DNA of 45,746 nucleotides, from contig JAMPHY010000001.1 of assembly GCA_023663185.1 (NCBI GenBank), forward strand, positions 269,148-314,893, read 5' to 3'. Below the pieces are notes generated by a model. The model worked only from the letters and a program-made list of their open reading frames with translations, ran no database searches and was not told the origin of the DNA. The stretch's first letter is position 1. Each line of letters opens with the position of its first letter. Positions 1 to 45,746 of this stretch are shown one piece after another. This stretch comes from Clostridiales bacterium. GTDB taxonomy: Bacteria; Bacillota; Clostridia; Lachnospirales; Lachnospiraceae. Position numbers and translations under genes: made by a program.

Positions 1-55
1 TCGTTCGAGTCACATGCCTCCCTGTTTAGAACTGCCTATTAACCGACAGCCCCTT
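1..55. repeat. Left copy of 55-bp terminal inverted identity
   Basis: The first 55 bases are the exact reverse complement of the last 55 bases of the window (45692-45746). Identity stops abruptly at base 56. The sequence therefore occurs at least twice in the genome, in opposite orientation relative to this contig. A length of exactly 55 equals a common assembler k-mer size, so the simplest explanation is that both ends stop at the same repeat node in the assembly graph. The real repeat may be longer. Its biological identity is unknown. Confidence 0.95.
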
Positions 56-434
56 GAACAATGAAACTGGTCGTGGACACAATATCAAGTATAATCCGCA
101 TGTATTTACGGAAACTGGTATTTATATGCTTATGACCGTTTTAAAAGGTGATTTAGCAATTGCCCAGAGTAAAGCATTAATCCGCATTTTTAAGGGAATG
201 AAAGATTACATTTCGGAAAATCATGCCTTGATTGGAACTGATGATATTGCAAGACTTGCAATTCAGACCAGTGAAAATACGGCTGCCATAACAAAAATCA
301 GTGATGAAATGCTCCGAAAGTCTGATTTGCCTAAAATATTCAAAAATTTTGCCTCATCGGATACAGGAAAAGAATTTCTTATCATGAATGGTCAGCTTGT
401 AGAAGCCGATGTTGCATATCTAATTTTAAGGTAG
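54..434 (+). pseudogene. ORF6N-domain protein, C-terminal fragment
   Basis: The reading frame encodes about 120 residues including FTETGIYMLMTVLKGDLA and SKALIRIFKGMKDYI. These match the C-terminal half of ORF6N-type proteins, found in prophages and other mobile elements and often paired with a Bro/KilA-N-like or antirepressor role. The N-terminal DNA-binding half is missing. A TTG at 54 can open the frame, but it lies inside the terminal repeat and has no convincing ribosome binding site; further upstream the frame hits a stop within the repeat. The gene therefore appears to be broken at the repeat boundary or cut by the contig edge. No function is expected from this fragment. The family call rests on recalled motif similarity. 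Confidence 0.6.
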
Positions 435-455
435 TGAGACACTTAAGGCAAGCTC

Positions 456-1220
456 CTATACATAATTAACCACTAAAATTGCAGCTCCCAAGACCGCAAG
501 TACAACGCCGGTAGCACGATTCAATGTGGCGGCGCTTGCTTTGTTGGCGAATTTGGCGGCGATTCTTGCAAAGAGCAGAGTAGAAGCCACGCAGAAGATT
601 AAGCACAATATATCGGGCATTCCGCCGATGGCAAAATGGCTGACTGCTCCTGTAAAGGCGGTAAATGCCATAATGAATACGCTGGTTCCGACAGCGGTTT
701 TAAGCTCGTAACCTAAAATACCTGTTAATAAAAGCAGCATCATCATTCCGCCGCCTGCGCCGATAAATCCGCAGATAAAGCCCACTACGCTTCCGCATAT
801 AATCGACTGGACGATACGTTTCTTATGACTGACGGACTGCATAGCTTCTTTGGTAGTCATAACCGGTTTAACGATGAATTTGATACCAAGAAGCAATGTC
901 ATAAATACGGAGAAGCTTCCCATCGTTGTATTTGGCAGTAGGCTTGCAACGAAGCTTCCGACAAGGGTAAACAACAAAACGGTAATCATCATGACTAAGC
1001 CGTTGCGTATATCGAGATTTTTATTTTTACCATATGTGTATGCGCTTATGGCGCTTGCCAGAACATCGCTCGCTAACGCGATTCCGACCGCTTCATATGC
1101 CGGAAAATCCAGAAATGTAATAAGCATGGGTGAAATTACGGCAGCGGCGCTCATACCTGCAAACCCTGTTCCAAGTCCTGCGCCAATCCCGGCAATAAAG
1201 CAAATAAAAAATTTGTACAT
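456..1220 (-). CDS. TauE/SafE-family membrane permease
   Basis: This 254-residue integral membrane protein belongs to the TauE/SafE (formerly DUF81) family, which has been linked to export or uptake of sulfite, sulfonates and other small anions. The sequence is almost entirely hydrophobic segments with glycine-rich turns (GIGAGLGTGFAG near the N terminus and CGFIGAGGGMMMLLLL in the middle). These two repeated halves are typical of the family, and the length fits. I place the start at ATG 1220 rather than the longer frame because AGGGGG lies about eight bases upstream. It is a monocistronic gene convergent with the upstream fragment and divergent from glnA. The substrate cannot be told from sequence. 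Confidence 0.85.
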   Translation of the reverse strand: MYKFFICFIAGIGAGLGTGFAGMSAAAVISPMLITFLDFPAYEAVGIALASDVLASAISAYTYGKNKNLDIRNGLVMMITVLLFTLVGSFVASLLPNTTMGSFSVFMTLLLGIKFIVKPVMTTKEAMQSVSHKKRIVQSIICGSVVGFICGFIGAGGGMMMLLLLTGILGYELKTAVGTSVFIMAFTAFTGAVSHFAIGGMPDILCLIFCVASTLLFARIAAKFANKASAATLNRATGVVLAVLGAAILVVNYV

Positions 1221-1386
1221 TCTTTCGTATCCCCCTAAAGATAACCGTATAAAAATATATTTTAATGTTAATATATTATTTGTCAAGTAAATAGAGCTTA
1301 TATTACGATTAAATTTATATTAAATTTCTTAAATATAATTAAACCAAATATTTCCGAAAACTCTATCCAGATACACGGATTTATGG

Positions 1387-1432
1387 TACAATTTTCTTAG
1401 ATATTTGTATTTGTGGAAGAAATACAGATATT
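1387..1432 (+). promoter_or_regulatory. Possible glnA promoter -10 and 5' hairpin
   Basis: A TACAAT -10-like box lies at 1387-1392 with no clear -35 element. Immediately downstream, 1401-1412 and 1420-1431 form a 12-bp stem with a single G-U pair and the 7-base loop GTGGAAG. If transcription starts near 1399, this hairpin sits at the very 5' end of the glnA message. It could equally be a DNA operator, since nitrogen regulators bind inverted repeats at glnA promoters. It does not have the spacing of a GlnR site (TGTNA-N7-TNACA), and no T-run follows, so it is not a simple terminator. Confidence 0.4.
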
Positions 1433-1464
1433 ACTCATACTAAGGGAAGGGTATAGGTGAAAAC

Positions 1465-2895
1465 ATGAACAAAATTGAAGAAATCAAAAAGAAGTGCGAA
1501 GAGAATCAAATCCGTATGATTGATTTTAAAATGACGGATATCGACGGACGCTGGCGGCATATCACGATTCCGGTGGAGCGATTTGGAGAAAACACATTTA
1601 CGCAGGGCATAGGCTTTGACGGCTCTAATTATGGCTATGCGCCGATTGAAAAGAGCGATATGGTATTCCTGCCGGATCCGGATACCGCTTATGTGGATCC
1701 GTTTGCAGATGTGCCTACGCTTACTATGTGCGGAAATGTGTGTACAATAGGAAAAGGCGAAAATACGCCATTCGACCAGTATCCTAAGAATGTAAGTCTG
1801 CGTGCGGTAGAGTATATGAAGGAGAGTGGTATTGCCGACCGCATGATAATCGGACCGGAATTTGAGTTCTATTTATTAGATAACGTGCGTTATGAAGTAA
1901 CGCCTAAACAATGCGGATACAGAATTGACACTAGACAGGCAGATTGGAATTGTAGTCTGGACGTACCGGGAAATAATGGATATGAAGTTCCGGCAAAAGG
2001 CGGATATCATGTGGCAGCGCCCCAAGACGTTGGATATGACTTGCGAAGCCGTATGTGTATGATGATGGAAGATTGGGGCATTAAGGTAAAATACCACCAT
2101 CATGAAGTAGGCGGTTCCGGTCAGATGGAGATAGAAGTGGAGCTTGACGATATGCCGGTTATGGCTGATAATACTATGATTATTAAATATATCATCAAGA
2201 ATATTGCGGCAAAAGAAGGCAAAACCGCGACTTTCATGCCTAAGCCGATATATCAGGAAGCAGGAAGCGGACTCCATGTACATATGCTGCTTATGAAGGA
2301 CGGAAAGCCACTGTTCTATGATGAAAACGGATATTCGTCACTTAGCCGCACGGCACATTATTTTATGGGTGGACTGCTTAAACATATAGCTTCATTGTGC
2401 GCGTTCACTAATCCATCTACCAATTCCTTTAAGCGATTGGTGCCGGGATTTGAAGCGCCTGTTACCGTAGGATATGCAACTTCTAACAGAAGTGCGGTTA
2501 TTCGTATTCCTGCATATGCCAAGACTCCTGAAACCAAGCGATTTGAGCTGCGCAATCCCGATGCAACCGCCAATCCATATTTTGCATATGCGGCAATCCT
2601 GATGGCAGGTTTGGACGGAATTGAAAATCAGATTGATCCAGAAAAGAACGGCTGGGGACCATACGACTTTAACCTATATACGCTTTCAGAAGAAGAACAG
2701 AAGAAAATCAAAGGCTTGCCCAAATCTCTCGGAGAAGCATTAGACGCATTGGAAGCAGACCACGACTATCTGACTAAAGGCGGCGTATTCCCACAGCGCT
2801 TAATTGATATCTGGGTAGCGCGCAAACGCGGCGAGTTAAAGAAGATGGAACAGATTCCCAATCCCGCGGAATTTAAGATGTATTACGATTTGTAA
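1465..2895 (+). CDS. glnA: Glutamine synthetase, type I
   Basis: Glutamine synthetase makes glutamine from glutamate, ammonia and ATP and is the main entry point of ammonium into nitrogen metabolism. The 476-residue length and motifs fit the GSI family: DGSNYGYAPI and DMVFLPDP near the N terminus, the metal-binding GPEFEFYL, the ammonium/glutamate region GSGQMEIE, the ATP-binding stretch KPIYQEAGSGLHVHM, and NRSAVIRIP followed by RFELRNPDATANPYF, which holds the catalytic arginines. The start is ATG 1465, preceded by AAGGGAAGGG. The gene stands alone, with a hairpin in its leader and an inverted-repeat element behind it. The tyrosine adenylylation motif of enterobacterial GS is not seen. Confidence 0.96.
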   Translation: MNKIEEIKKKCEENQIRMIDFKMTDIDGRWRHITIPVERFGENTFTQGIGFDGSNYGYAPIEKSDMVFLPDPDTAYVDPFADVPTLTMCGNVCTIGKGENTPFDQYPKNVSLRAVEYMKESGIADRMIIGPEFEFYLLDNVRYEVTPKQCGYRIDTRQADWNCSLDVPGNNGYEVPAKGGYHVAAPQDVGYDLRSRMCMMMEDWGIKVKYHHHEVGGSGQMEIEVELDDMPVMADNTMIIKYIIKNIAAKEGKTATFMPKPIYQEAGSGLHVHMLLMKDGKPLFYDENGYSSLSRTAHYFMGGLLKHIASLCAFTNPSTNSFKRLVPGFEAPVTVGYATSNRSAVIRIPAYAKTPETKRFELRNPDATANPYFAYAAILMAGLDGIENQIDPEKNGWGPYDFNLYTLSEEEQKKIKGLPKSLGEALDALEADHDYLTKGGVFPQRLIDIWVARKRGELKKMEQIPNPAEFKMYYDL

Positions 2896-2944
2896 TTAAT
2901 TTTAATAAAAAGGTTGTTAATACTTAAGGCATTTAAGTATTCAG

Positions 2945-3113
2945 GCGCATGGACACATATAGTTCCACTTGAGGCCCTTGGAAAACGCAGACCACTGAAA
3001 GTGGGCTTGTACTTTAGTGAAAAAGGCGTGTAAGCGACTTTTGAACTTAGTACCGCTGCGATTTTCCACGGAGCGAGAGCGTGCCTCAAGTGGAACTATA
3101 TGTGTCCATGCGC
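2945..3113. repeat. Large intergenic inverted repeat (about 170 bp)
   Basis: Two perfect 31-bp arms (2945-2975 and 3083-3113) are exact reverse complements. Partial complementarity continues inward (CCTTGGAAAACGCAG against CCGTGGAAAATCGCAG, offset by about 8 bases) and weakly outward. RNA or single-stranded DNA from here would fold into a long imperfect hairpin. It lies between the convergent ends of glnA and the minus-strand reductase. It has no credible ORF. It may be a REP/MITE-like dispersed repeat that also serves as a bidirectional terminator. Confidence 0.85.
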
Positions 3114-3130
3114 TTATTACTTATTACCTA

Positions 3131-4324
3131 TTACCACAACTTAAACAACCGTACAGCCCCTTTCGCCAGCTTATAAACAGGCGTTTCCAATTCACTTGCC
3201 GCGTTTTTCAATTCCTTGCGGATTTCGATATGCTGCGGACAGTGGCTTTCACATTTCCCACACTGGACGCACTGTGATGCGCTGGAAGTATCTTTGCGCA
3301 GCGCTGTACATTGCAGATAGTCCATTCTGCCGGAGCGTTTTCCTTCGGAATACATGGCGTTATAACAGCGGAAAGTTCCCGGTATATCCACGCTTTTTGG
3401 ACATGGCATACAGTATCCGCAGCCTGTGCAGCCGACTTTTACGGTACGTTCGATTTCTTTACGGACTTGCTCTACTAACAGCTTATCCGATTCCGTCATG
3501 CAGCCTATGTGTGAATTAGACGCAGTAGCTATATTCTGCTCCACCATTTCGATGGAGTTCATACCTGAAAGCACGCAGGTTACTTCGGGCTGGCTATAAA
3601 GCCATTTCAAAGCAAGCTCCGCAGGGGTGCGGTGTTCCGGATCTTTGTTGAATAATTCTTTTGCGGACTCCGGCAATAGATTTACTAACCTGCCGCCGCG
3701 CAGCGGTTCCATAATTATTACAGGCAGTCCCTTTGAATTGGCGTATTTAAGCCCCTCGACGCCCGCCTGCGAATGTTCGTCCATATAGTTATACTGAATC
3801 TGGCAGAAATCCCAGTCATATGCGTCTACAAGCTGCTTAAACATATCTGAACTGCCATGATAAGAGAAGCCTATATTGCGTATTTGTCCTGATGAGAGCT
3901 TTTCTTCTATCCATTCAGTCATTCCCATCTTTTTTAATTTATCCCAGACGGAAACATCTGAGAGCATATGCATCAGATAATAATCAATATAATCGGTCTT
4001 AAGCTTTTTAAGCTCCTCGTGGAAAATCTTCTCTGTTCCTTCAATGGACTTTATCAGATAATGCGGGAGTTTAGTAGCAATGCTGACTTTTTCACGGCAC
4101 TTGTTGCGGTATAAAATTTCGCCTACAGTAGCTTCGCTGCCGGGATATATGTATGCCGTATCAAGATAGTTGACTCCGCCGTTTATGGCTGCCATAACCT
4201 CCTTTTCCGCCTTGTCGATGTCGATAGAGTTTCCTTTTTTGCTAAAGCGCATACAGCCGTAGCCAAGAACTGAAATATCATTTCCCTTTTTATTTTTGCG
4301 ATATTGCATTTTGCTAATAACCAT
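3131..4324 (-). CDS. Aldo/keto reductase with ferredoxin-like C-terminal domain
   Basis: This 397-residue protein combines an N-terminal aldo/keto reductase barrel with a C-terminal two-cluster 4Fe-4S domain (COG1453 architecture). The barrel shows the catalytic pattern DTAYIYPGSEA (Asp and Tyr), Lys in IATKLPH and His in DYYLMHML. The C-terminal part has CTGCGYCMPCPKS and CVQCGKCESHCP, each with the cysteine spacing of a 4Fe-4S site. Substrates are unknown for most members; electrons probably pass between an aldehyde or ketone substrate and iron-sulfur centres. The start is uncertain: ATG 4324 has GGAAAGG only one base away, while the internal ATG at 4309 (MQYRKN) matches how many family members begin. 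It is a single gene convergent with glnA. Confidence 0.88.
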   Translation of the reverse strand: MVISKMQYRKNKKGNDISVLGYGCMRFSKKGNSIDIDKAEKEVMAAINGGVNYLDTAYIYPGSEATVGEILYRNKCREKVSIATKLPHYLIKSIEGTEKIFHEELKKLKTDYIDYYLMHMLSDVSVWDKLKKMGMTEWIEEKLSSGQIRNIGFSYHGSSDMFKQLVDAYDWDFCQIQYNYMDEHSQAGVEGLKYANSKGLPVIIMEPLRGGRLVNLLPESAKELFNKDPEHRTPAELALKWLYSQPEVTCVLSGMNSIEMVEQNIATASNSHIGCMTESDKLLVEQVRKEIERTVKVGCTGCGYCMPCPKSVDIPGTFRCYNAMYSEGKRSGRMDYLQCTALRKDTSSASQCVQCGKCESHCPQHIEIRKELKNAASELETPVYKLAKGAVRLFKLW

Positions 4325-4402
4325 GCCTTTCCGTACCCGAAAACATAATCGTGGTACTAATATTTAAGATATTTTTATTTGTTTAATTTAGATTTAACTA
4401 CA

Positions 4403-5383
4403 TTATCCTGCTATAAGCCTGAACAAATTTATCCATAATTCATACTGAATTATAATATAATTGCCGAAGTTCTTCCATTTGAACTTTACTTTGTGACATC
4501 TGCATTCTTTATCCGCGCACCGTCTTAATCCCCGCAATAATCCTTCCAGATACAGTCTTCCCATCTTCTTTTTACAGAAAAAGAGGAACTTTATAAAAAA
4601 GCCTGCCAAAATAAGCGGAATATTTAATAACAACTGTAATGTCGGCATATTCTTCCATATGATATAAACGCTGTTAGCTGATACCAGAAAGGTTTTGCGC
4701 CTATTATAGCGGGAACCGGTAGAGGCGCTCCCAAAGTGCAGCACCTTTGCGCGAGGCTCATATAAATTTATGAAGCCGTTAATACGCGCCCGGTAGCCTA
4801 TGTCTACGTCTTCCAGATATGCGAAGTGGTTTTCGTCAAATAATCCTATCTCGTCGAATAGAGAAGTACGATAGATAGAAGCCCCGCCGCATGCCGAAAA
4901 TATTTCGGCGGGTTTATTATAAGCGGCAGCCGCCCTGCCTTTACCTCTGGCGAACGCCCAGCCGAGCGCGCAATAATAATCACCTGCGTCATCAATAAGC
5001 TCCGGTTTATCCCACATAAGCATTTGTGAACTGACTGAAAAAATTCTGGGTTTACTGCGAATGGACATATATAATGACGCGATAAATCCTGATTTAACTT
5101 TAGTATCGTTGTTTAACAGGATTATATATGGAGTTTTTGACTTCTGTATGCCGATGTTGACAGCATGGCAGAAACCTGCGTTTTTATTTAACGAAATCGT
5201 TCTCACATCGGGGAAACGCTCATGAAGAAACTCTAAACTGCCGTCTGTAGAAGCGTCGTCCACAATCAGAACTTCAAACTCAGGGGTTGAAGGATACTGG
5301 CGTTCTTTTTCTAGTGCCTGTATACAATCTGACAGGTATTTTATTCCGTTATAGTTAGGGATAACAACTGTTATATCTGCCAT
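4403..5383 (-). CDS. Glycosyltransferase family 2 (rhamnosyltransferase-like)
   Basis: The 326-residue protein starts with the GT2 nucleotide-sugar fold: TVVIPNYNG, then EVLIVDDASTDGS, then the metal-site variant LLNNDTKV. It later has ACGGASIYR and YLEDVDIGYR, typical of WbbL-like rhamnosyl and related transferases. A hydrophobic segment near residues 245-275 followed by a basic tail suggests membrane association. I chose ATG 5383, which has AAAGGGG about nine bases upstream, over the longer frame. The upstream permease stop codon lies one base before this start, so the two genes are probably translationally coupled. A cell-surface glycosyltransferase at the end of a nucleoside importer operon is unexpected. 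The sugar and acceptor are unknown. Confidence 0.85.
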   Translation of the reverse strand: MADITVVIPNYNGIKYLSDCIQALEKERQYPSTPEFEVLIVDDASTDGSLEFLHERFPDVRTISLNKNAGFCHAVNIGIQKSKTPYIILLNNDTKVKSGFIASLYMSIRSKPRIFSVSSQMLMWDKPELIDDAGDYYCALGWAFARGKGRAAAAYNKPAEIFSACGGASIYRTSLFDEIGLFDENHFAYLEDVDIGYRARINGFINLYEPRAKVLHFGSASTGSRYNRRKTFLVSANSVYIIWKNMPTLQLLLNIPLILAGFFIKFLFFCKKKMGRLYLEGLLRGLRRCADKECRCHKVKFKWKNFGNYIIIQYELWINLFRLIAG

Positions 5384-5384
5384 A

Positions 5385-6344
5385 TTATCTCGCCCCTTTA
5401 TCATATATCTCTCCAAGAGCTCTCGGAGAATGATTCCTTTTACTAAAGAATATAAGCATAAGCAGGGTAAGCACATAGGGAAGCAGCATTACCAAATCCT
5501 GATATGTGCTAGGCATTCCTAAGATTTTGACAATCTCGTATCCTGTAGAACGTGCGATACCAAACAGCAGGCAGGCTCCCAGCGTAGGCAATATCTTCCA
5601 GTTGCCGAATATCAGGGCGGCTATGGCGAGATATCCGTACCCCGAATAGATATTGGAAGAAAAGTTTGCCGAAATAGAATAGGCAAAGCAGATTCCGCCG
5701 AGTCCGGAAAGCGCGCCGGACGCCATAACCGCAATCAGCCGTACCTTTCCTACATTTATTCCTGCCGCGTCAACGGCATGCGGATTATCGCCGCAGGCGC
5801 GAAGGTGCAGTCCGAAGCGGGTTTTATATAGAATGAACCATGCCACAAAAGCGATTAGCACAATAATAATTTCAAAAGGATATAAGTTTGTAAATACGGC
5901 ACCAATAAGCGGAATTTGTGATATAACAGGTATTGTAAGCTTTGACGAAACGCCGAGTACGAATTTATTGGACGCTGCGCCAAATATGCTGGCATTAATC
6001 TGTTTGGTGAGAAATTCCGTAAGCGCCATAGCAAGAATGTTGATTACAACGCCGCTGATTACCTGATTTGCCTTGAATTTAATGCAAAGAAGCGCATGAA
6101 TGAGCGAGAATAACATTCCGCCCAAAAACGCAAACAGCATAGCGAAATAAAATGGTATAGGAGAGTTGTCGGCAAAATTTCCGGCGATACTGTACGCAAA
6201 AAGTGCGCCGCAGAAAGCCCCGAATCCTTGCAGTCCTTCGATGGCAAGGTTGGTAATACCGCTTTTTTCACAATATATGCCGCCGATTGCCATAATAAAA
6301 AGGGGCAGGGCGAATGAGAGTCCGTCAATAATAATGGTATTCAT
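5385..6344 (-). CDS. Nucleoside-type ABC importer permease, second subunit
   Basis: This 319-residue membrane protein is the second permease of a BMP-type (basic membrane protein) ABC importer, equivalent to NupQ/YufQ of the Bacillus guanosine transporter. Its start region (GGIYCEKSGITNLAIEG) and the loop GDNPHAVDAAGINVGKVR, which contacts the ATPase, are characteristic. About eight to nine membrane spans are visible. ATG 6344 is preferred because AAGGAGG lies seven bases upstream; the longer frame starts inside that site. The start overlaps the preceding permease stop by one base (TAATG). Family members move purine nucleosides or, in related systems, other small solutes. Confidence 0.9.
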   Translation of the reverse strand: MNTIIIDGLSFALPLFIMAIGGIYCEKSGITNLAIEGLQGFGAFCGALFAYSIAGNFADNSPIPFYFAMLFAFLGGMLFSLIHALLCIKFKANQVISGVVINILAMALTEFLTKQINASIFGAASNKFVLGVSSKLTIPVISQIPLIGAVFTNLYPFEIIIVLIAFVAWFILYKTRFGLHLRACGDNPHAVDAAGINVGKVRLIAVMASGALSGLGGICFAYSISANFSSNIYSGYGYLAIAALIFGNWKILPTLGACLLFGIARSTGYEIVKILGMPSTYQDLVMLLPYVLTLLMLIFFSKRNHSPRALGEIYDKGAR

Positions 6345-7468
6345 TAATGTTCCTCCTTCCATCTGTTGACCTTATATTTCACAAAAGCTCCACATGCGCT
6401 GAATAATAAAATAACACCTGTAATAGCAGACGCTATCTCAGGCTGCACGCCTGATGATGAACTCATGTATGTACTCCCTTTAGAGATTACGGTAATCAGG
6501 AAAGAAGAGAAGATTATTCCTATGGGTGAGCTATTTCCAAGCAGAGCCACGGCGATTGCGTCATAGCCCGTACTTGCAAGCACACGCGGCTGTATTGATG
6601 CGAAGTAGCCAAGATAATATGTGACTCCGGCAAGTCCAGCAAAGCCGCCGGAAAGCATCATAGCAAGGATTCTCGTGCGCCCGACCTGAATGCCGGCATA
6701 CTCGGCGGCTTTTACGCTGCTTCCGACCGCCTTAATCTCGAATCCCAGCGTGGTTTTCTTAAACAGAAAGGCGGTTATGGCGATTCCTGCCGCCGCGACA
6801 ATGATTCCAAGCGGTATATCCATTTTGTAGTTGCCTATCAACGTATCTACAAGCGTAAGGCGTCCGTTTGCACCGACATTCTTCGACTGTCTGGAAACAG
6901 GGTCTATATAGTTCGTATTAATGCAGAAGCTTACTATGTATTGTATGATATAATTCAACATGATGGTGGAAACCACTTCATTAATATTGAAATTGTGCCT
7001 TAAATATCCTACCAACGCGCCCACTAAAGCGCCGGTTACAAAGCCGATAACGACTACAAGGGGCTTAGCGATAACGGAAGGAAGAGAAGAGTATCCCACT
7101 AAAACCGTGGCGGTAAAAGCACCCGCCAACATCTGACCGGAGATACCGATATTGAACAATCCGCATTTGAGCGCAATTATTACCGATAACGAGGCAAAAA
7201 GCATGGGCGTTAAAGCGTTTAAAAAGCTGGTAAAGTCCGTTATCATACCTTTATAACCCGCATATGAGGCTTTGGGTGCAAGCCCTGAACCCTGCAGCAG
7301 ATTGTAATAGGCGTAAAAAGGATTCTTGCCGAGGCAGGCGATTACAATAGCGCTGACAATGAGGCTTAGGATAATAGTAAAAACAGGTATCATATAGCTC
7401 TGCCGCCTTTCATGCCCGATTGTAGACATGATAATTTGCTTTAATATGTTCTTTTTCTCTTTTTTCAT
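6344..7468 (-). CDS. Nucleoside-type ABC importer permease, first subunit
   Basis: This 374-residue membrane protein is the first permease of the BMP-type importer (NupP/YufP class). It has a cytoplasmic N terminus, an early span followed by a long extracytoplasmic loop beginning GKNPFYAYYNLL, and the ATPase-coupling loop AVGSSVKAAEYAGIQVGRTR. KCGLFNIGISGQM is the family's conserved start of the core domain. The start ATG overlaps the ATPase stop by four bases (ATGA), so the genes are translationally coupled. Together with its neighbours it forms the channel of one heterodimeric importer in the cytoplasmic membrane. Confidence 0.9.
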   Translation of the reverse strand: MKKEKKNILKQIIMSTIGHERRQSYMIPVFTIILSLIVSAIVIACLGKNPFYAYYNLLQGSGLAPKASYAGYKGMITDFTSFLNALTPMLFASLSVIIALKCGLFNIGISGQMLAGAFTATVLVGYSSLPSVIAKPLVVVIGFVTGALVGALVGYLRHNFNINEVVSTIMLNYIIQYIVSFCINTNYIDPVSRQSKNVGANGRLTLVDTLIGNYKMDIPLGIIVAAAGIAITAFLFKKTTLGFEIKAVGSSVKAAEYAGIQVGRTRILAMMLSGGFAGLAGVTYYLGYFASIQPRVLASTGYDAIAVALLGNSSPIGIIFSSFLITVISKGSTYMSSSSGVQPEIASAITGVILLFSACGAFVKYKVNRWKEEH

Positions 7469-8997
7469 TTATGTCCCACCCCCATCATAAATTCTCCCAC
7501 TTCGACGGAAGTTAATGTTTTGGCATCGGCGATTTTCTGTATCTCGCCGTTATATATAACGCCAATGGTATCGGCAAGATTCATTACTTCGTCAAGCTCC
7601 AGCGAAATCAGAAGTATTGCCTTGCCTTTGTCTCTTTGCGCCACTATCTGCTTGTGTATGTTTTCAATCGCGCCGATATCAAGTCCCCTCGTGGGCTGCA
7701 CTATTATCATAAGCTCGCTTTCAAGCTCGATTTCCCTTGCGATTATCGCTTTCTGCTGATTGCCGCCGCTCATGGAGCGCACGATTGTTTCGTTGCCCTG
7801 ACTGCTTCTTATATCGTATTCTTCAATCAACTTCCCGCCGTATGTTGTGAACGCCTCTTCATTGATAATGCCTTTCTTGGAAAAAGGTTCTTCAAAATAA
7901 TTCTTAAGCGCCAGATTATCGGCAAGGGAGAAGTCCATTACAAGACCTACATTGTGCCTGTCTTCAGGGATATAGGATATTCCTGAAAGATTGCGCTTTC
8001 TTATGGCATAATGCGTAATATCCGCGCCGTTTAGCGTAACCGTGCCGCTGCTTGGCTTGATAAGCCCGGCTATCGCGTCCGCTAACTCTATCTGACCGTT
8101 GCCGGAAACCCCTGCGATTACAAAGATTTCACCGCGGTGTATGGTAAAACTGACATTTTTCACCACGCTGAATTTGTCCTGATTTTTAACAGTGAGATTT
8201 TCTACTTTAAGTACTTCATCTCCGAATTTAGATTCAGATTTATCTACCGTGAAGCTTACTTCACGTCCCACCATCATATTTGCCATGAGCTTGGTGTCCG
8301 TGGAAGCTACGTCTAACACATCAATCAGCTTGCCGCGGCATAAAATAGCGCATCTGTCGGCTACCTTTTTAATTTCTTCGAGTTTATGCGTAATCAGAAT
8401 GATTGTCTTGCCGTTGCCCTGCAGTTCTTTGATGATTTTTAACAGAAATTCAATCTCCTGTGGAGTAAGTACGGCGGTCGGTTCGTCGAAAATCAGTATT
8501 TCCGCTTCCCGATAAAGCATTTTCAATATTTCCACACGCTGCTGCATGGAGACGTTGATATCCTCGATTACTTTGGTCGGCTCTACTTCCAGACCGTACT
8601 TTTTGGAGAGTTCGGCAATTTCTTTGTTTGCCTTTTTGATATCTATGCTTTTAATGAAGCCTAAAGCAGTCTTTACAGGCTCCATACCCATAATTATGTT
8701 TTCGGCAATCGTATAGTTGCTTACCAGTTTAAAATGCTGGTGTACCATGCCGATATTCAGTTCCGTAGCGTGATTGGGGGATTCGATTTTGACTTTCTCC
8801 CCACGGATTATGATTTCGCCCTCATCAGGCTCATACATACCGAAAAGCATGCTCATAAGCGTAGACTTCCCCGCGCCGTTTTCTCCGAGAAGGGCATAGA
8901 TTTCGCCCTTTTTCACCTTGATGGTAACATCGTCGTTTGCTACGATTCCGGGAAAACGCTTGGTAATGTGGTTCATTTCAATAATGTAATCAGACAT
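7465..8997 (-). CDS. Nucleoside-type ABC importer ATPase (two nucleotide-binding domains)
   Basis: This 510-residue protein holds two fused ABC domains. The first has Walker A GENGAGKST, a divergent signature around VSMQQRVEIL, and Walker B ILIFDEPTAVL. The second has a degenerate Walker A (GVSGNGQIEL), the good signature MSGGNQQKAIIARE, and a Walker B lacking the usual acidic pair (LMIIVQPTRGLD). This asymmetry is normal for ribose/nucleoside-type ATPases and implies one strong and one weak site. ATG 8997 was chosen because GAAAGGAG lies eight bases upstream. It follows the BMP lipoprotein gene across a terminator, so its expression is probably lower than that of the binding protein. Confidence 0.93.
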   Translation of the reverse strand: MSDYIIEMNHITKRFPGIVANDDVTIKVKKGEIYALLGENGAGKSTLMSMLFGMYEPDEGEIIIRGEKVKIESPNHATELNIGMVHQHFKLVSNYTIAENIIMGMEPVKTALGFIKSIDIKKANKEIAELSKKYGLEVEPTKVIEDINVSMQQRVEILKMLYREAEILIFDEPTAVLTPQEIEFLLKIIKELQGNGKTIILITHKLEEIKKVADRCAILCRGKLIDVLDVASTDTKLMANMMVGREVSFTVDKSESKFGDEVLKVENLTVKNQDKFSVVKNVSFTIHRGEIFVIAGVSGNGQIELADAIAGLIKPSSGTVTLNGADITHYAIRKRNLSGISYIPEDRHNVGLVMDFSLADNLALKNYFEEPFSKKGIINEEAFTTYGGKLIEEYDIRSSQGNETIVRSMSGGNQQKAIIAREIELESELMIIVQPTRGLDIGAIENIHKQIVAQRDKGKAILLISLELDEVMNLADTIGVIYNGEIQKIADAKTLTSVEVGEFMMGVGHK

Positions 8998-9077
8998 GTA
9001 TGTACTCCTTTCGGAAGTAATTATATTCATATTATAAATGAGAGAAATAAAAAGCGCAAGATTGAGCATTCCTGAAA

Positions 9078-9112
9078 ATAAAAAAGGCTGCACGGAAAAT
9101 TCCATGCAGCCT
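9078..9112 (-). terminator. Rho-independent terminator between BMP gene and ATPase gene
   Basis: On the minus strand a GC-rich stem of about 11-13 bp (AGGCTGCATGGAA against its partner, with one G-U pair) is followed by CCTTTTTTATTTT. It lies just after the BMP lipoprotein stop and before the ATPase ribosome binding site. Partial read-through would give excess binding protein over membrane components, which is common for binding-protein-dependent importers. Confidence 0.88.
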
Positions 9113-9139
9113 ATAGATTTTAAGACATATCAGCGAGAA

Positions 9140-10276
9140 TTACCATGTAAAACTATCAGGTGTTACGCCGTTGAAGTTTGCAGCGGGTACGATTGCGCCG
9201 GATTTTACCAGTTCGTATGCAGCGTCAATCTTAGAGATTGTATCTGCTGATAACTGGTTTCTTCCGCTGGTGTTTACATAGCCCGTAGAGTCTGTGTCTG
9301 CCTGTAATGTTACGTTGCCGCCCTTGAAGCTGCCGTCTGCAACCGCATTCAAGGCTCTTTCTACATTAAGGTGCATAACCTTAAGCGCAGATGTAAGGAC
9401 TACGTTGCCATCACCGTTAGCGCCGTCGTCATACTGGTCAACGTCGCAGCCGATGAACTTAACGCCGCTTGCCTCTTTAACTGCTGTAAGCACGCCGTTT
9501 CCTGATGCTCCGGCAGCTACGAATACAATATCAACGCCTTCGTCTATCAGCGCATTGCCGATAACCTTGCCTGTAGCCTCGTCTGCAAATGAACCTACAT
9601 AGTTGCCGCCTACGTTAGCTCCGGTAACGTCTGTTCCTGCATATGAAGGAAGCTCAACGATTTCCACGCTCTTTCCTTCTGTCTCATTAACATATTTAAC
9701 GCCACATTCAAAACCATACTGATAATTTACGTTGGAAGGGTATGCAATACCGTTTACAACTGCAACTTTGTTTGAAGCTGTCTCAAGCGCTGCCGCCATA
9801 CCTGCGAAGAAGCCTGATTCCTGCTCAGCGAAGCACATAGCGTAGATGTTGTCTACTTCTATGGTATTACCGTCCGCATCGGAAGGGAAGCTGTCTACCA
9901 GAACGAATTTAACATCAGGGTTCTCCTGAGCCGTTGTGGAAATTCCGGCAAACTGGAAGCCGCAGCATACAATAACGTCATAGTCAGCTACGATATCGGC
10001 TACTGCCTGAACCGCCGCAGATGTATCTCCTGTGGTCTCCTGCACAGGCGTTACGGTAGCATCGCTGTGCGAGTCGATAAATGATAAGATACCGTTATAG
10101 TTGTCTTCATTAAAAGAGCCGTCGTCTACTCCTGACGGGCTTGAAACAATGGCAATTTTAAGACCATCGCCCGAAGAACTGCTTCCACCTGACGTCTCGG
10201 CATCTGCATTACCACATGCCGCTAAGGAAAGCACCATAGCAGAGGCAACAAGGATTGATAAAAGTTTCTTTTTCAT
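9140..10276 (-). CDS. BMP-family substrate-binding lipoprotein (nucleoside importer)
   Basis: This 378-residue lipoprotein is the extracytoplasmic binding protein of the importer encoded downstream. It begins MKKKLLSILVASA and has the lipobox LAAC with the lipidated cysteine at residue 21, followed by a Ser/Gly linker. The mature part starts LKIAIVSSPSGVDDGSFNE, matching the BMP/PnrA family (SGVDDGSFN-type motif), which binds purine nucleosides in characterised members. Other family features are SGFFAGMAAAL and FVAAGASGNGV. ATG 10276 follows AGGAGG at seven bases; the longer frame has no such site. It is the first gene of the minus-strand operon. Confidence 0.93.
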   Translation of the reverse strand: MKKKLLSILVASAMVLSLAACGNADAETSGGSSSSGDGLKIAIVSSPSGVDDGSFNEDNYNGILSFIDSHSDATVTPVQETTGDTSAAVQAVADIVADYDVIVCCGFQFAGISTTAQENPDVKFVLVDSFPSDADGNTIEVDNIYAMCFAEQESGFFAGMAAALETASNKVAVVNGIAYPSNVNYQYGFECGVKYVNETEGKSVEIVELPSYAGTDVTGANVGGNYVGSFADEATGKVIGNALIDEGVDIVFVAAGASGNGVLTAVKEASGVKFIGCDVDQYDDGANGDGNVVLTSALKVMHLNVERALNAVADGSFKGGNVTLQADTDSTGYVNTSGRNQLSADTISKIDAAYELVKSGAIVPAANFNGVTPDSFTW

Positions 10277-10305
10277 AATAGTCCTCCTATTTGAACATTT
10301 TTGAG

Positions 10306-10329
10306 ACAGGCATGAATAAAACTGCCTGT
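10306..10329 (-). promoter_or_regulatory. Small hairpin in BMP gene leader
   Basis: A 7-bp inverted repeat (ACAGGCA/TGCCTGT) with a 10-base loop lies about 30 bases upstream of the BMP start, in the predicted 5' leader. No T-run follows, so it is not a terminator. It may stabilise the message or bind a regulator. I do not see a purine riboswitch core here. Confidence 0.4.
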
Positions 10330-10347
10330 AATGTAAGTGACATAGTA

Positions 10348-10376
10348 ATATTATCATTGTGCGGGCGTAATTTCAA
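10348..10376 (-). promoter_or_regulatory. Predicted promoter of BMP operon
   Basis: On the minus strand TTGAAA (10376-10371) and TAATAT (10353-10348) are separated by 17 bases, close to the vegetative sigma factor consensus. They lie about 70 bases upstream of the BMP start. Confidence 0.6.
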
Positions 10377-10415
10377 GATTTAAGTTGAAAAGTAATATTA
10401 AGTTGATGGAAGTAC

Positions 10416-10445
10416 TTGAAGAATATATGGAATTGCGTGTATAAT
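10416..10445 (+). promoter_or_regulatory. Predicted promoter of ABC exporter pair
   Basis: TTGAAG (10416-10421) and TATAAT (10440-10445) with an 18-base spacer lie about 45 bases upstream of the first ABC exporter gene. The promoter is divergent from the BMP operon promoter about 40 bases away. Confidence 0.65.
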
Positions 10446-10491
10446 ATTCAATTATAGATAAAATAGCAACCCACCACACAGGAGACGCGCC

Positions 10492-12321
10492 ATGCAGGAA
10501 CATAAGACATACGGAATTATCAACAACTCATTTTACATACTGGGCAAGATAAAACAATACCAGCCGCGCCTTCTGCTCATAATTCTCGCGGGGGCGGTCG
10601 CGGAATCATTGACGCAGTATCTTCCCAGCTTTATCGGGAAATTCGTAATTGATATCGTGCAGATGCAAGCCGCTTCGCCCGATAAAAACATCATTCCCTT
10701 ATTAAAGCTGCTTATTATAACAACTGTTATTGATTTGATAGTCTCTATTGTGCGCCTTCTTACCAACAACAGACAATGGTTTTATTTCATTTATGTGCGT
10801 ATGCACATGATTACCGAGCGCGTCTCTAAGGCGCTTTCCATGAATTATCAGATGTTGGAGCAGCCGAAGATTCTCGATATGCACCAAAAGGCGCTCAACG
10901 CCACAGGCGGCAACGATAACGGTGTCGAAGGAGTTATGCAGTCCATCTATGCTTTCGGCGTTCAGGTTGTTACGATGATTATCACGCTATCGGCGGTAAT
11001 GATTCTTAACTGGCGCATTATCCTTATTCTGTCCGCACTTTCCATTATGCAATATCTGTTCTTCCGATATACAGTCAAGAAGGACAAGCGCAAAGTCTGG
11101 GACATGCTCGCTCCTACATGGCGGAAACTGGACTATATGGCAAATACCACACAGAATTTCGGCTACGCTAAGGATATCCGTCTTTTCGGCATGAAGGACT
11201 GGCTTTTAGGCAGGCAGCATAAAAGCCTTATGGATAAGCAGGAGAAAATGCTGTACAGCCGTAACCTATGGATATATAATTCCGCATTTGCGCACGTTAT
11301 ATCTATGTTGACCACAGCGACAGTCTATGGCATACTGTTTTTTACCGTTATAGATAAAAATATGTCCATCGGCAATTTCACGCTGTATCTTGGGCTCTGC
11401 ACCACTTTCACTTCATCTATGACAGAGTTTTTAAATGCAATGGGCGAATTTAAGAAACGCTCGCTGCAAGTGGACGACTATCGCTCTTTTATGGATTTGC
11501 AGACCGAAGAAGACGGGGATTTTCTTCCTGTTCCGCAGGGCGATTCCTATACCTTTGAATTTAAGAATGTTTCTTTTAAATATGAGGGCTCTGAAACTTA
11601 CGCCCTTAAAAATCTGAATCTTACGCTGCATGCCGGAGAGAAGCTTGCTATTGTCGGGCATAACGGCGCGGGTAAGACCACATTTATCAAGCTCCTTTTA
11701 AGATTATATGACGTGACGGAAGGAGAAATCCTTCTTAATGGCGTCGATATCCGCAGATTTAGAAGGGACGAATATTACAGGCTTTTCTCACCTGTCTTTC
11801 AGAATGTCGAAGTCTTTGCTTTTCCCATTGCGGAAAATGTCTCGATGAAACGCCCCGCAGACACGGATAAGGAGCTTTCAAAGGAGTGTCTTGTAAAAGC
11901 GGGAATGCAGGAGAAAATAGAAAGCCTTGCAAACGGCGTTGACACGCAGTTACTTAAAGTAGTTGACGATGGCGGAGTAGATTTTTCGGGCGGTGAAAAG
12001 CAGAAGCTTGCTCTGGCAAGGGCGTTATATAAAAATGCACCTGTTATTATTCTCGATGAGCCTACCGCCGCGCTGGACGCATTAGCCGAATATAACCTGT
12101 ATAAAAATTTCAACGACATCGTGGCGAATAAATCCGCCGTATACATATCGCACAGACTATCATCGACACGTTTCTGCGATATCATAGCTATGTTTAAAGA
12201 CGGCGGCATGATTGAATACGGCACCCATGAAGAGCTTCTTAATAAAGGCGGCGCCTATGCGGAAATGTTTGAGATTCAGGCGCAGTATTATAGGGAAAAG
12301 GAGGCGTATGAGAATGTCTGA
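10492..12321 (+). CDS. ABC exporter half-transporter (TMD-NBD), first subunit
   Basis: This 609-residue protein has an N-terminal membrane domain of about six spans (residues 1-330) and a C-terminal ATPase domain (350-609). The ATPase has Walker A GHNGAGKTT, Q-loop PVFQNVEVFAF, signature DFSGGEKQK, Walker B VIILDEPTAALD and the switch histidine in YISHRLSS. All catalytic elements look intact. Start ATG 10492 follows AGGAG at seven bases. It overlaps a second half-transporter by eight bases, so the pair probably works as a heterodimer exporting a lipid, peptide or drug. No substrate gene lies nearby. Confidence 0.9.
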   Translation: MQEHKTYGIINNSFYILGKIKQYQPRLLLIILAGAVAESLTQYLPSFIGKFVIDIVQMQAASPDKNIIPLLKLLIITTVIDLIVSIVRLLTNNRQWFYFIYVRMHMITERVSKALSMNYQMLEQPKILDMHQKALNATGGNDNGVEGVMQSIYAFGVQVVTMIITLSAVMILNWRIILILSALSIMQYLFFRYTVKKDKRKVWDMLAPTWRKLDYMANTTQNFGYAKDIRLFGMKDWLLGRQHKSLMDKQEKMLYSRNLWIYNSAFAHVISMLTTATVYGILFFTVIDKNMSIGNFTLYLGLCTTFTSSMTEFLNAMGEFKKRSLQVDDYRSFMDLQTEEDGDFLPVPQGDSYTFEFKNVSFKYEGSETYALKNLNLTLHAGEKLAIVGHNGAGKTTFIKLLLRLYDVTEGEILLNGVDIRRFRRDEYYRLFSPVFQNVEVFAFPIAENVSMKRPADTDKELSKECLVKAGMQEKIESLANGVDTQLLKVVDDGGVDFSGGEKQKLALARALYKNAPVIILDEPTAALDALAEYNLYKNFNDIVANKSAVYISHRLSSTRFCDIIAMFKDGGMIEYGTHEELLNKGGAYAEMFEIQAQYYREKEAYENV

Positions 12322-14194
12322 ACAGTCCCAAAAGGCAGTTGAAGATACCGCTCCTAAAAAGAGCATATACAAAATAGCAAAGGATACCTTAGGATATCTC
12401 TATCCTGCTGCATGGAAAAAGTTCAAGGGCTTTTTCTTCTGTGCTGCGGCTAATATCGTATTTAAGTCCGTTCAACCCTTTGTCTCCATTATGGTAACGC
12501 CGTTAATAATTGACGAGCTTCTTGGTGAGCGAAATGTGGAGCGGCTGATTATTTATGCTGCCATAATCGCTGTCGGCGGCTCTTTGCTATCACTGTTAGA
12601 GTCTGTAACAGGCGTTATTCTAGAGAAGTACGATGAAAAAATGGAAAATTACTTCACAGAAGAAATGAGCCGGCACGTTATGGAACTGGATTTTCAGCTT
12701 ACGGAAGATAAAAAGGCGTTAGACCAGATAGAATCCGCGCGTCAGGGTATGTCATGGTATTCAGGCGGCGTATACGGTATTTCCATGCAGATTTTCCAAA
12801 TGATTTCCAATACAATTAAAATAGCAGGCGTTGTGTCACTTATTGTTCTTCGTGCGCCGCTATTGTTTGTGTTTGTTGCAATCCTGCTTGTGATTAGTGC
12901 CGTCATAAACAGCAAAGTTGCTAAAATTGAAATTCAGGCATTTGAAAGGCTTTCCAAGTCCAACCGTCTCTTTGGCTACTTCGGCTATGACTTGACGGAT
13001 TTCAGATACGGCAAGGATATCCGTCTCTACGACGCCCATGACATGATGGTTGAAAGATGGCAGGGATTTACGTCCGATAGTCTGGACGTCTGGAAATGGC
13101 GGGCTGATAAAAGAACTCCGCTGTATACCATCGACGGCATTACTGATGTGGTAAGAAACAGCGCTACCTATCTTTATCTTGGCATTTTGGTAATCACAGG
13201 CAGAATTTCCATCGGCGTTTTCTCGCAGATGCTTTCCGCCGGAAACATATTATATTATTCCCTTAACGGATTAATAATGAATGTTACCGGATTTATCAAT
13301 CGCATAAAATATGCGCACGAATATGTGTTGTTTATGAATTATCCGCCTGCAATTGAAAAGGGAACGCGCCATGTAAATGATGGGGCGCATACGCTGGAAT
13401 TTAAGCACGTCTCCTTCACATATCCCGGAAGCGACGTCAAAGTCCTTGAAGATATTTCCGTGACGCTTAAAAGCGGCGAACATCTTTCCATCGTCGGCTT
13501 AAACGGCGCAGGCAAGACTACCTTTGTCAAGCTCCTATGCAGGCTCTACGACACCACCAGCGGCGAGATTCTCTTAGACGGAGTCAATATCAAGGAATAC
13601 GACTACAACGAATATATGTCGCTGTTTGCGCCTGTTTTTCAGGACTTTAAGCTGTTCGCCTTTTCCATTAAAGACAATATAACTTTAGATGGCGGCAATA
13701 TCAGCACTAATGGCATTAACGATAGCAATAATAATGCTAACGGCAGTAATGGCGATAGTGACAGCTTAAATATTGATGCTCTGATTGAGCAGGTAGGGCT
13801 CGACGAGAAAATACAGTCCCTTGAAAATGGCGTCGATACCATATTATTTAAGGCATTCGATGAAAACGGTATCGAGCCTTCCGGCGGCGAACAGCAAAAG
13901 ATTGCGATTGCCAGAGCGTTGTTTAAAAACTCTCCGGTCGTCATTTTAGACGAGCCCACAGCCGCGCTGGACCCGATTGCCGAATACGATATTTATCGCC
14001 AGTTCGATACCTTAGTCGGCGGCAAGACGGCGATATATATTTCCCACCGCCTCTCAAGCTGTAAGTTCTGCGACAGAATTGCAGTATTTTCAGAAGGAAG
14101 AATCATGGAATACGGCACGCATGACGAACTCGTGTGCATTGACGGCGGGCTTTACGCCAAGATGTTCGCGGCGCAAGCGCAGTATTATAACTAA
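12314..14194 (+). CDS. ABC exporter half-transporter (TMD-NBD), second subunit
   Basis: This protein of about 626 residues is the partner of the preceding half-transporter. After a short cytoplasmic N terminus it has a six-span membrane domain and an ATPase domain with Walker A GLNGAGKTT, Q-loop PVFQDFKLFAF, signature EPSGGEQQK, Walker B VVILDEPTAALD and YISHRLSS. Between the Q-loop and the signature lies an unusual Asn/Gly/Ser/Asp-rich insertion (about 13690-13767), absent from the sister gene. I prefer ATG 12314, nine bases after AAGGAGG; ATG 12308 is possible but only three bases away. The overlap with the first gene implies translational coupling. Confidence 0.88.
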   Translation: MSEQSQKAVEDTAPKKSIYKIAKDTLGYLYPAAWKKFKGFFFCAAANIVFKSVQPFVSIMVTPLIIDELLGERNVERLIIYAAIIAVGGSLLSLLESVTGVILEKYDEKMENYFTEEMSRHVMELDFQLTEDKKALDQIESARQGMSWYSGGVYGISMQIFQMISNTIKIAGVVSLIVLRAPLLFVFVAILLVISAVINSKVAKIEIQAFERLSKSNRLFGYFGYDLTDFRYGKDIRLYDAHDMMVERWQGFTSDSLDVWKWRADKRTPLYTIDGITDVVRNSATYLYLGILVITGRISIGVFSQMLSAGNILYYSLNGLIMNVTGFINRIKYAHEYVLFMNYPPAIEKGTRHVNDGAHTLEFKHVSFTYPGSDVKVLEDISVTLKSGEHLSIVGLNGAGKTTFVKLLCRLYDTTSGEILLDGVNIKEYDYNEYMSLFAPVFQDFKLFAFSIKDNITLDGGNISTNGINDSNNNANGSNGDSDSLNIDALIEQVGLDEKIQSLENGVDTILFKAFDENGIEPSGGEQQKIAIARALFKNSPVVILDEPTAALDPIAEYDIYRQFDTLVGGKTAIYISHRLSSCKFCDRIAVFSEGRIMEYGTHDELVCIDGGLYAKMFAAQAQYYN

Positions 14195-14221
14195 AAAATG
14201 GAAATAATGTATTGAATTTGC

Positions 14222-14250
14222 TTGCGCTCTGCTGTTTTCTATGTTATAGT
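14222..14250 (+). promoter_or_regulatory. Predicted promoter of antisense (antitoxin) RNA
   Basis: TTGCGC (14222-14227) and TATAGT (14245-14250) are separated by 17 bases. Transcription would start near 14257. It would run into the 3' part of the oppositely oriented toxin message. Confidence 0.6.
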
Positions 14251-14277
14251 AAAAAAGGAAAAGCCGTAGAAGCGGCT
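14251..14277 (-). terminator. Possible terminator of toxin message
   Basis: On the minus strand a short AGCCG/CGGCT stem with a six-base loop is followed by TTTCCTTTTTT. The stem is only about 5 bp, so this is a moderate call. It would end the toxin transcript inside the start region of the antisense RNA. Confidence 0.5.
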
Positions 14278-14356
14278 CTACCCTAGAATAATTAAGCTAG
14301 ATGTATTTCTACATCAGCCGTCACTACTCCGAATAGTGGCGGCTATCGCTTTTTTC
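14257..14356 (+). ncRNA. Putative type I antitoxin antisense RNA
   Basis: The predicted transcript is about 100 nt. It folds into a first hairpin (AGCCG/CGGCT, 14262-14277), a second (GATGTA/TACATC, 14300-14315) and a strong final 11-bp hairpin (14316-14344, one G-U pair) followed by a six-T tract ending at 14355. The last hairpin with its T-run is a good intrinsic terminator. The RNA overlaps the 3' untranslated region and last codons of the toxin gene on the other strand, so the two transcripts converge tail to tail as in TxpA/RatA-type systems. Being an antitoxin is inferred from this arrangement. Confidence 0.6.
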
Positions 14357-14438
14357 CCTTGAAAATTGTATGACACAATCCTACAAGGGCAACAATGAAT
14401 ATCAATAATTGGAATAAATCCGTATATGTAACATACAT
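14343..14438 (-). CDS. Putative type I toxin, small hydrophobic peptide (holin-like toxin type)
   Basis: This ORF of only 31 codons begins MYVTYTDLFQLLIFIVALVG and ends in a positively charged tail (FKGKKR). A single membrane span from about residue 8 to 26 followed by a basic C terminus is the hallmark of small Firmicutes type I toxins annotated as holin-like toxins. GGAGGGTGA lies seven to eight bases before ATG 14438, a strong ribosome binding site. It has its own promoter, a structured leader and a converging antisense RNA over its 3' end. If translated in excess, family members depolarise or damage the cell membrane. Confidence 0.72.
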   Translation of the reverse strand: MYVTYTDLFQLLIFIVALVGLCHTIFKGKKR

Positions 14439-14462
14439 TGTATCACCCTCCTTTCTTTCGTC

Positions 14463-14485
14463 CGGAGGGCTGCTTGAACCCTCCG
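14463..14485 (-). promoter_or_regulatory. Leader hairpin of toxin message
   Basis: A 7-bp inverted repeat (CGGAGGG/CCCTCCG) with a nine-base loop lies about 25 bases upstream of the toxin start. The CCCTCC arm is also complementary to the GGAGGG ribosome binding site, so alternative pairing could mask translation initiation. Leader masking of this kind is typical of type I toxin messages. Confidence 0.55.
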
Positions 14486-14537
14486 AAAAACAAGAAGGGT
14501 AAAGCCGCCTATGGCTCTATGACTTTTCCATATTAAC

Positions 14538-14566
14538 AATATACCATAATTTTATGTGCGTAACAA
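14538..14566 (-). promoter_or_regulatory. Predicted toxin promoter
   Basis: On the minus strand TTGTTA (14566-14561) and TATATT (14543-14538) are separated by 17 bases, giving a start near 14531. The toxin leader would be about 90 nt long. The promoter points away from the reductase gene promoter. Confidence 0.65.
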
Positions 14567-14616
14567 GAACTTTTTATATTATATTAATAAGTGTAATAAG
14601 AATAAGTGCAAAACCC

Positions 14617-14669
14617 ATAATAAATTGATTGCTACGCACTTTGTTTCATGATAAACTATATAAGATAAT
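14617..14669 (+). promoter_or_regulatory. Promoter block shared with the GH26 gene (copy 1)
   Basis: A block of about 53 bp is nearly identical to 15812-15864. It contains AATAAATTGATTG, a variable middle, TTGTTT as -35 (14641-14646) and GATAAT as -10 (14664-14669) with a 17-base spacer; the stretch GATAAACTATATAAGATAAT is identical in both copies. The conserved part extends well upstream of the -35 box, which suggests a common activator or repressor site. Two AATAAGTG direct repeats lie just upstream (14587-14594 and 14601-14608). Confidence 0.72.
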
Positions 14670-14692
14670 CTCGTTATTAAGGAGGAACTCAT

Positions 14693-15688
14693 ATGTACGA
14701 AGCAAACGAAAAAAGATATGAAAAAATGATTTATAGGCGCTGTGGGAAAAGCGGTTTGAAACTGCCTGCGGTATCTCTTGGCTTATGGCAGAATTTCGGG
14801 CATGGCAGCGTTTTTTCTAATATGGAAGAAATGGTTCATACGGCGTTTGATCTAGGTATAACCCACTTTGACCTTGCCAACAATTACGGCAATCCCTATA
14901 ATGGCAGCGCAGAGGAAAATTTTGGCAAAATTCTTGTCGGCATGAAGCAATACCGCGATGAAATGTGCATTTCCACCAAAGCGGGCTATGAAATGTGGCA
15001 AGGACCTTACGGCGACAGGAACGGTTCAAGGAAATATCTTACGGCTTCTCTTGACCAGAGTTTAAAACGCCTGGGGCTTGATTATGTTGACATTTATTAT
15101 CATCATATTTTTGATCCGGGCACTCCGCTTGAAGAGACGGCGCTTGCCCTTGACAATGCAGTAAAGCAGGGCAAAGCCTTGTATGTCGGCATTTCCAATT
15201 ATAATAAGGAACAAACGGCGGAAATAATGAAGATTTTTAAGGAGCTGCACACTCCTTTTATTATCAATCAGCCTTCATATTCGATACTCAATAGATGGAT
15301 AGAGGACGACGGTCTGGATAAATTTGTAGTTGAAAATGGTATCGGACTGGCGGTATTTTCACCATTATATCAGGGGCTTCTTACAGATAAATATTTAAAG
15401 GAAATCCCCGCAGATTCAAGAATAGGCAGAGGCGTATCATGGATAGGCAGTAAGCTTGATGATAAAATGCGACTTCGCCTTAACAAACTGAATGATATTG
15501 CCGCTGCAAGAGGGCAGAAGCTTTCTCAAATGGCGCTTTCATGGGTGCTGAATAATCCTGCGGTAGCGACGGTCCTTATAGGCGCAAGCCGACCGGAGCA
15601 GATAGTTGAAAATGTCAAGTGCATTGAAAAACTTGATTTTACAAAAGAAGAACTTGCGGCTATAAATGATGCGTCAATAAATTCATAA
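14693..15688 (+). CDS. Aldo/keto reductase, glyceraldehyde-3-phosphate reductase type (YghZ-like)
   Basis: This 331-residue NAD(P)H-dependent reductase has the full barrel and resembles the YghZ/L-glyceraldehyde-3-phosphate reductase subgroup. The catalytic residues appear in HFDLANNYGNP (Asp, Tyr), ISTKAGYEMW (Lys) and DYVDIYYHHIFD (His). The C-terminal coenzyme-binding part contains VLIGASRPEQI. The start ATG 14693 follows AAGGAGG at seven bases. It shares a promoter block with the GH26 gene downstream, so it may belong to the same sugar-responsive regulon, possibly reducing a carbonyl compound made during glycan use. That link is inference. Confidence 0.88.
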   Translation: MYEANEKRYEKMIYRRCGKSGLKLPAVSLGLWQNFGHGSVFSNMEEMVHTAFDLGITHFDLANNYGNPYNGSAEENFGKILVGMKQYRDEMCISTKAGYEMWQGPYGDRNGSRKYLTASLDQSLKRLGLDYVDIYYHHIFDPGTPLEETALALDNAVKQGKALYVGISNYNKEQTAEIMKIFKELHTPFIINQPSYSILNRWIEDDGLDKFVVENGIGLAVFSPLYQGLLTDKYLKEIPADSRIGRGVSWIGSKLDDKMRLRLNKLNDIAAARGQKLSQMALSWVLNNPAVATVLIGASRPEQIVENVKCIEKLDFTKEELAAINDASINS

Positions 15689-15811
15689 ATATTTAAGAAG
15701 AATTTTTGCTTATAAATAAATATATCTATTTGTATACTTTTGCAAATAATTTCTAAATCAGGGAGATTTGTGCAGAATGCTCATAAATTTATTTCTTTTT
15801 ATGCAAAAATT

Positions 15812-15864
15812 ACAATAAATTGATTGATTAGCGATTTGTTTTGTGATAAACTATATAAGATAAT
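15812..15864 (+). promoter_or_regulatory. Promoter block of the glycan operon (copy 2)
   Basis: This is the second copy of the block at 14617-14669. The -35 is TTGTTT (15836-15841), the -10 is GATAAT (15859-15864), the spacer is 17 bases and AATAAATTGATTGATTAGCGA lies upstream. It precedes the GH26 gene and is the likely main promoter of the whole glycan operon. No regulator gene is encoded nearby. Confidence 0.75.
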
Positions 15865-15892
15865 TAGAAATATGTGTTGTTAAATATTATAT

Positions 15893-15934
15893 TTGTGAGA
15901 ATTTGGAAAAGTATACCTTTTCAAACTCTCACAA
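15893..15934 (+). promoter_or_regulatory. Long hairpin in leader of GH26 gene
   Basis: TTGTGAGAATTTGGAAAAG (15893-15911) pairs with the downstream arm ending TCTCACAA at 15934, leaving a tiny TATA-type loop and one or two mismatches. The stem of about 17 bp sits about 30 bases before the start codon and is not followed by a T-run. It may protect the message, control translation, or be an operator palindrome. Confidence 0.6.
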
Positions 15935-15963
15935 GAACATCTTATGAGAGTGGTAATGGGTTA

Positions 15964-17595
15964 ATGAAGAAAAGCAATATCGAAAGTTGTAAAGATAATA
16001 ATAGAAGATATTCACACAAATCTACCATCTTATCAGCCTTATCATTATTGCTTGCAGCCTCTACGCTGATTACCGCCTGCAGCAGTCAAGGCGCGGGTGC
16101 CGAAGGCGGTTCGGGAACGAATAGCTCAGACGCGGCAGGAAGTTCAGGCGCAGTAGATAGTTCAGGAACTGCAGGCGTCAGCATATCGGAGCAGGCAAAG
16201 GAACCCGTCGTAATCGGAACATGGCAGGCGTCTGAGGCTGAAACTTTAGGAAACGCACAGCTTTCAGAGGGAGCCGACGGTTCGTACATACATAAAATCG
16301 AGCAGGACGGGGACGGATGCGTATTCACGATAGAGATAGCGGAAGAGGGTTTTTATGATTTGAATTTCATAAGCGCGAGCGAGGGCGGACATAAGGAGAA
16401 TTTTGTGTCTGTGGACGGAGAGAGCATGGGCTCGATAGTGAATGAGGATACAGAGTTTACGGACGCAGTTATAAGAAGGATATATATGGAAGCCGGAACT
16501 CATAAGGTGGAACTTACTAAGAGCTGGGGCTGGATACGCATAAGCGCCCTTGAGGTTATGGAATCGCAGGAGATTGATAAGAGCATTTACGAGGTGACGG
16601 CGAAGTTAAGCAACCCTAACGCCTCCGAGGAAACAAAAAGGCTGTACAGTTATCTTCTGGACATATATGGAGAGAAATTCCTTTCAGGGCAGTATTGCGA
16701 TACAGGGCATAACGGTAAGGAGTTTCAGGTGATAAATAAGGCGACCGGAAAGACTCCGGCGGTTCTGGGGCTGGATTTTATAGAATATACGCCTTCACGG
16801 GTGGAAAACGGCAGTATAGGACATTCGACGGATTTTGCGATTAATTTCTGGAACGATGGCGGCATAGTTACATTCTGCTGGCACTGGAATGCACCTTCTA
16901 AATATCTGACAGGTCAGTGGTACAGCGGCTTCTATAAAGAATATACGAATATCGACTTAGCTAAGATAATGAACGGCGAAGATACGGAAGGCTATGACCT
17001 TCTGATGAAAGATATAGACGCGATAGCAGAGCAGCTTCTTATATTAAAGGAAGCAAAAGTGCCTATACTGTGGAGACCGCTTCATGAAGCGAGCGGCGGC
17101 TGGTTCTGGTGGGGGAACGCCGGAGCGGAAGCATATAAGAAATTATACATACTGCTTTATGAGCGATTGACGAATGAGTATGACTTGGACAACTTAATCT
17201 GGGTTTGGAACGGGCAGGACGCAGAGTGGTATCCGGGAGACGAGTATGTGGATATAGTCAGTGAGGACATATATCCGGGAGAGAAAGTCTATACATCTCA
17301 GGTGGATTCATTTTTAAACGCTGCCAATAACTATGGCACAGAGAGAAAGATGGTTCATCTGTCCGAGAACGGTTGTTTATTTGATCCGGAGCTTGCCAAA
17401 AGAGATGGCGCGATGTGGGGAATGTGGTGCACCTGGCAGGGTGAGTTCGTGGCAAAGAATACGGCGATATTTGCCTTAAGCGAGCAATATACAGAAGAAT
17501 ATATGCTTAAAAAAGTATATGAGGACGAGAACGTAATAACATTGGAAGATTTACCGGATCTGACAACTTATGAGATTCGGGAAGAACTAAAATAA
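15964..17595 (+). CDS. Glycoside hydrolase family 26 lipoprotein with CBM35-like module (beta-mannanase-like)
   Basis: This 543-residue exported enzyme probably cleaves beta-1,4-mannan at the cell surface. The lipobox LITAC puts the lipidated cysteine at residue 39, followed by a Ser/Gly linker. Residues about 80-195 resemble a CBM35-like sugar-binding module (AEEGFYDLNFISAS, AGTHKVELT). The catalytic domain covers about 210-540. WRPLHEASGGWFWWG holds the predicted acid/base Glu375, and MVHLSENG the predicted nucleophile Glu468. VTFCWHWNAP is also typical of GH26. ATG 15964 precedes the signal peptide, but its ribosome binding site is weak; the frame opens further upstream at 15874 inside the leader hairpin region, which is less likely. 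Some GH26 members act on other beta-glycans, so mannan is the best guess. Confidence 0.88.
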   Translation: MKKSNIESCKDNNRRYSHKSTILSALSLLLAASTLITACSSQGAGAEGGSGTNSSDAAGSSGAVDSSGTAGVSISEQAKEPVVIGTWQASEAETLGNAQLSEGADGSYIHKIEQDGDGCVFTIEIAEEGFYDLNFISASEGGHKENFVSVDGESMGSIVNEDTEFTDAVIRRIYMEAGTHKVELTKSWGWIRISALEVMESQEIDKSIYEVTAKLSNPNASEETKRLYSYLLDIYGEKFLSGQYCDTGHNGKEFQVINKATGKTPAVLGLDFIEYTPSRVENGSIGHSTDFAINFWNDGGIVTFCWHWNAPSKYLTGQWYSGFYKEYTNIDLAKIMNGEDTEGYDLLMKDIDAIAEQLLILKEAKVPILWRPLHEASGGWFWWGNAGAEAYKKLYILLYERLTNEYDLDNLIWVWNGQDAEWYPGDEYVDIVSEDIYPGEKVYTSQVDSFLNAANNYGTERKMVHLSENGCLFDPELAKRDGAMWGMWCTWQGEFVAKNTAIFALSEQYTEEYMLKKVYEDENVITLEDLPDLTTYEIREELK

Positions 17596-17609
17596 TCAAA
17601 GGGAGAGGT

Positions 17610-20606
17610 ATGAGTATGAAACGGAGGAAAACCGGTAAAAAAGTCATCGCGCTTGTATTAGCCGCTGCTATGGCGCTATCCTTGTCTCCCGCGACAAGCT
17701 TAGAAAGCTATGCAAAGACTGATATGGCGATGGATGACTTTGATGAAATCATCAGCACGTACAATATCGATGATTCCATTCCAAGTTATAAGAATTATAT
17801 GGCGGAATATGGAACCATGAATAGACCGGCTGGGGCGGTAGAGGTGCCCGCGGGCGGATATGTGCGGTATGAGGAAAGCGACATGGAAGCTGTTCCGGAG
17901 GTGTATACCGATTATGAAGGAATGGAAGGAGAAAGCGTTCTGACAAGCGAAGACTCTTTGATTGAGTTTGAAGTAAACGTACCGGAAAGCGGTTTGTATA
18001 ATCTGTCCGTAGTTTATTATCCGGTAGAGGGTAAGAACTCGGATATTCAGAGAAGCGTTTTCGTAGACGGCGTCCTGCCGTTTCAGGAAATGTCGCTGCT
18101 TACATTCCCAAGAATTTGGACTAATTATGTAGTGGACAGTCATCTTGACGATAACGGCGTCAAAATCATGACATGGGAAAAGGATAATCAGGGTAATGAC
18201 GTAAAGCCTACGACTATGGAAGCTCCGGAGTGGCAGAGCAGATATCTGTATGACAGCGACGGTTATATTACCGAGCCGCTTTCTATCTATTTTGAAGCGG
18301 GGCAACATACTATTTCCATGATTTCTTTGAAAGAGCCTATGCTGATAAACAAGCTTGTGTTAAGCAGCGAGGGCGTTATTAATTCATATGAGCAGGTAAA
18401 AACGGCGTGGGATGCGGCGGGAGCGTCTGATACGGCGGATCAACATATAGTTCTGGAAGGCGAATATGCGACCAAGACATCTTCGCAGATGTTATACCCG
18501 CAGCAGGACCAATCTTCGCCTTCGGTTTCACCGGCGAGCGCAAAGGTGCTTCTTAATAATTCCATCGGCGGCAATTCATGGAGACTTGTCGGACAGTGGA
18601 TAGAGTGGGAATTTGATGTAAGCAGTTCAGGCTACTACAATATTTCCCTTTATGATAAACAGAATTTCAGCAGGGGCGTGCATGTTTCGAGGCGTATAAC
18701 CATCGACGGCGAGGTACCGTTTGAAGAAATGTCGGATTATGCGTTTGAGTACGGACAGAGCTGGAGAGAAGATGTGCTTTCAGATGAAAGCGGCGAAGCG
18801 TATAAGTTCTACTTGGAAGCAGGACACCACACTATTCGTATGGAAGCGGTTCTGGGTGAATTTTCCAATATAGTCGGACTGGTAGAGGAATCTATACAGA
18901 AGCTTAACAGCATATATCGTGAAGTTATCAAAGTTACCGGTGTAAGCCCTGATACCTACCGTGATTATCAGATAGAAGCGATACTGCCTAATCTGACGTC
19001 TGAACTTATAGAGGCGAGGGATATTCTTAACGAGGCTCTTGCAGAGCTTGAGCTGGTAGCGGGCAAGAACAGTGATAAAAAGACTGCGCTTCTTACCATG
19101 AGGGATCAGTTGGACGATTTGATTGAGGATAATGAGTACTTCGTTCGTACAATTACTTCCTATAAGATAAACGTTCGGGCGTTGGGAACATGGATTACAC
19201 AGGTAATCAGCCAGCCGCTTCAGGTTGACAGAATTAACGTATATTCACCGGGAGTAAAGATTAAATACAGCAATAGGTCTTTCTTTGCAGGCGCGGGATT
19301 TGAAATACAGAGACTTTTCTATTCGTTTGTAATTGATTACAACAACATCGGAAGTATTTCAGACGATGGAAGCGGCGAGTCGATTACGCTCTGGATTGGT
19401 TCAGGACGTGACCAGGCGAACGTTATTAAGGCGCTTATAGACGACCATTTTACTAATGAGACCGGAATCGGCGTAAACGTACAGCTTGTAGATATGTCTA
19501 CCTTATTAAAAGCGACTCTGGTAGGAGAAGGACCGGACGTGGCTATACAGGTTGCAAATACCAACGGTATCGCGGGCGCGGTTTTGAATACCGGCAACGA
19601 TACGCCTGTTAATTACGGAATAAGAAATGCGGTTCTGGATTTGGGGCAGTTTTCTGATATAGACGAGGTTATGGCGAGGTTCCCGGAGGCAGCGACATTG
19701 CAGTTTACATTTGACGGAGCGACTTACGCGTTGCCGGAGACGATTACTTATCCGGTTATGTTCTATCGTAAGGACATTTTAGCGGAAATCGGTTTGGATA
19801 TACCTGAGACATGGGACGACGTAAAAGTGGCAATGACAGTGCTTGCTAAGAACCAGATGGAATTCGGTATGCTTGCCACAGAGCAGGTATTTGCCTCTTT
19901 GTTGTATCAGAACGGCGGTTCTTACTATACAGAGAACGGAGCAGCGTCTGCACTGGATTCAGATATTGCAGTAAGCACATTTAAAGATTTCTGCGAATAT
20001 TATACGGACTATAAACTGGATAAAGAAACCAGCGTGCAGGAGCGTTTCCGTACAGGCGAATGCCCGATTATCATATCGGATTATACCGATTATAACAACT
20101 TTGCGGTATCCGCACCGGATATTGCGGGATTATGGAGTTTCACGCAGATACCCGGAACTGTGAAAGAGGACGGAAGCATAGACCATTCAGTAGCAAGTAC
20201 GGGACTTGCAAGTATGATTATGGCGGATACAGAGCACCCTGACGCAAGCTGGGAATTTCTTAAATGGTGGACCAGTGCCGAGACGCAGACCATGTACGGA
20301 CGTGAGATGGAAGGTCTGATGGGTTCCGCGGCGAGAGTACCTACCGCCAACTATGAAGCATTCTTGAATATGCCGTGGCCGGTAGACGATTTTGAAGCTC
20401 TTCAGGAATCTATGAAGTGGGTAAAAGGAATACCTCAGGTGCCGGGCGGTTACTATTCATGGCGTAACGTATACAACGCCTTCTACACCGTGGTAACGGA
20501 AACGGATACGGCGATGCCCAGAGAAGAGCTGATGGATAAAGTTGTATACATAAATGCGGAAATTGATTATAAGCGTGAAGAGCTTGGACTTGACACCGGA
20601 AAATAG
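17610..20606 (+). CDS. Large solute-binding protein with N-terminal lectin-like modules
   Basis: This 998-residue secreted protein has a Sec signal (VIALVLAAAMALSLSP) with likely cleavage after SYA and no lipobox. Two beta-sandwich modules of galactose-binding type occupy about residues 75-255 and 275-435, each showing SGLYNLSV/SGYYNISL and a FEAGQHTI/LEAGHHTI turn. A helical linker follows (about 440-560). From about residue 585 a family 1 extracellular solute-binding domain begins (SITLWIGSGRDQANVIK ... PDVAIQVANTNG ... YALPETITYPVMFYRKDIL). How it attaches to the cell without a lipid anchor is unclear. It precedes two permease genes and probably feeds them. ATG 17610 and ATG 17616 are both possible starts; the second has better spacing from GGAGAGG. 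Confidence 0.85.
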   Translation: MSMKRRKTGKKVIALVLAAAMALSLSPATSLESYAKTDMAMDDFDEIISTYNIDDSIPSYKNYMAEYGTMNRPAGAVEVPAGGYVRYEESDMEAVPEVYTDYEGMEGESVLTSEDSLIEFEVNVPESGLYNLSVVYYPVEGKNSDIQRSVFVDGVLPFQEMSLLTFPRIWTNYVVDSHLDDNGVKIMTWEKDNQGNDVKPTTMEAPEWQSRYLYDSDGYITEPLSIYFEAGQHTISMISLKEPMLINKLVLSSEGVINSYEQVKTAWDAAGASDTADQHIVLEGEYATKTSSQMLYPQQDQSSPSVSPASAKVLLNNSIGGNSWRLVGQWIEWEFDVSSSGYYNISLYDKQNFSRGVHVSRRITIDGEVPFEEMSDYAFEYGQSWREDVLSDESGEAYKFYLEAGHHTIRMEAVLGEFSNIVGLVEESIQKLNSIYREVIKVTGVSPDTYRDYQIEAILPNLTSELIEARDILNEALAELELVAGKNSDKKTALLTMRDQLDDLIEDNEYFVRTITSYKINVRALGTWITQVISQPLQVDRINVYSPGVKIKYSNRSFFAGAGFEIQRLFYSFVIDYNNIGSISDDGSGESITLWIGSGRDQANVIKALIDDHFTNETGIGVNVQLVDMSTLLKATLVGEGPDVAIQVANTNGIAGAVLNTGNDTPVNYGIRNAVLDLGQFSDIDEVMARFPEAATLQFTFDGATYALPETITYPVMFYRKDILAEIGLDIPETWDDVKVAMTVLAKNQMEFGMLATEQVFASLLYQNGGSYYTENGAASALDSDIAVSTFKDFCEYYTDYKLDKETSVQERFRTGECPIIISDYTDYNNFAVSAPDIAGLWSFTQIPGTVKEDGSIDHSVASTGLASMIMADTEHPDASWEFLKWWTSAETQTMYGREMEGLMGSAARVPTANYEAFLNMPWPVDDFEALQESMKWVKGIPQVPGGYYSWRNVYNAFYTVVTETDTAMPREELMDKVVYINAEIDYKREELGLDTGK

Positions 20607-20630
20607 TGAGAAAGGGGCAGAGATATAAAA

Positions 20631-21590
20631 ATGGCAGAAAATGGTAATACCTCTGAGGTAAAAATATCGCAGGAAGCGCTGGATATAGCTAAGAAACAAG
20701 CGACTCTTGGATATCAAATTAAAAGAAACAAAGCATCTTATATGCTGCTTGCACCTTATTTTATAATGTTTTTCTTCTTTACGGTACTTCCGGTTGTAAT
20801 GAGCGTTGCGTTCAGCTTCACCTATTATAATATGCTGGAAATGCCTGAGTTTATAGGGTGGAAGAACTACATAAAGCTGTTTTTGGAAGATGATATCTTC
20901 TTAAAGGCTTTAAAGAATACTATGATACTTGCGGTTATAACGGGACCAATAAGCTATTTCCTGTGTCTGTTATTTGCATGGATTATCAATGAATTTAAAG
21001 GTTGGCTGCGTGCTTTCCTTACACTGATTTTCTATGCGCCGAGTATCTGCGGTAACGCATATGTGGTATGGAACCTGATTCTTTCAGGCGACAGATACGG
21101 ATACTTAAATGGTATCCTGCTTAAGCTTGGAATACTGGACGAAGCAGTAATTTGGATGAAAACCGAAAAGTATGTTCTTCCTTTCCTGATAATCGTTCAG
21201 TTATGGCTGAGTTTGGGAACAGGCTTCCTTTCGTTCATAGCAGGTCTGCAGACGGTTGACAATTCATTATATGAGGCGGCGGCATTGGACGGCGTTAAGA
21301 ATCGCTGGCAGGAGCTGTGGTATGTAACGCTTCCGGCGATGAAGCCGCAGTTGATGTTCGGTGCGGTTATGCAGATTACGCAGGCGTTTGCTATTGCAGA
21401 CGTATCCATACAGCTTGCCGGTAACCCTTCCGTCAACTATTCGGGCGCGACGGTAGTAACTCACCTTATGGATTATGGTACGGTGCGTTTTGAAATGGGT
21501 TACGCCTCAGCGATTGCGACGGTGCTGTTCTTATTGATGGTAGGCAGTAACCTGATAGTACAGAGATTGTTAAGGAGGGTGGGAGAATAA
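20631..21590 (+). CDS. Sugar ABC importer permease (MalF-type), first importer
   Basis: This 319-residue permease has six predicted spans after a cytoplasmic N terminus of about 35 residues. The ATPase-docking EAA loop reads YEAAALDGVKNRWQELWYVTLP, which defines the family. APYFIMFFFFTVLPVVMS is the first span. It is the first of a permease pair and overlaps the next gene by one base. Together with the large binding protein upstream it likely forms an oligosaccharide importer. No ATPase gene is present in this operon. Confidence 0.92.
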   Translation: MAENGNTSEVKISQEALDIAKKQATLGYQIKRNKASYMLLAPYFIMFFFFTVLPVVMSVAFSFTYYNMLEMPEFIGWKNYIKLFLEDDIFLKALKNTMILAVITGPISYFLCLLFAWIINEFKGWLRAFLTLIFYAPSICGNAYVVWNLILSGDRYGYLNGILLKLGILDEAVIWMKTEKYVLPFLIIVQLWLSLGTGFLSFIAGLQTVDNSLYEAAALDGVKNRWQELWYVTLPAMKPQLMFGAVMQITQAFAIADVSIQLAGNPSVNYSGATVVTHLMDYGTVRFEMGYASAIATVLFLLMVGSNLIVQRLLRRVGE

Positions 21591-22492
21591 TGAGCAAACA
21601 AAAAGATTATTTGAAACCCTATAAAAAGAGGCGTTTTTTCAAGCCTAAGCAAAAGAAACTGAATCGTTCAATGGCGGGCAATACGCTGCTGTTTGTGATA
21701 ATGGCATTCTGCGGAGTGGCAATGGTGCTTCCGCTTGTCATGGTAATCAACAACTGCTTAAAGCCGCTTGATGAATTGTATCAGTTCCCGCCTAAGATTT
21801 TTGTAAGAAATCCTACTTTGGAGAACTTCTCAGATTTGTTTACGATGATGAGCGATTCGTGGGTGCCTTTCTCAAGGTACATACTGAATACCATCATAAT
21901 TACGGGCGGCGGCATGGTAGGCCACGTTATTATAGCTTCAATGGCGGCGTATCCGCTTGCAAAGCACAGATTTCCGGGTAAAAATATTCTGTTTCAGATG
22001 GTAGTCCTTTCCATGATGTTCCACTGGACAGTTACCCAGACGCCGCAGTACATGATTATTTCATGGCTGCATATTAATAATAGTTATTGGGCGCTTATCC
22101 TACCGGCATGTTCATTCGGTATGGGGCTTTACCTGATGAAGCAGTTTATGGAGCAGCTTCCGGATTCCCTGATGGAGTCCGCAAGGTTGGATGGTGCAAG
22201 CGAATGGCAGATTTTCTGGAAAATAGTAATGCCTAACGTTAAGCCGGCATGGTTGACGCTTGCTATATTCCAGTTCCAGCAGATGTGGGGCAATACAGGA
22301 AGCACTTTCCTTCGGGACGAAGAATTGAAACCGCTGCAGTATTCATTACAGCAGATAGCGGCAGGCGGTACGGCGAGAGCAGGAGCTGCGGCAGCGGTAA
22401 CGTTCATTATTGCGGCAGTGCCGATAAGCTTCTTCCTGATTTGTCAGAGAAACGTATTGGAAACCATGGCATCGTCAGGAATGAAAGATTAA
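21590..22492 (+). CDS. Sugar ABC importer permease (MalG-type), first importer
   Basis: This 300-residue partner permease of the CUT1 class has a basic N terminus (KPYKKRRFFKPKQKK), then about six spans. Its EAA loop reads ESARLDGASEWQIFWKIVMP. The start codon overlaps the previous stop in TAATG, with GGGTGGGAG just upstream, so translation is coupled. The N-terminal lysine/arginine richness fits the positive-inside rule. Confidence 0.92.
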   Translation: MSKQKDYLKPYKKRRFFKPKQKKLNRSMAGNTLLFVIMAFCGVAMVLPLVMVINNCLKPLDELYQFPPKIFVRNPTLENFSDLFTMMSDSWVPFSRYILNTIIITGGGMVGHVIIASMAAYPLAKHRFPGKNILFQMVVLSMMFHWTVTQTPQYMIISWLHINNSYWALILPACSFGMGLYLMKQFMEQLPDSLMESARLDGASEWQIFWKIVMPNVKPAWLTLAIFQFQQMWGNTGSTFLRDEELKPLQYSLQQIAAGGTARAGAAAAVTFIIAAVPISFFLICQRNVLETMASSGMKD

Positions 22493-22506
22493 CGGGAGGG
22501 AGAGAG

Positions 22507-23994
22507 ATGAAAAAATTCATTCAACTACGAAAAATTACAGCTCTCTGCATGGCAGTTTTTGTATTGGCGCTTATGGCAGGAGAAAACGTATATGCTACTT
22601 CTCTTCCGTATGATACATACAACTACGACTATCGGGAATATATCCACTTCACTCCGGCGCCATATATTCCTGCCGGAACGATAAGTGGTGATAACTTTAC
22701 ATGGAATGGAGAGCCGCTCGGTAAGTTTGTGTCTCCGCAGGATTTATGTCAGGCAGACGACGGCAACATTTATGTAGCGGATACAGGTAATAACCGTATC
22801 GTTGTACTGGACAATGATATGAAAGAAGTGGTAAACGTCATCACTACTTTTGATAATGAAGGCACTGAGGACACGTTTAAACAGCCCTACGGCGTATGTG
22901 TGTCGGAAAGTGGACAGATTTATATCGCTGATTCACAGAACAACCGCGTGGTAGTCTTAAATAAAGACGGAAGCCTCGCAAAAATAGTGGCGAATCCGCA
23001 GTCGGAGAGCTTGGAGGACGGTTATATATTTGTACCTTTAAAGATTGCGGTAGACTACGCGGACAGAATATATGTCATCGCACAGAATATGTTCGAGGGC
23101 ATCATGGTATTTGAGAGCAACGGCAACTTCTCTAGTTTCTTCGGAACGATTGAAGTACAGATTAGTCTGTGGGAGAAATTTTGGAAGAGGCTTGCAACTA
23201 AAGAGGAACGTTCAAAACAGTTGTTATTTATTCCTACTGAGTTCACGGGAATCGATGTAGATCCGGAAGGCTTCATATATTCTTCCAATATTGATCCGAC
23301 CGGAGTACAGGGCGTAAGACGTCTTAATCCCAGAGGTGAGGATGTAATTAAGAAAGGCGAGAACGGCAATGTAGGCGGAGACCTTCAGATAGACGGAAAC
23401 ACTGATTATGCGGGACCATCACAGCTTACGGACGTGGTCTATCGGCAGAACGGCATATATTCATGTCTCGACCGTAAGAGAGGTCGTATATTTACCTACG
23501 ACCATGAAGGAAACCTTCTGTATATCTTCGGTGGTCTGGGCACGCAGGAAGGAACCTTCCAGATGCCTGTAGCAGTTGATGATATCGGCGGCAGGCTGGT
23601 AGTGCTTGACGCAACCGCGGGTACAATCATTTCCTTTGAAGAGACCGAATACGGCAGATTGATAAATGAAGCGGTATCGCTGCGGTTCGACGGCGACGAA
23701 GCCGAGGCGGTAGATTTATGGAGCAGGGTGCTTGAGCTTGATGAGAACAATGAGCTTGCGAATACCGGTATCGGTAAAGCTTATCTGACAGCCGGCGATT
23801 ATGTGCAGGCGATGAAATATCTGGAGCTTGGCATGAACCGCGACTATTACTCAGTAGCATACAGACGTTATCGTAACGGAATGTTGACAGAAAACGCTAG
23901 TTATTTTTTGACGGGCGCGGCGGTGCTGATAGTTGCCTATCTTGTAATAAAGAATGTAAGAAAGAAAAAGAAAGGGGGAGCAGAGAATGAGTAA
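22507..23994 (+). CDS. Secreted NHL-repeat protein with TPR segment and C-terminal membrane anchor
   Basis: This 495-residue protein has a signal peptide (likely cleavage after VYA, residue about 32), NHL beta-propeller repeats (for example GNIYVADTGNNRIVVLD and GQIYIADSQNNRVVVLN at about residues 85-150), more blades to about residue 380, a tetratricopeptide-like helix pair at about 395-450, and a C-terminal span near 466-486 followed by a lysine-rich stop-transfer tail. It is thus an outside-facing propeller held in the membrane. ATG 22507 follows GGGAGGGAG closely; the longer frame runs inside the permease gene. Its role with the importers is unknown: it may scaffold binding proteins or sense glycan. 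Confidence 0.86.
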   Translation: MKKFIQLRKITALCMAVFVLALMAGENVYATSLPYDTYNYDYREYIHFTPAPYIPAGTISGDNFTWNGEPLGKFVSPQDLCQADDGNIYVADTGNNRIVVLDNDMKEVVNVITTFDNEGTEDTFKQPYGVCVSESGQIYIADSQNNRVVVLNKDGSLAKIVANPQSESLEDGYIFVPLKIAVDYADRIYVIAQNMFEGIMVFESNGNFSSFFGTIEVQISLWEKFWKRLATKEERSKQLLFIPTEFTGIDVDPEGFIYSSNIDPTGVQGVRRLNPRGEDVIKKGENGNVGGDLQIDGNTDYAGPSQLTDVVYRQNGIYSCLDRKRGRIFTYDHEGNLLYIFGGLGTQEGTFQMPVAVDDIGGRLVVLDATAGTIISFEETEYGRLINEAVSLRFDGDEAEAVDLWSRVLELDENNELANTGIGKAYLTAGDYVQAMKYLELGMNRDYYSVAYRRYRNGMLTENASYFLTGAAVLIVAYLVIKNVRKKKKGGAENE

Positions 23995-24619
23995 ATATTT
24001 TTCTAAGGAAAAGTGGCAATACATGTTCTATACCATATCTCACCCCATGGACGGCTATTACTGGATACGCCATGCGGAGAGAGGAAGCGTACCCCTTGCG
24101 ATATTGATGGTAATTATCTTTTCTATTTGCTTTACGGCGAATAGGCTGCTAGCAAGCTTTGTAGTCAATGATTTGGATCCGAGGTCGGTTGACAGTTTGT
24201 ATGAGCTTTCGGGCGTACTTGCCTTTTATCTGCTTATCTGTGTCGGCAACTGGTCCATAACCTGCCTGCTTAACGGTGAAGGAAGGCTTAAGGATATCGC
24301 AATAGCTGTAGGATACGCCACAGTACCGATGAGTGTGGTGCTTGCCGCGGCGACTCTAATCAGTCAGGTAATCGCTGATGATGAGGAAGCGTTCTATACG
24401 CTGCTTTTAGTCGTGGGGATAGCATACGGGCTGATTATGATGTTGATAGGAATTATGCAGGTTCATAATTATACGCTTGGCAAGACGCTTTTAACACTGT
24501 TTTTAACCATTGTTGCAATGTTGATTATTGTATTTCTGCTGCTGCTTCTGAGCAACCTGCTTGGCATGGTATTCAATTTCTTCAGAAGCATATATACAGA
24601 GATTATATTCAGGACATAG
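23987..24619 (+). CDS. Yip1-family integral membrane protein
   Basis: This 210-residue membrane protein of the Yip1 domain type has about five spans. The motif SHPMDGYYWIRHAERGS before the first span and GYATVPMSVVLAAA in the core are typical of the bacterial Yip1 families. It overlaps the NHL gene by eight bases, so the two are likely coupled and may form a complex. Bacterial Yip1 proteins have no established function. GGGGGAG lies six bases before the start. Confidence 0.8.
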   Translation: MSKYFSKEKWQYMFYTISHPMDGYYWIRHAERGSVPLAILMVIIFSICFTANRLLASFVVNDLDPRSVDSLYELSGVLAFYLLICVGNWSITCLLNGEGRLKDIAIAVGYATVPMSVVLAAATLISQVIADDEEAFYTLLLVVGIAYGLIMMLIGIMQVHNYTLGKTLLTLFLTIVAMLIIVFLLLLLSNLLGMVFNFFRSIYTEIIFRT

Positions 24620-24629
24620 GAGGCGGAGC

Positions 24630-26990
24630 ATGAAATCATCTGAAAAAACGAAAAACAAACGTCCTATGAGCCTTACTAAAAAAATCGTGCTAAGTATCTT
24701 AGGAATAGCCGTAGTAGCTGTGGCTATATATCTGCTGTATTACGTGATTCATTATGTGTCATATAACAAATACAGAGATTATCTGTCCTCATATGAATAT
24801 GAGCAGGGCACGCAGTATGCTCCGATAGCCGATTCATCGGCGGACGTAGCGGGTATGGAGCTTGTAGCGGAGAATGAGTTCCTTAAATTATATACGGATA
24901 CCGCGACAGCAAGTATCGCAGTATATGATAAGCGCGACGGTTCGGTTACATATTCCAATCCGCCGGATGCGGACAACGACTCTATAGCAAACGCCAGCAT
25001 TAAGAACTATATGAAGTCGCAGTTTATCCTAAGCTATTATAACGCTGACGTAATATCAGCCAATATGGATTCTTATAGTCAGTCCGTAGCAAAGGGACAA
25101 TACAGCATGGAAGGCATTCAAAACGGAATACGTTATATCTATCGTGTAGGAGAGCTTACCACTACCAATGGCTCAGAGGCTATTTCATTTGAAATTCCGC
25201 TTGAGTACAGGCTGAATGGAGACGCTCTTGACGTATCGATTCCGGTAAAAGGTATTAAAGAATACGGAAACGGCGCGGTGCATCGTATACAGCTTCTTAA
25301 CTATCTTGGAGCTGCGTCTAATGCAGAGGACGGATATATCGTAGTGCCGAATGCCTCAGGTTCAATAATAAACTTTAACAACGGCAAGGCGGGCGCGCCG
25401 CTATATTCGCAGTATATCTATGATATTGATCCGCTGGCGGCTAACTATACGACGACAGAGAATGTGGTGAACGCTAAACTGCCGATTTTCGGTATCTGTC
25501 GGGAGAATAGAAGTATTCTTGTGTCAGTGGAAGATGGAGCTTCCACAGCATTAATAAGCGCCAATGTGTCGGGAGCGTTAAACGATTATAACTATGCATA
25601 CCCTACGGTAGTGATTAGAAATACGGATAACTTGAGTATGTTCGGAGATTCTACGCAAGATGTATTCGTGATGGAGCCGAACGCTTATGATATTAACTTT
25701 AAAGTAAAATACACCTTCCTTACGGAAGAAAATAAAGGCTATGCGGGACTTGCAAATTATTACAGGAACCGTCTGATTGCAGAGGGAGTAATTACGCCTT
25801 CCGGAGAAAACGGCGATATTCCGTTATACTACGACATTATTGCAGCGGCAAAGGAAACAGCGCATTTCCTCGGAGTACAGCACCTTAATACCTTTACAAT
25901 GACTACCTTTGATGAAGCCGGAAAGATTTCTGACGATTTGGCGGCAAACGGCGTAAATAACCAGGTCATGAATCTTCAGGGCTGGTTTAACGGCGGATAT
26001 TATCACAATGCTGCACACAATATCAGGGTAGTCTCGAAACTCGGCGGAAAGTCGGGGCTTAAGGACTTACAGAAAACAGTAACCGGAAACGGCGGAAGGC
26101 TGTACGGCGACGTAGCTTTCCAGAAAGTAACGTTTGCGGATAACGGCTATAGCTACAACATGGAAAGTTCGCGTTACTATGGAGCGGGCTATGTAGCGTC
26201 GTTAGGACAGGTAAATCCGACTACGCTTCGTAACACATCAGGGTTGGGATACACAGAGATCAGATATAATCTGATTTCACCGAAGTTCCTGCCAAGATAT
26301 GTGCAGAAGTTTGCGGCGAAGGTAGAGAATATCGATATTGAAGGAATTTCCTTAAGAGACTTAGGCGACGAGTTACATTCCGATAAGAAGCGTACCAATA
26401 TCATCAACAGGGAAGAGGCGCTTGATGTAGTGCTGGCGCAGCTTGATATATTGGAAGGTACGGGCAAGAAGCTGATGACCAATGCCGGAAACGCTTACGC
26501 TTTTGCTTACAGCAGCGACATCATAAACGCGCCGATTACGGATAATGAGTTCACGATTGTAGATGAAAACATTCCGCTCTATGAAATGATTATACATGGC
26601 AGTATTCCCTATTCGACCGAACTTTTGAACTTCCAAGACGAGGAAGACATGACGGGAACAGTGCTTATGGCAATCGAGGCGGGAGCTGCTCCGCATTATG
26701 TGTTTACATGGGAAGAATCCAGCCGCATGAAGAATACCGGTCTGAACAGATACTATGCGACCACATATGAGACATGGAAAGGTGAGGCGGTAGCGGTATA
26801 CAACCAGATTAACGATGCGCTTAAGTACGTGTCGGGAGCTGTTATGACGGACCATCAGATATTGGCTGGCGGAGTCAGGAAGGCAGCTTATGATAACGGA
26901 GTGACAATTTATATTAACTATAATAAAGAGCCGGTGCAGGCGGACGGTCTGGAGATTCCCGCCATGTCGTACAGATTGGAGGGGATATAA
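24630..26990 (+). CDS. DUF5696 protein, membrane-anchored, glycoside-hydrolase-like
   Basis: This 786-residue protein has an N-terminal span (about residues 16-42, positive-inside) and a large outside domain. The first part (about 60-370) looks like a beta-sandwich (ASIAVYDKRDGSVTYSNPP ... DALDVSIPVKGIKEYG). The second (about 390-770) has alternating helices and strands ending in acidic motifs (EGISLRDLGDELHSD at about 571-585; VDENIPLYEMIIHG near 643) like a (beta/alpha)8 glycosidase barrel. It corresponds to the domain of unknown function DUF5696. AGGAGG lies six bases before ATG 24630. The glycosidase-like reading is inference from residue pattern. It lies between the Yip1 gene and the second permease pair. 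Confidence 0.75.
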   Translation: MKSSEKTKNKRPMSLTKKIVLSILGIAVVAVAIYLLYYVIHYVSYNKYRDYLSSYEYEQGTQYAPIADSSADVAGMELVAENEFLKLYTDTATASIAVYDKRDGSVTYSNPPDADNDSIANASIKNYMKSQFILSYYNADVISANMDSYSQSVAKGQYSMEGIQNGIRYIYRVGELTTTNGSEAISFEIPLEYRLNGDALDVSIPVKGIKEYGNGAVHRIQLLNYLGAASNAEDGYIVVPNASGSIINFNNGKAGAPLYSQYIYDIDPLAANYTTTENVVNAKLPIFGICRENRSILVSVEDGASTALISANVSGALNDYNYAYPTVVIRNTDNLSMFGDSTQDVFVMEPNAYDINFKVKYTFLTEENKGYAGLANYYRNRLIAEGVITPSGENGDIPLYYDIIAAAKETAHFLGVQHLNTFTMTTFDEAGKISDDLAANGVNNQVMNLQGWFNGGYYHNAAHNIRVVSKLGGKSGLKDLQKTVTGNGGRLYGDVAFQKVTFADNGYSYNMESSRYYGAGYVASLGQVNPTTLRNTSGLGYTEIRYNLISPKFLPRYVQKFAAKVENIDIEGISLRDLGDELHSDKKRTNIINREEALDVVLAQLDILEGTGKKLMTNAGNAYAFAYSSDIINAPITDNEFTIVDENIPLYEMIIHGSIPYSTELLNFQDEEDMTGTVLMAIEAGAAPHYVFTWEESSRMKNTGLNRYYATTYETWKGEAVAVYNQINDALKYVSGAVMTDHQILAGGVRKAAYDNGVTIYINYNKEPVQADGLEIPAMSYRLEGI

Positions 26991-27944
26991 ATGAGTAAGG
27001 CAGAAGTGAAAAATGCTGAAGTAAAAAAGAGAAAAAAAATGACGCTTCTCCAAAAACGCAGTCGGACCGGATATCTGTTCATTCTGCCGTGGTTTATAGG
27101 CTTCATACTGTTCTATGTGAGGTCGCTGTTTATAACCGGTCAGTTTGCTTTTTCCAATCTGACCATAGATGCGATAAACGGTGGATACAATCTGGAATGG
27201 GTAGGACTTGAGAACTTCCGTTATGCCTTTAGGGTACACGGAACGTTCAAGCAGGTGCTTACAAGCTCGGTTATGAATATGCTGATAGACGTGCCGTTAA
27301 TTATCTTTTTCAGTTTGTTTATGGCTATGTTATTAAATAAGAAGTTTCCCGGAAGGGCGATTGTGCGTGCAATCTTCTTCCTGCCGGTAATACTTAATTC
27401 CAGCGCCATATCTTCGGCGATGGAGATGTGCAGTCAGATGATGCAGGGCGGTCTTGCCACTCAAGCGGCGGAAGTAACGGCTACTGCCGGCAGCACGATA
27501 GCGTTTGATATTGATTATTTGATAGATATATTTATGAGCTTAGGGCTTCCGGCTACGATACTGGATTATATCGTGGCGGCGGTAGCAAGAATCAATGATA
27601 TCATCTCAGCATCGGGAGTACAGATAATCATTTTTATCGCTGCATTGCAGTCCATTCCGGGCTCTATGTATGAGGTTGCTAAGATCGAAGGCGCGACAGG
27701 TTATGAGACCTTCTGGAAGGTGACATTCCCGATGGTAATGCCGCACATTATTACCAACGTGGTATATACGATCGTGGACAGCTTCACAGAGAGTCAGGTT
27801 GTAGACCTTGCCTACGAAACGGCGTTTACACAAATGAATTATGGGCTCAGTTCCGTATTCAGTCTCGTCAGCACGGCAATTACCTGCGTAATACTGGTTG
27901 TCGTATGCGGAGCTATACAGAAGCGGACATTCTATTATAACTAG
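26991..27944 (+). CDS. Sugar ABC importer permease (LplB/MalF-type), second importer
   Basis: This 317-residue permease has a charged N terminus, six spans and the EAA loop YEVAKIEGATGYETFWKVTFP. The longer loop between spans (residues 150-190, hydrophobic and Ala/Thr-rich) is notable. The start follows the DUF5696 stop codon directly, with GGAGGGGATATAA in front, so translation is probably coupled. It is the first subunit of the second importer in this operon. Confidence 0.9.
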   Translation: MSKAEVKNAEVKKRKKMTLLQKRSRTGYLFILPWFIGFILFYVRSLFITGQFAFSNLTIDAINGGYNLEWVGLENFRYAFRVHGTFKQVLTSSVMNMLIDVPLIIFFSLFMAMLLNKKFPGRAIVRAIFFLPVILNSSAISSAMEMCSQMMQGGLATQAAEVTATAGSTIAFDIDYLIDIFMSLGLPATILDYIVAAVARINDIISASGVQIIIFIAALQSIPGSMYEVAKIEGATGYETFWKVTFPMVMPHIITNVVYTIVDSFTESQVVDLAYETAFTQMNYGLSSVFSLVSTAITCVILVVVCGAIQKRTFYYN

Positions 27945-27961
27945 GAAGGGAGAGAAAGAGA

Positions 27962-28951
27962 ATGCCAAAAGAAGCAGTTAAAAAGAATTATTTCGCAAGA
28001 ATGAAAGCAGTATTTCAGGATCCCGACCAGACTAAGAGCCTGCTTAACAATATTAAGAACTTTATCTTAACGATTGGAAGGATAGCCATTCTGGTAGGAG
28101 TCGGGTATGTGATTCTTTCCCCGGTAATAGGATTGTTCGTCAATTCCATTTCCTCAAATAAGGACGCATATAACCCAATGGTATTTATCCTGCCACAAGA
28201 GCCTACGTTGGAAAGATACCAGCTTACGATAGAGCGGCTTGGCTATTTTTCCACGATGGGTAAGGACCTGTTATATACGCTTACATTGACAGTATTAGAG
28301 TTGGTTGTTTGCTCTATGGTTGGCTACGGTTTCGCCAGATTTGATTTTCCGCTTAAGAAGATTCTCTTTGGCTGCGTAGTCGTAATGATAGTAATACCTT
28401 CGCATGTCATCATGCTTCCGGTATATATGACTTTTAGAAATTTTGATCCGTTCGGAATGGTAACGGCAATCAGAGGCACCTCAGGTCTGATGGGAACGGT
28501 GGTTCCTATGTATATCATGACGTTATTTGGGTGCGGAGTCAGGTCAGGACTATATATTTATATATTTAATCAGTTCTTCCGCGGGCTGCCTAAGGAAATA
28601 GAAGAGGCGGCGTTAGTGGATGGGGCAGGCGTATGGTACACATATTTCAGAATCATGCTTGTGAACGCCATGCCCGCTGTCATAACGGTAACGGTATTTT
28701 CAGTCGTATGGCAGTTTAATGATACTTTCTTTGCGAAGCTATTTCTGATAAGCCAAGATGTGGTAATCAGTAAGAAGATATCTGCGCTGCAAAGCACTAT
28801 TGCGAATATTGATAAGATTCTGGACGTTACGATTCAGGAGCTTTATCTGGATGCGGGTATCATACTGGTAATATTACCTATCATCATTATCTATTGTGTG
28901 CTGCAGAAATACTTTATAGAAGGCGTGGAGAGAAGCGGTATCGTAGGATAA
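27962..28951 (+). CDS. Sugar ABC importer permease (MalG-type), second importer
   Basis: This 329-residue permease is the partner of the preceding one. It has six spans, an early loop with SPVIGLFVNSISSNKDAYNP, and the EAA loop EEAALVDGAGVWYTYFRIML. GGAAGGGAGAG lies just upstream of the start. It follows the sister gene after 17 bases. The expected partner binding protein is the lipoprotein encoded at 30961-32517. Confidence 0.9.
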   Translation: MPKEAVKKNYFARMKAVFQDPDQTKSLLNNIKNFILTIGRIAILVGVGYVILSPVIGLFVNSISSNKDAYNPMVFILPQEPTLERYQLTIERLGYFSTMGKDLLYTLTLTVLELVVCSMVGYGFARFDFPLKKILFGCVVVMIVIPSHVIMLPVYMTFRNFDPFGMVTAIRGTSGLMGTVVPMYIMTLFGCGVRSGLYIYIFNQFFRGLPKEIEEAALVDGAGVWYTYFRIMLVNAMPAVITVTVFSVVWQFNDTFFAKLFLISQDVVISKKISALQSTIANIDKILDVTIQELYLDAGIILVILPIIIIYCVLQKYFIEGVERSGIVG

Positions 28952-29005
28952 CCTTCACCCTGCCTATCTCATCAACTTTACAATAAAAAAGGAGGAATGA
29001 AAAAG

Positions 29006-30928
29006 TTGAAGACGAAAAAATTATTAGCCTGTCTTATGGCGGGCGCAATGGTACTTTCTCTGACAGCTTGCGGCAATGACTCAGGAACGACGCCTGAACA
29101 GACTGAGACAGAAAATGTCACAGAGACTCAGACGCCAGAAGAGACGCAGCCGGAGGCACCGACAGAGAGTACGGAAGCTGAGACTCCCGCAGTAGTGGAA
29201 GCCAGCGTGGATTTTGAAGATGGCAACTGCGGTTTCGCAGCAGCCTACATGCAGCCCGGCAATGCAGCGGAAATAGAGCTGTCAGTTGCCGACTTTAACG
29301 GCAGCAAGGCTCTTCAGGTGAAGAACCTGAACGGAAATGTTCCGTTTGTAGCTATTGATGTAGCAAGTCTGCTGGGTGCAGACATATCCAAAGTAGCGAA
29401 TATCGAAATGGATATGGGCGTATCATTTGAGAGCGGCAAGTTCAGTGCAGTTTCAGGCGCTATTCTGACATGGAGCGGTGATGATGCGCATGAGACTTCT
29501 ACCGACTGGAGCGTATATATGGAAAACGCTAATCCGAAAACCGCTGCGGTTGCAGTAGACGGATTTGTGGCAGATGCAGGCAATGTTCTTATTGTCAGCC
29601 TGTCAAGTGACGTCAGTGCGGACGCGGGTACAGGAAATGCAACGCTTTATATTGATAACATTCGTTTCTTAGACGCCTCAGGCGCATTAGTAGGCGCGGA
29701 TTCTTCCGTAGCTTTCGTAGCTCCTGACGGATTTGAGAGCAGCGGTCCTGACAGAAGCAATCTTGCAGGTTTGACAAAAGCTGTTGAGTTCACAGGCTTT
29801 GCAACATCAGCAGGCGGCTGGGGACAGGCAGGCTTTGATATGCCTCAGGAAATTATCGACGCCTTAGTACCGGGCTCAGTAGTTGAAATAAACTACACCA
29901 GCACCACAGGCAATATGTGGCTGGTAATGCCTTCAGCGGCAGCAGGCTGGATGAGAGTCGGAGTAGGCGATGCGGACGGCAGCGGACAGGAATATGCTTA
30001 TACTAATAATTCAGGCACTACAGCACAGGTAACATACGAGCAGCTTGCAGCAGTATGCGGCGACGACGTATCTACATGGGGCGCAACCATGCAGTGTGAG
30101 TCAGACGGCGACTGGGAAGTATTCTCAGTTAAAGTAGGTCAGGCAGCTCCTTCATATGCAGGTTTGCAGGGTGCAGTTGAACTGGAAGGCTTCTCTAAGT
30201 CAGCAGGCGGCTGGGCTCAGGACGGTATGGATATGACTCAGGAATTTATCGACGCCTTAGTACCGGGTTCTGTAGTACAGATTGATTACTCAAGCTCAAC
30301 AGACAATATGTGGATAGTAATGCCCGGAGCAACAGCAGGCTGGATGAGAGTCGGAGTAGGCGATGCAGATGGCAGCGGTCAGGGTTACGCATTATGCGAC
30401 GGTTCTAAGTGCTATATCACATATGAGACTCTGGCAGAAATCTGCGGCGACGACGTATCTGCATGGGGTACAACCTTACAGTGTGAGTCTGACGGCGACT
30501 GGGAAGTATATTCAGTTAAAGTTGGAACTCCTATAGAGTTTAAGCCTATCAACCACATTGTAAGTCTGGAAGGCTTCGCTAAAGCAGCAGACGGCTGGGC
30601 TCAGGACGGTATGGATATGACTCAGGAATTTATCGACGCCTTAGTACCGGGTTCAGTAATAACCATCTCTTATGCAAGCGATACCGGCAATATGTGGGTA
30701 GTAATGCCCGGAGCAACGGCAGGCTGGATGAGAGTCGGAGTAGGCGATGCAGACGGAAGCGGACAGGGATATGCAGCATGTGATGGTTCTACCTGTCAGA
30801 TTCCTTATGAGATGATTGCAGAATACTGCGGAGACGACGTATCTGCATGGGGTACAACAATACAGTGTGAGTCAGACGGGGCATGGGAAGTATACAGCAT
30901 GTCAATCGGTCAGTCACCTGTAGAATAA
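29006..30928 (+). CDS. Surface lipoprotein with one beta-sandwich and three tandem modules
   Basis: This protein of 640 residues starts at TTG 29006, ten bases after GGAGG; ATG 28997 is in frame but only two bases from that site. The lipobox LTAC puts the lipidated cysteine at residue 22. A Thr/Glu/Pro-rich linker follows, then a jelly-roll-like domain (about 65-235), then three copies of a module of about 120 residues. Each copy repeats ALVPGSV, the core NMWxVMPxAxAGWMRVGVGD, CGDDVS, and QCESDG(D/A)WEV. Conserved Trp and Asp suggest sugar binding. It has no catalytic motif that I can see. Placed between permeases and a binding protein, it probably captures glycan at the surface. Confidence 0.82.
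   Translation: MKTKKLLACLMAGAMVLSLTACGNDSGTTPEQTETENVTETQTPEETQPEAPTESTEAETPAVVEASVDFEDGNCGFAAAYMQPGNAAEIELSVADFNGSKALQVKNLNGNVPFVAIDVASLLGADISKVANIEMDMGVSFESGKFSAVSGAILTWSGDDAHETSTDWSVYMENANPKTAAVAVDGFVADAGNVLIVSLSSDVSADAGTGNATLYIDNIRFLDASGALVGADSSVAFVAPDGFESSGPDRSNLAGLTKAVEFTGFATSAGGWGQAGFDMPQEIIDALVPGSVVEINYTSTTGNMWLVMPSAAAGWMRVGVGDADGSGQEYAYTNNSGTTAQVTYEQLAAVCGDDVSTWGATMQCESDGDWEVFSVKVGQAAPSYAGLQGAVELEGFSKSAGGWAQDGMDMTQEFIDALVPGSVVQIDYSSSTDNMWIVMPGATAGWMRVGVGDADGSGQGYALCDGSKCYITYETLAEICGDDVSAWGTTLQCESDGDWEVYSVKVGTPIEFKPINHIVSLEGFAKAADGWAQDGMDMTQEFIDALVPGSVITISYASDTGNMWVVMPGATAGWMRVGVGDADGSGQGYAACDGSTCQIPYEMIAEYCGDDVSAWGTTIQCESDGAWEVYSMSIGQSPVE
29762..30913 (+). repeat. Three tandem DNA/protein modules inside the lipoprotein gene
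   Basis: Copies start near 29762, 30161 and 30548, each about 365-385 bp. Copies 2 and 3 are the most alike; long exact stretches such as those around 29945, 30339 and 30723 are shared by all three. The pattern indicates duplication within the gene followed by divergence or gene conversion. Confidence 0.9.
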
Positions 30929-30960
30929 TAGTAAGGAATAAGGAAGGAGAATAAGCAGGA

Positions 30961-32517
30961 ATGAAAAATATGAAGAAATTTTTAGCTCTTGGTCTTGCAG
31001 TAGTTATGACGTTGTCACTTGCGGCATGTGGAAACAGCTCAGGCGGTAACAGCAGCGCTAATACTGATACTAATACCAATACTAACGTCGGCACCGATAC
31101 AAATTCCGACACCGGTAATGCAAGCGCTTCTTCGGCAGCGCCGAGCGATGTATATATCGGTACATGGTGGACAGAGCATACATTTTATGATAGTAACAAT
31201 ACCGACATCTCTGATAAGAGCGATTGGGAGTCATGTCAGGATAAAGAGGGGCAGGACGAGGCTACGCTTAGCCAGAATGCACTCAATCGTCAGTCACATC
31301 AGATGATGTTTGATAACAAGAGTAAGATTGAAGAGAAGTACGGCATTAAATTCTATTTTAATAACCTTACATATTCGGGTTGTAAAGAGTCCATCAATAC
31401 TTCCATTATGGCAGGAAGCCCGGACTGCGATATCTATCTGGTAGAGCCCGGCGTAGGTATTCCTGCACAGCTTAATGGTCTTGCAGTAGACTTAAAGACC
31501 ATTCTTCCGGAAGATGATGATATATTTACTGAGCAGAAGAATGTGTCCTATCTGGATATCGGAGATGGCAAGGCATGTCTGATCGTAAGAGCAGAAGCTC
31601 AGGCTCAGGTTGCATCTACTTATCCGTTGGCATTCAACGTTCAGATGTTAGAGGATAACAATCTGGAAGATCCCAGAGATTTATGGGAGCGCGGCGAGTG
31701 GACATGGGATAAGTTCAATGAATATATGCAGGTACTTACTCAGGATACCGACGGCGACGGTCAGATTGACCAGTATGGATACTGCGGTTATGAAAATGAG
31801 ACTTTATCAGAGCTGATGATGAGCAACGGCACAGGAATCGCTATGGGACCTAACGAGTCATTATCATCTTCTGCTACAGGTGAAGTTTTACAGCAGATTT
31901 ATGATATGTACAACGTAAATAACGTATGTTATCCTTATGATTTCACAGGAACACCCTCAGACAGCATGAGAAATCAGTATACACAGGGTAATATCGGTTT
32001 CTTCCCTTGCGCAGCATGGATTCAGTCAGGTAACGGAGATTATGACTGGGACGGCACGCTTGGAACTACACTTCCTTTTGATGTTGCGTATGTACGCTGG
32101 CCGGTAGGTCCTTCTGGAAACAAAGATACCAATGCTGGAAAGAACGCTCTTGGCGGTGAGTTCTATATGATAGCGGCAGGCGGCAAGAATCCTGAGCAGG
32201 CTTATCATGTACTCTATGATATGTGGAACTGGTATGACGGTGATACATCTATCCGTGACTCTAAAGAGCTGATGAGCTGGTGGTACAGAGTAACCGCAAA
32301 GGATACTGAGCTTCAGGACGCAAACTTCGACGTAATGTTTGAGTGTGGCGCAAAGACAGGTCTTGACTTGTGGGAGAGCTTAGGCGTTCAGTATCAGAGA
32401 GATGGAGACGATAAGAATGCACTTGAGATGCTTATCAATGGCGAGATGACTCCCGCTCAGTTCCAAGAGTCCTTCAAGCAGCAGGTACAAGATGGACTTG
32501 ACGCATACTTCGGTTAA
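30961..32517 (+). CDS. Sugar ABC importer solute-binding lipoprotein, second importer
   Basis: This 518-residue lipoprotein has MKNMKKFLALGLAVVMTLS and lipobox LAAC, with the lipidated cysteine at residue 23, then an Asn/Thr/Asp/Ser-rich linker to about residue 60. The mature part is a family 1 solute-binding fold (PSDVYIGTWWTEHTFY ... MAGSPDCDIYLVEPG ... WERGEWTWDKFNEYM ... DTDGDGQIDQYGYCGY). The latter stretch resembles a calcium-binding DxDxDG loop common in such proteins. AAGGAG lies about ten bases before ATG 30961; ATG 30970 is possible. It ends the operon and is followed by a terminator. Confidence 0.9.
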   Translation: MKNMKKFLALGLAVVMTLSLAACGNSSGGNSSANTDTNTNTNVGTDTNSDTGNASASSAAPSDVYIGTWWTEHTFYDSNNTDISDKSDWESCQDKEGQDEATLSQNALNRQSHQMMFDNKSKIEEKYGIKFYFNNLTYSGCKESINTSIMAGSPDCDIYLVEPGVGIPAQLNGLAVDLKTILPEDDDIFTEQKNVSYLDIGDGKACLIVRAEAQAQVASTYPLAFNVQMLEDNNLEDPRDLWERGEWTWDKFNEYMQVLTQDTDGDGQIDQYGYCGYENETLSELMMSNGTGIAMGPNESLSSSATGEVLQQIYDMYNVNNVCYPYDFTGTPSDSMRNQYTQGNIGFFPCAAWIQSGNGDYDWDGTLGTTLPFDVAYVRWPVGPSGNKDTNAGKNALGGEFYMIAAGGKNPEQAYHVLYDMWNWYDGDTSIRDSKELMSWWYRVTAKDTELQDANFDVMFECGAKTGLDLWESLGVQYQRDGDDKNALEMLINGEMTPAQFQESFKQQVQDGLDAYFG

Positions 32518-32595
32518 GAGGCAGGACGTAAAGGACGAAGAATAGCAAGCGAGTTTGTACGCGAGTAAAGCGAGTGCAAAATAAAAGTTACAGAG

Positions 32596-32627
32596 AACCG
32601 GAATGGCTTAGGCTGTTCCGGTTTTTT
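32596..32627 (+). terminator. Rho-independent terminator of glycan operon
   Basis: AACCGGAA (32596-32603) pairs perfectly with TTCCGGTT (32616-32623), overlapping a six-T tract to 32627. It lies about 80 bases after the last gene of the glycan operon. Confidence 0.88.
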
Positions 32628-32663
32628 GCGTGGAGAGAAATTTTGCATAAAGTTAAATTATGT

Positions 32664-32692
32664 TTGAAAAAGAAAAATTTTTTTAGTATAAT
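32664..32692 (+). promoter_or_regulatory. Predicted promoter of Rpn-type nuclease gene
   Basis: TTGAAA (32664-32669) and TATAAT (32687-32692) with a 17-base A/T-rich spacer form a near-consensus vegetative promoter about 65 bases before the gene start. Confidence 0.72.
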
Positions 32693-32757
32693 GAAATCAC
32701 GGCGGGGGCTGAACAATCTTAATAAATATATATTATAGGGAAGGTGGGCAAACGCCG

Positions 32758-33744
32758 TTGAAAACAGATACAATAACGAAAGATTATGTAAAAGATACAG
32801 GAATATTTGTGGATATTTTTAACTATTATATTTATGATGGCAGACAGGTTATTCGTCCTGAGCAGCTTATTGAACGGGATTCCGCCAAAATAGCGCTGCC
32901 GTATGGTGATGACGGTGCAGTAGTTCCGGTGCAGAGGTTCCGCGATGTGCAGAAATTGTACGCCGCCATGACAGATGGTAAGACAGAATATGTGCTTTAT
33001 GGCGCGGAGAACCAAGCGGAAATCCAATATGCTATGGCGGTAAAGAATAATTTGTATGATGCGTTGGAATATGCAGGTCAGGTGGAGGAAGCCGCCAAGT
33101 CACACCGGAAGGAAATGAAAAATAAGGCTGTGGGATTTCATAGTAAAGAACAGGGCGGAGAGGATAAAAAGGCTCTGGGTTCGGGTGAATTTTTGAGTGG
33201 TTTCTGGAAAGGGGATAGGCTGATACCGTCCATTACAGTAACTATTTATTTTGGCTCGGAAGAATGGGACGGACCGTTAAGCCTGTTTGATATGATGGAC
33301 ATATCAGACCGGAATGTGCTTGACTGTATGGATAATTACCATGTGCGGCTGATTGCGCCGGCGCAGATGTCAGATGATGAAATAATGAAATTTCAGTCCA
33401 GTTTAAGAGAAGTTCTGCTTTTTATCAAATACTCTAAGGATAAGGAAAATCTAAGCAGGGTATTGAAAATGAATGAGAAGCGTTTTCGGGAAGTGGAGCG
33501 CAGGGCGGCAGATGTAATTCAGGCGATTACAAATGCGGAAATGAAATATGATGAAAGTGAGGCGAAGGTTGATATGTGTCAGGCTATTAAGGAGATGCGG
33601 GAAGAAGAAAGGCAAGGCGGTAAGCTGGAAAAAGCTCAGGAAGATGCCAGAAGTTTTTATGAGCTTGGCGTAGATATTGAAAAGATAGCTCAGGGCGTGG
33701 GATATAATGTAGAGACAGTAAAAGGCTGGATTGGTATTGAATAA
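32758..33744 (+). CDS. Rpn/YhgA-like family protein (PD-(D/E)XK nuclease type)
   Basis: This 328-residue protein belongs to the family often labelled transposase YhgA-like or Rpn recombination-promoting nuclease. The region TEYVLYGAENQAEIQYAMAV followed by NNLYDALEY matches the conserved nuclease core, in which an acidic residue and the E-x-Q pair form the active site. The C-terminal 60 residues are helical and charged. The start is TTG 32758, nine bases after GGAAGGTGGG; no better ATG lies nearby. It is flanked by its own promoter and has no transposon ends around it. Copies of this family are numerous in Lachnospiraceae, with unclear cellular role. Confidence 0.78.
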   Translation: MKTDTITKDYVKDTGIFVDIFNYYIYDGRQVIRPEQLIERDSAKIALPYGDDGAVVPVQRFRDVQKLYAAMTDGKTEYVLYGAENQAEIQYAMAVKNNLYDALEYAGQVEEAAKSHRKEMKNKAVGFHSKEQGGEDKKALGSGEFLSGFWKGDRLIPSITVTIYFGSEEWDGPLSLFDMMDISDRNVLDCMDNYHVRLIAPAQMSDDEIMKFQSSLREVLLFIKYSKDKENLSRVLKMNEKRFREVERRAADVIQAITNAEMKYDESEAKVDMCQAIKEMREEERQGGKLEKAQEDARSFYELGVDIEKIAQGVGYNVETVKGWIGIE

Positions 33745-33804
33745 CGGCTGGGGAATATGATAAAGTAGTATTGTTTCAGGGAAATTTAAAAGGAGATTAA
33801 TACT

Positions 33805-34245
33805 ATGCAAATGAAACGAAATAAAAAATTACTGCCATTTGTTCTTTGTATCGTGCTTACTGTGGCTATGGCGCTATTTACGACCGGCTGTAATGGTACG
33901 GGAGATAACGAGACAGGAAACAATGTTTCCGTAGAGGACGCTCAGCAGCTTGGCGAAGGCAGTATGCAGTTTATGTTTACCGTTGTGGATAAGGACGGTG
34001 TCTTGACAGAATTTGAAATCCATACCGATAAGGAAACGGTAGGCGAGGCTTTGCTTGAACTTGAGCTGATTGCTGGCGATGAGAGCGAATACGGTCTTTA
34101 TGTGAAAACGGTAAACGGTATAACCGCCGATTATGACAAGGATGGCGTTTATTGGGCGTTTTATGTTGATGGCGAGTATGCCACGAGCGGCGTTGACTCT
34201 ACTGCAGTGACAGATGGGGCTAGTTATGCCTTTAAGGTAGAATAG
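33805..34245 (+). CDS. DUF4430 lipoprotein
   Basis: This 146-residue lipoprotein has lipobox TTGC with the lipidated cysteine at residue 29, and a single DUF4430 domain (residues about 50-146). The motifs FEIHTDKETVGEALLEL and DGVYWAFYVDGEYA are typical; the fold resembles the C-terminal domain of transcobalamin. AAGGAG precedes ATG 33805 at nine bases. It lies two bases before the ECF S component gene, so the pair is an operon. The lipoprotein may pass a vitamin-like ligand to the membrane component. The ligand is unknown. Confidence 0.85.
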   Translation: MQMKRNKKLLPFVLCIVLTVAMALFTTGCNGTGDNETGNNVSVEDAQQLGEGSMQFMFTVVDKDGVLTEFEIHTDKETVGEALLELELIAGDESEYGLYVKTVNGITADYDKDGVYWAFYVDGEYATSGVDSTAVTDGASYAFKVE

Positions 34246-34247
34246 TC

Positions 34248-34766
34248 ATGAAGCTCACAATCAGGGAAGTCGTTGTTTTTGGAATGCTTGGCGCCCTAAT
34301 GTATGCCTCGAAGGTTATTATGGAGATATTGCCTAACGTACATCTTCTGGGCGTATTTGTGGTTGCTTTTACGGTGGTTTACAGAAAGAAAGCATTGTAT
34401 CCGATATACACATATGTGCTGCTAAATGGTATTTTGAGCGGATTTGCAGCATGGTGGCTTCCCTATCTGTACTTATGGGCTGTGCTTTGGGGAGCGGTTA
34501 TGCTGCTACCTCGTAAGCTGCCTGATAAAATCCGTCCGCTTATATATATGGCGGTATGTTCCTTGCATGGTTTTATGTTTGGAATCTTGTATGCTCCGGC
34601 GCAGGCTGTTATGTATGGGTTAAGTTTCAAAGCGACGATAGCATGGATTATTGCGGGACTTCCTTTTGACTGTATACATGGTATAAGTAATTTTTTCTGT
34701 GGGATACTTATTGTGCCGATTATCGCTGTACTTAGGCGCATGGAAGATAATACGATATTGTCATAA
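34248..34766 (+). CDS. ECF transporter substrate-specificity (S) component
   Basis: This 172-residue membrane protein has about six spans. LTIREVVVFGMLGALMYASK at its N terminus is the usual start of ECF S components, including the AxxxA-like helix packing that contacts the T component. The C-terminal part contains GLPFDCIHGISNFFCG. It forms a two-gene unit with the DUF4430 lipoprotein. No ECF ATPase or T component is encoded here, so it should use a shared energising module. Pantothenate or cobalamin are candidate ligands, the first because coaX follows, the second because of the DUF4430 partner. Neither is proven. Confidence 0.82.
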   Translation: MKLTIREVVVFGMLGALMYASKVIMEILPNVHLLGVFVVAFTVVYRKKALYPIYTYVLLNGILSGFAAWWLPYLYLWAVLWGAVMLLPRKLPDKIRPLIYMAVCSLHGFMFGILYAPAQAVMYGLSFKATIAWIIAGLPFDCIHGISNFFCGILIVPIIAVLRRMEDNTILS

Positions 34767-34786
34767 AATTGCGAATGTGGTATAAT
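34758..34786 (+). promoter_or_regulatory. Strong predicted promoter of coaX
   Basis: TTGTCA (34758-34763) and TATAAT (34781-34786) are separated by 17 bases. The -35 box overlaps the end of the S component gene. GCGAATG (34771-34777) and its inverse CATTCGC (34787-34793) flank the -10 box as a palindrome. Confidence 0.75.
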
Positions 34787-34829
34787 CATTCGCAGTACAG
34801 GTGTATTTTATCCGTACTGCGAATGTTTT
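34787..34829 (+). terminator. Hairpin at the start of the coaX transcript
   Basis: CATTCGCAGTAC (34787-34798) pairs perfectly with GTACTGCGAATG (34814-34825); loop of 15 bases; then TTTTA. It can end transcripts coming from the S component gene. It also lies around the predicted start of the coaX transcript, so it may regulate coaX as a leader structure. Confidence 0.7.
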
Positions 34830-34847
34830 ATGTTCAGGAGGCTTGTC

Positions 34848-35615
34848 ATGCTGTTAGCTATTGATATGGGCAATACCAATATCGTAATAGGTTGTATTGA
34901 CGACGATAAAATATTATTTGAAGAGCGTATTTCTACATCTACATTTAAGACGATGTTAGAATATCTGGTTGACCTTAAAACGATTTTGGAGCTTCATGAT
35001 ATAAGCGCGTTTGATATTGACGGAGCAATTATATCTTCCGTTGTTCCTCAGCTTACGCTGGTTATAAAAGATGCAATTGAGAAGTTGATAAAGATTACGC
35101 CGCTTATCGTGGGACCGGGATTAAAGAATGGAATGAATATTTTGATGGACAACCCTGCACAGCTTGGAAGCGATTTAGTGGTGGATTCTGTGGCGGCGCT
35201 GAATGAGTATGGAGAACCGGTCACTATTATTGATATGGGAACTGCCACGACGATATGTGTAGTGGATAAAAATAAAAATTATGTAGGCGGTCAGATTCTT
35301 CCCGGCGTGAGAGTTTCTTTAGAATCTTTGGTAAACAGGACTTCGCAGTTGCCGAGAATCAGTCTGGAAGCACCGAAGAAGGTTATAGGCAAGAACACTA
35401 TCGATTGTATGAAAAGCGGCATTATCATAGGACAGGCGGCGTGTATAGACGGTATGATTGAGCGGATATGGGAAGAATTAGGATATCAGACTGCTGTGGT
35501 TGCTACCGGAGGTCTTGCAAGCAGTATTGTGCCATATTGTAAGACGAAGATTATTTGCGACAATGAGCTTATTTTAAAGGGACTGAACATTATTTATCAT
35601 AAAAATGTAGTGTAA
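34848..35615 (+). CDS. coaX: Type III pantothenate kinase
   Basis: This 255-residue kinase phosphorylates pantothenate in the first step of coenzyme A synthesis. It belongs to the ASKHA fold: phosphate-1 motif MLLAIDMGNTNI, middle motif DNPAQLGSDLVVDSVAAL, phosphate-2 motif TIIDMGTATTI and adenosine region VVATGGLAS. Type III enzymes need a monovalent cation and are not inhibited by CoA. ATG 34848 follows CAGGAGG at six bases; the longer frame starting at 34830 lacks a ribosome binding site. It is followed after 63 bases by ispF. Confidence 0.95.
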   Translation: MLLAIDMGNTNIVIGCIDDDKILFEERISTSTFKTMLEYLVDLKTILELHDISAFDIDGAIISSVVPQLTLVIKDAIEKLIKITPLIVGPGLKNGMNILMDNPAQLGSDLVVDSVAALNEYGEPVTIIDMGTATTICVVDKNKNYVGGQILPGVRVSLESLVNRTSQLPRISLEAPKKVIGKNTIDCMKSGIIIGQAACIDGMIERIWEELGYQTAVVATGGLASSIVPYCKTKIICDNELILKGLNIIYHKNVV

Positions 35616-35678
35616 TAGCCGGAAAAGAACAAGCGACGCAAAGCGGGAAAGATGAACGCTGCAAAATGGGAGAAAACT

Positions 35679-36224
35679 ATGAGAATCGGAACAGGTTATG
35701 ACGTACACCGTCTGACTACGGACAGGAAGCTTATACTTGGCGGGGTGGATATTCCTTATGAAAAAGGTCTGCTTGGACATTCGGACGCAGATGTGTTATT
35801 ACACGCCATTATGGACGCTCTGCTTGGTGCGGCGGCGCTTGGGGATATTGGGAAGCATTTTCCAGACAGCGATAAGCAGTATAAGGGAATATCGTCGATT
35901 AAGCTGCTTAAGCGAGTGGACGAACTGCTTAAAGAGCATTTGTTTTTAATTGAAAATATAGATGCGACTGTTATTGCGCAGGCTCCGAAGCTGCGCCCGT
36001 ATATAGAGTCTATGAGAGAGAATATAGCGGACGCATTGCAGATAGATATTTCGCAGGTGAATGTAAAGGCGACGACCGAGGAAGGCTTAGGCTTTACCGG
36101 CAGCGGTGAGGGGATTGCTGCGCAGGCAGTCTGTATTATTACTTCGCCAGTGGATAATTATGATAAAAATGCGACAGCGTCGAATTGCTGCGCGGGCTGT
36201 TGTGGAAGTCAGCGCTTAGAGTAA
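35679..36224 (+). CDS. ispF: 2-C-methyl-D-erythritol 2,4-cyclodiphosphate synthase
   Basis: This 181-residue enzyme of the MEP isoprenoid pathway forms the cyclic diphosphate and releases CMP. Metal ligands Asp8 and His10 occur in GYDVHR, and the motif [20 protein letters not shown] and [21 protein letters not shown] are diagnostic. ATG 35679 follows GGGAG at about six bases. Usual members end near residue 157; here a tail of about 22 residues with four cysteines (CCAGCC) follows. It may be neutral or bind metal. It probably shares a transcript with coaX. Confidence 0.93.
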
Positions 36225-36298
36225 GTTCGGGCTTAGTGTCGCTGATGGTGGCAATTTAGCGAAAGCAGATTTGTATATAGAGAAAGGAATGATGGGTG

Positions 36299-37291
36299 AT
36301 GAAATATAAAGCGCTGGTAACGGGAAGGAATAATTCTATAATTGACGATTTTTTTGTACATATGGACGATAATTTTGAGGTTATGTCCACGTCGATACGT
36401 TTTGGCGATATTATCAGGCATATTAAATACTTTAGTCCGGACGTCTTTATATATTGTCTGAGCGGCGAATCACAGGAAAGTCTAAGACAGATGAACAATA
36501 TTAAGCATACGCTTAAACCGGCAAGAGTGCCTTTTATTCTGATTGGCTCTAAAGAGGAATGTGATGAATTTGAAAAGTTTGCTGTGAATGTGACGGATTT
36601 GGTTATTGTGAAACCGTTTACGGCAAGCTCAATTCAGGAAAAGCTCCTTGCCTTTTTAGACGAGCGGCAGGAGTATGTCGAAGCATATAGGGCAAAAACC
36701 GAGGAGCTGGAAGATAAAGCGGGGGGGGACAATACTAAGTCAGAGCAAACTGCTGCGTCTGCGGATATTGAGTCCTTAAAAGATGTAATTTCCTCATTAG
36801 AGGCGGCGCTTGTGCCTGAGAATACGGCAGCCGGTCCCGAACCTAAGCAGAAAGCAGCGGCAGACAGCCCTGAACCTAAGCAGAAGGCAGCGCCTGCGCC
36901 GGTTAAAGCTGCTAAGGCAGAAGTAAAAGAGCGGCAGCATATATTGGTAGTGGACGATGATCCTCTCATGCTTAAGATGTTGAAGGAGCAGTTACATGAT
37001 GACTATGACGTAGCAACGGCAATCAGCGGAAAAATTGCTATGAAATTCCTTGAGAGAAAGAGAACAGATTTGATATTGTTGGATTATGAAATGCCGGAGG
37101 AGAGCGGTCCGGCAGTTATGGAAAAGATACGTGCTAACGACGCAATTAAAGACATACCGATAGTTTTCCTAACAGGCGTGTCGGAACGCGACAAAATTAC
37201 AGAGGCGCTTGCCCTAAAGCCGCAGAGTTATCTATTAAAGCCTATTGACAGGGAGAAGCTTATGAATGTTATTAACAGTATTATTGGTTAA
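36299..37291 (+). CDS. Response regulator with pseudo-receiver, linker and receiver
   Basis: This protein of about 330 residues has an N-terminal receiver-like domain (1-115) that lacks the acidic pair and has Cys in place of the phospho-accepting Asp (DVFIYCLS), though the Lys (VIVKPF) remains. A Glu/Lys/Ala/Pro-rich linker follows (two PEPKQKAA repeats). The C-terminal receiver (about 215-330) has HILVVDDDP, phospho-Asp262 in DLILLDYEMP, Thr in VFLTG and Lys in YLLKP. There is no DNA-binding output domain. ATG 36299 is preferred; GTG 36296 is in frame. A run of eight G residues occurs in the linker. It lies 80 bases before the hybrid kinase gene and is probably its partner. Confidence 0.85.
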   Translation: MKYKALVTGRNNSIIDDFFVHMDDNFEVMSTSIRFGDIIRHIKYFSPDVFIYCLSGESQESLRQMNNIKHTLKPARVPFILIGSKEECDEFEKFAVNVTDLVIVKPFTASSIQEKLLAFLDERQEYVEAYRAKTEELEDKAGGDNTKSEQTAASADIESLKDVISSLEAALVPENTAAGPEPKQKAAADSPEPKQKAAPAPVKAAKAEVKERQHILVVDDDPLMLKMLKEQLHDDYDVATAISGKIAMKFLERKRTDLILLDYEMPEESGPAVMEKIRANDAIKDIPIVFLTGVSERDKITEALALKPQSYLLKPIDREKLMNVINSIIG

Positions 37292-37371
37292 TAGTACGAG
37301 TTTAGACGCAATGAACAAAAACGGGGCTTTAGGAACATTAATAATTACTTATATGAGAGCGGGGATAAGAC

Positions 37372-40059
37372 ATGGAAACAGATTTTGACGAGTTATATTT
37401 GACGGATATAATTGATAAGAATATTCTTCAAGGGATAGAGACGGCGTTTTCACGTGTTATAGGAATGGCGACGCTTATTACGGACGCGGACGGCGTGGCT
37501 GTAACGAAGGGGGCAAATTTCACGGAATTTTGCATGGACTATACAAGAAAGTCTCCGCTTGGCTGTAAGCGCTGTGAAAACTGTGATAAATCTGGCACTG
37601 AGCTTGCTATGAAAAACGGACATTCTGTGCTTTATGATTGTCACGCAGGGCTTATAGATTTTGCCGCGCCGATTATGGCAAACGGCAAGCTGATAGGCTG
37701 TTTTATCGGCGGGCAGGTTCTCACACAAAAGCCCAATGAAGAAAAAGTCAGAAAGATTGCGGCTGAAATAGGCGTGAATCCGGACGAGTATTGGGAAGCG
37801 GTTAAAAAAGTACGTGTTATGGAGCAGGCGGATATTGATAGCGCGGCGAGGTTTATTTCAACCATAGCTAATATCCTTTCTGATATGGCGTACAGTAAAT
37901 ATCAGGTGTACAAGGCGAACGAGGATTTAGAGCGGACGTCGAATATGAAGTCGGATTTCCTTGCTAATATGAGTCATGAAATCCGTACACCCATGAATGC
38001 GGTTATCGGTATGGCGGAGATGGCTTTAAGGGAAGATTTACCTGACGTTGCAAGGGAGTATATTTATCAAATCAAAGAAGCGGGCAAGTCCCTGCTTACG
38101 ATTATCAATGATATTTTGGACTTTTCTAAGATAGAGTCCGGAAAGATGGATATTACTCTTGAAGATTATGAAACAATGTCTATCATAAATGACGTTACAA
38201 ATATTATTATGACAAGGCTTAAGGGTAAAGACGTAGAGTTTATCCTTGATATTGCGCCGGATATTCCGAGTAAGCTGCTAGGCGATAATATCAGGATTAA
38301 GCAGGTGCTTTTAAACCTTGCCAATAATGCGGCAAAATTTACATCAAGAGGCAAGGTCGCTATAACGATGGATTATGAGAGGATTGCCGAAGATGAGATA
38401 GAGCTGCAGATTTCCGTAGAGGATACCGGTATCGGAATTAAGACGGAAAATCTGGATATGCTGTTTAAGTCCTTCCAGCAGGTAGACAGCAAGAGAAACC
38501 GGAATATTGAAGGAACCGGACTTGGACTTGCCATTTCCAAACAGCTTCTTAAGTTGATGAACGGCAGTATTTCCGTGGAAAGCGAGTACGAAAAAGGAAG
38601 TAAATTTTCGTTCTCACTTCCGCAGAAGATTATTGATAATACGCCGTCTATCAGGATTAAGGAGCCGGAGGATATTCTGGTGACAGGGCTGATTTCCAAT
38701 CCGCATATATCGGCACGTCTTAGGGAAGATGTATTGCGGCTGGGAGTTGAATATGAAGAATTGGATTCTGAAATGGGATTTAGTGCGCTGCATAATGATA
38801 AGAGTGTATTTCTTTTTATCGAAAATACAGTGTTCTCTCCGTCACTTGAAGAGTTTGTCAGAAGAAATCCCAATATTACGGCAGTCCTTATTGTAGGATT
38901 TTCGGATACGGTAAAATATAGTATCCCGAATCTTTTGGTTATAAAGAAACCGCTTTCGATTTTATCTGTCGCCATCATACTTAACGGTGAGGAACATAAT
39001 TCAGTCGGCGATGAAGTGAATGAGTTTGAGTTTACGGCTCCTGACGCCAATATCCTTATTGTAGATGATAACGCCGTAAATCTGACGGTGGCAAAAGGGC
39101 TTCTTGAACCGCTTAAGATGAATACCGATACGGCGGAGAGCGGTATGGAAGCTATTGATAAAATCAGCAAGTATCATTATGATATTGTCTTTATGGACCA
39201 TATGATGCCGGAATTGGACGGCGTGGAGACTACGCGCATTATCAGAAGAATGCATCCGGAATACAACGACGTGCCGATTATTGCATTGACAGCAAATGCG
39301 GTAGAGGGGACGAAAGAGCTGTTCTGTCAGGAAGGAATGAACGATTTTATACCTAAACCGATAGAGCTGAGAATGTTTATATCGAAAGTGCGGCAATGGC
39401 TGCCGATAGAAAAAATACAGAAAGTATTTAATACCAAGAGCGGCGGAGAGGATACAAACGGCGCTAAAGGTATTGTGGTTGGAGACTTGGACGTATCCTA
39501 TGCTATGAAATTTTTAGGAAGCGAGAGCTTGTTCTTCCATGTTTTAAATGTATATTACCGTGCTATTGAGAAAAAGGCTAAGCTTATTAGAACAATGGAA
39601 AAAAACGAAGACTGGACAGGATATACAATAGAGGTTCATGCCCTTAAGAGTTCTTCTAAGCAGATTGGCGCGATTTCTTTATCAGATAAGGCGGCAGCGC
39701 TTGAGAAAGCGGGAAATGCGAGGGATTTGGCTTTTATTCACGAGCATACCGAGGAAATGCTTGAGCAGTATGAAAATTATCGGACTGTTTTCGCACCTTT
39801 CTGTCCTGACGAGGAGGAGATAGAAAAAGAGAGCGCGACAATAGACGTGCTGCTTAATAACTTTAAGTTTATGCAGGAAGCTATAGACAATCTTGATATG
39901 GATAAGATGGAAGAAGTTATACACGATATGAATCAATTCTCTTATGAGGATTGGCAGAAGGGTATGTTTGAAAGTCTGAAAACTGCGGTAGAAGAGATTG
40001 ACGTGGATAGCTGTGAGGAGATTTTGAAAGAGTGGAAAAGTAATATGCTGAAAGCTTAA
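37372..40059 (+). CDS. PocR-domain hybrid histidine kinase with receiver and HPt
   Basis: This 895-residue soluble signalling protein has an N-terminal PocR ligand-binding domain (about 10-180) with conserved cysteines (SPLGCKRCENCDKSG and YDCHAGLIDFAAPI). The kinase core follows: phospho-acceptor His202 in SHEIRTPMNAV, N-box LLNLANNAAKF, G1 DTGIGI and G2 GTGLGLAI. A pseudo-receiver (about 440-535, Glu at the Asp position) precedes a functional receiver (about 555-680, Asp609 in IVFMDHMMP). An HPt domain has His756 in HALKSSSKQIG. A helical tail of about 100 residues ends it. No membrane span is seen, so signalling is intracellular. PocR domains bind small metabolites such as hydrocarbon derivatives. 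Confidence 0.92.
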   Translation: METDFDELYLTDIIDKNILQGIETAFSRVIGMATLITDADGVAVTKGANFTEFCMDYTRKSPLGCKRCENCDKSGTELAMKNGHSVLYDCHAGLIDFAAPIMANGKLIGCFIGGQVLTQKPNEEKVRKIAAEIGVNPDEYWEAVKKVRVMEQADIDSAARFISTIANILSDMAYSKYQVYKANEDLERTSNMKSDFLANMSHEIRTPMNAVIGMAEMALREDLPDVAREYIYQIKEAGKSLLTIINDILDFSKIESGKMDITLEDYETMSIINDVTNIIMTRLKGKDVEFILDIAPDIPSKLLGDNIRIKQVLLNLANNAAKFTSRGKVAITMDYERIAEDEIELQISVEDTGIGIKTENLDMLFKSFQQVDSKRNRNIEGTGLGLAISKQLLKLMNGSISVESEYEKGSKFSFSLPQKIIDNTPSIRIKEPEDILVTGLISNPHISARLREDVLRLGVEYEELDSEMGFSALHNDKSVFLFIENTVFSPSLEEFVRRNPNITAVLIVGFSDTVKYSIPNLLVIKKPLSILSVAIILNGEEHNSVGDEVNEFEFTAPDANILIVDDNAVNLTVAKGLLEPLKMNTDTAESGMEAIDKISKYHYDIVFMDHMMPELDGVETTRIIRRMHPEYNDVPIIALTANAVEGTKELFCQEGMNDFIPKPIELRMFISKVRQWLPIEKIQKVFNTKSGGEDTNGAKGIVVGDLDVSYAMKFLGSESLFFHVLNVYYRAIEKKAKLIRTMEKNEDWTGYTIEVHALKSSSKQIGAISLSDKAAALEKAGNARDLAFIHEHTEEMLEQYENYRTVFAPFCPDEEEIEKESATIDVLLNNFKFMQEAIDNLDMDKMEEVIHDMNQFSYEDWQKGMFESLKTAVEEIDVDSCEEILKEWKSNMLKA

Positions 40060-40151
40060 TATGTCAGAAGCGGATATTCTGCATATTCTATGGTATAGGA
40101 AGCGCGGGTTCTTTAGGACAAGGACCGCCAGATTTAAAGGAGTAAGTTTAG

Positions 40152-40829
40152 ATGGGACTTATCAGATATATTAAAGAAGAGATAAAGCTCATAAGAGAAC
40201 GCGATCCGGCAATCCATTCCAATATGGAGGTTTTTCTATACCCAAGTTTTAAGGTAATGCTATATTATCGTATTGCCCACAGGTTGTATGAGAAAAAGCA
40301 TTTTTTCATGGCAAGATGGATATCGCAGAAAGCGGTACGTAAGACGGGGATTGAAATTCACCCCGGCGCGAAGATAGGTAAAGGATTTTTTATAGACCAC
40401 GGAAATGGCGTAATTATCGGGGAGACCACGATAATAGGCGATAACGTCACCTTATATCAGGGCGTTACGCTGGGCGGAACAGGCAAGGAGCATGGCAAGC
40501 GCCACCCTACCATCGGCAATAACGTTATGATAAGTACAGGCGCGAAGGTGCTTGGTTCTTTTCATATCGGAGACAATAGCAAAATTGGAGCGGGAAGCGT
40601 GGTGTTAAACGAGGTTCCGCCCAATTCTACGGTAGTCGGAGTTCCGGGGCGAGTTGTTAAGCGCGGGAATGTTTCGCTGCCGCAGGAAGAAATGAACCAA
40701 ATCGATTTGCCGGATCCTATTATGGAGGATTTGGCGGTGCTGCAGCATGAAAATGAAGAACTGACTAACCGTTTGATTGATTTGGAACGCGAGGTGCGGG
40801 AAATGAAACGCCGCGGCGGTGCGGAATAG
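40152..40829 (+). CDS. cysE: Serine O-acetyltransferase
   Basis: This 225-residue enzyme acetylates serine with acetyl-CoA for cysteine synthesis. It has a short helical N-terminal domain and a left-handed beta-helix of hexapeptide repeats (TGIEIHPGAKIGKGFFIDHGNG...VIIGE, HPTIGNNVMISTGAKVLGS). The active-site His in FIDHGNG and the GGTGKEHGKRHPTIG loop are conserved. The C-terminal 45 residues form a predicted coiled coil (NEELTNRLIDLEREVREMKRR), longer than in compact members. AAAGGAG precedes the start. It lies directly upstream of cysS, a frequent arrangement that couples cysteine supply with its charging. Confidence 0.93.
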   Translation: MGLIRYIKEEIKLIRERDPAIHSNMEVFLYPSFKVMLYYRIAHRLYEKKHFFMARWISQKAVRKTGIEIHPGAKIGKGFFIDHGNGVIIGETTIIGDNVTLYQGVTLGGTGKEHGKRHPTIGNNVMISTGAKVLGSFHIGDNSKIGAGSVVLNEVPPNSTVVGVPGRVVKRGNVSLPQEEMNQIDLPDPIMEDLAVLQHENEELTNRLIDLEREVREMKRRGGAE

Positions 40830-40877
40830 CGCCGGTTTAAAAAAGAGCATGATTATTAGTGCGAAAGGGAGAATTTT

Positions 40878-42332
40878 ATGAAGGTATATAATACTTTGAC
40901 AAGGAAAAAGGAAGAGTTTGAGCCAATCAAGCCGGGGAAGGTCAGTATGTATGTGTGCGGACCGACTGTTTATAATCTTATTCATATAGGTAACGCCAGA
41001 CCGATGATTATCTTTGACACGGTTAGGAGATATATGGAATATAAGGGCTATGAAGTCAACTATGTGTCCAATTTTACCGACGTTGATGATAAGATTATAA
41101 AAAAAGCTAATGAAGAGGGCGTAGACTCGGCTGTAATTTCCGAACGTTATATAGAAGAGTGCAAGAAAGATATGCAAGACATGAATGTAAGGGAAGCGAC
41201 GACGCACCCTAAGGCTACCGAGGAAATTGGCGGAATGCTGGATATGATAAATACGCTGCTTGAGAAAGACCATGCTTATGTGGCGTCGGACGGAACCGTA
41301 TATTATAAGACCAGAAGCTTCAAGGAATACGGGAAGCTTTCACATAAAAATCTGGACGATTTGAGGGGCGGCAACCGCGAGCTTTTGGTTTCGGGAGAAG
41401 AACAGAAGCAGGACCCTTTGGATTTCGTGCTTTGGAAACCTAAGAAGGAGGGCGAGCCGTATTGGGAGTCGCCGTGGTGTAACGGTCGTCCGGGCTGGCA
41501 CATTGAATGTTCAGTTATGAGTAAAAAATATCTGGGAGACGAGATTGATATTCACGCGGGGGGCGAGGACCTTATTTTTCCCCATCATGAGAATGAGATT
41601 GCGCAGTCCGAGGCGGCGAATGGCAAGCCTTTTGCAAAATACTGGCTGCACAACGCCTTCCTTAATATTGATAATAAGAAAATGTCCAAGTCAGAGGGCA
41701 ACTTTTTCACGGTAAGGGACATAAGTGAAAAGTATGATTTACAGATATTGCGTTTCTTTATGTTATCGGCGCATTACAGAAGCCCGCTCAATTTCAGCGA
41801 CAAGCTGATGGAGGCGGCTAAGAACGGCTATGAGAGGATTGTTACCTGCGTGTCCAATTTGAATTATCTGCTGGAGAATGCGAAGGACGGCGCGGAAAAT
41901 GGGCAGAAAGAGTCGGATATTGAAGCGGCGAGGGAATCTGCTGTGAAGTCTGAGGCAGCGGATATCGAAGAGGCAAAGGGATTTATTACGAAGTTTGAAG
42001 AGGCAATGGACGACGATTTCAATACTGCCGACGCGGTTGCGGCTATTTTTGAACTCGTGAAGTTTGCCAATACTAAGGTATCGCAGAATAGCAGTAAGGA
42101 GTTCATAGAAGCCATAAAAGCTGAGATTATCATGCTTTCAGATATATGCGGGCTGATTGTGGAAAAAAAGGCGGAAATTTTGGACAGCGATGTGGAGAGT
42201 CTGATTCAGGAGAGGCAGGAAGCAAGAAAAGCTAAGAATTTTGCCAGAGCTGATGAAATTAGGGATACTTTGCTTAACATGGGCATTATTCTGGAAGATA
42301 CCAGAGAAGGTGTAAAATGGAAGAGGGCGTGA
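40878..42332 (+). CDS. cysS: Cysteinyl-tRNA synthetase
   Basis: This 484-residue class I synthetase charges tRNA-Cys. It has the HIGH signature variant HIGN at 36-39 and KMSKS at about 268-272. Zinc ligands appear as Cys27 (YVCGPTVYN), the Cys in GWHIECSVMS, and PHHENEIAQSE. The C-terminal anticodon-binding helices are present, so the protein is full length. AAAGGGAG lies six bases before ATG 40878. It overlaps the next gene by 16 bases. Confidence 0.97.
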   Translation: MKVYNTLTRKKEEFEPIKPGKVSMYVCGPTVYNLIHIGNARPMIIFDTVRRYMEYKGYEVNYVSNFTDVDDKIIKKANEEGVDSAVISERYIEECKKDMQDMNVREATTHPKATEEIGGMLDMINTLLEKDHAYVASDGTVYYKTRSFKEYGKLSHKNLDDLRGGNRELLVSGEEQKQDPLDFVLWKPKKEGEPYWESPWCNGRPGWHIECSVMSKKYLGDEIDIHAGGEDLIFPHHENEIAQSEAANGKPFAKYWLHNAFLNIDNKKMSKSEGNFFTVRDISEKYDLQILRFFMLSAHYRSPLNFSDKLMEAAKNGYERIVTCVSNLNYLLENAKDGAENGQKESDIEAARESAVKSEAADIEEAKGFITKFEEAMDDDFNTADAVAAIFELVKFANTKVSQNSSKEFIEAIKAEIIMLSDICGLIVEKKAEILDSDVESLIQERQEARKAKNFARADEIRDTLLNMGIILEDTREGVKWKRA

Positions 42333-42757
42333 CGCTTTTAGATACAATAAAGAAGGAATTTGACTGCGGCGGGGTGGATATCAGAACATATTCACCTCTT
42401 GCTTTGGCTTATATCGGAGACGCTATTTATGATTTAGTAATCCGTACCGTAGTCGTGGAACGTGCTAACAGACCAGTGCGAAATCTTCACAAAACGACAA
42501 TACAATATGTGAACGCGGCAACGCAGGCTAAGATGATAGAAGCTTTAGAGGACGAGCTTAGCGAAGAAGAAACGGCAGTCTACCACCGAGGCAGGAACGC
42601 CAAACCACATACCACCGCGAAAAACGCTTCCATCAGAGATTATCGCATGGCGACGGGACTAGAGGCGTTATTCGGATATTTGTATCTGCATGGAGAAACG
42701 GACAGGCTGCTTGAGCTGGTGAGACTGGCGTTTGAAAAAATTGGCATGGACATATGA
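42317..42757 (+). CDS. mrnC: Mini-ribonuclease III
   Basis: This 146-residue protein is a stand-alone RNase III catalytic domain without a double-stranded RNA-binding domain. Its partner processing task in Bacillus is 23S rRNA maturation. Conserved features are LALAYIGDAIYDLVIR (catalytic Asp), VNAATQAKMIE and ATGLEALFGYLYL, which correspond to the RNase III active site. It starts within the end of cysS; AGAAGG lies about six bases upstream. The order cysS-mrnC-rlmB is conserved in Bacillota. Confidence 0.94.
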   Translation: MEEGVTLLDTIKKEFDCGGVDIRTYSPLALAYIGDAIYDLVIRTVVVERANRPVRNLHKTTIQYVNAATQAKMIEALEDELSEEETAVYHRGRNAKPHTTAKNASIRDYRMATGLEALFGYLYLHGETDRLLELVRLAFEKIGMDI

Positions 42758-42773
42758 GAGGAGTACGTTTATA

Positions 42774-43514
42774 ATGGGTTATACGGAAATGACGATAGAG
42801 GGAAGAAATGCCGTGATTGAAGCGTTTCGCTCCGGCAAGACTATAGATAAGCTTTTTATTCTTGATGGCTGTCAGGACGATCCGATTATGACTATAAAAA
42901 GAGAGGCAAAAAAGCAGGACTGTCAGATTAAGTATGTAAAAAAAGAATTTTTGGACAGGCTTTCAGAAACGGGTAAACATCAGGGCGTTATCGCGAATAT
43001 GTCGTCATATGAGTACGCCAGTGTGGAATATATATTAGAGAAGGCAAGGCAAAAGGACGAGGAGCCTTTTATCTTCCTGCTTGATAATATTGAAGATCCG
43101 CATAACTTAGGAGCTATTATAAGGACGGCGAATCTGGCGGGTGCGCATGGCGTCATTATTCCTAAGAACCGGGCGGTCGGACTGACGGCGGCGGTGGCAA
43201 GAGCCTCGGCAGGAGCGATTAATTATACGCCGGTGGCTAAGGTCACTAATTTAAAAACGACGATGGAAGAACTAAAGAAGGAAGGGCTCTGGTTTGTCTG
43301 CGCTGATATGGACGGCACGACTATGTATCAGCTTAATTTGAAAGGACCTATCGGAGTAGTCATAGGTAGTGAAGGCGAAGGCGTAAGCCGGTTAGTAAAG
43401 GAAAATTGTGATTTTATAGCGGCTATTCCTATGAAAGGGGATATAGATTCTTTGAACGCTTCCGTGGCGGCGGGAGTAATTGCTTATGAAATCGTAAGAC
43501 AGAGATTAAATTAA
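42774..43514 (+). CDS. rlmB: 23S rRNA 2'-O-methyltransferase, TrmH/RlmB family
   Basis: This 246-residue SPOUT methyltransferase has an N-terminal substrate-binding domain (EGRNAVIEAFRSGKTIDKL) and the knotted C-terminal domain. Motifs are NIEDPHNLGAIIRTANLAG, GVVIGSEGEGVSRLV and IPMKGDIDSLNASVAAGV, the last forming the SAM-binding knot. It likely methylates a ribose in 23S rRNA (G2251 in E. coli numbering). ATG 42774 was chosen because GAGAGGAG precedes it and the alignment starts here; the longer frame overlaps mrnC. Confidence 0.93.
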   Translation: MGYTEMTIEGRNAVIEAFRSGKTIDKLFILDGCQDDPIMTIKREAKKQDCQIKYVKKEFLDRLSETGKHQGVIANMSSYEYASVEYILEKARQKDEEPFIFLLDNIEDPHNLGAIIRTANLAGAHGVIIPKNRAVGLTAAVARASAGAINYTPVAKVTNLKTTMEELKKEGLWFVCADMDGTTMYQLNLKGPIGVVIGSEGEGVSRLVKENCDFIAAIPMKGDIDSLNASVAAGVIAYEIVRQRLN

Positions 43515-43528
43515 AGGAATGAAGGATT

Positions 43529-44953
43529 ATGATGAAAAAATTATCTAAATTAGTGTTACTTATAGCTTATGTTGTGGCGGTATTAGGCGTAACAACGATT
43601 GAGGCTAACGGATATGTTTATCGTACATATGAAAATACAGATGTTGACGAGGAAGGGAATGAAACAGTAAATACCGACGACAGTGTGGCGTTGAATGAGG
43701 AGTCGAATGATGGAGATATCGTGGCGTTGAATGAGGAATCGGATAGTGCAGATACCGCGACATTGAATGAGGAGCTGAATGCGGCAGACGATGAGGCGCT
43801 TAATGATGGCGCGGATTGGGATAATGGGAATAATGTCAATGGTACGGTTTCAGGAAATAATATTGGTGATACTGTGCCGGGTAATGATATAGAAGGTTTA
43901 GACAGTACAGTATCCGGCAATGATATAGCGGGCGTTGGAAGCGGATATCTGCAAGGCGGTTATCGGGCGCATTTTAACGCATTTTTGACGGCGTTTGGAC
44001 AGTTTATGGAAGATTATGACAGAAATGGCGGGATAGGCGATTCATATGCGAAAACGCTGAAAATTAATCAGTCGGACAAGGGATATATAGCTAAGAATAG
44101 CTATGATTTTTCACAGATGAAGATTGCGTGTCTGGGAGATAGTATTACTGCTGCTTCTAATCTGGAAAATGAGGAGAATTATGAGCAGTATGCTTATCCT
44201 GCGGTGCTGAAAGAACTGCTGGGAGCAGAAGAAGTATATAATCTGGGAATCGGCGGCTCGTCTATCGGCAGATATTGGTCGGCGCCATTTGTAGAGCGTT
44301 ATACGGATATTCCTGAGGATACGGATATTATTATTGTTATGGGCGGGGTAAACGATGGCTTTTGTGCTTCAATAAATGAGTTTGGAAATCTTGAAGAACG
44401 TACGTATGGAACTTTTTGCGGAGATTTGAATGAGTTGATGCAGGGACTTAAAGAAAATTATCCAAATGCGACGGTTTTCTTTGCCACGCCTATGTCAACC
44501 TCGCTGCATGGCGCGCTTATGGTGAAAAACCCTGAGTTGCTTCCACAGCAGGAGTATGTTCAGGTAATTGAGACTTTAGCAAAGGAATACGGCTTTGAGT
44601 TTATAAATTTGTATAATACGGGCTTTCTGGATTCTTATGATGAAAACATAAAAGAAGAGTTTGTACCGGATAGAACGCATGGAAATCAGGAAGGATATCG
44701 TATTTTGGCGGAGCATTTTGCCAGTGAAATCGTGAAGTATTATAATGAGCAGGTCTATCTGGCGCTTTTAGCAGAAACAAATGGAGATGAGAATGAAAGC
44801 TTAGAAGAGCTGTATGGAGATGAGAGCGAAGGTTTAGAAGAGCTGTATGGAGATGAGGGCGAAGGTTTAGAAGAGCTGTATGGAGACGAGAATGAAAGCT
44901 TAGAAGAAGTGTACGGAGATGAGAATGAAAGAGGAGTATTGCAGCTTCAGTGA
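43529..44953 (+). CDS. Secreted SGNH/GDSL hydrolase with repetitive ends
   Basis: This 474-residue exported protein has a signal peptide (residues 1-27), an acidic low-complexity region (about 30-145) with LNEES-type and VSGN(N/D)I-type repeats, an SGNH esterase domain (about 190-415) and a repetitive acidic C terminus. The catalytic Ser205 is in CLGDSITAAS, the Asn block is MGGVNDGF, and Asp381/His384 are in PDRTHGN. SGNH enzymes deacylate polysaccharides or lipids; here the substrate is unknown. ATG 43529 and 43532 are both possible starts, with GAAGGA just upstream. The gene separates rlmB from sigH and its last 29 bases overlap sigH. Confidence 0.85.
   Translation: MMKKLSKLVLLIAYVVAVLGVTTIEANGYVYRTYENTDVDEEGNETVNTDDSVALNEESNDGDIVALNEESDSADTATLNEELNAADDEALNDGADWDNGNNVNGTVSGNNIGDTVPGNDIEGLDSTVSGNDIAGVGSGYLQGGYRAHFNAFLTAFGQFMEDYDRNGGIGDSYAKTLKINQSDKGYIAKNSYDFSQMKIACLGDSITAASNLENEENYEQYAYPAVLKELLGAEEVYNLGIGGSSIGRYWSAPFVERYTDIPEDTDIIIVMGGVNDGFCASINEFGNLEERTYGTFCGDLNELMQGLKENYPNATVFFATPMSTSLHGALMVKNPELLPQQEYVQVIETLAKEYGFEFINLYNTGFLDSYDENIKEEFVPDRTHGNQEGYRILAEHFASEIVKYYNEQVYLALLAETNGDENESLEELYGDESEGLEELYGDEGEGLEELYGDENESLEEVYGDENERGVLQLQ
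44783..44932 (+). repeat. 33-bp tandem repeat spanning the SGNH/sigH junction
   Basis: Four full 33-bp units start at 44783, 44816, 44849 and 44882, then a partial fifth starts at 44915. Each begins GGAGA(T/C)GAG and encodes the peptide GDExExLEE(L/V)Y in the SGNH frame. The fifth unit holds the ribosome binding site and start codon of sigH. Variation is limited to a few positions, so the array probably arose by recent duplication. Confidence 0.95.
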
Positions 44954-45554
44954 CGAAGAGCTGATGATGCGTCTTAGGGACGGAGAAGACGGTATTATTG
45001 ACTTTATCATGAATAAATATAAGAATCTGGTTAGAAGTAAGGCAAAGTCCATGTATATTTTGGGAGCGGACGGCGACGACCTCATTCAAGAAGGCATGAT
45101 TGGGCTGTTTAAGGCGGTAAGGGACTTTGACAGCGGCAGGGACGCGAGCTTTGCCACTTTTGCCGATTTATGTATTTCAAGGCAGATGTATACGGCGGTA
45201 CAGGCTTCCAGAAGGCAGAAGCATATACCGCTTAATACATATATTTCTCTGTATGAAACTACGAACGGAAATTATGAACGGAGTGAAGAGGATATGGCCC
45301 TTGTCAATATTTTAACGCTTAAATCGGACCAGAGCCCTGAGGAGATGGTGATTGATAAAGAGAACGTAGAGCAGCTTGAGAAGACTATTGAAAAAGAGCT
45401 TAGCAGCCTTGAGAAGCAGGTGCTTGATTTATATGTAACGGGCATGAGTTATACGCAGATAGCCAAAGTGCTGGGTAGAGACGAAAAATCTACAGATAAC
45501 GCATTACAGCGAATAAAGACTAAGCTTAAAAAAGCGATTCGTTCGGGGTATTGA
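44925..45554 (+). CDS. sigH: RNA polymerase sigma factor, SigH type
   Basis: This 209-residue sigma-70 family factor resembles SigH (sigma-H), which controls entry into sporulation and stationary phase. Region 2 includes FIMNKYKNLVRSKAKSMY and GADGDDLIQEGMIGLFKAVRDFD; region 4 at the C terminus includes LSSLEKQVLDLYVTGMSYTQIAKVLGR and a helix-turn-helix. I prefer ATG 44925, six bases after GGAG; ATG 44919 is in frame but only one base from it. Its position after rlmB fits the conserved order in Clostridia. It ends just before tRNA-Thr, and the tRNA promoter -35 box overlaps its stop codon. Confidence 0.92.
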   Translation: MKEEYCSFSDEELMMRLRDGEDGIIDFIMNKYKNLVRSKAKSMYILGADGDDLIQEGMIGLFKAVRDFDSGRDASFATFADLCISRQMYTAVQASRRQKHIPLNTYISLYETTNGNYERSEEDMALVNILTLKSDQSPEEMVIDKENVEQLEKTIEKELSSLEKQVLDLYVTGMSYTQIAKVLGRDEKSTDNALQRIKTKLKKAIRSGY

Positions 45555-45580
45555 CAAAACAAAGGGCACTATGATACAAT
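45551..45580 (+). promoter_or_regulatory. Predicted promoter of tRNA-Thr
   Basis: TTGACA (45551-45556) overlaps the sigH stop. TACAAT (45575-45580) lies 18 bases further. The expected start is about 25 bases before the tRNA. A second TACAAT-like overlap follows immediately, so the exact -10 is ambiguous. Confidence 0.65.
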
Positions 45581-45610
45581 ACAATACGGTCTTAAAATAA
45601 TATTGTTTAA

Positions 45611-45683
45611 GCTGCTGTGGCTCAGTCGGTAGAGCGTCGCATTGGTAGTGCGGAGGTCACGGGTCCGATTCCCGTCAGCAGCT
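45611..45683 (+). tRNA. tRNA-Thr (anticodon GGT)
   Basis: The 73-base sequence folds into a full cloverleaf: acceptor GCTGCTG/CAGCAGC, D arm GCTC/GAGC, anticodon arm TCGCA/TGCGG with loop TTGGTAG (anticodon GGT), and T arm ACGGG/CCCGT with loop TCCGATT. The discriminator base is T and no CCA is encoded. It reads threonine ACC and ACU codons. The right terminal repeat starts nine bases downstream. Confidence 0.96.
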
Positions 45684-45691
45684 TTGATAAA

Positions 45692-45746
45692 AAGGGGCTG
45701 TCGGTTAATAGGCAGTTCTAAACAGGGAGGCATGTGACTCGAACGA
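45692..45746. repeat. Right copy of 55-bp terminal inverted identity
   Basis: This is the exact reverse complement of bases 1-55, starting nine bases after tRNA-Thr and running to the window end. The real repeat probably continues beyond the contig. Position next to a tRNA 3' end is where mobile elements often integrate, but an assembler k-mer break explains the exact length best. Confidence 0.95.

What the first reader, a model, noticed from the sequence alone, without database searches (positions are those of the whole stretch)
15964..32517. Twin-importer glycan operon built around NHL/TPR, Yip1 and DUF5696 membrane proteins
One same-strand run couples a GH26 lipoprotein, two solute-binding proteins and two permease pairs with three proteins that have no assigned role: a membrane-anchored NHL propeller, a Yip1 protein overlapping it by 8 bp, and a DUF5696 protein. 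Tight spacing and overlaps say they are co-translated. The model is a surface complex that binds, cuts and hands glycan to two importers. The domain calls come from recalled family motifs; the complex is inference.
Basis: partly seen in the sequence, partly recalled or inferred. Interest (0 to 1): 0.7.

Follow-up and report, generated by a model that had tools for sequence, protein, structure and literature searches.

The report
Conserved twin sugar-importer gene module
This bacterium carries a tightly ordered gene set, found with the same parts in many related bacteria, that pairs two sugar importers with three uncharacterised membrane proteins, one of which resembles a sugar-cutting enzyme that has mostly lost its cutting residues.

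Summary
It is a conserved module. Of 201 non-redundant full-length DUF5696 loci, Yip1 is directly upstream in 158 of 158 testable, NHL in 157 of 158 (fused to Yip1 in 47), and a permease pair directly downstream in 184 of 185 testable. In 200 family genomes NHL and SBPA occur in the same 43. DUF5696 is a membrane-anchored relative of GH129 glycosidases (hhalign E 1.3e-34), but only 5 of 197 keep both catalytic residues; the window keeps the nucleophile Asp and lacks the acid/base Glu. I read the trio as a mostly non-catalytic capture and docking unit on two ATP-driven importers, tuned to beta-mannan in this clade: GH130/epimerase genes lie beside 44 of 68 close loci, 0 of 87 distant ones. Complex and hand-over are inferred. 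No paper on the module was found in the library searched.

The parts
14607..14669 (+). 63-nt leader repeat, copy 1, before the aldo/keto reductase
   Evidence: 83% identical direct repeat; 50-nt core found only at these two places in the own genome at up to 3 mismatches
14693..15688 (+). aldo/keto reductase, possibly co-regulated neighbour
   Evidence: PF00248 228 bits; shares the leader repeat
15802..15864 (+). 63-nt leader repeat, copy 2, before the operon: candidate promoter/operator
   Evidence: the core matches without mismatch upstream of the module in L113, a Butyrivibrio MAG
15964..17595 (+). CBM35-GH26 lipoprotein, predicted endo-beta-mannanase
   Evidence: PF02156 238 bits, PF16990 48 bits; best solved relative 3zm8 GH26 endo-beta-1,4-mannanase E 6e-86; lipobox ITAC
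17610..20606 (+). SBPA: ~1000-aa solute-binding protein with N-terminal GH115_C-like region
   Evidence: PF01547 at 605-893, PF17829 weak; SBP part matches Lin1841 5ysb E 2e-12
20631..21590 (+). permease A1
   Evidence: PF00528; EAA loop in the class consensus
21590..22492 (+). permease A2
   Evidence: PF00528; EAA-type loop in the window protein and class consensus
22507..23994 (+). NHL propeller plus TPR protein with C-terminal membrane helix, body predicted outside
   Evidence: PF01436 and weak TPR; profile matches NHL and TPR structures; helices 10-28 and 463-481 by hydropathy
23987..24619 (+). Yip1-domain membrane protein, about 5 helices
   Evidence: PF04893 43 bits; hydropathy; the only Yip1 match at E 0.001 in this genome
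24630..26990 (+). DUF5696: membrane-anchored GH129-like protein; D577 kept, acid/base position is N618
   Evidence: PF18952 624 bits; homology to GH129; catalytic columns; helix 19-37
26991..27944 (+). permease B1
   Evidence: PF00528; closest solved AlgM1; EAA-type loop
27962..28951 (+). permease B2
   Evidence: PF00528; EAA loop in the class consensus
28997..30928 (+). lipoprotein with three CBM65 stretches, no catalytic domain found by Pfam
   Evidence: PF18259 233 bits, 3 stretches; lipobox LTAC
30961..32517 (+). SBPB: second solute-binding lipoprotein
   Evidence: PF01547 33 bits; matches arabino-oligosaccharide-binding protein 6rjy E 2.6e-8; lipobox LAAC

Best explanation
A conserved glycan-uptake module. 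SHOWN: two CUT1-type permease pairs and two solute-binding proteins around a conserved core NHL-TPR / Yip1 / DUF5696, with no ATPase in the run. SHOWN by sequence: DUF5696 is a homologue of GH129 glycosidases with an N-terminal membrane helix, and the GH129 catalytic pair is not maintained across the family. INFERRED: the GH26 protein cuts beta-mannan at the surface; SBPA's extra domains, the CBM65 lipoprotein and the DUF5696 cleft hold the chain; NHL-TPR and Yip1 form a membrane scaffold (one protein in 47 of 158 loci) that docks DUF5696 onto permease pair B and brings pair A beside it; oligosaccharides pass to both importers, driven by a shared MsmX-like ATPase encoded elsewhere, and are phosphorolysed inside by GH130 enzymes with a 2-epimerase. 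The core is glycan-neutral; specificity comes from the solute-binding proteins and neighbouring enzymes.
For: Order and adjacency in 201 non-redundant loci, testable ones only: Yip1 158/158, NHL 157/158, NHL+Yip1 fused 47/158, permease pair downstream 184/185, upstream pair 142/158, SBPA upstream 143/158. NHL and SBPA in the identical 43 of 200 genomes; DUF5696 at E 1e-40 in those 43 plus G030, whose copy is the short trio-less type (from; L103). Homology to GH129: profile against PDB E 2.5e-11 (5opq) and 6.1e-10 (5wzn); hhalign probability 99.9, E 1.3e-34. N-terminal hydrophobic helix in 183/197 module proteins, 0/9 short relatives. Catalytic columns: Asp 125/197, Glu 35/197 and both in 9/9 short relatives; both in 5/197; at least 18 changes at each site on a quick tree of 142 rows. 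EAA loop in the consensus of all four permease classes. Mannan link: GH130/epimerase beside 44/68 close loci, 0/87 others; GH130, GH130 and 2-epimerase-family gene side by side in the own genome. Other glycan genes elsewhere.
Against: No structure could be predicted (tool off), so fold and interfaces rest on sequence. Co-occurrence and fusion show linkage, not a complex with both permease pairs. In other-class genomes only 29 of 43 testable loci have pair A upstream; of 15 such exceptions listed, 6 show SBPA behind pair B and 9 show none in the fetched stretch, so pair A is not obligatory beside the core. All nine genomes then searched hold an SBPA, but in several only away from the trio. The window's clade keeps Asp577 in 52 of 52 aligned sequences, and DagB, a GH129-like enzyme, is active although only that Asp of the NagBb pair is conserved in it (PMC5698469, passages), so a missing Glu alone does not prove inactivity. 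The GH130 test used the window genome's own genes at E 1e-15 and could miss very different GH130s.
Confidence: 0.55

Rival explanations
1. DUF5696 is a live surface glycosidase in this clade, trimming side chains before import, using Asp577 and a different acid.
For: Asp577 is invariant in 52 of 52 aligned close sequences. DagB is active although only Asp435 of the NagBb pair is conserved in it (PMC5698469, passages). Glu683 is kept in 95% and Asp645 in 87% of 197 DUF5696. Five of 197 keep both NagBb-type residues.
Against: 72 of 197 lack even the Asp, so a function shared by the whole family cannot need it. The acid/base position is Asn in 74 and Glu in only 35 of 197. The nine short relatives that keep both residues have no N-terminal membrane helix and no NHL or Yip1 neighbour.
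Confidence: 0.2
2. The trio is an assembly or sensing unit rather than a substrate handler: Yip1 helps insert or cluster the permeases and the NHL propeller senses bound glycan.
For: NHL and Yip1 are fused in 47 of 158 loci, which fits one membrane device. The NHL profile matches PknD and TRIM propellers and TPR structures; such domains are often protein-binding platforms (general knowledge).
Against: It does not explain why a GH129-like protein is the third constant part, nor why other CUT1 importers do without such helpers (general knowledge).
Confidence: 0.2
3. A common glycan locus in which the three genes are passengers with no tie to the importers.
For: No tool result supports it; operons can hold unrelated genes (general knowledge).
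Against: Constant order and matching genome distribution.
Confidence: 0.02

Closest known systems
Roseburia intestinalis mannan-utilisation loci (MULL/MULS; RiGH26, RiMnBP, RiMPP1/2, GH130)
   Same: Surface GH26 mannanase, solute-binding protein with two permeases, GH130 phosphorolysis inside (PMC6385246, passages).
   Different: The passages describe one importer, and a term search of the main text finds no Yip1, NHL or DUF. The window has two permease pairs, the trio and CBM35 rather than CBM27/CBM23; its GH130 genes lie about 220 kb from the operon.
GH129 alpha-N-acetylgalactosaminidase NagBb and GH129-like DagB
   Same: DUF5696 aligns over most of its length, including the nucleophile column.
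   Different: Membrane-anchored; acid/base Glu absent in 162 of 197; the window protein gives no PF11308 or PF12905 match at E 0.001; sits beside NHL/Yip1.
CUT1 ABC importers such as AlgM1M2 and MalFG systems
   Same: Permease and solute-binding families, EAA loops.
   Different: Two pairs with a constant accessory trio; ATPase unlinked in this genome.
Annotated copies: Butyrivibrio fibrisolvens plasmid pNP243 (L002) and Paenibacillus cellulosilyticus plasmid (L003)
   Same: Same module.
   Different: L002 has a GH43 gene in front and no GH26 in the stretch; L003 has NHL and Yip1 in one 719-aa protein and an adjacent UgpC-type ATPase.

Membership tests
CUT1-type ABC sugar importer | solute-binding protein plus two BPD_transp_1 permeases, for each of two sets | tested here: met
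   Pfam; which binding protein serves which pair is inferred from gene order
CUT1-type ABC sugar importer | EAA loop that contacts the ATPase in each permease | tested here: met
   majority consensus of A1, A2 (154 each) and B1, B2 (190 each); window A2 and B1 matched directly, A1 and B2 missed by the simple pattern
CUT1-type ABC sugar importer | MalK-type ATPase in the same operon | tested here: not met
   none in the run; OB_MalK matches unlinked; a UgpC-like ATPase in 1 of 218 fetched stretches. A shared unlinked ATPase is usual in Bacillota (general knowledge), so this does not exclude membership
GH129 glycoside hydrolase (DUF5696) | homologous barrel domain | tested here: met
   hhalign E 1.3e-34 against nine GH129-like proteins; PDB profile hits. 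Sequence only, no model
GH129 glycoside hydrolase (DUF5696) | catalytic Asp (NagBb Asp435) | tested here: met
   Asp577 in the window; 125 of 197 in the family
GH129 glycoside hydrolase (DUF5696) | acid/base Glu (NagBb Glu478; role recalled, position counted) | tested here: not met
   Asn618 in the window; Glu in 35 of 197. Hence not filed as GH129
GH129 glycoside hydrolase (DUF5696) | hydrolytic activity | not testable with these tools
   needs purified protein
Bacillota beta-mannan utilisation locus | extracellular GH26 mannanase with oligosaccharide importer | tested here: met
   activity itself not tested
Bacillota beta-mannan utilisation locus | GH130 and 2-epimerase genes | tested here: met
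   present in the genome about 220 kb from the operon; in the same stretch as the module in 44 of 68 close relatives
Bacillota beta-mannan utilisation locus | induction by mannan | not testable with these tools
   no expression data

The most novel reading that the evidence does not exclude
The module is a Gram-positive surface polysaccharide-docking importer: a catalytically retired GH129 barrel and an NHL-TPR/Yip1 scaffold physically join two importers into one machine that feeds long glycan chains, cut on the spot, into both permease pairs, and swapping solute-binding proteins re-targets the same chassis to mannan, xylan, arabinan or pectin.
Probability: 0.22. Interest if true: 0.85.

Novelty: new variant of a known kind. 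Interest (0 to 1): 0.62.

Why it matters
How Gram-positive gut and rumen bacteria, which lack the SusCD system (general knowledge), hold a polysaccharide next to their importers is open. A constant module, present in 43 of 200 sampled family genomes and in other classes of the phylum, with a former glycosidase among its constant parts, is a concrete, testable candidate. It also gives DUF5696 a superfamily and suggests that the glycan can be predicted from the clade.

Tried and rejected
Passenger-gene reading: rejected by order and co-occurrence. One permease pair being uncoupled: not supported, EAA loops are in all class consensuses. DUF5696 as an unknown fold: replaced by GH129-like. A shared operator with the GH130 genes through the 63-nt leader repeat: not found; the core occurs only before the reductase and the operon; a first pattern with a wrong spacer found nothing. 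Two NHL genes without a listed DUF5696 (G173:C25, G173:C31) do have one; one search had not scored all candidates. Two listed DUF5696 lack a listed NHL: G173:C18 (L083) has a fused NHL+Yip1; G161:C36 (L069) is a real exception, with histidine-kinase and response-regulator genes in front of its Yip1. Literature: searches showed no paper on the trio or DUF5696 in the open-licence library (18, 73, 74 gave no paper; the others gave listings). Of all listings I opened passages of five papers. A term search of PMC6344614, PMC13278490 and PMC6385246 found no Yip1 or NHL. One search (Asp-435/Glu-478) found nothing, so Glu478's role is recalled. One search failed on a mistyped start and was rerun. One search took the 2-epimerase for GH130 and one search printed nothing; one search is the corrected count.

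Limits of the counts: they are sequences, not independent events. The 80 named loci are the best 80 of 476 found with a query close to the window. Rows with too short a flank were left out (158 of 201 testable upstream, 185 downstream). The catalytic table uses 197 of 201, those with complete ORFs. Ten short or partial loci (L103-L112) and the two G016 fragments are not among the 208 full-length genes. Flank scans used 141 of 143 listed flank genes (two of L063 left out). Neighbour labels come from profiles seeded with the window's proteins. The tree is quick, with long branches, and cannot tell gain from loss.
Full report
WHAT IS THERE. The + strand from 15964 to 32517 holds eleven genes with gaps of -8 to +45 bp: CBM35-GH26 lipoprotein, SBPA, permeases A1 and A2, NHL-TPR, Yip1, DUF5696, permeases B1 and B2, a lipoprotein with three CBM65 stretches, and SBPB. 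The NHL gene starts at 22507 and ends at 23994; Yip1 starts at 23987, so the 8-bp overlap is real. By hydropathy the NHL protein has a signal helix and a C-terminal helix, Yip1 about five helices and DUF5696 one N-terminal helix, so the NHL/TPR and DUF5696 bodies should lie outside (inference). The only Rfam match at gathering scores in the window is a tRNA-Thr at 45611. The genome appears to be Lachnospiraceae: the best named match is a Butyrivibrio MAG with 95% identical DUF5696 (L113).

IS IT MORE THAN CHANCE. I took DUF5696 genes from 200 family genomes, 398 phylum genomes (all 55 places outside the own genome fetched), a named scan and two plasmids, and labelled neighbours with profiles seeded by the window. 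One search holds 208 full-length genes in 218 stretches; reduces these to 201 at 97% identity. Of the 158 with at least 7.5 kb upstream, Yip1 is the labelled neighbour in 158 and NHL is present in 157, fused to Yip1 in 47; a permease pair and SBPA are upstream in 142 and 143. Of 185 with at least 2.5 kb downstream, 184 have two permeases directly behind. By group the upstream pair is in 55 of 57 (family), 58 of 58 (named) and 29 of 43 (phylum). One search lists 15 phylum stretches without it: in 6 SBPA is seen behind pair B (for example L247 and L262) and in 9 no SBPA is seen in the fetched stretch (for example L231, L251). Nine genomes, seven of them with such exceptions, were searched for SBPA: all nine have it, though in G529 the only match is the copy behind the trio. 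Read from the NHL side, holds 73 distinct NHL genes in 43 of 200 genomes; 70 have a listed DUF5696 within 5 kb, two more were shown to have one, and G051:C171 was not examined but lies near an SBPA. NHL and SBPA are in the same 43 of 200 genomes, and DUF5696 at E 1e-40 or better is in those 43 plus G030, whose copy (L103) is the short, trio-less type. Exceptions: L069 has no NHL in front of Yip1, and L102 has its permeases upstream only.

WHAT DUF5696 IS. Of the short relatives without NHL/Yip1 (L103-L112), seven were scanned with Pfam: besides DUF5696 all seven match GH101 and DUF6259 and five of seven GH129, some below the curated cut-offs. A profile of nine of them finds NagBb, a GH129 enzyme, at E 1.9e-268. 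The module DUF5696 profile itself finds DagB 5opq at E 2.5e-11 and NagBb 5wzn at 6.1e-10, and hhalign between the two alignments gives probability 99.9 and E 1.3e-34 over 483 columns. In that alignment window Asp577 falls on the Asp and Asn618 on the Glu of the relatives; counted along these are NagBb Asp435 and Glu478. That Asp435 is a NagBb catalytic residue is from passages of PMC5698469; the acid/base role of Glu478 is recalled. A separate MAFFT alignment puts the same columns together: Asp in 125 and Glu in 35 of 197 DUF5696, both in 9 of 9 short relatives; in DUF5696 both together in 5, Asp only 120, Glu only 30, neither 42. An N-terminal hydrophobic helix is found in 183 of 197 module proteins and 0 of 9 short ones. 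On a quick tree of 142 rows each site changes at least 18 times. Against a simple dead-enzyme reading: Asp577 is invariant in the 52 close sequences aligned, and DagB works although only the Asp of the NagBb pair is conserved in it. So the family as a whole cannot depend on GH129 chemistry, but this clade might still have activity.

IMPORTERS. The EAA loop is in the majority consensus of all four permease classes, so both pairs should be ATP-driven. No ATPase is in the run. The genome has two OB_MalK matches, the nearer 36 kb before the window, and only 1 of 218 stretches, the Paenibacillus one that gave the query, has a UgpC-like ATPase at E 1e-40. A shared MsmX-type ATPase is usual in Bacillota (general knowledge). 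Against 57 named loci the permeases A are most conserved (81% and 83% median identity to the window) and DUF5696 least (56%).

SUBSTRATE. GH26 is closest to solved beta-mannanases. The genome has two GH130 genes and a GlcNAc_2-epimerase-family gene in a row about 220 kb from the operon. With these three as queries at E 1e-15, 44 of 68 module loci whose DUF5696 is at least 35% identical to the window's, and which have 8 kb downstream, carry at least one in the fetched stretch; 0 of 87 more distant loci do. Of 141 flank genes scanned in family loci, 16 of 69 in the first batch match DUF624 and 7 of 69 GH130; GH43 (2 of 69, 7 of 72), GH3 (4, 4), arabinofuranosidase C-terminal domain (3, 4) and GH67 (2 of 69) also appear, and pectate lyase and GH106 lie beside L231. 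So the same core seems to serve several glycans (inference from neighbours).

REGULATION LEAD. A 63-nt repeat, 83% identical, precedes both the reductase and the operon. Its core occurs nowhere else in the genome at up to 3 mismatches and is found once in L113, upstream of that module.

MECHANISM AND VERDICT. Best reading: a capture and docking core on two importers, with GH26 cutting. Linkage, homology and loss of the catalytic pair are shown by sequence; the complex, glycan binding and hand-over are inferred. I rate it a new variant of a known kind (CUT1-based glycan loci). No paper on the trio or DUF5696 was found in the open-licence library, which lacks most subscription journals.

Noticed in passing
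14607-14669 and 15802-15864: A 63-nt direct repeat precedes both the aldo/keto reductase and the operon; its core occurs only twice in the genome and once in L113 upstream of the module. Likely duplicated promoter/operator.
   Followed up: partly
L103 8676-10358, L104 8627-10381: Short proteins without NHL/Yip1 that score highest to DUF5696 among the non-module relatives fetched and keep both GH129 catalytic residues: possible link between enzyme and module protein.
   Followed up: partly
L225, L226, L228, L230, L258: The only five of 197 module DUF5696 proteins with both catalytic residues; four come from three large genomes of one genus code.
   Followed up: no
window 28997-30928: Lipoprotein with three CBM65 stretches and no catalytic domain found, between permease B2 and SBPB; genes labelled alike by profile lie at this place in several close relatives (not checked with Pfam).
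   Followed up: partly
window 36296-40059: Response regulator followed by a hybrid kinase with a PocR sensory domain, downstream of the operon.
   Followed up: no
window 32758-33744 and 33805-34245: A gene weakly like Transposase_31/YhgA (20.3 bits, cut-off 21) and a small DUF4430 protein follow the operon.
   Followed up: no
window 4403-10357, - strand: Bmp-type binding protein, double ATPase and two BPD_transp_2 permeases (nucleoside-type importer), followed by a family 2 glycosyltransferase gene.
   Followed up: no
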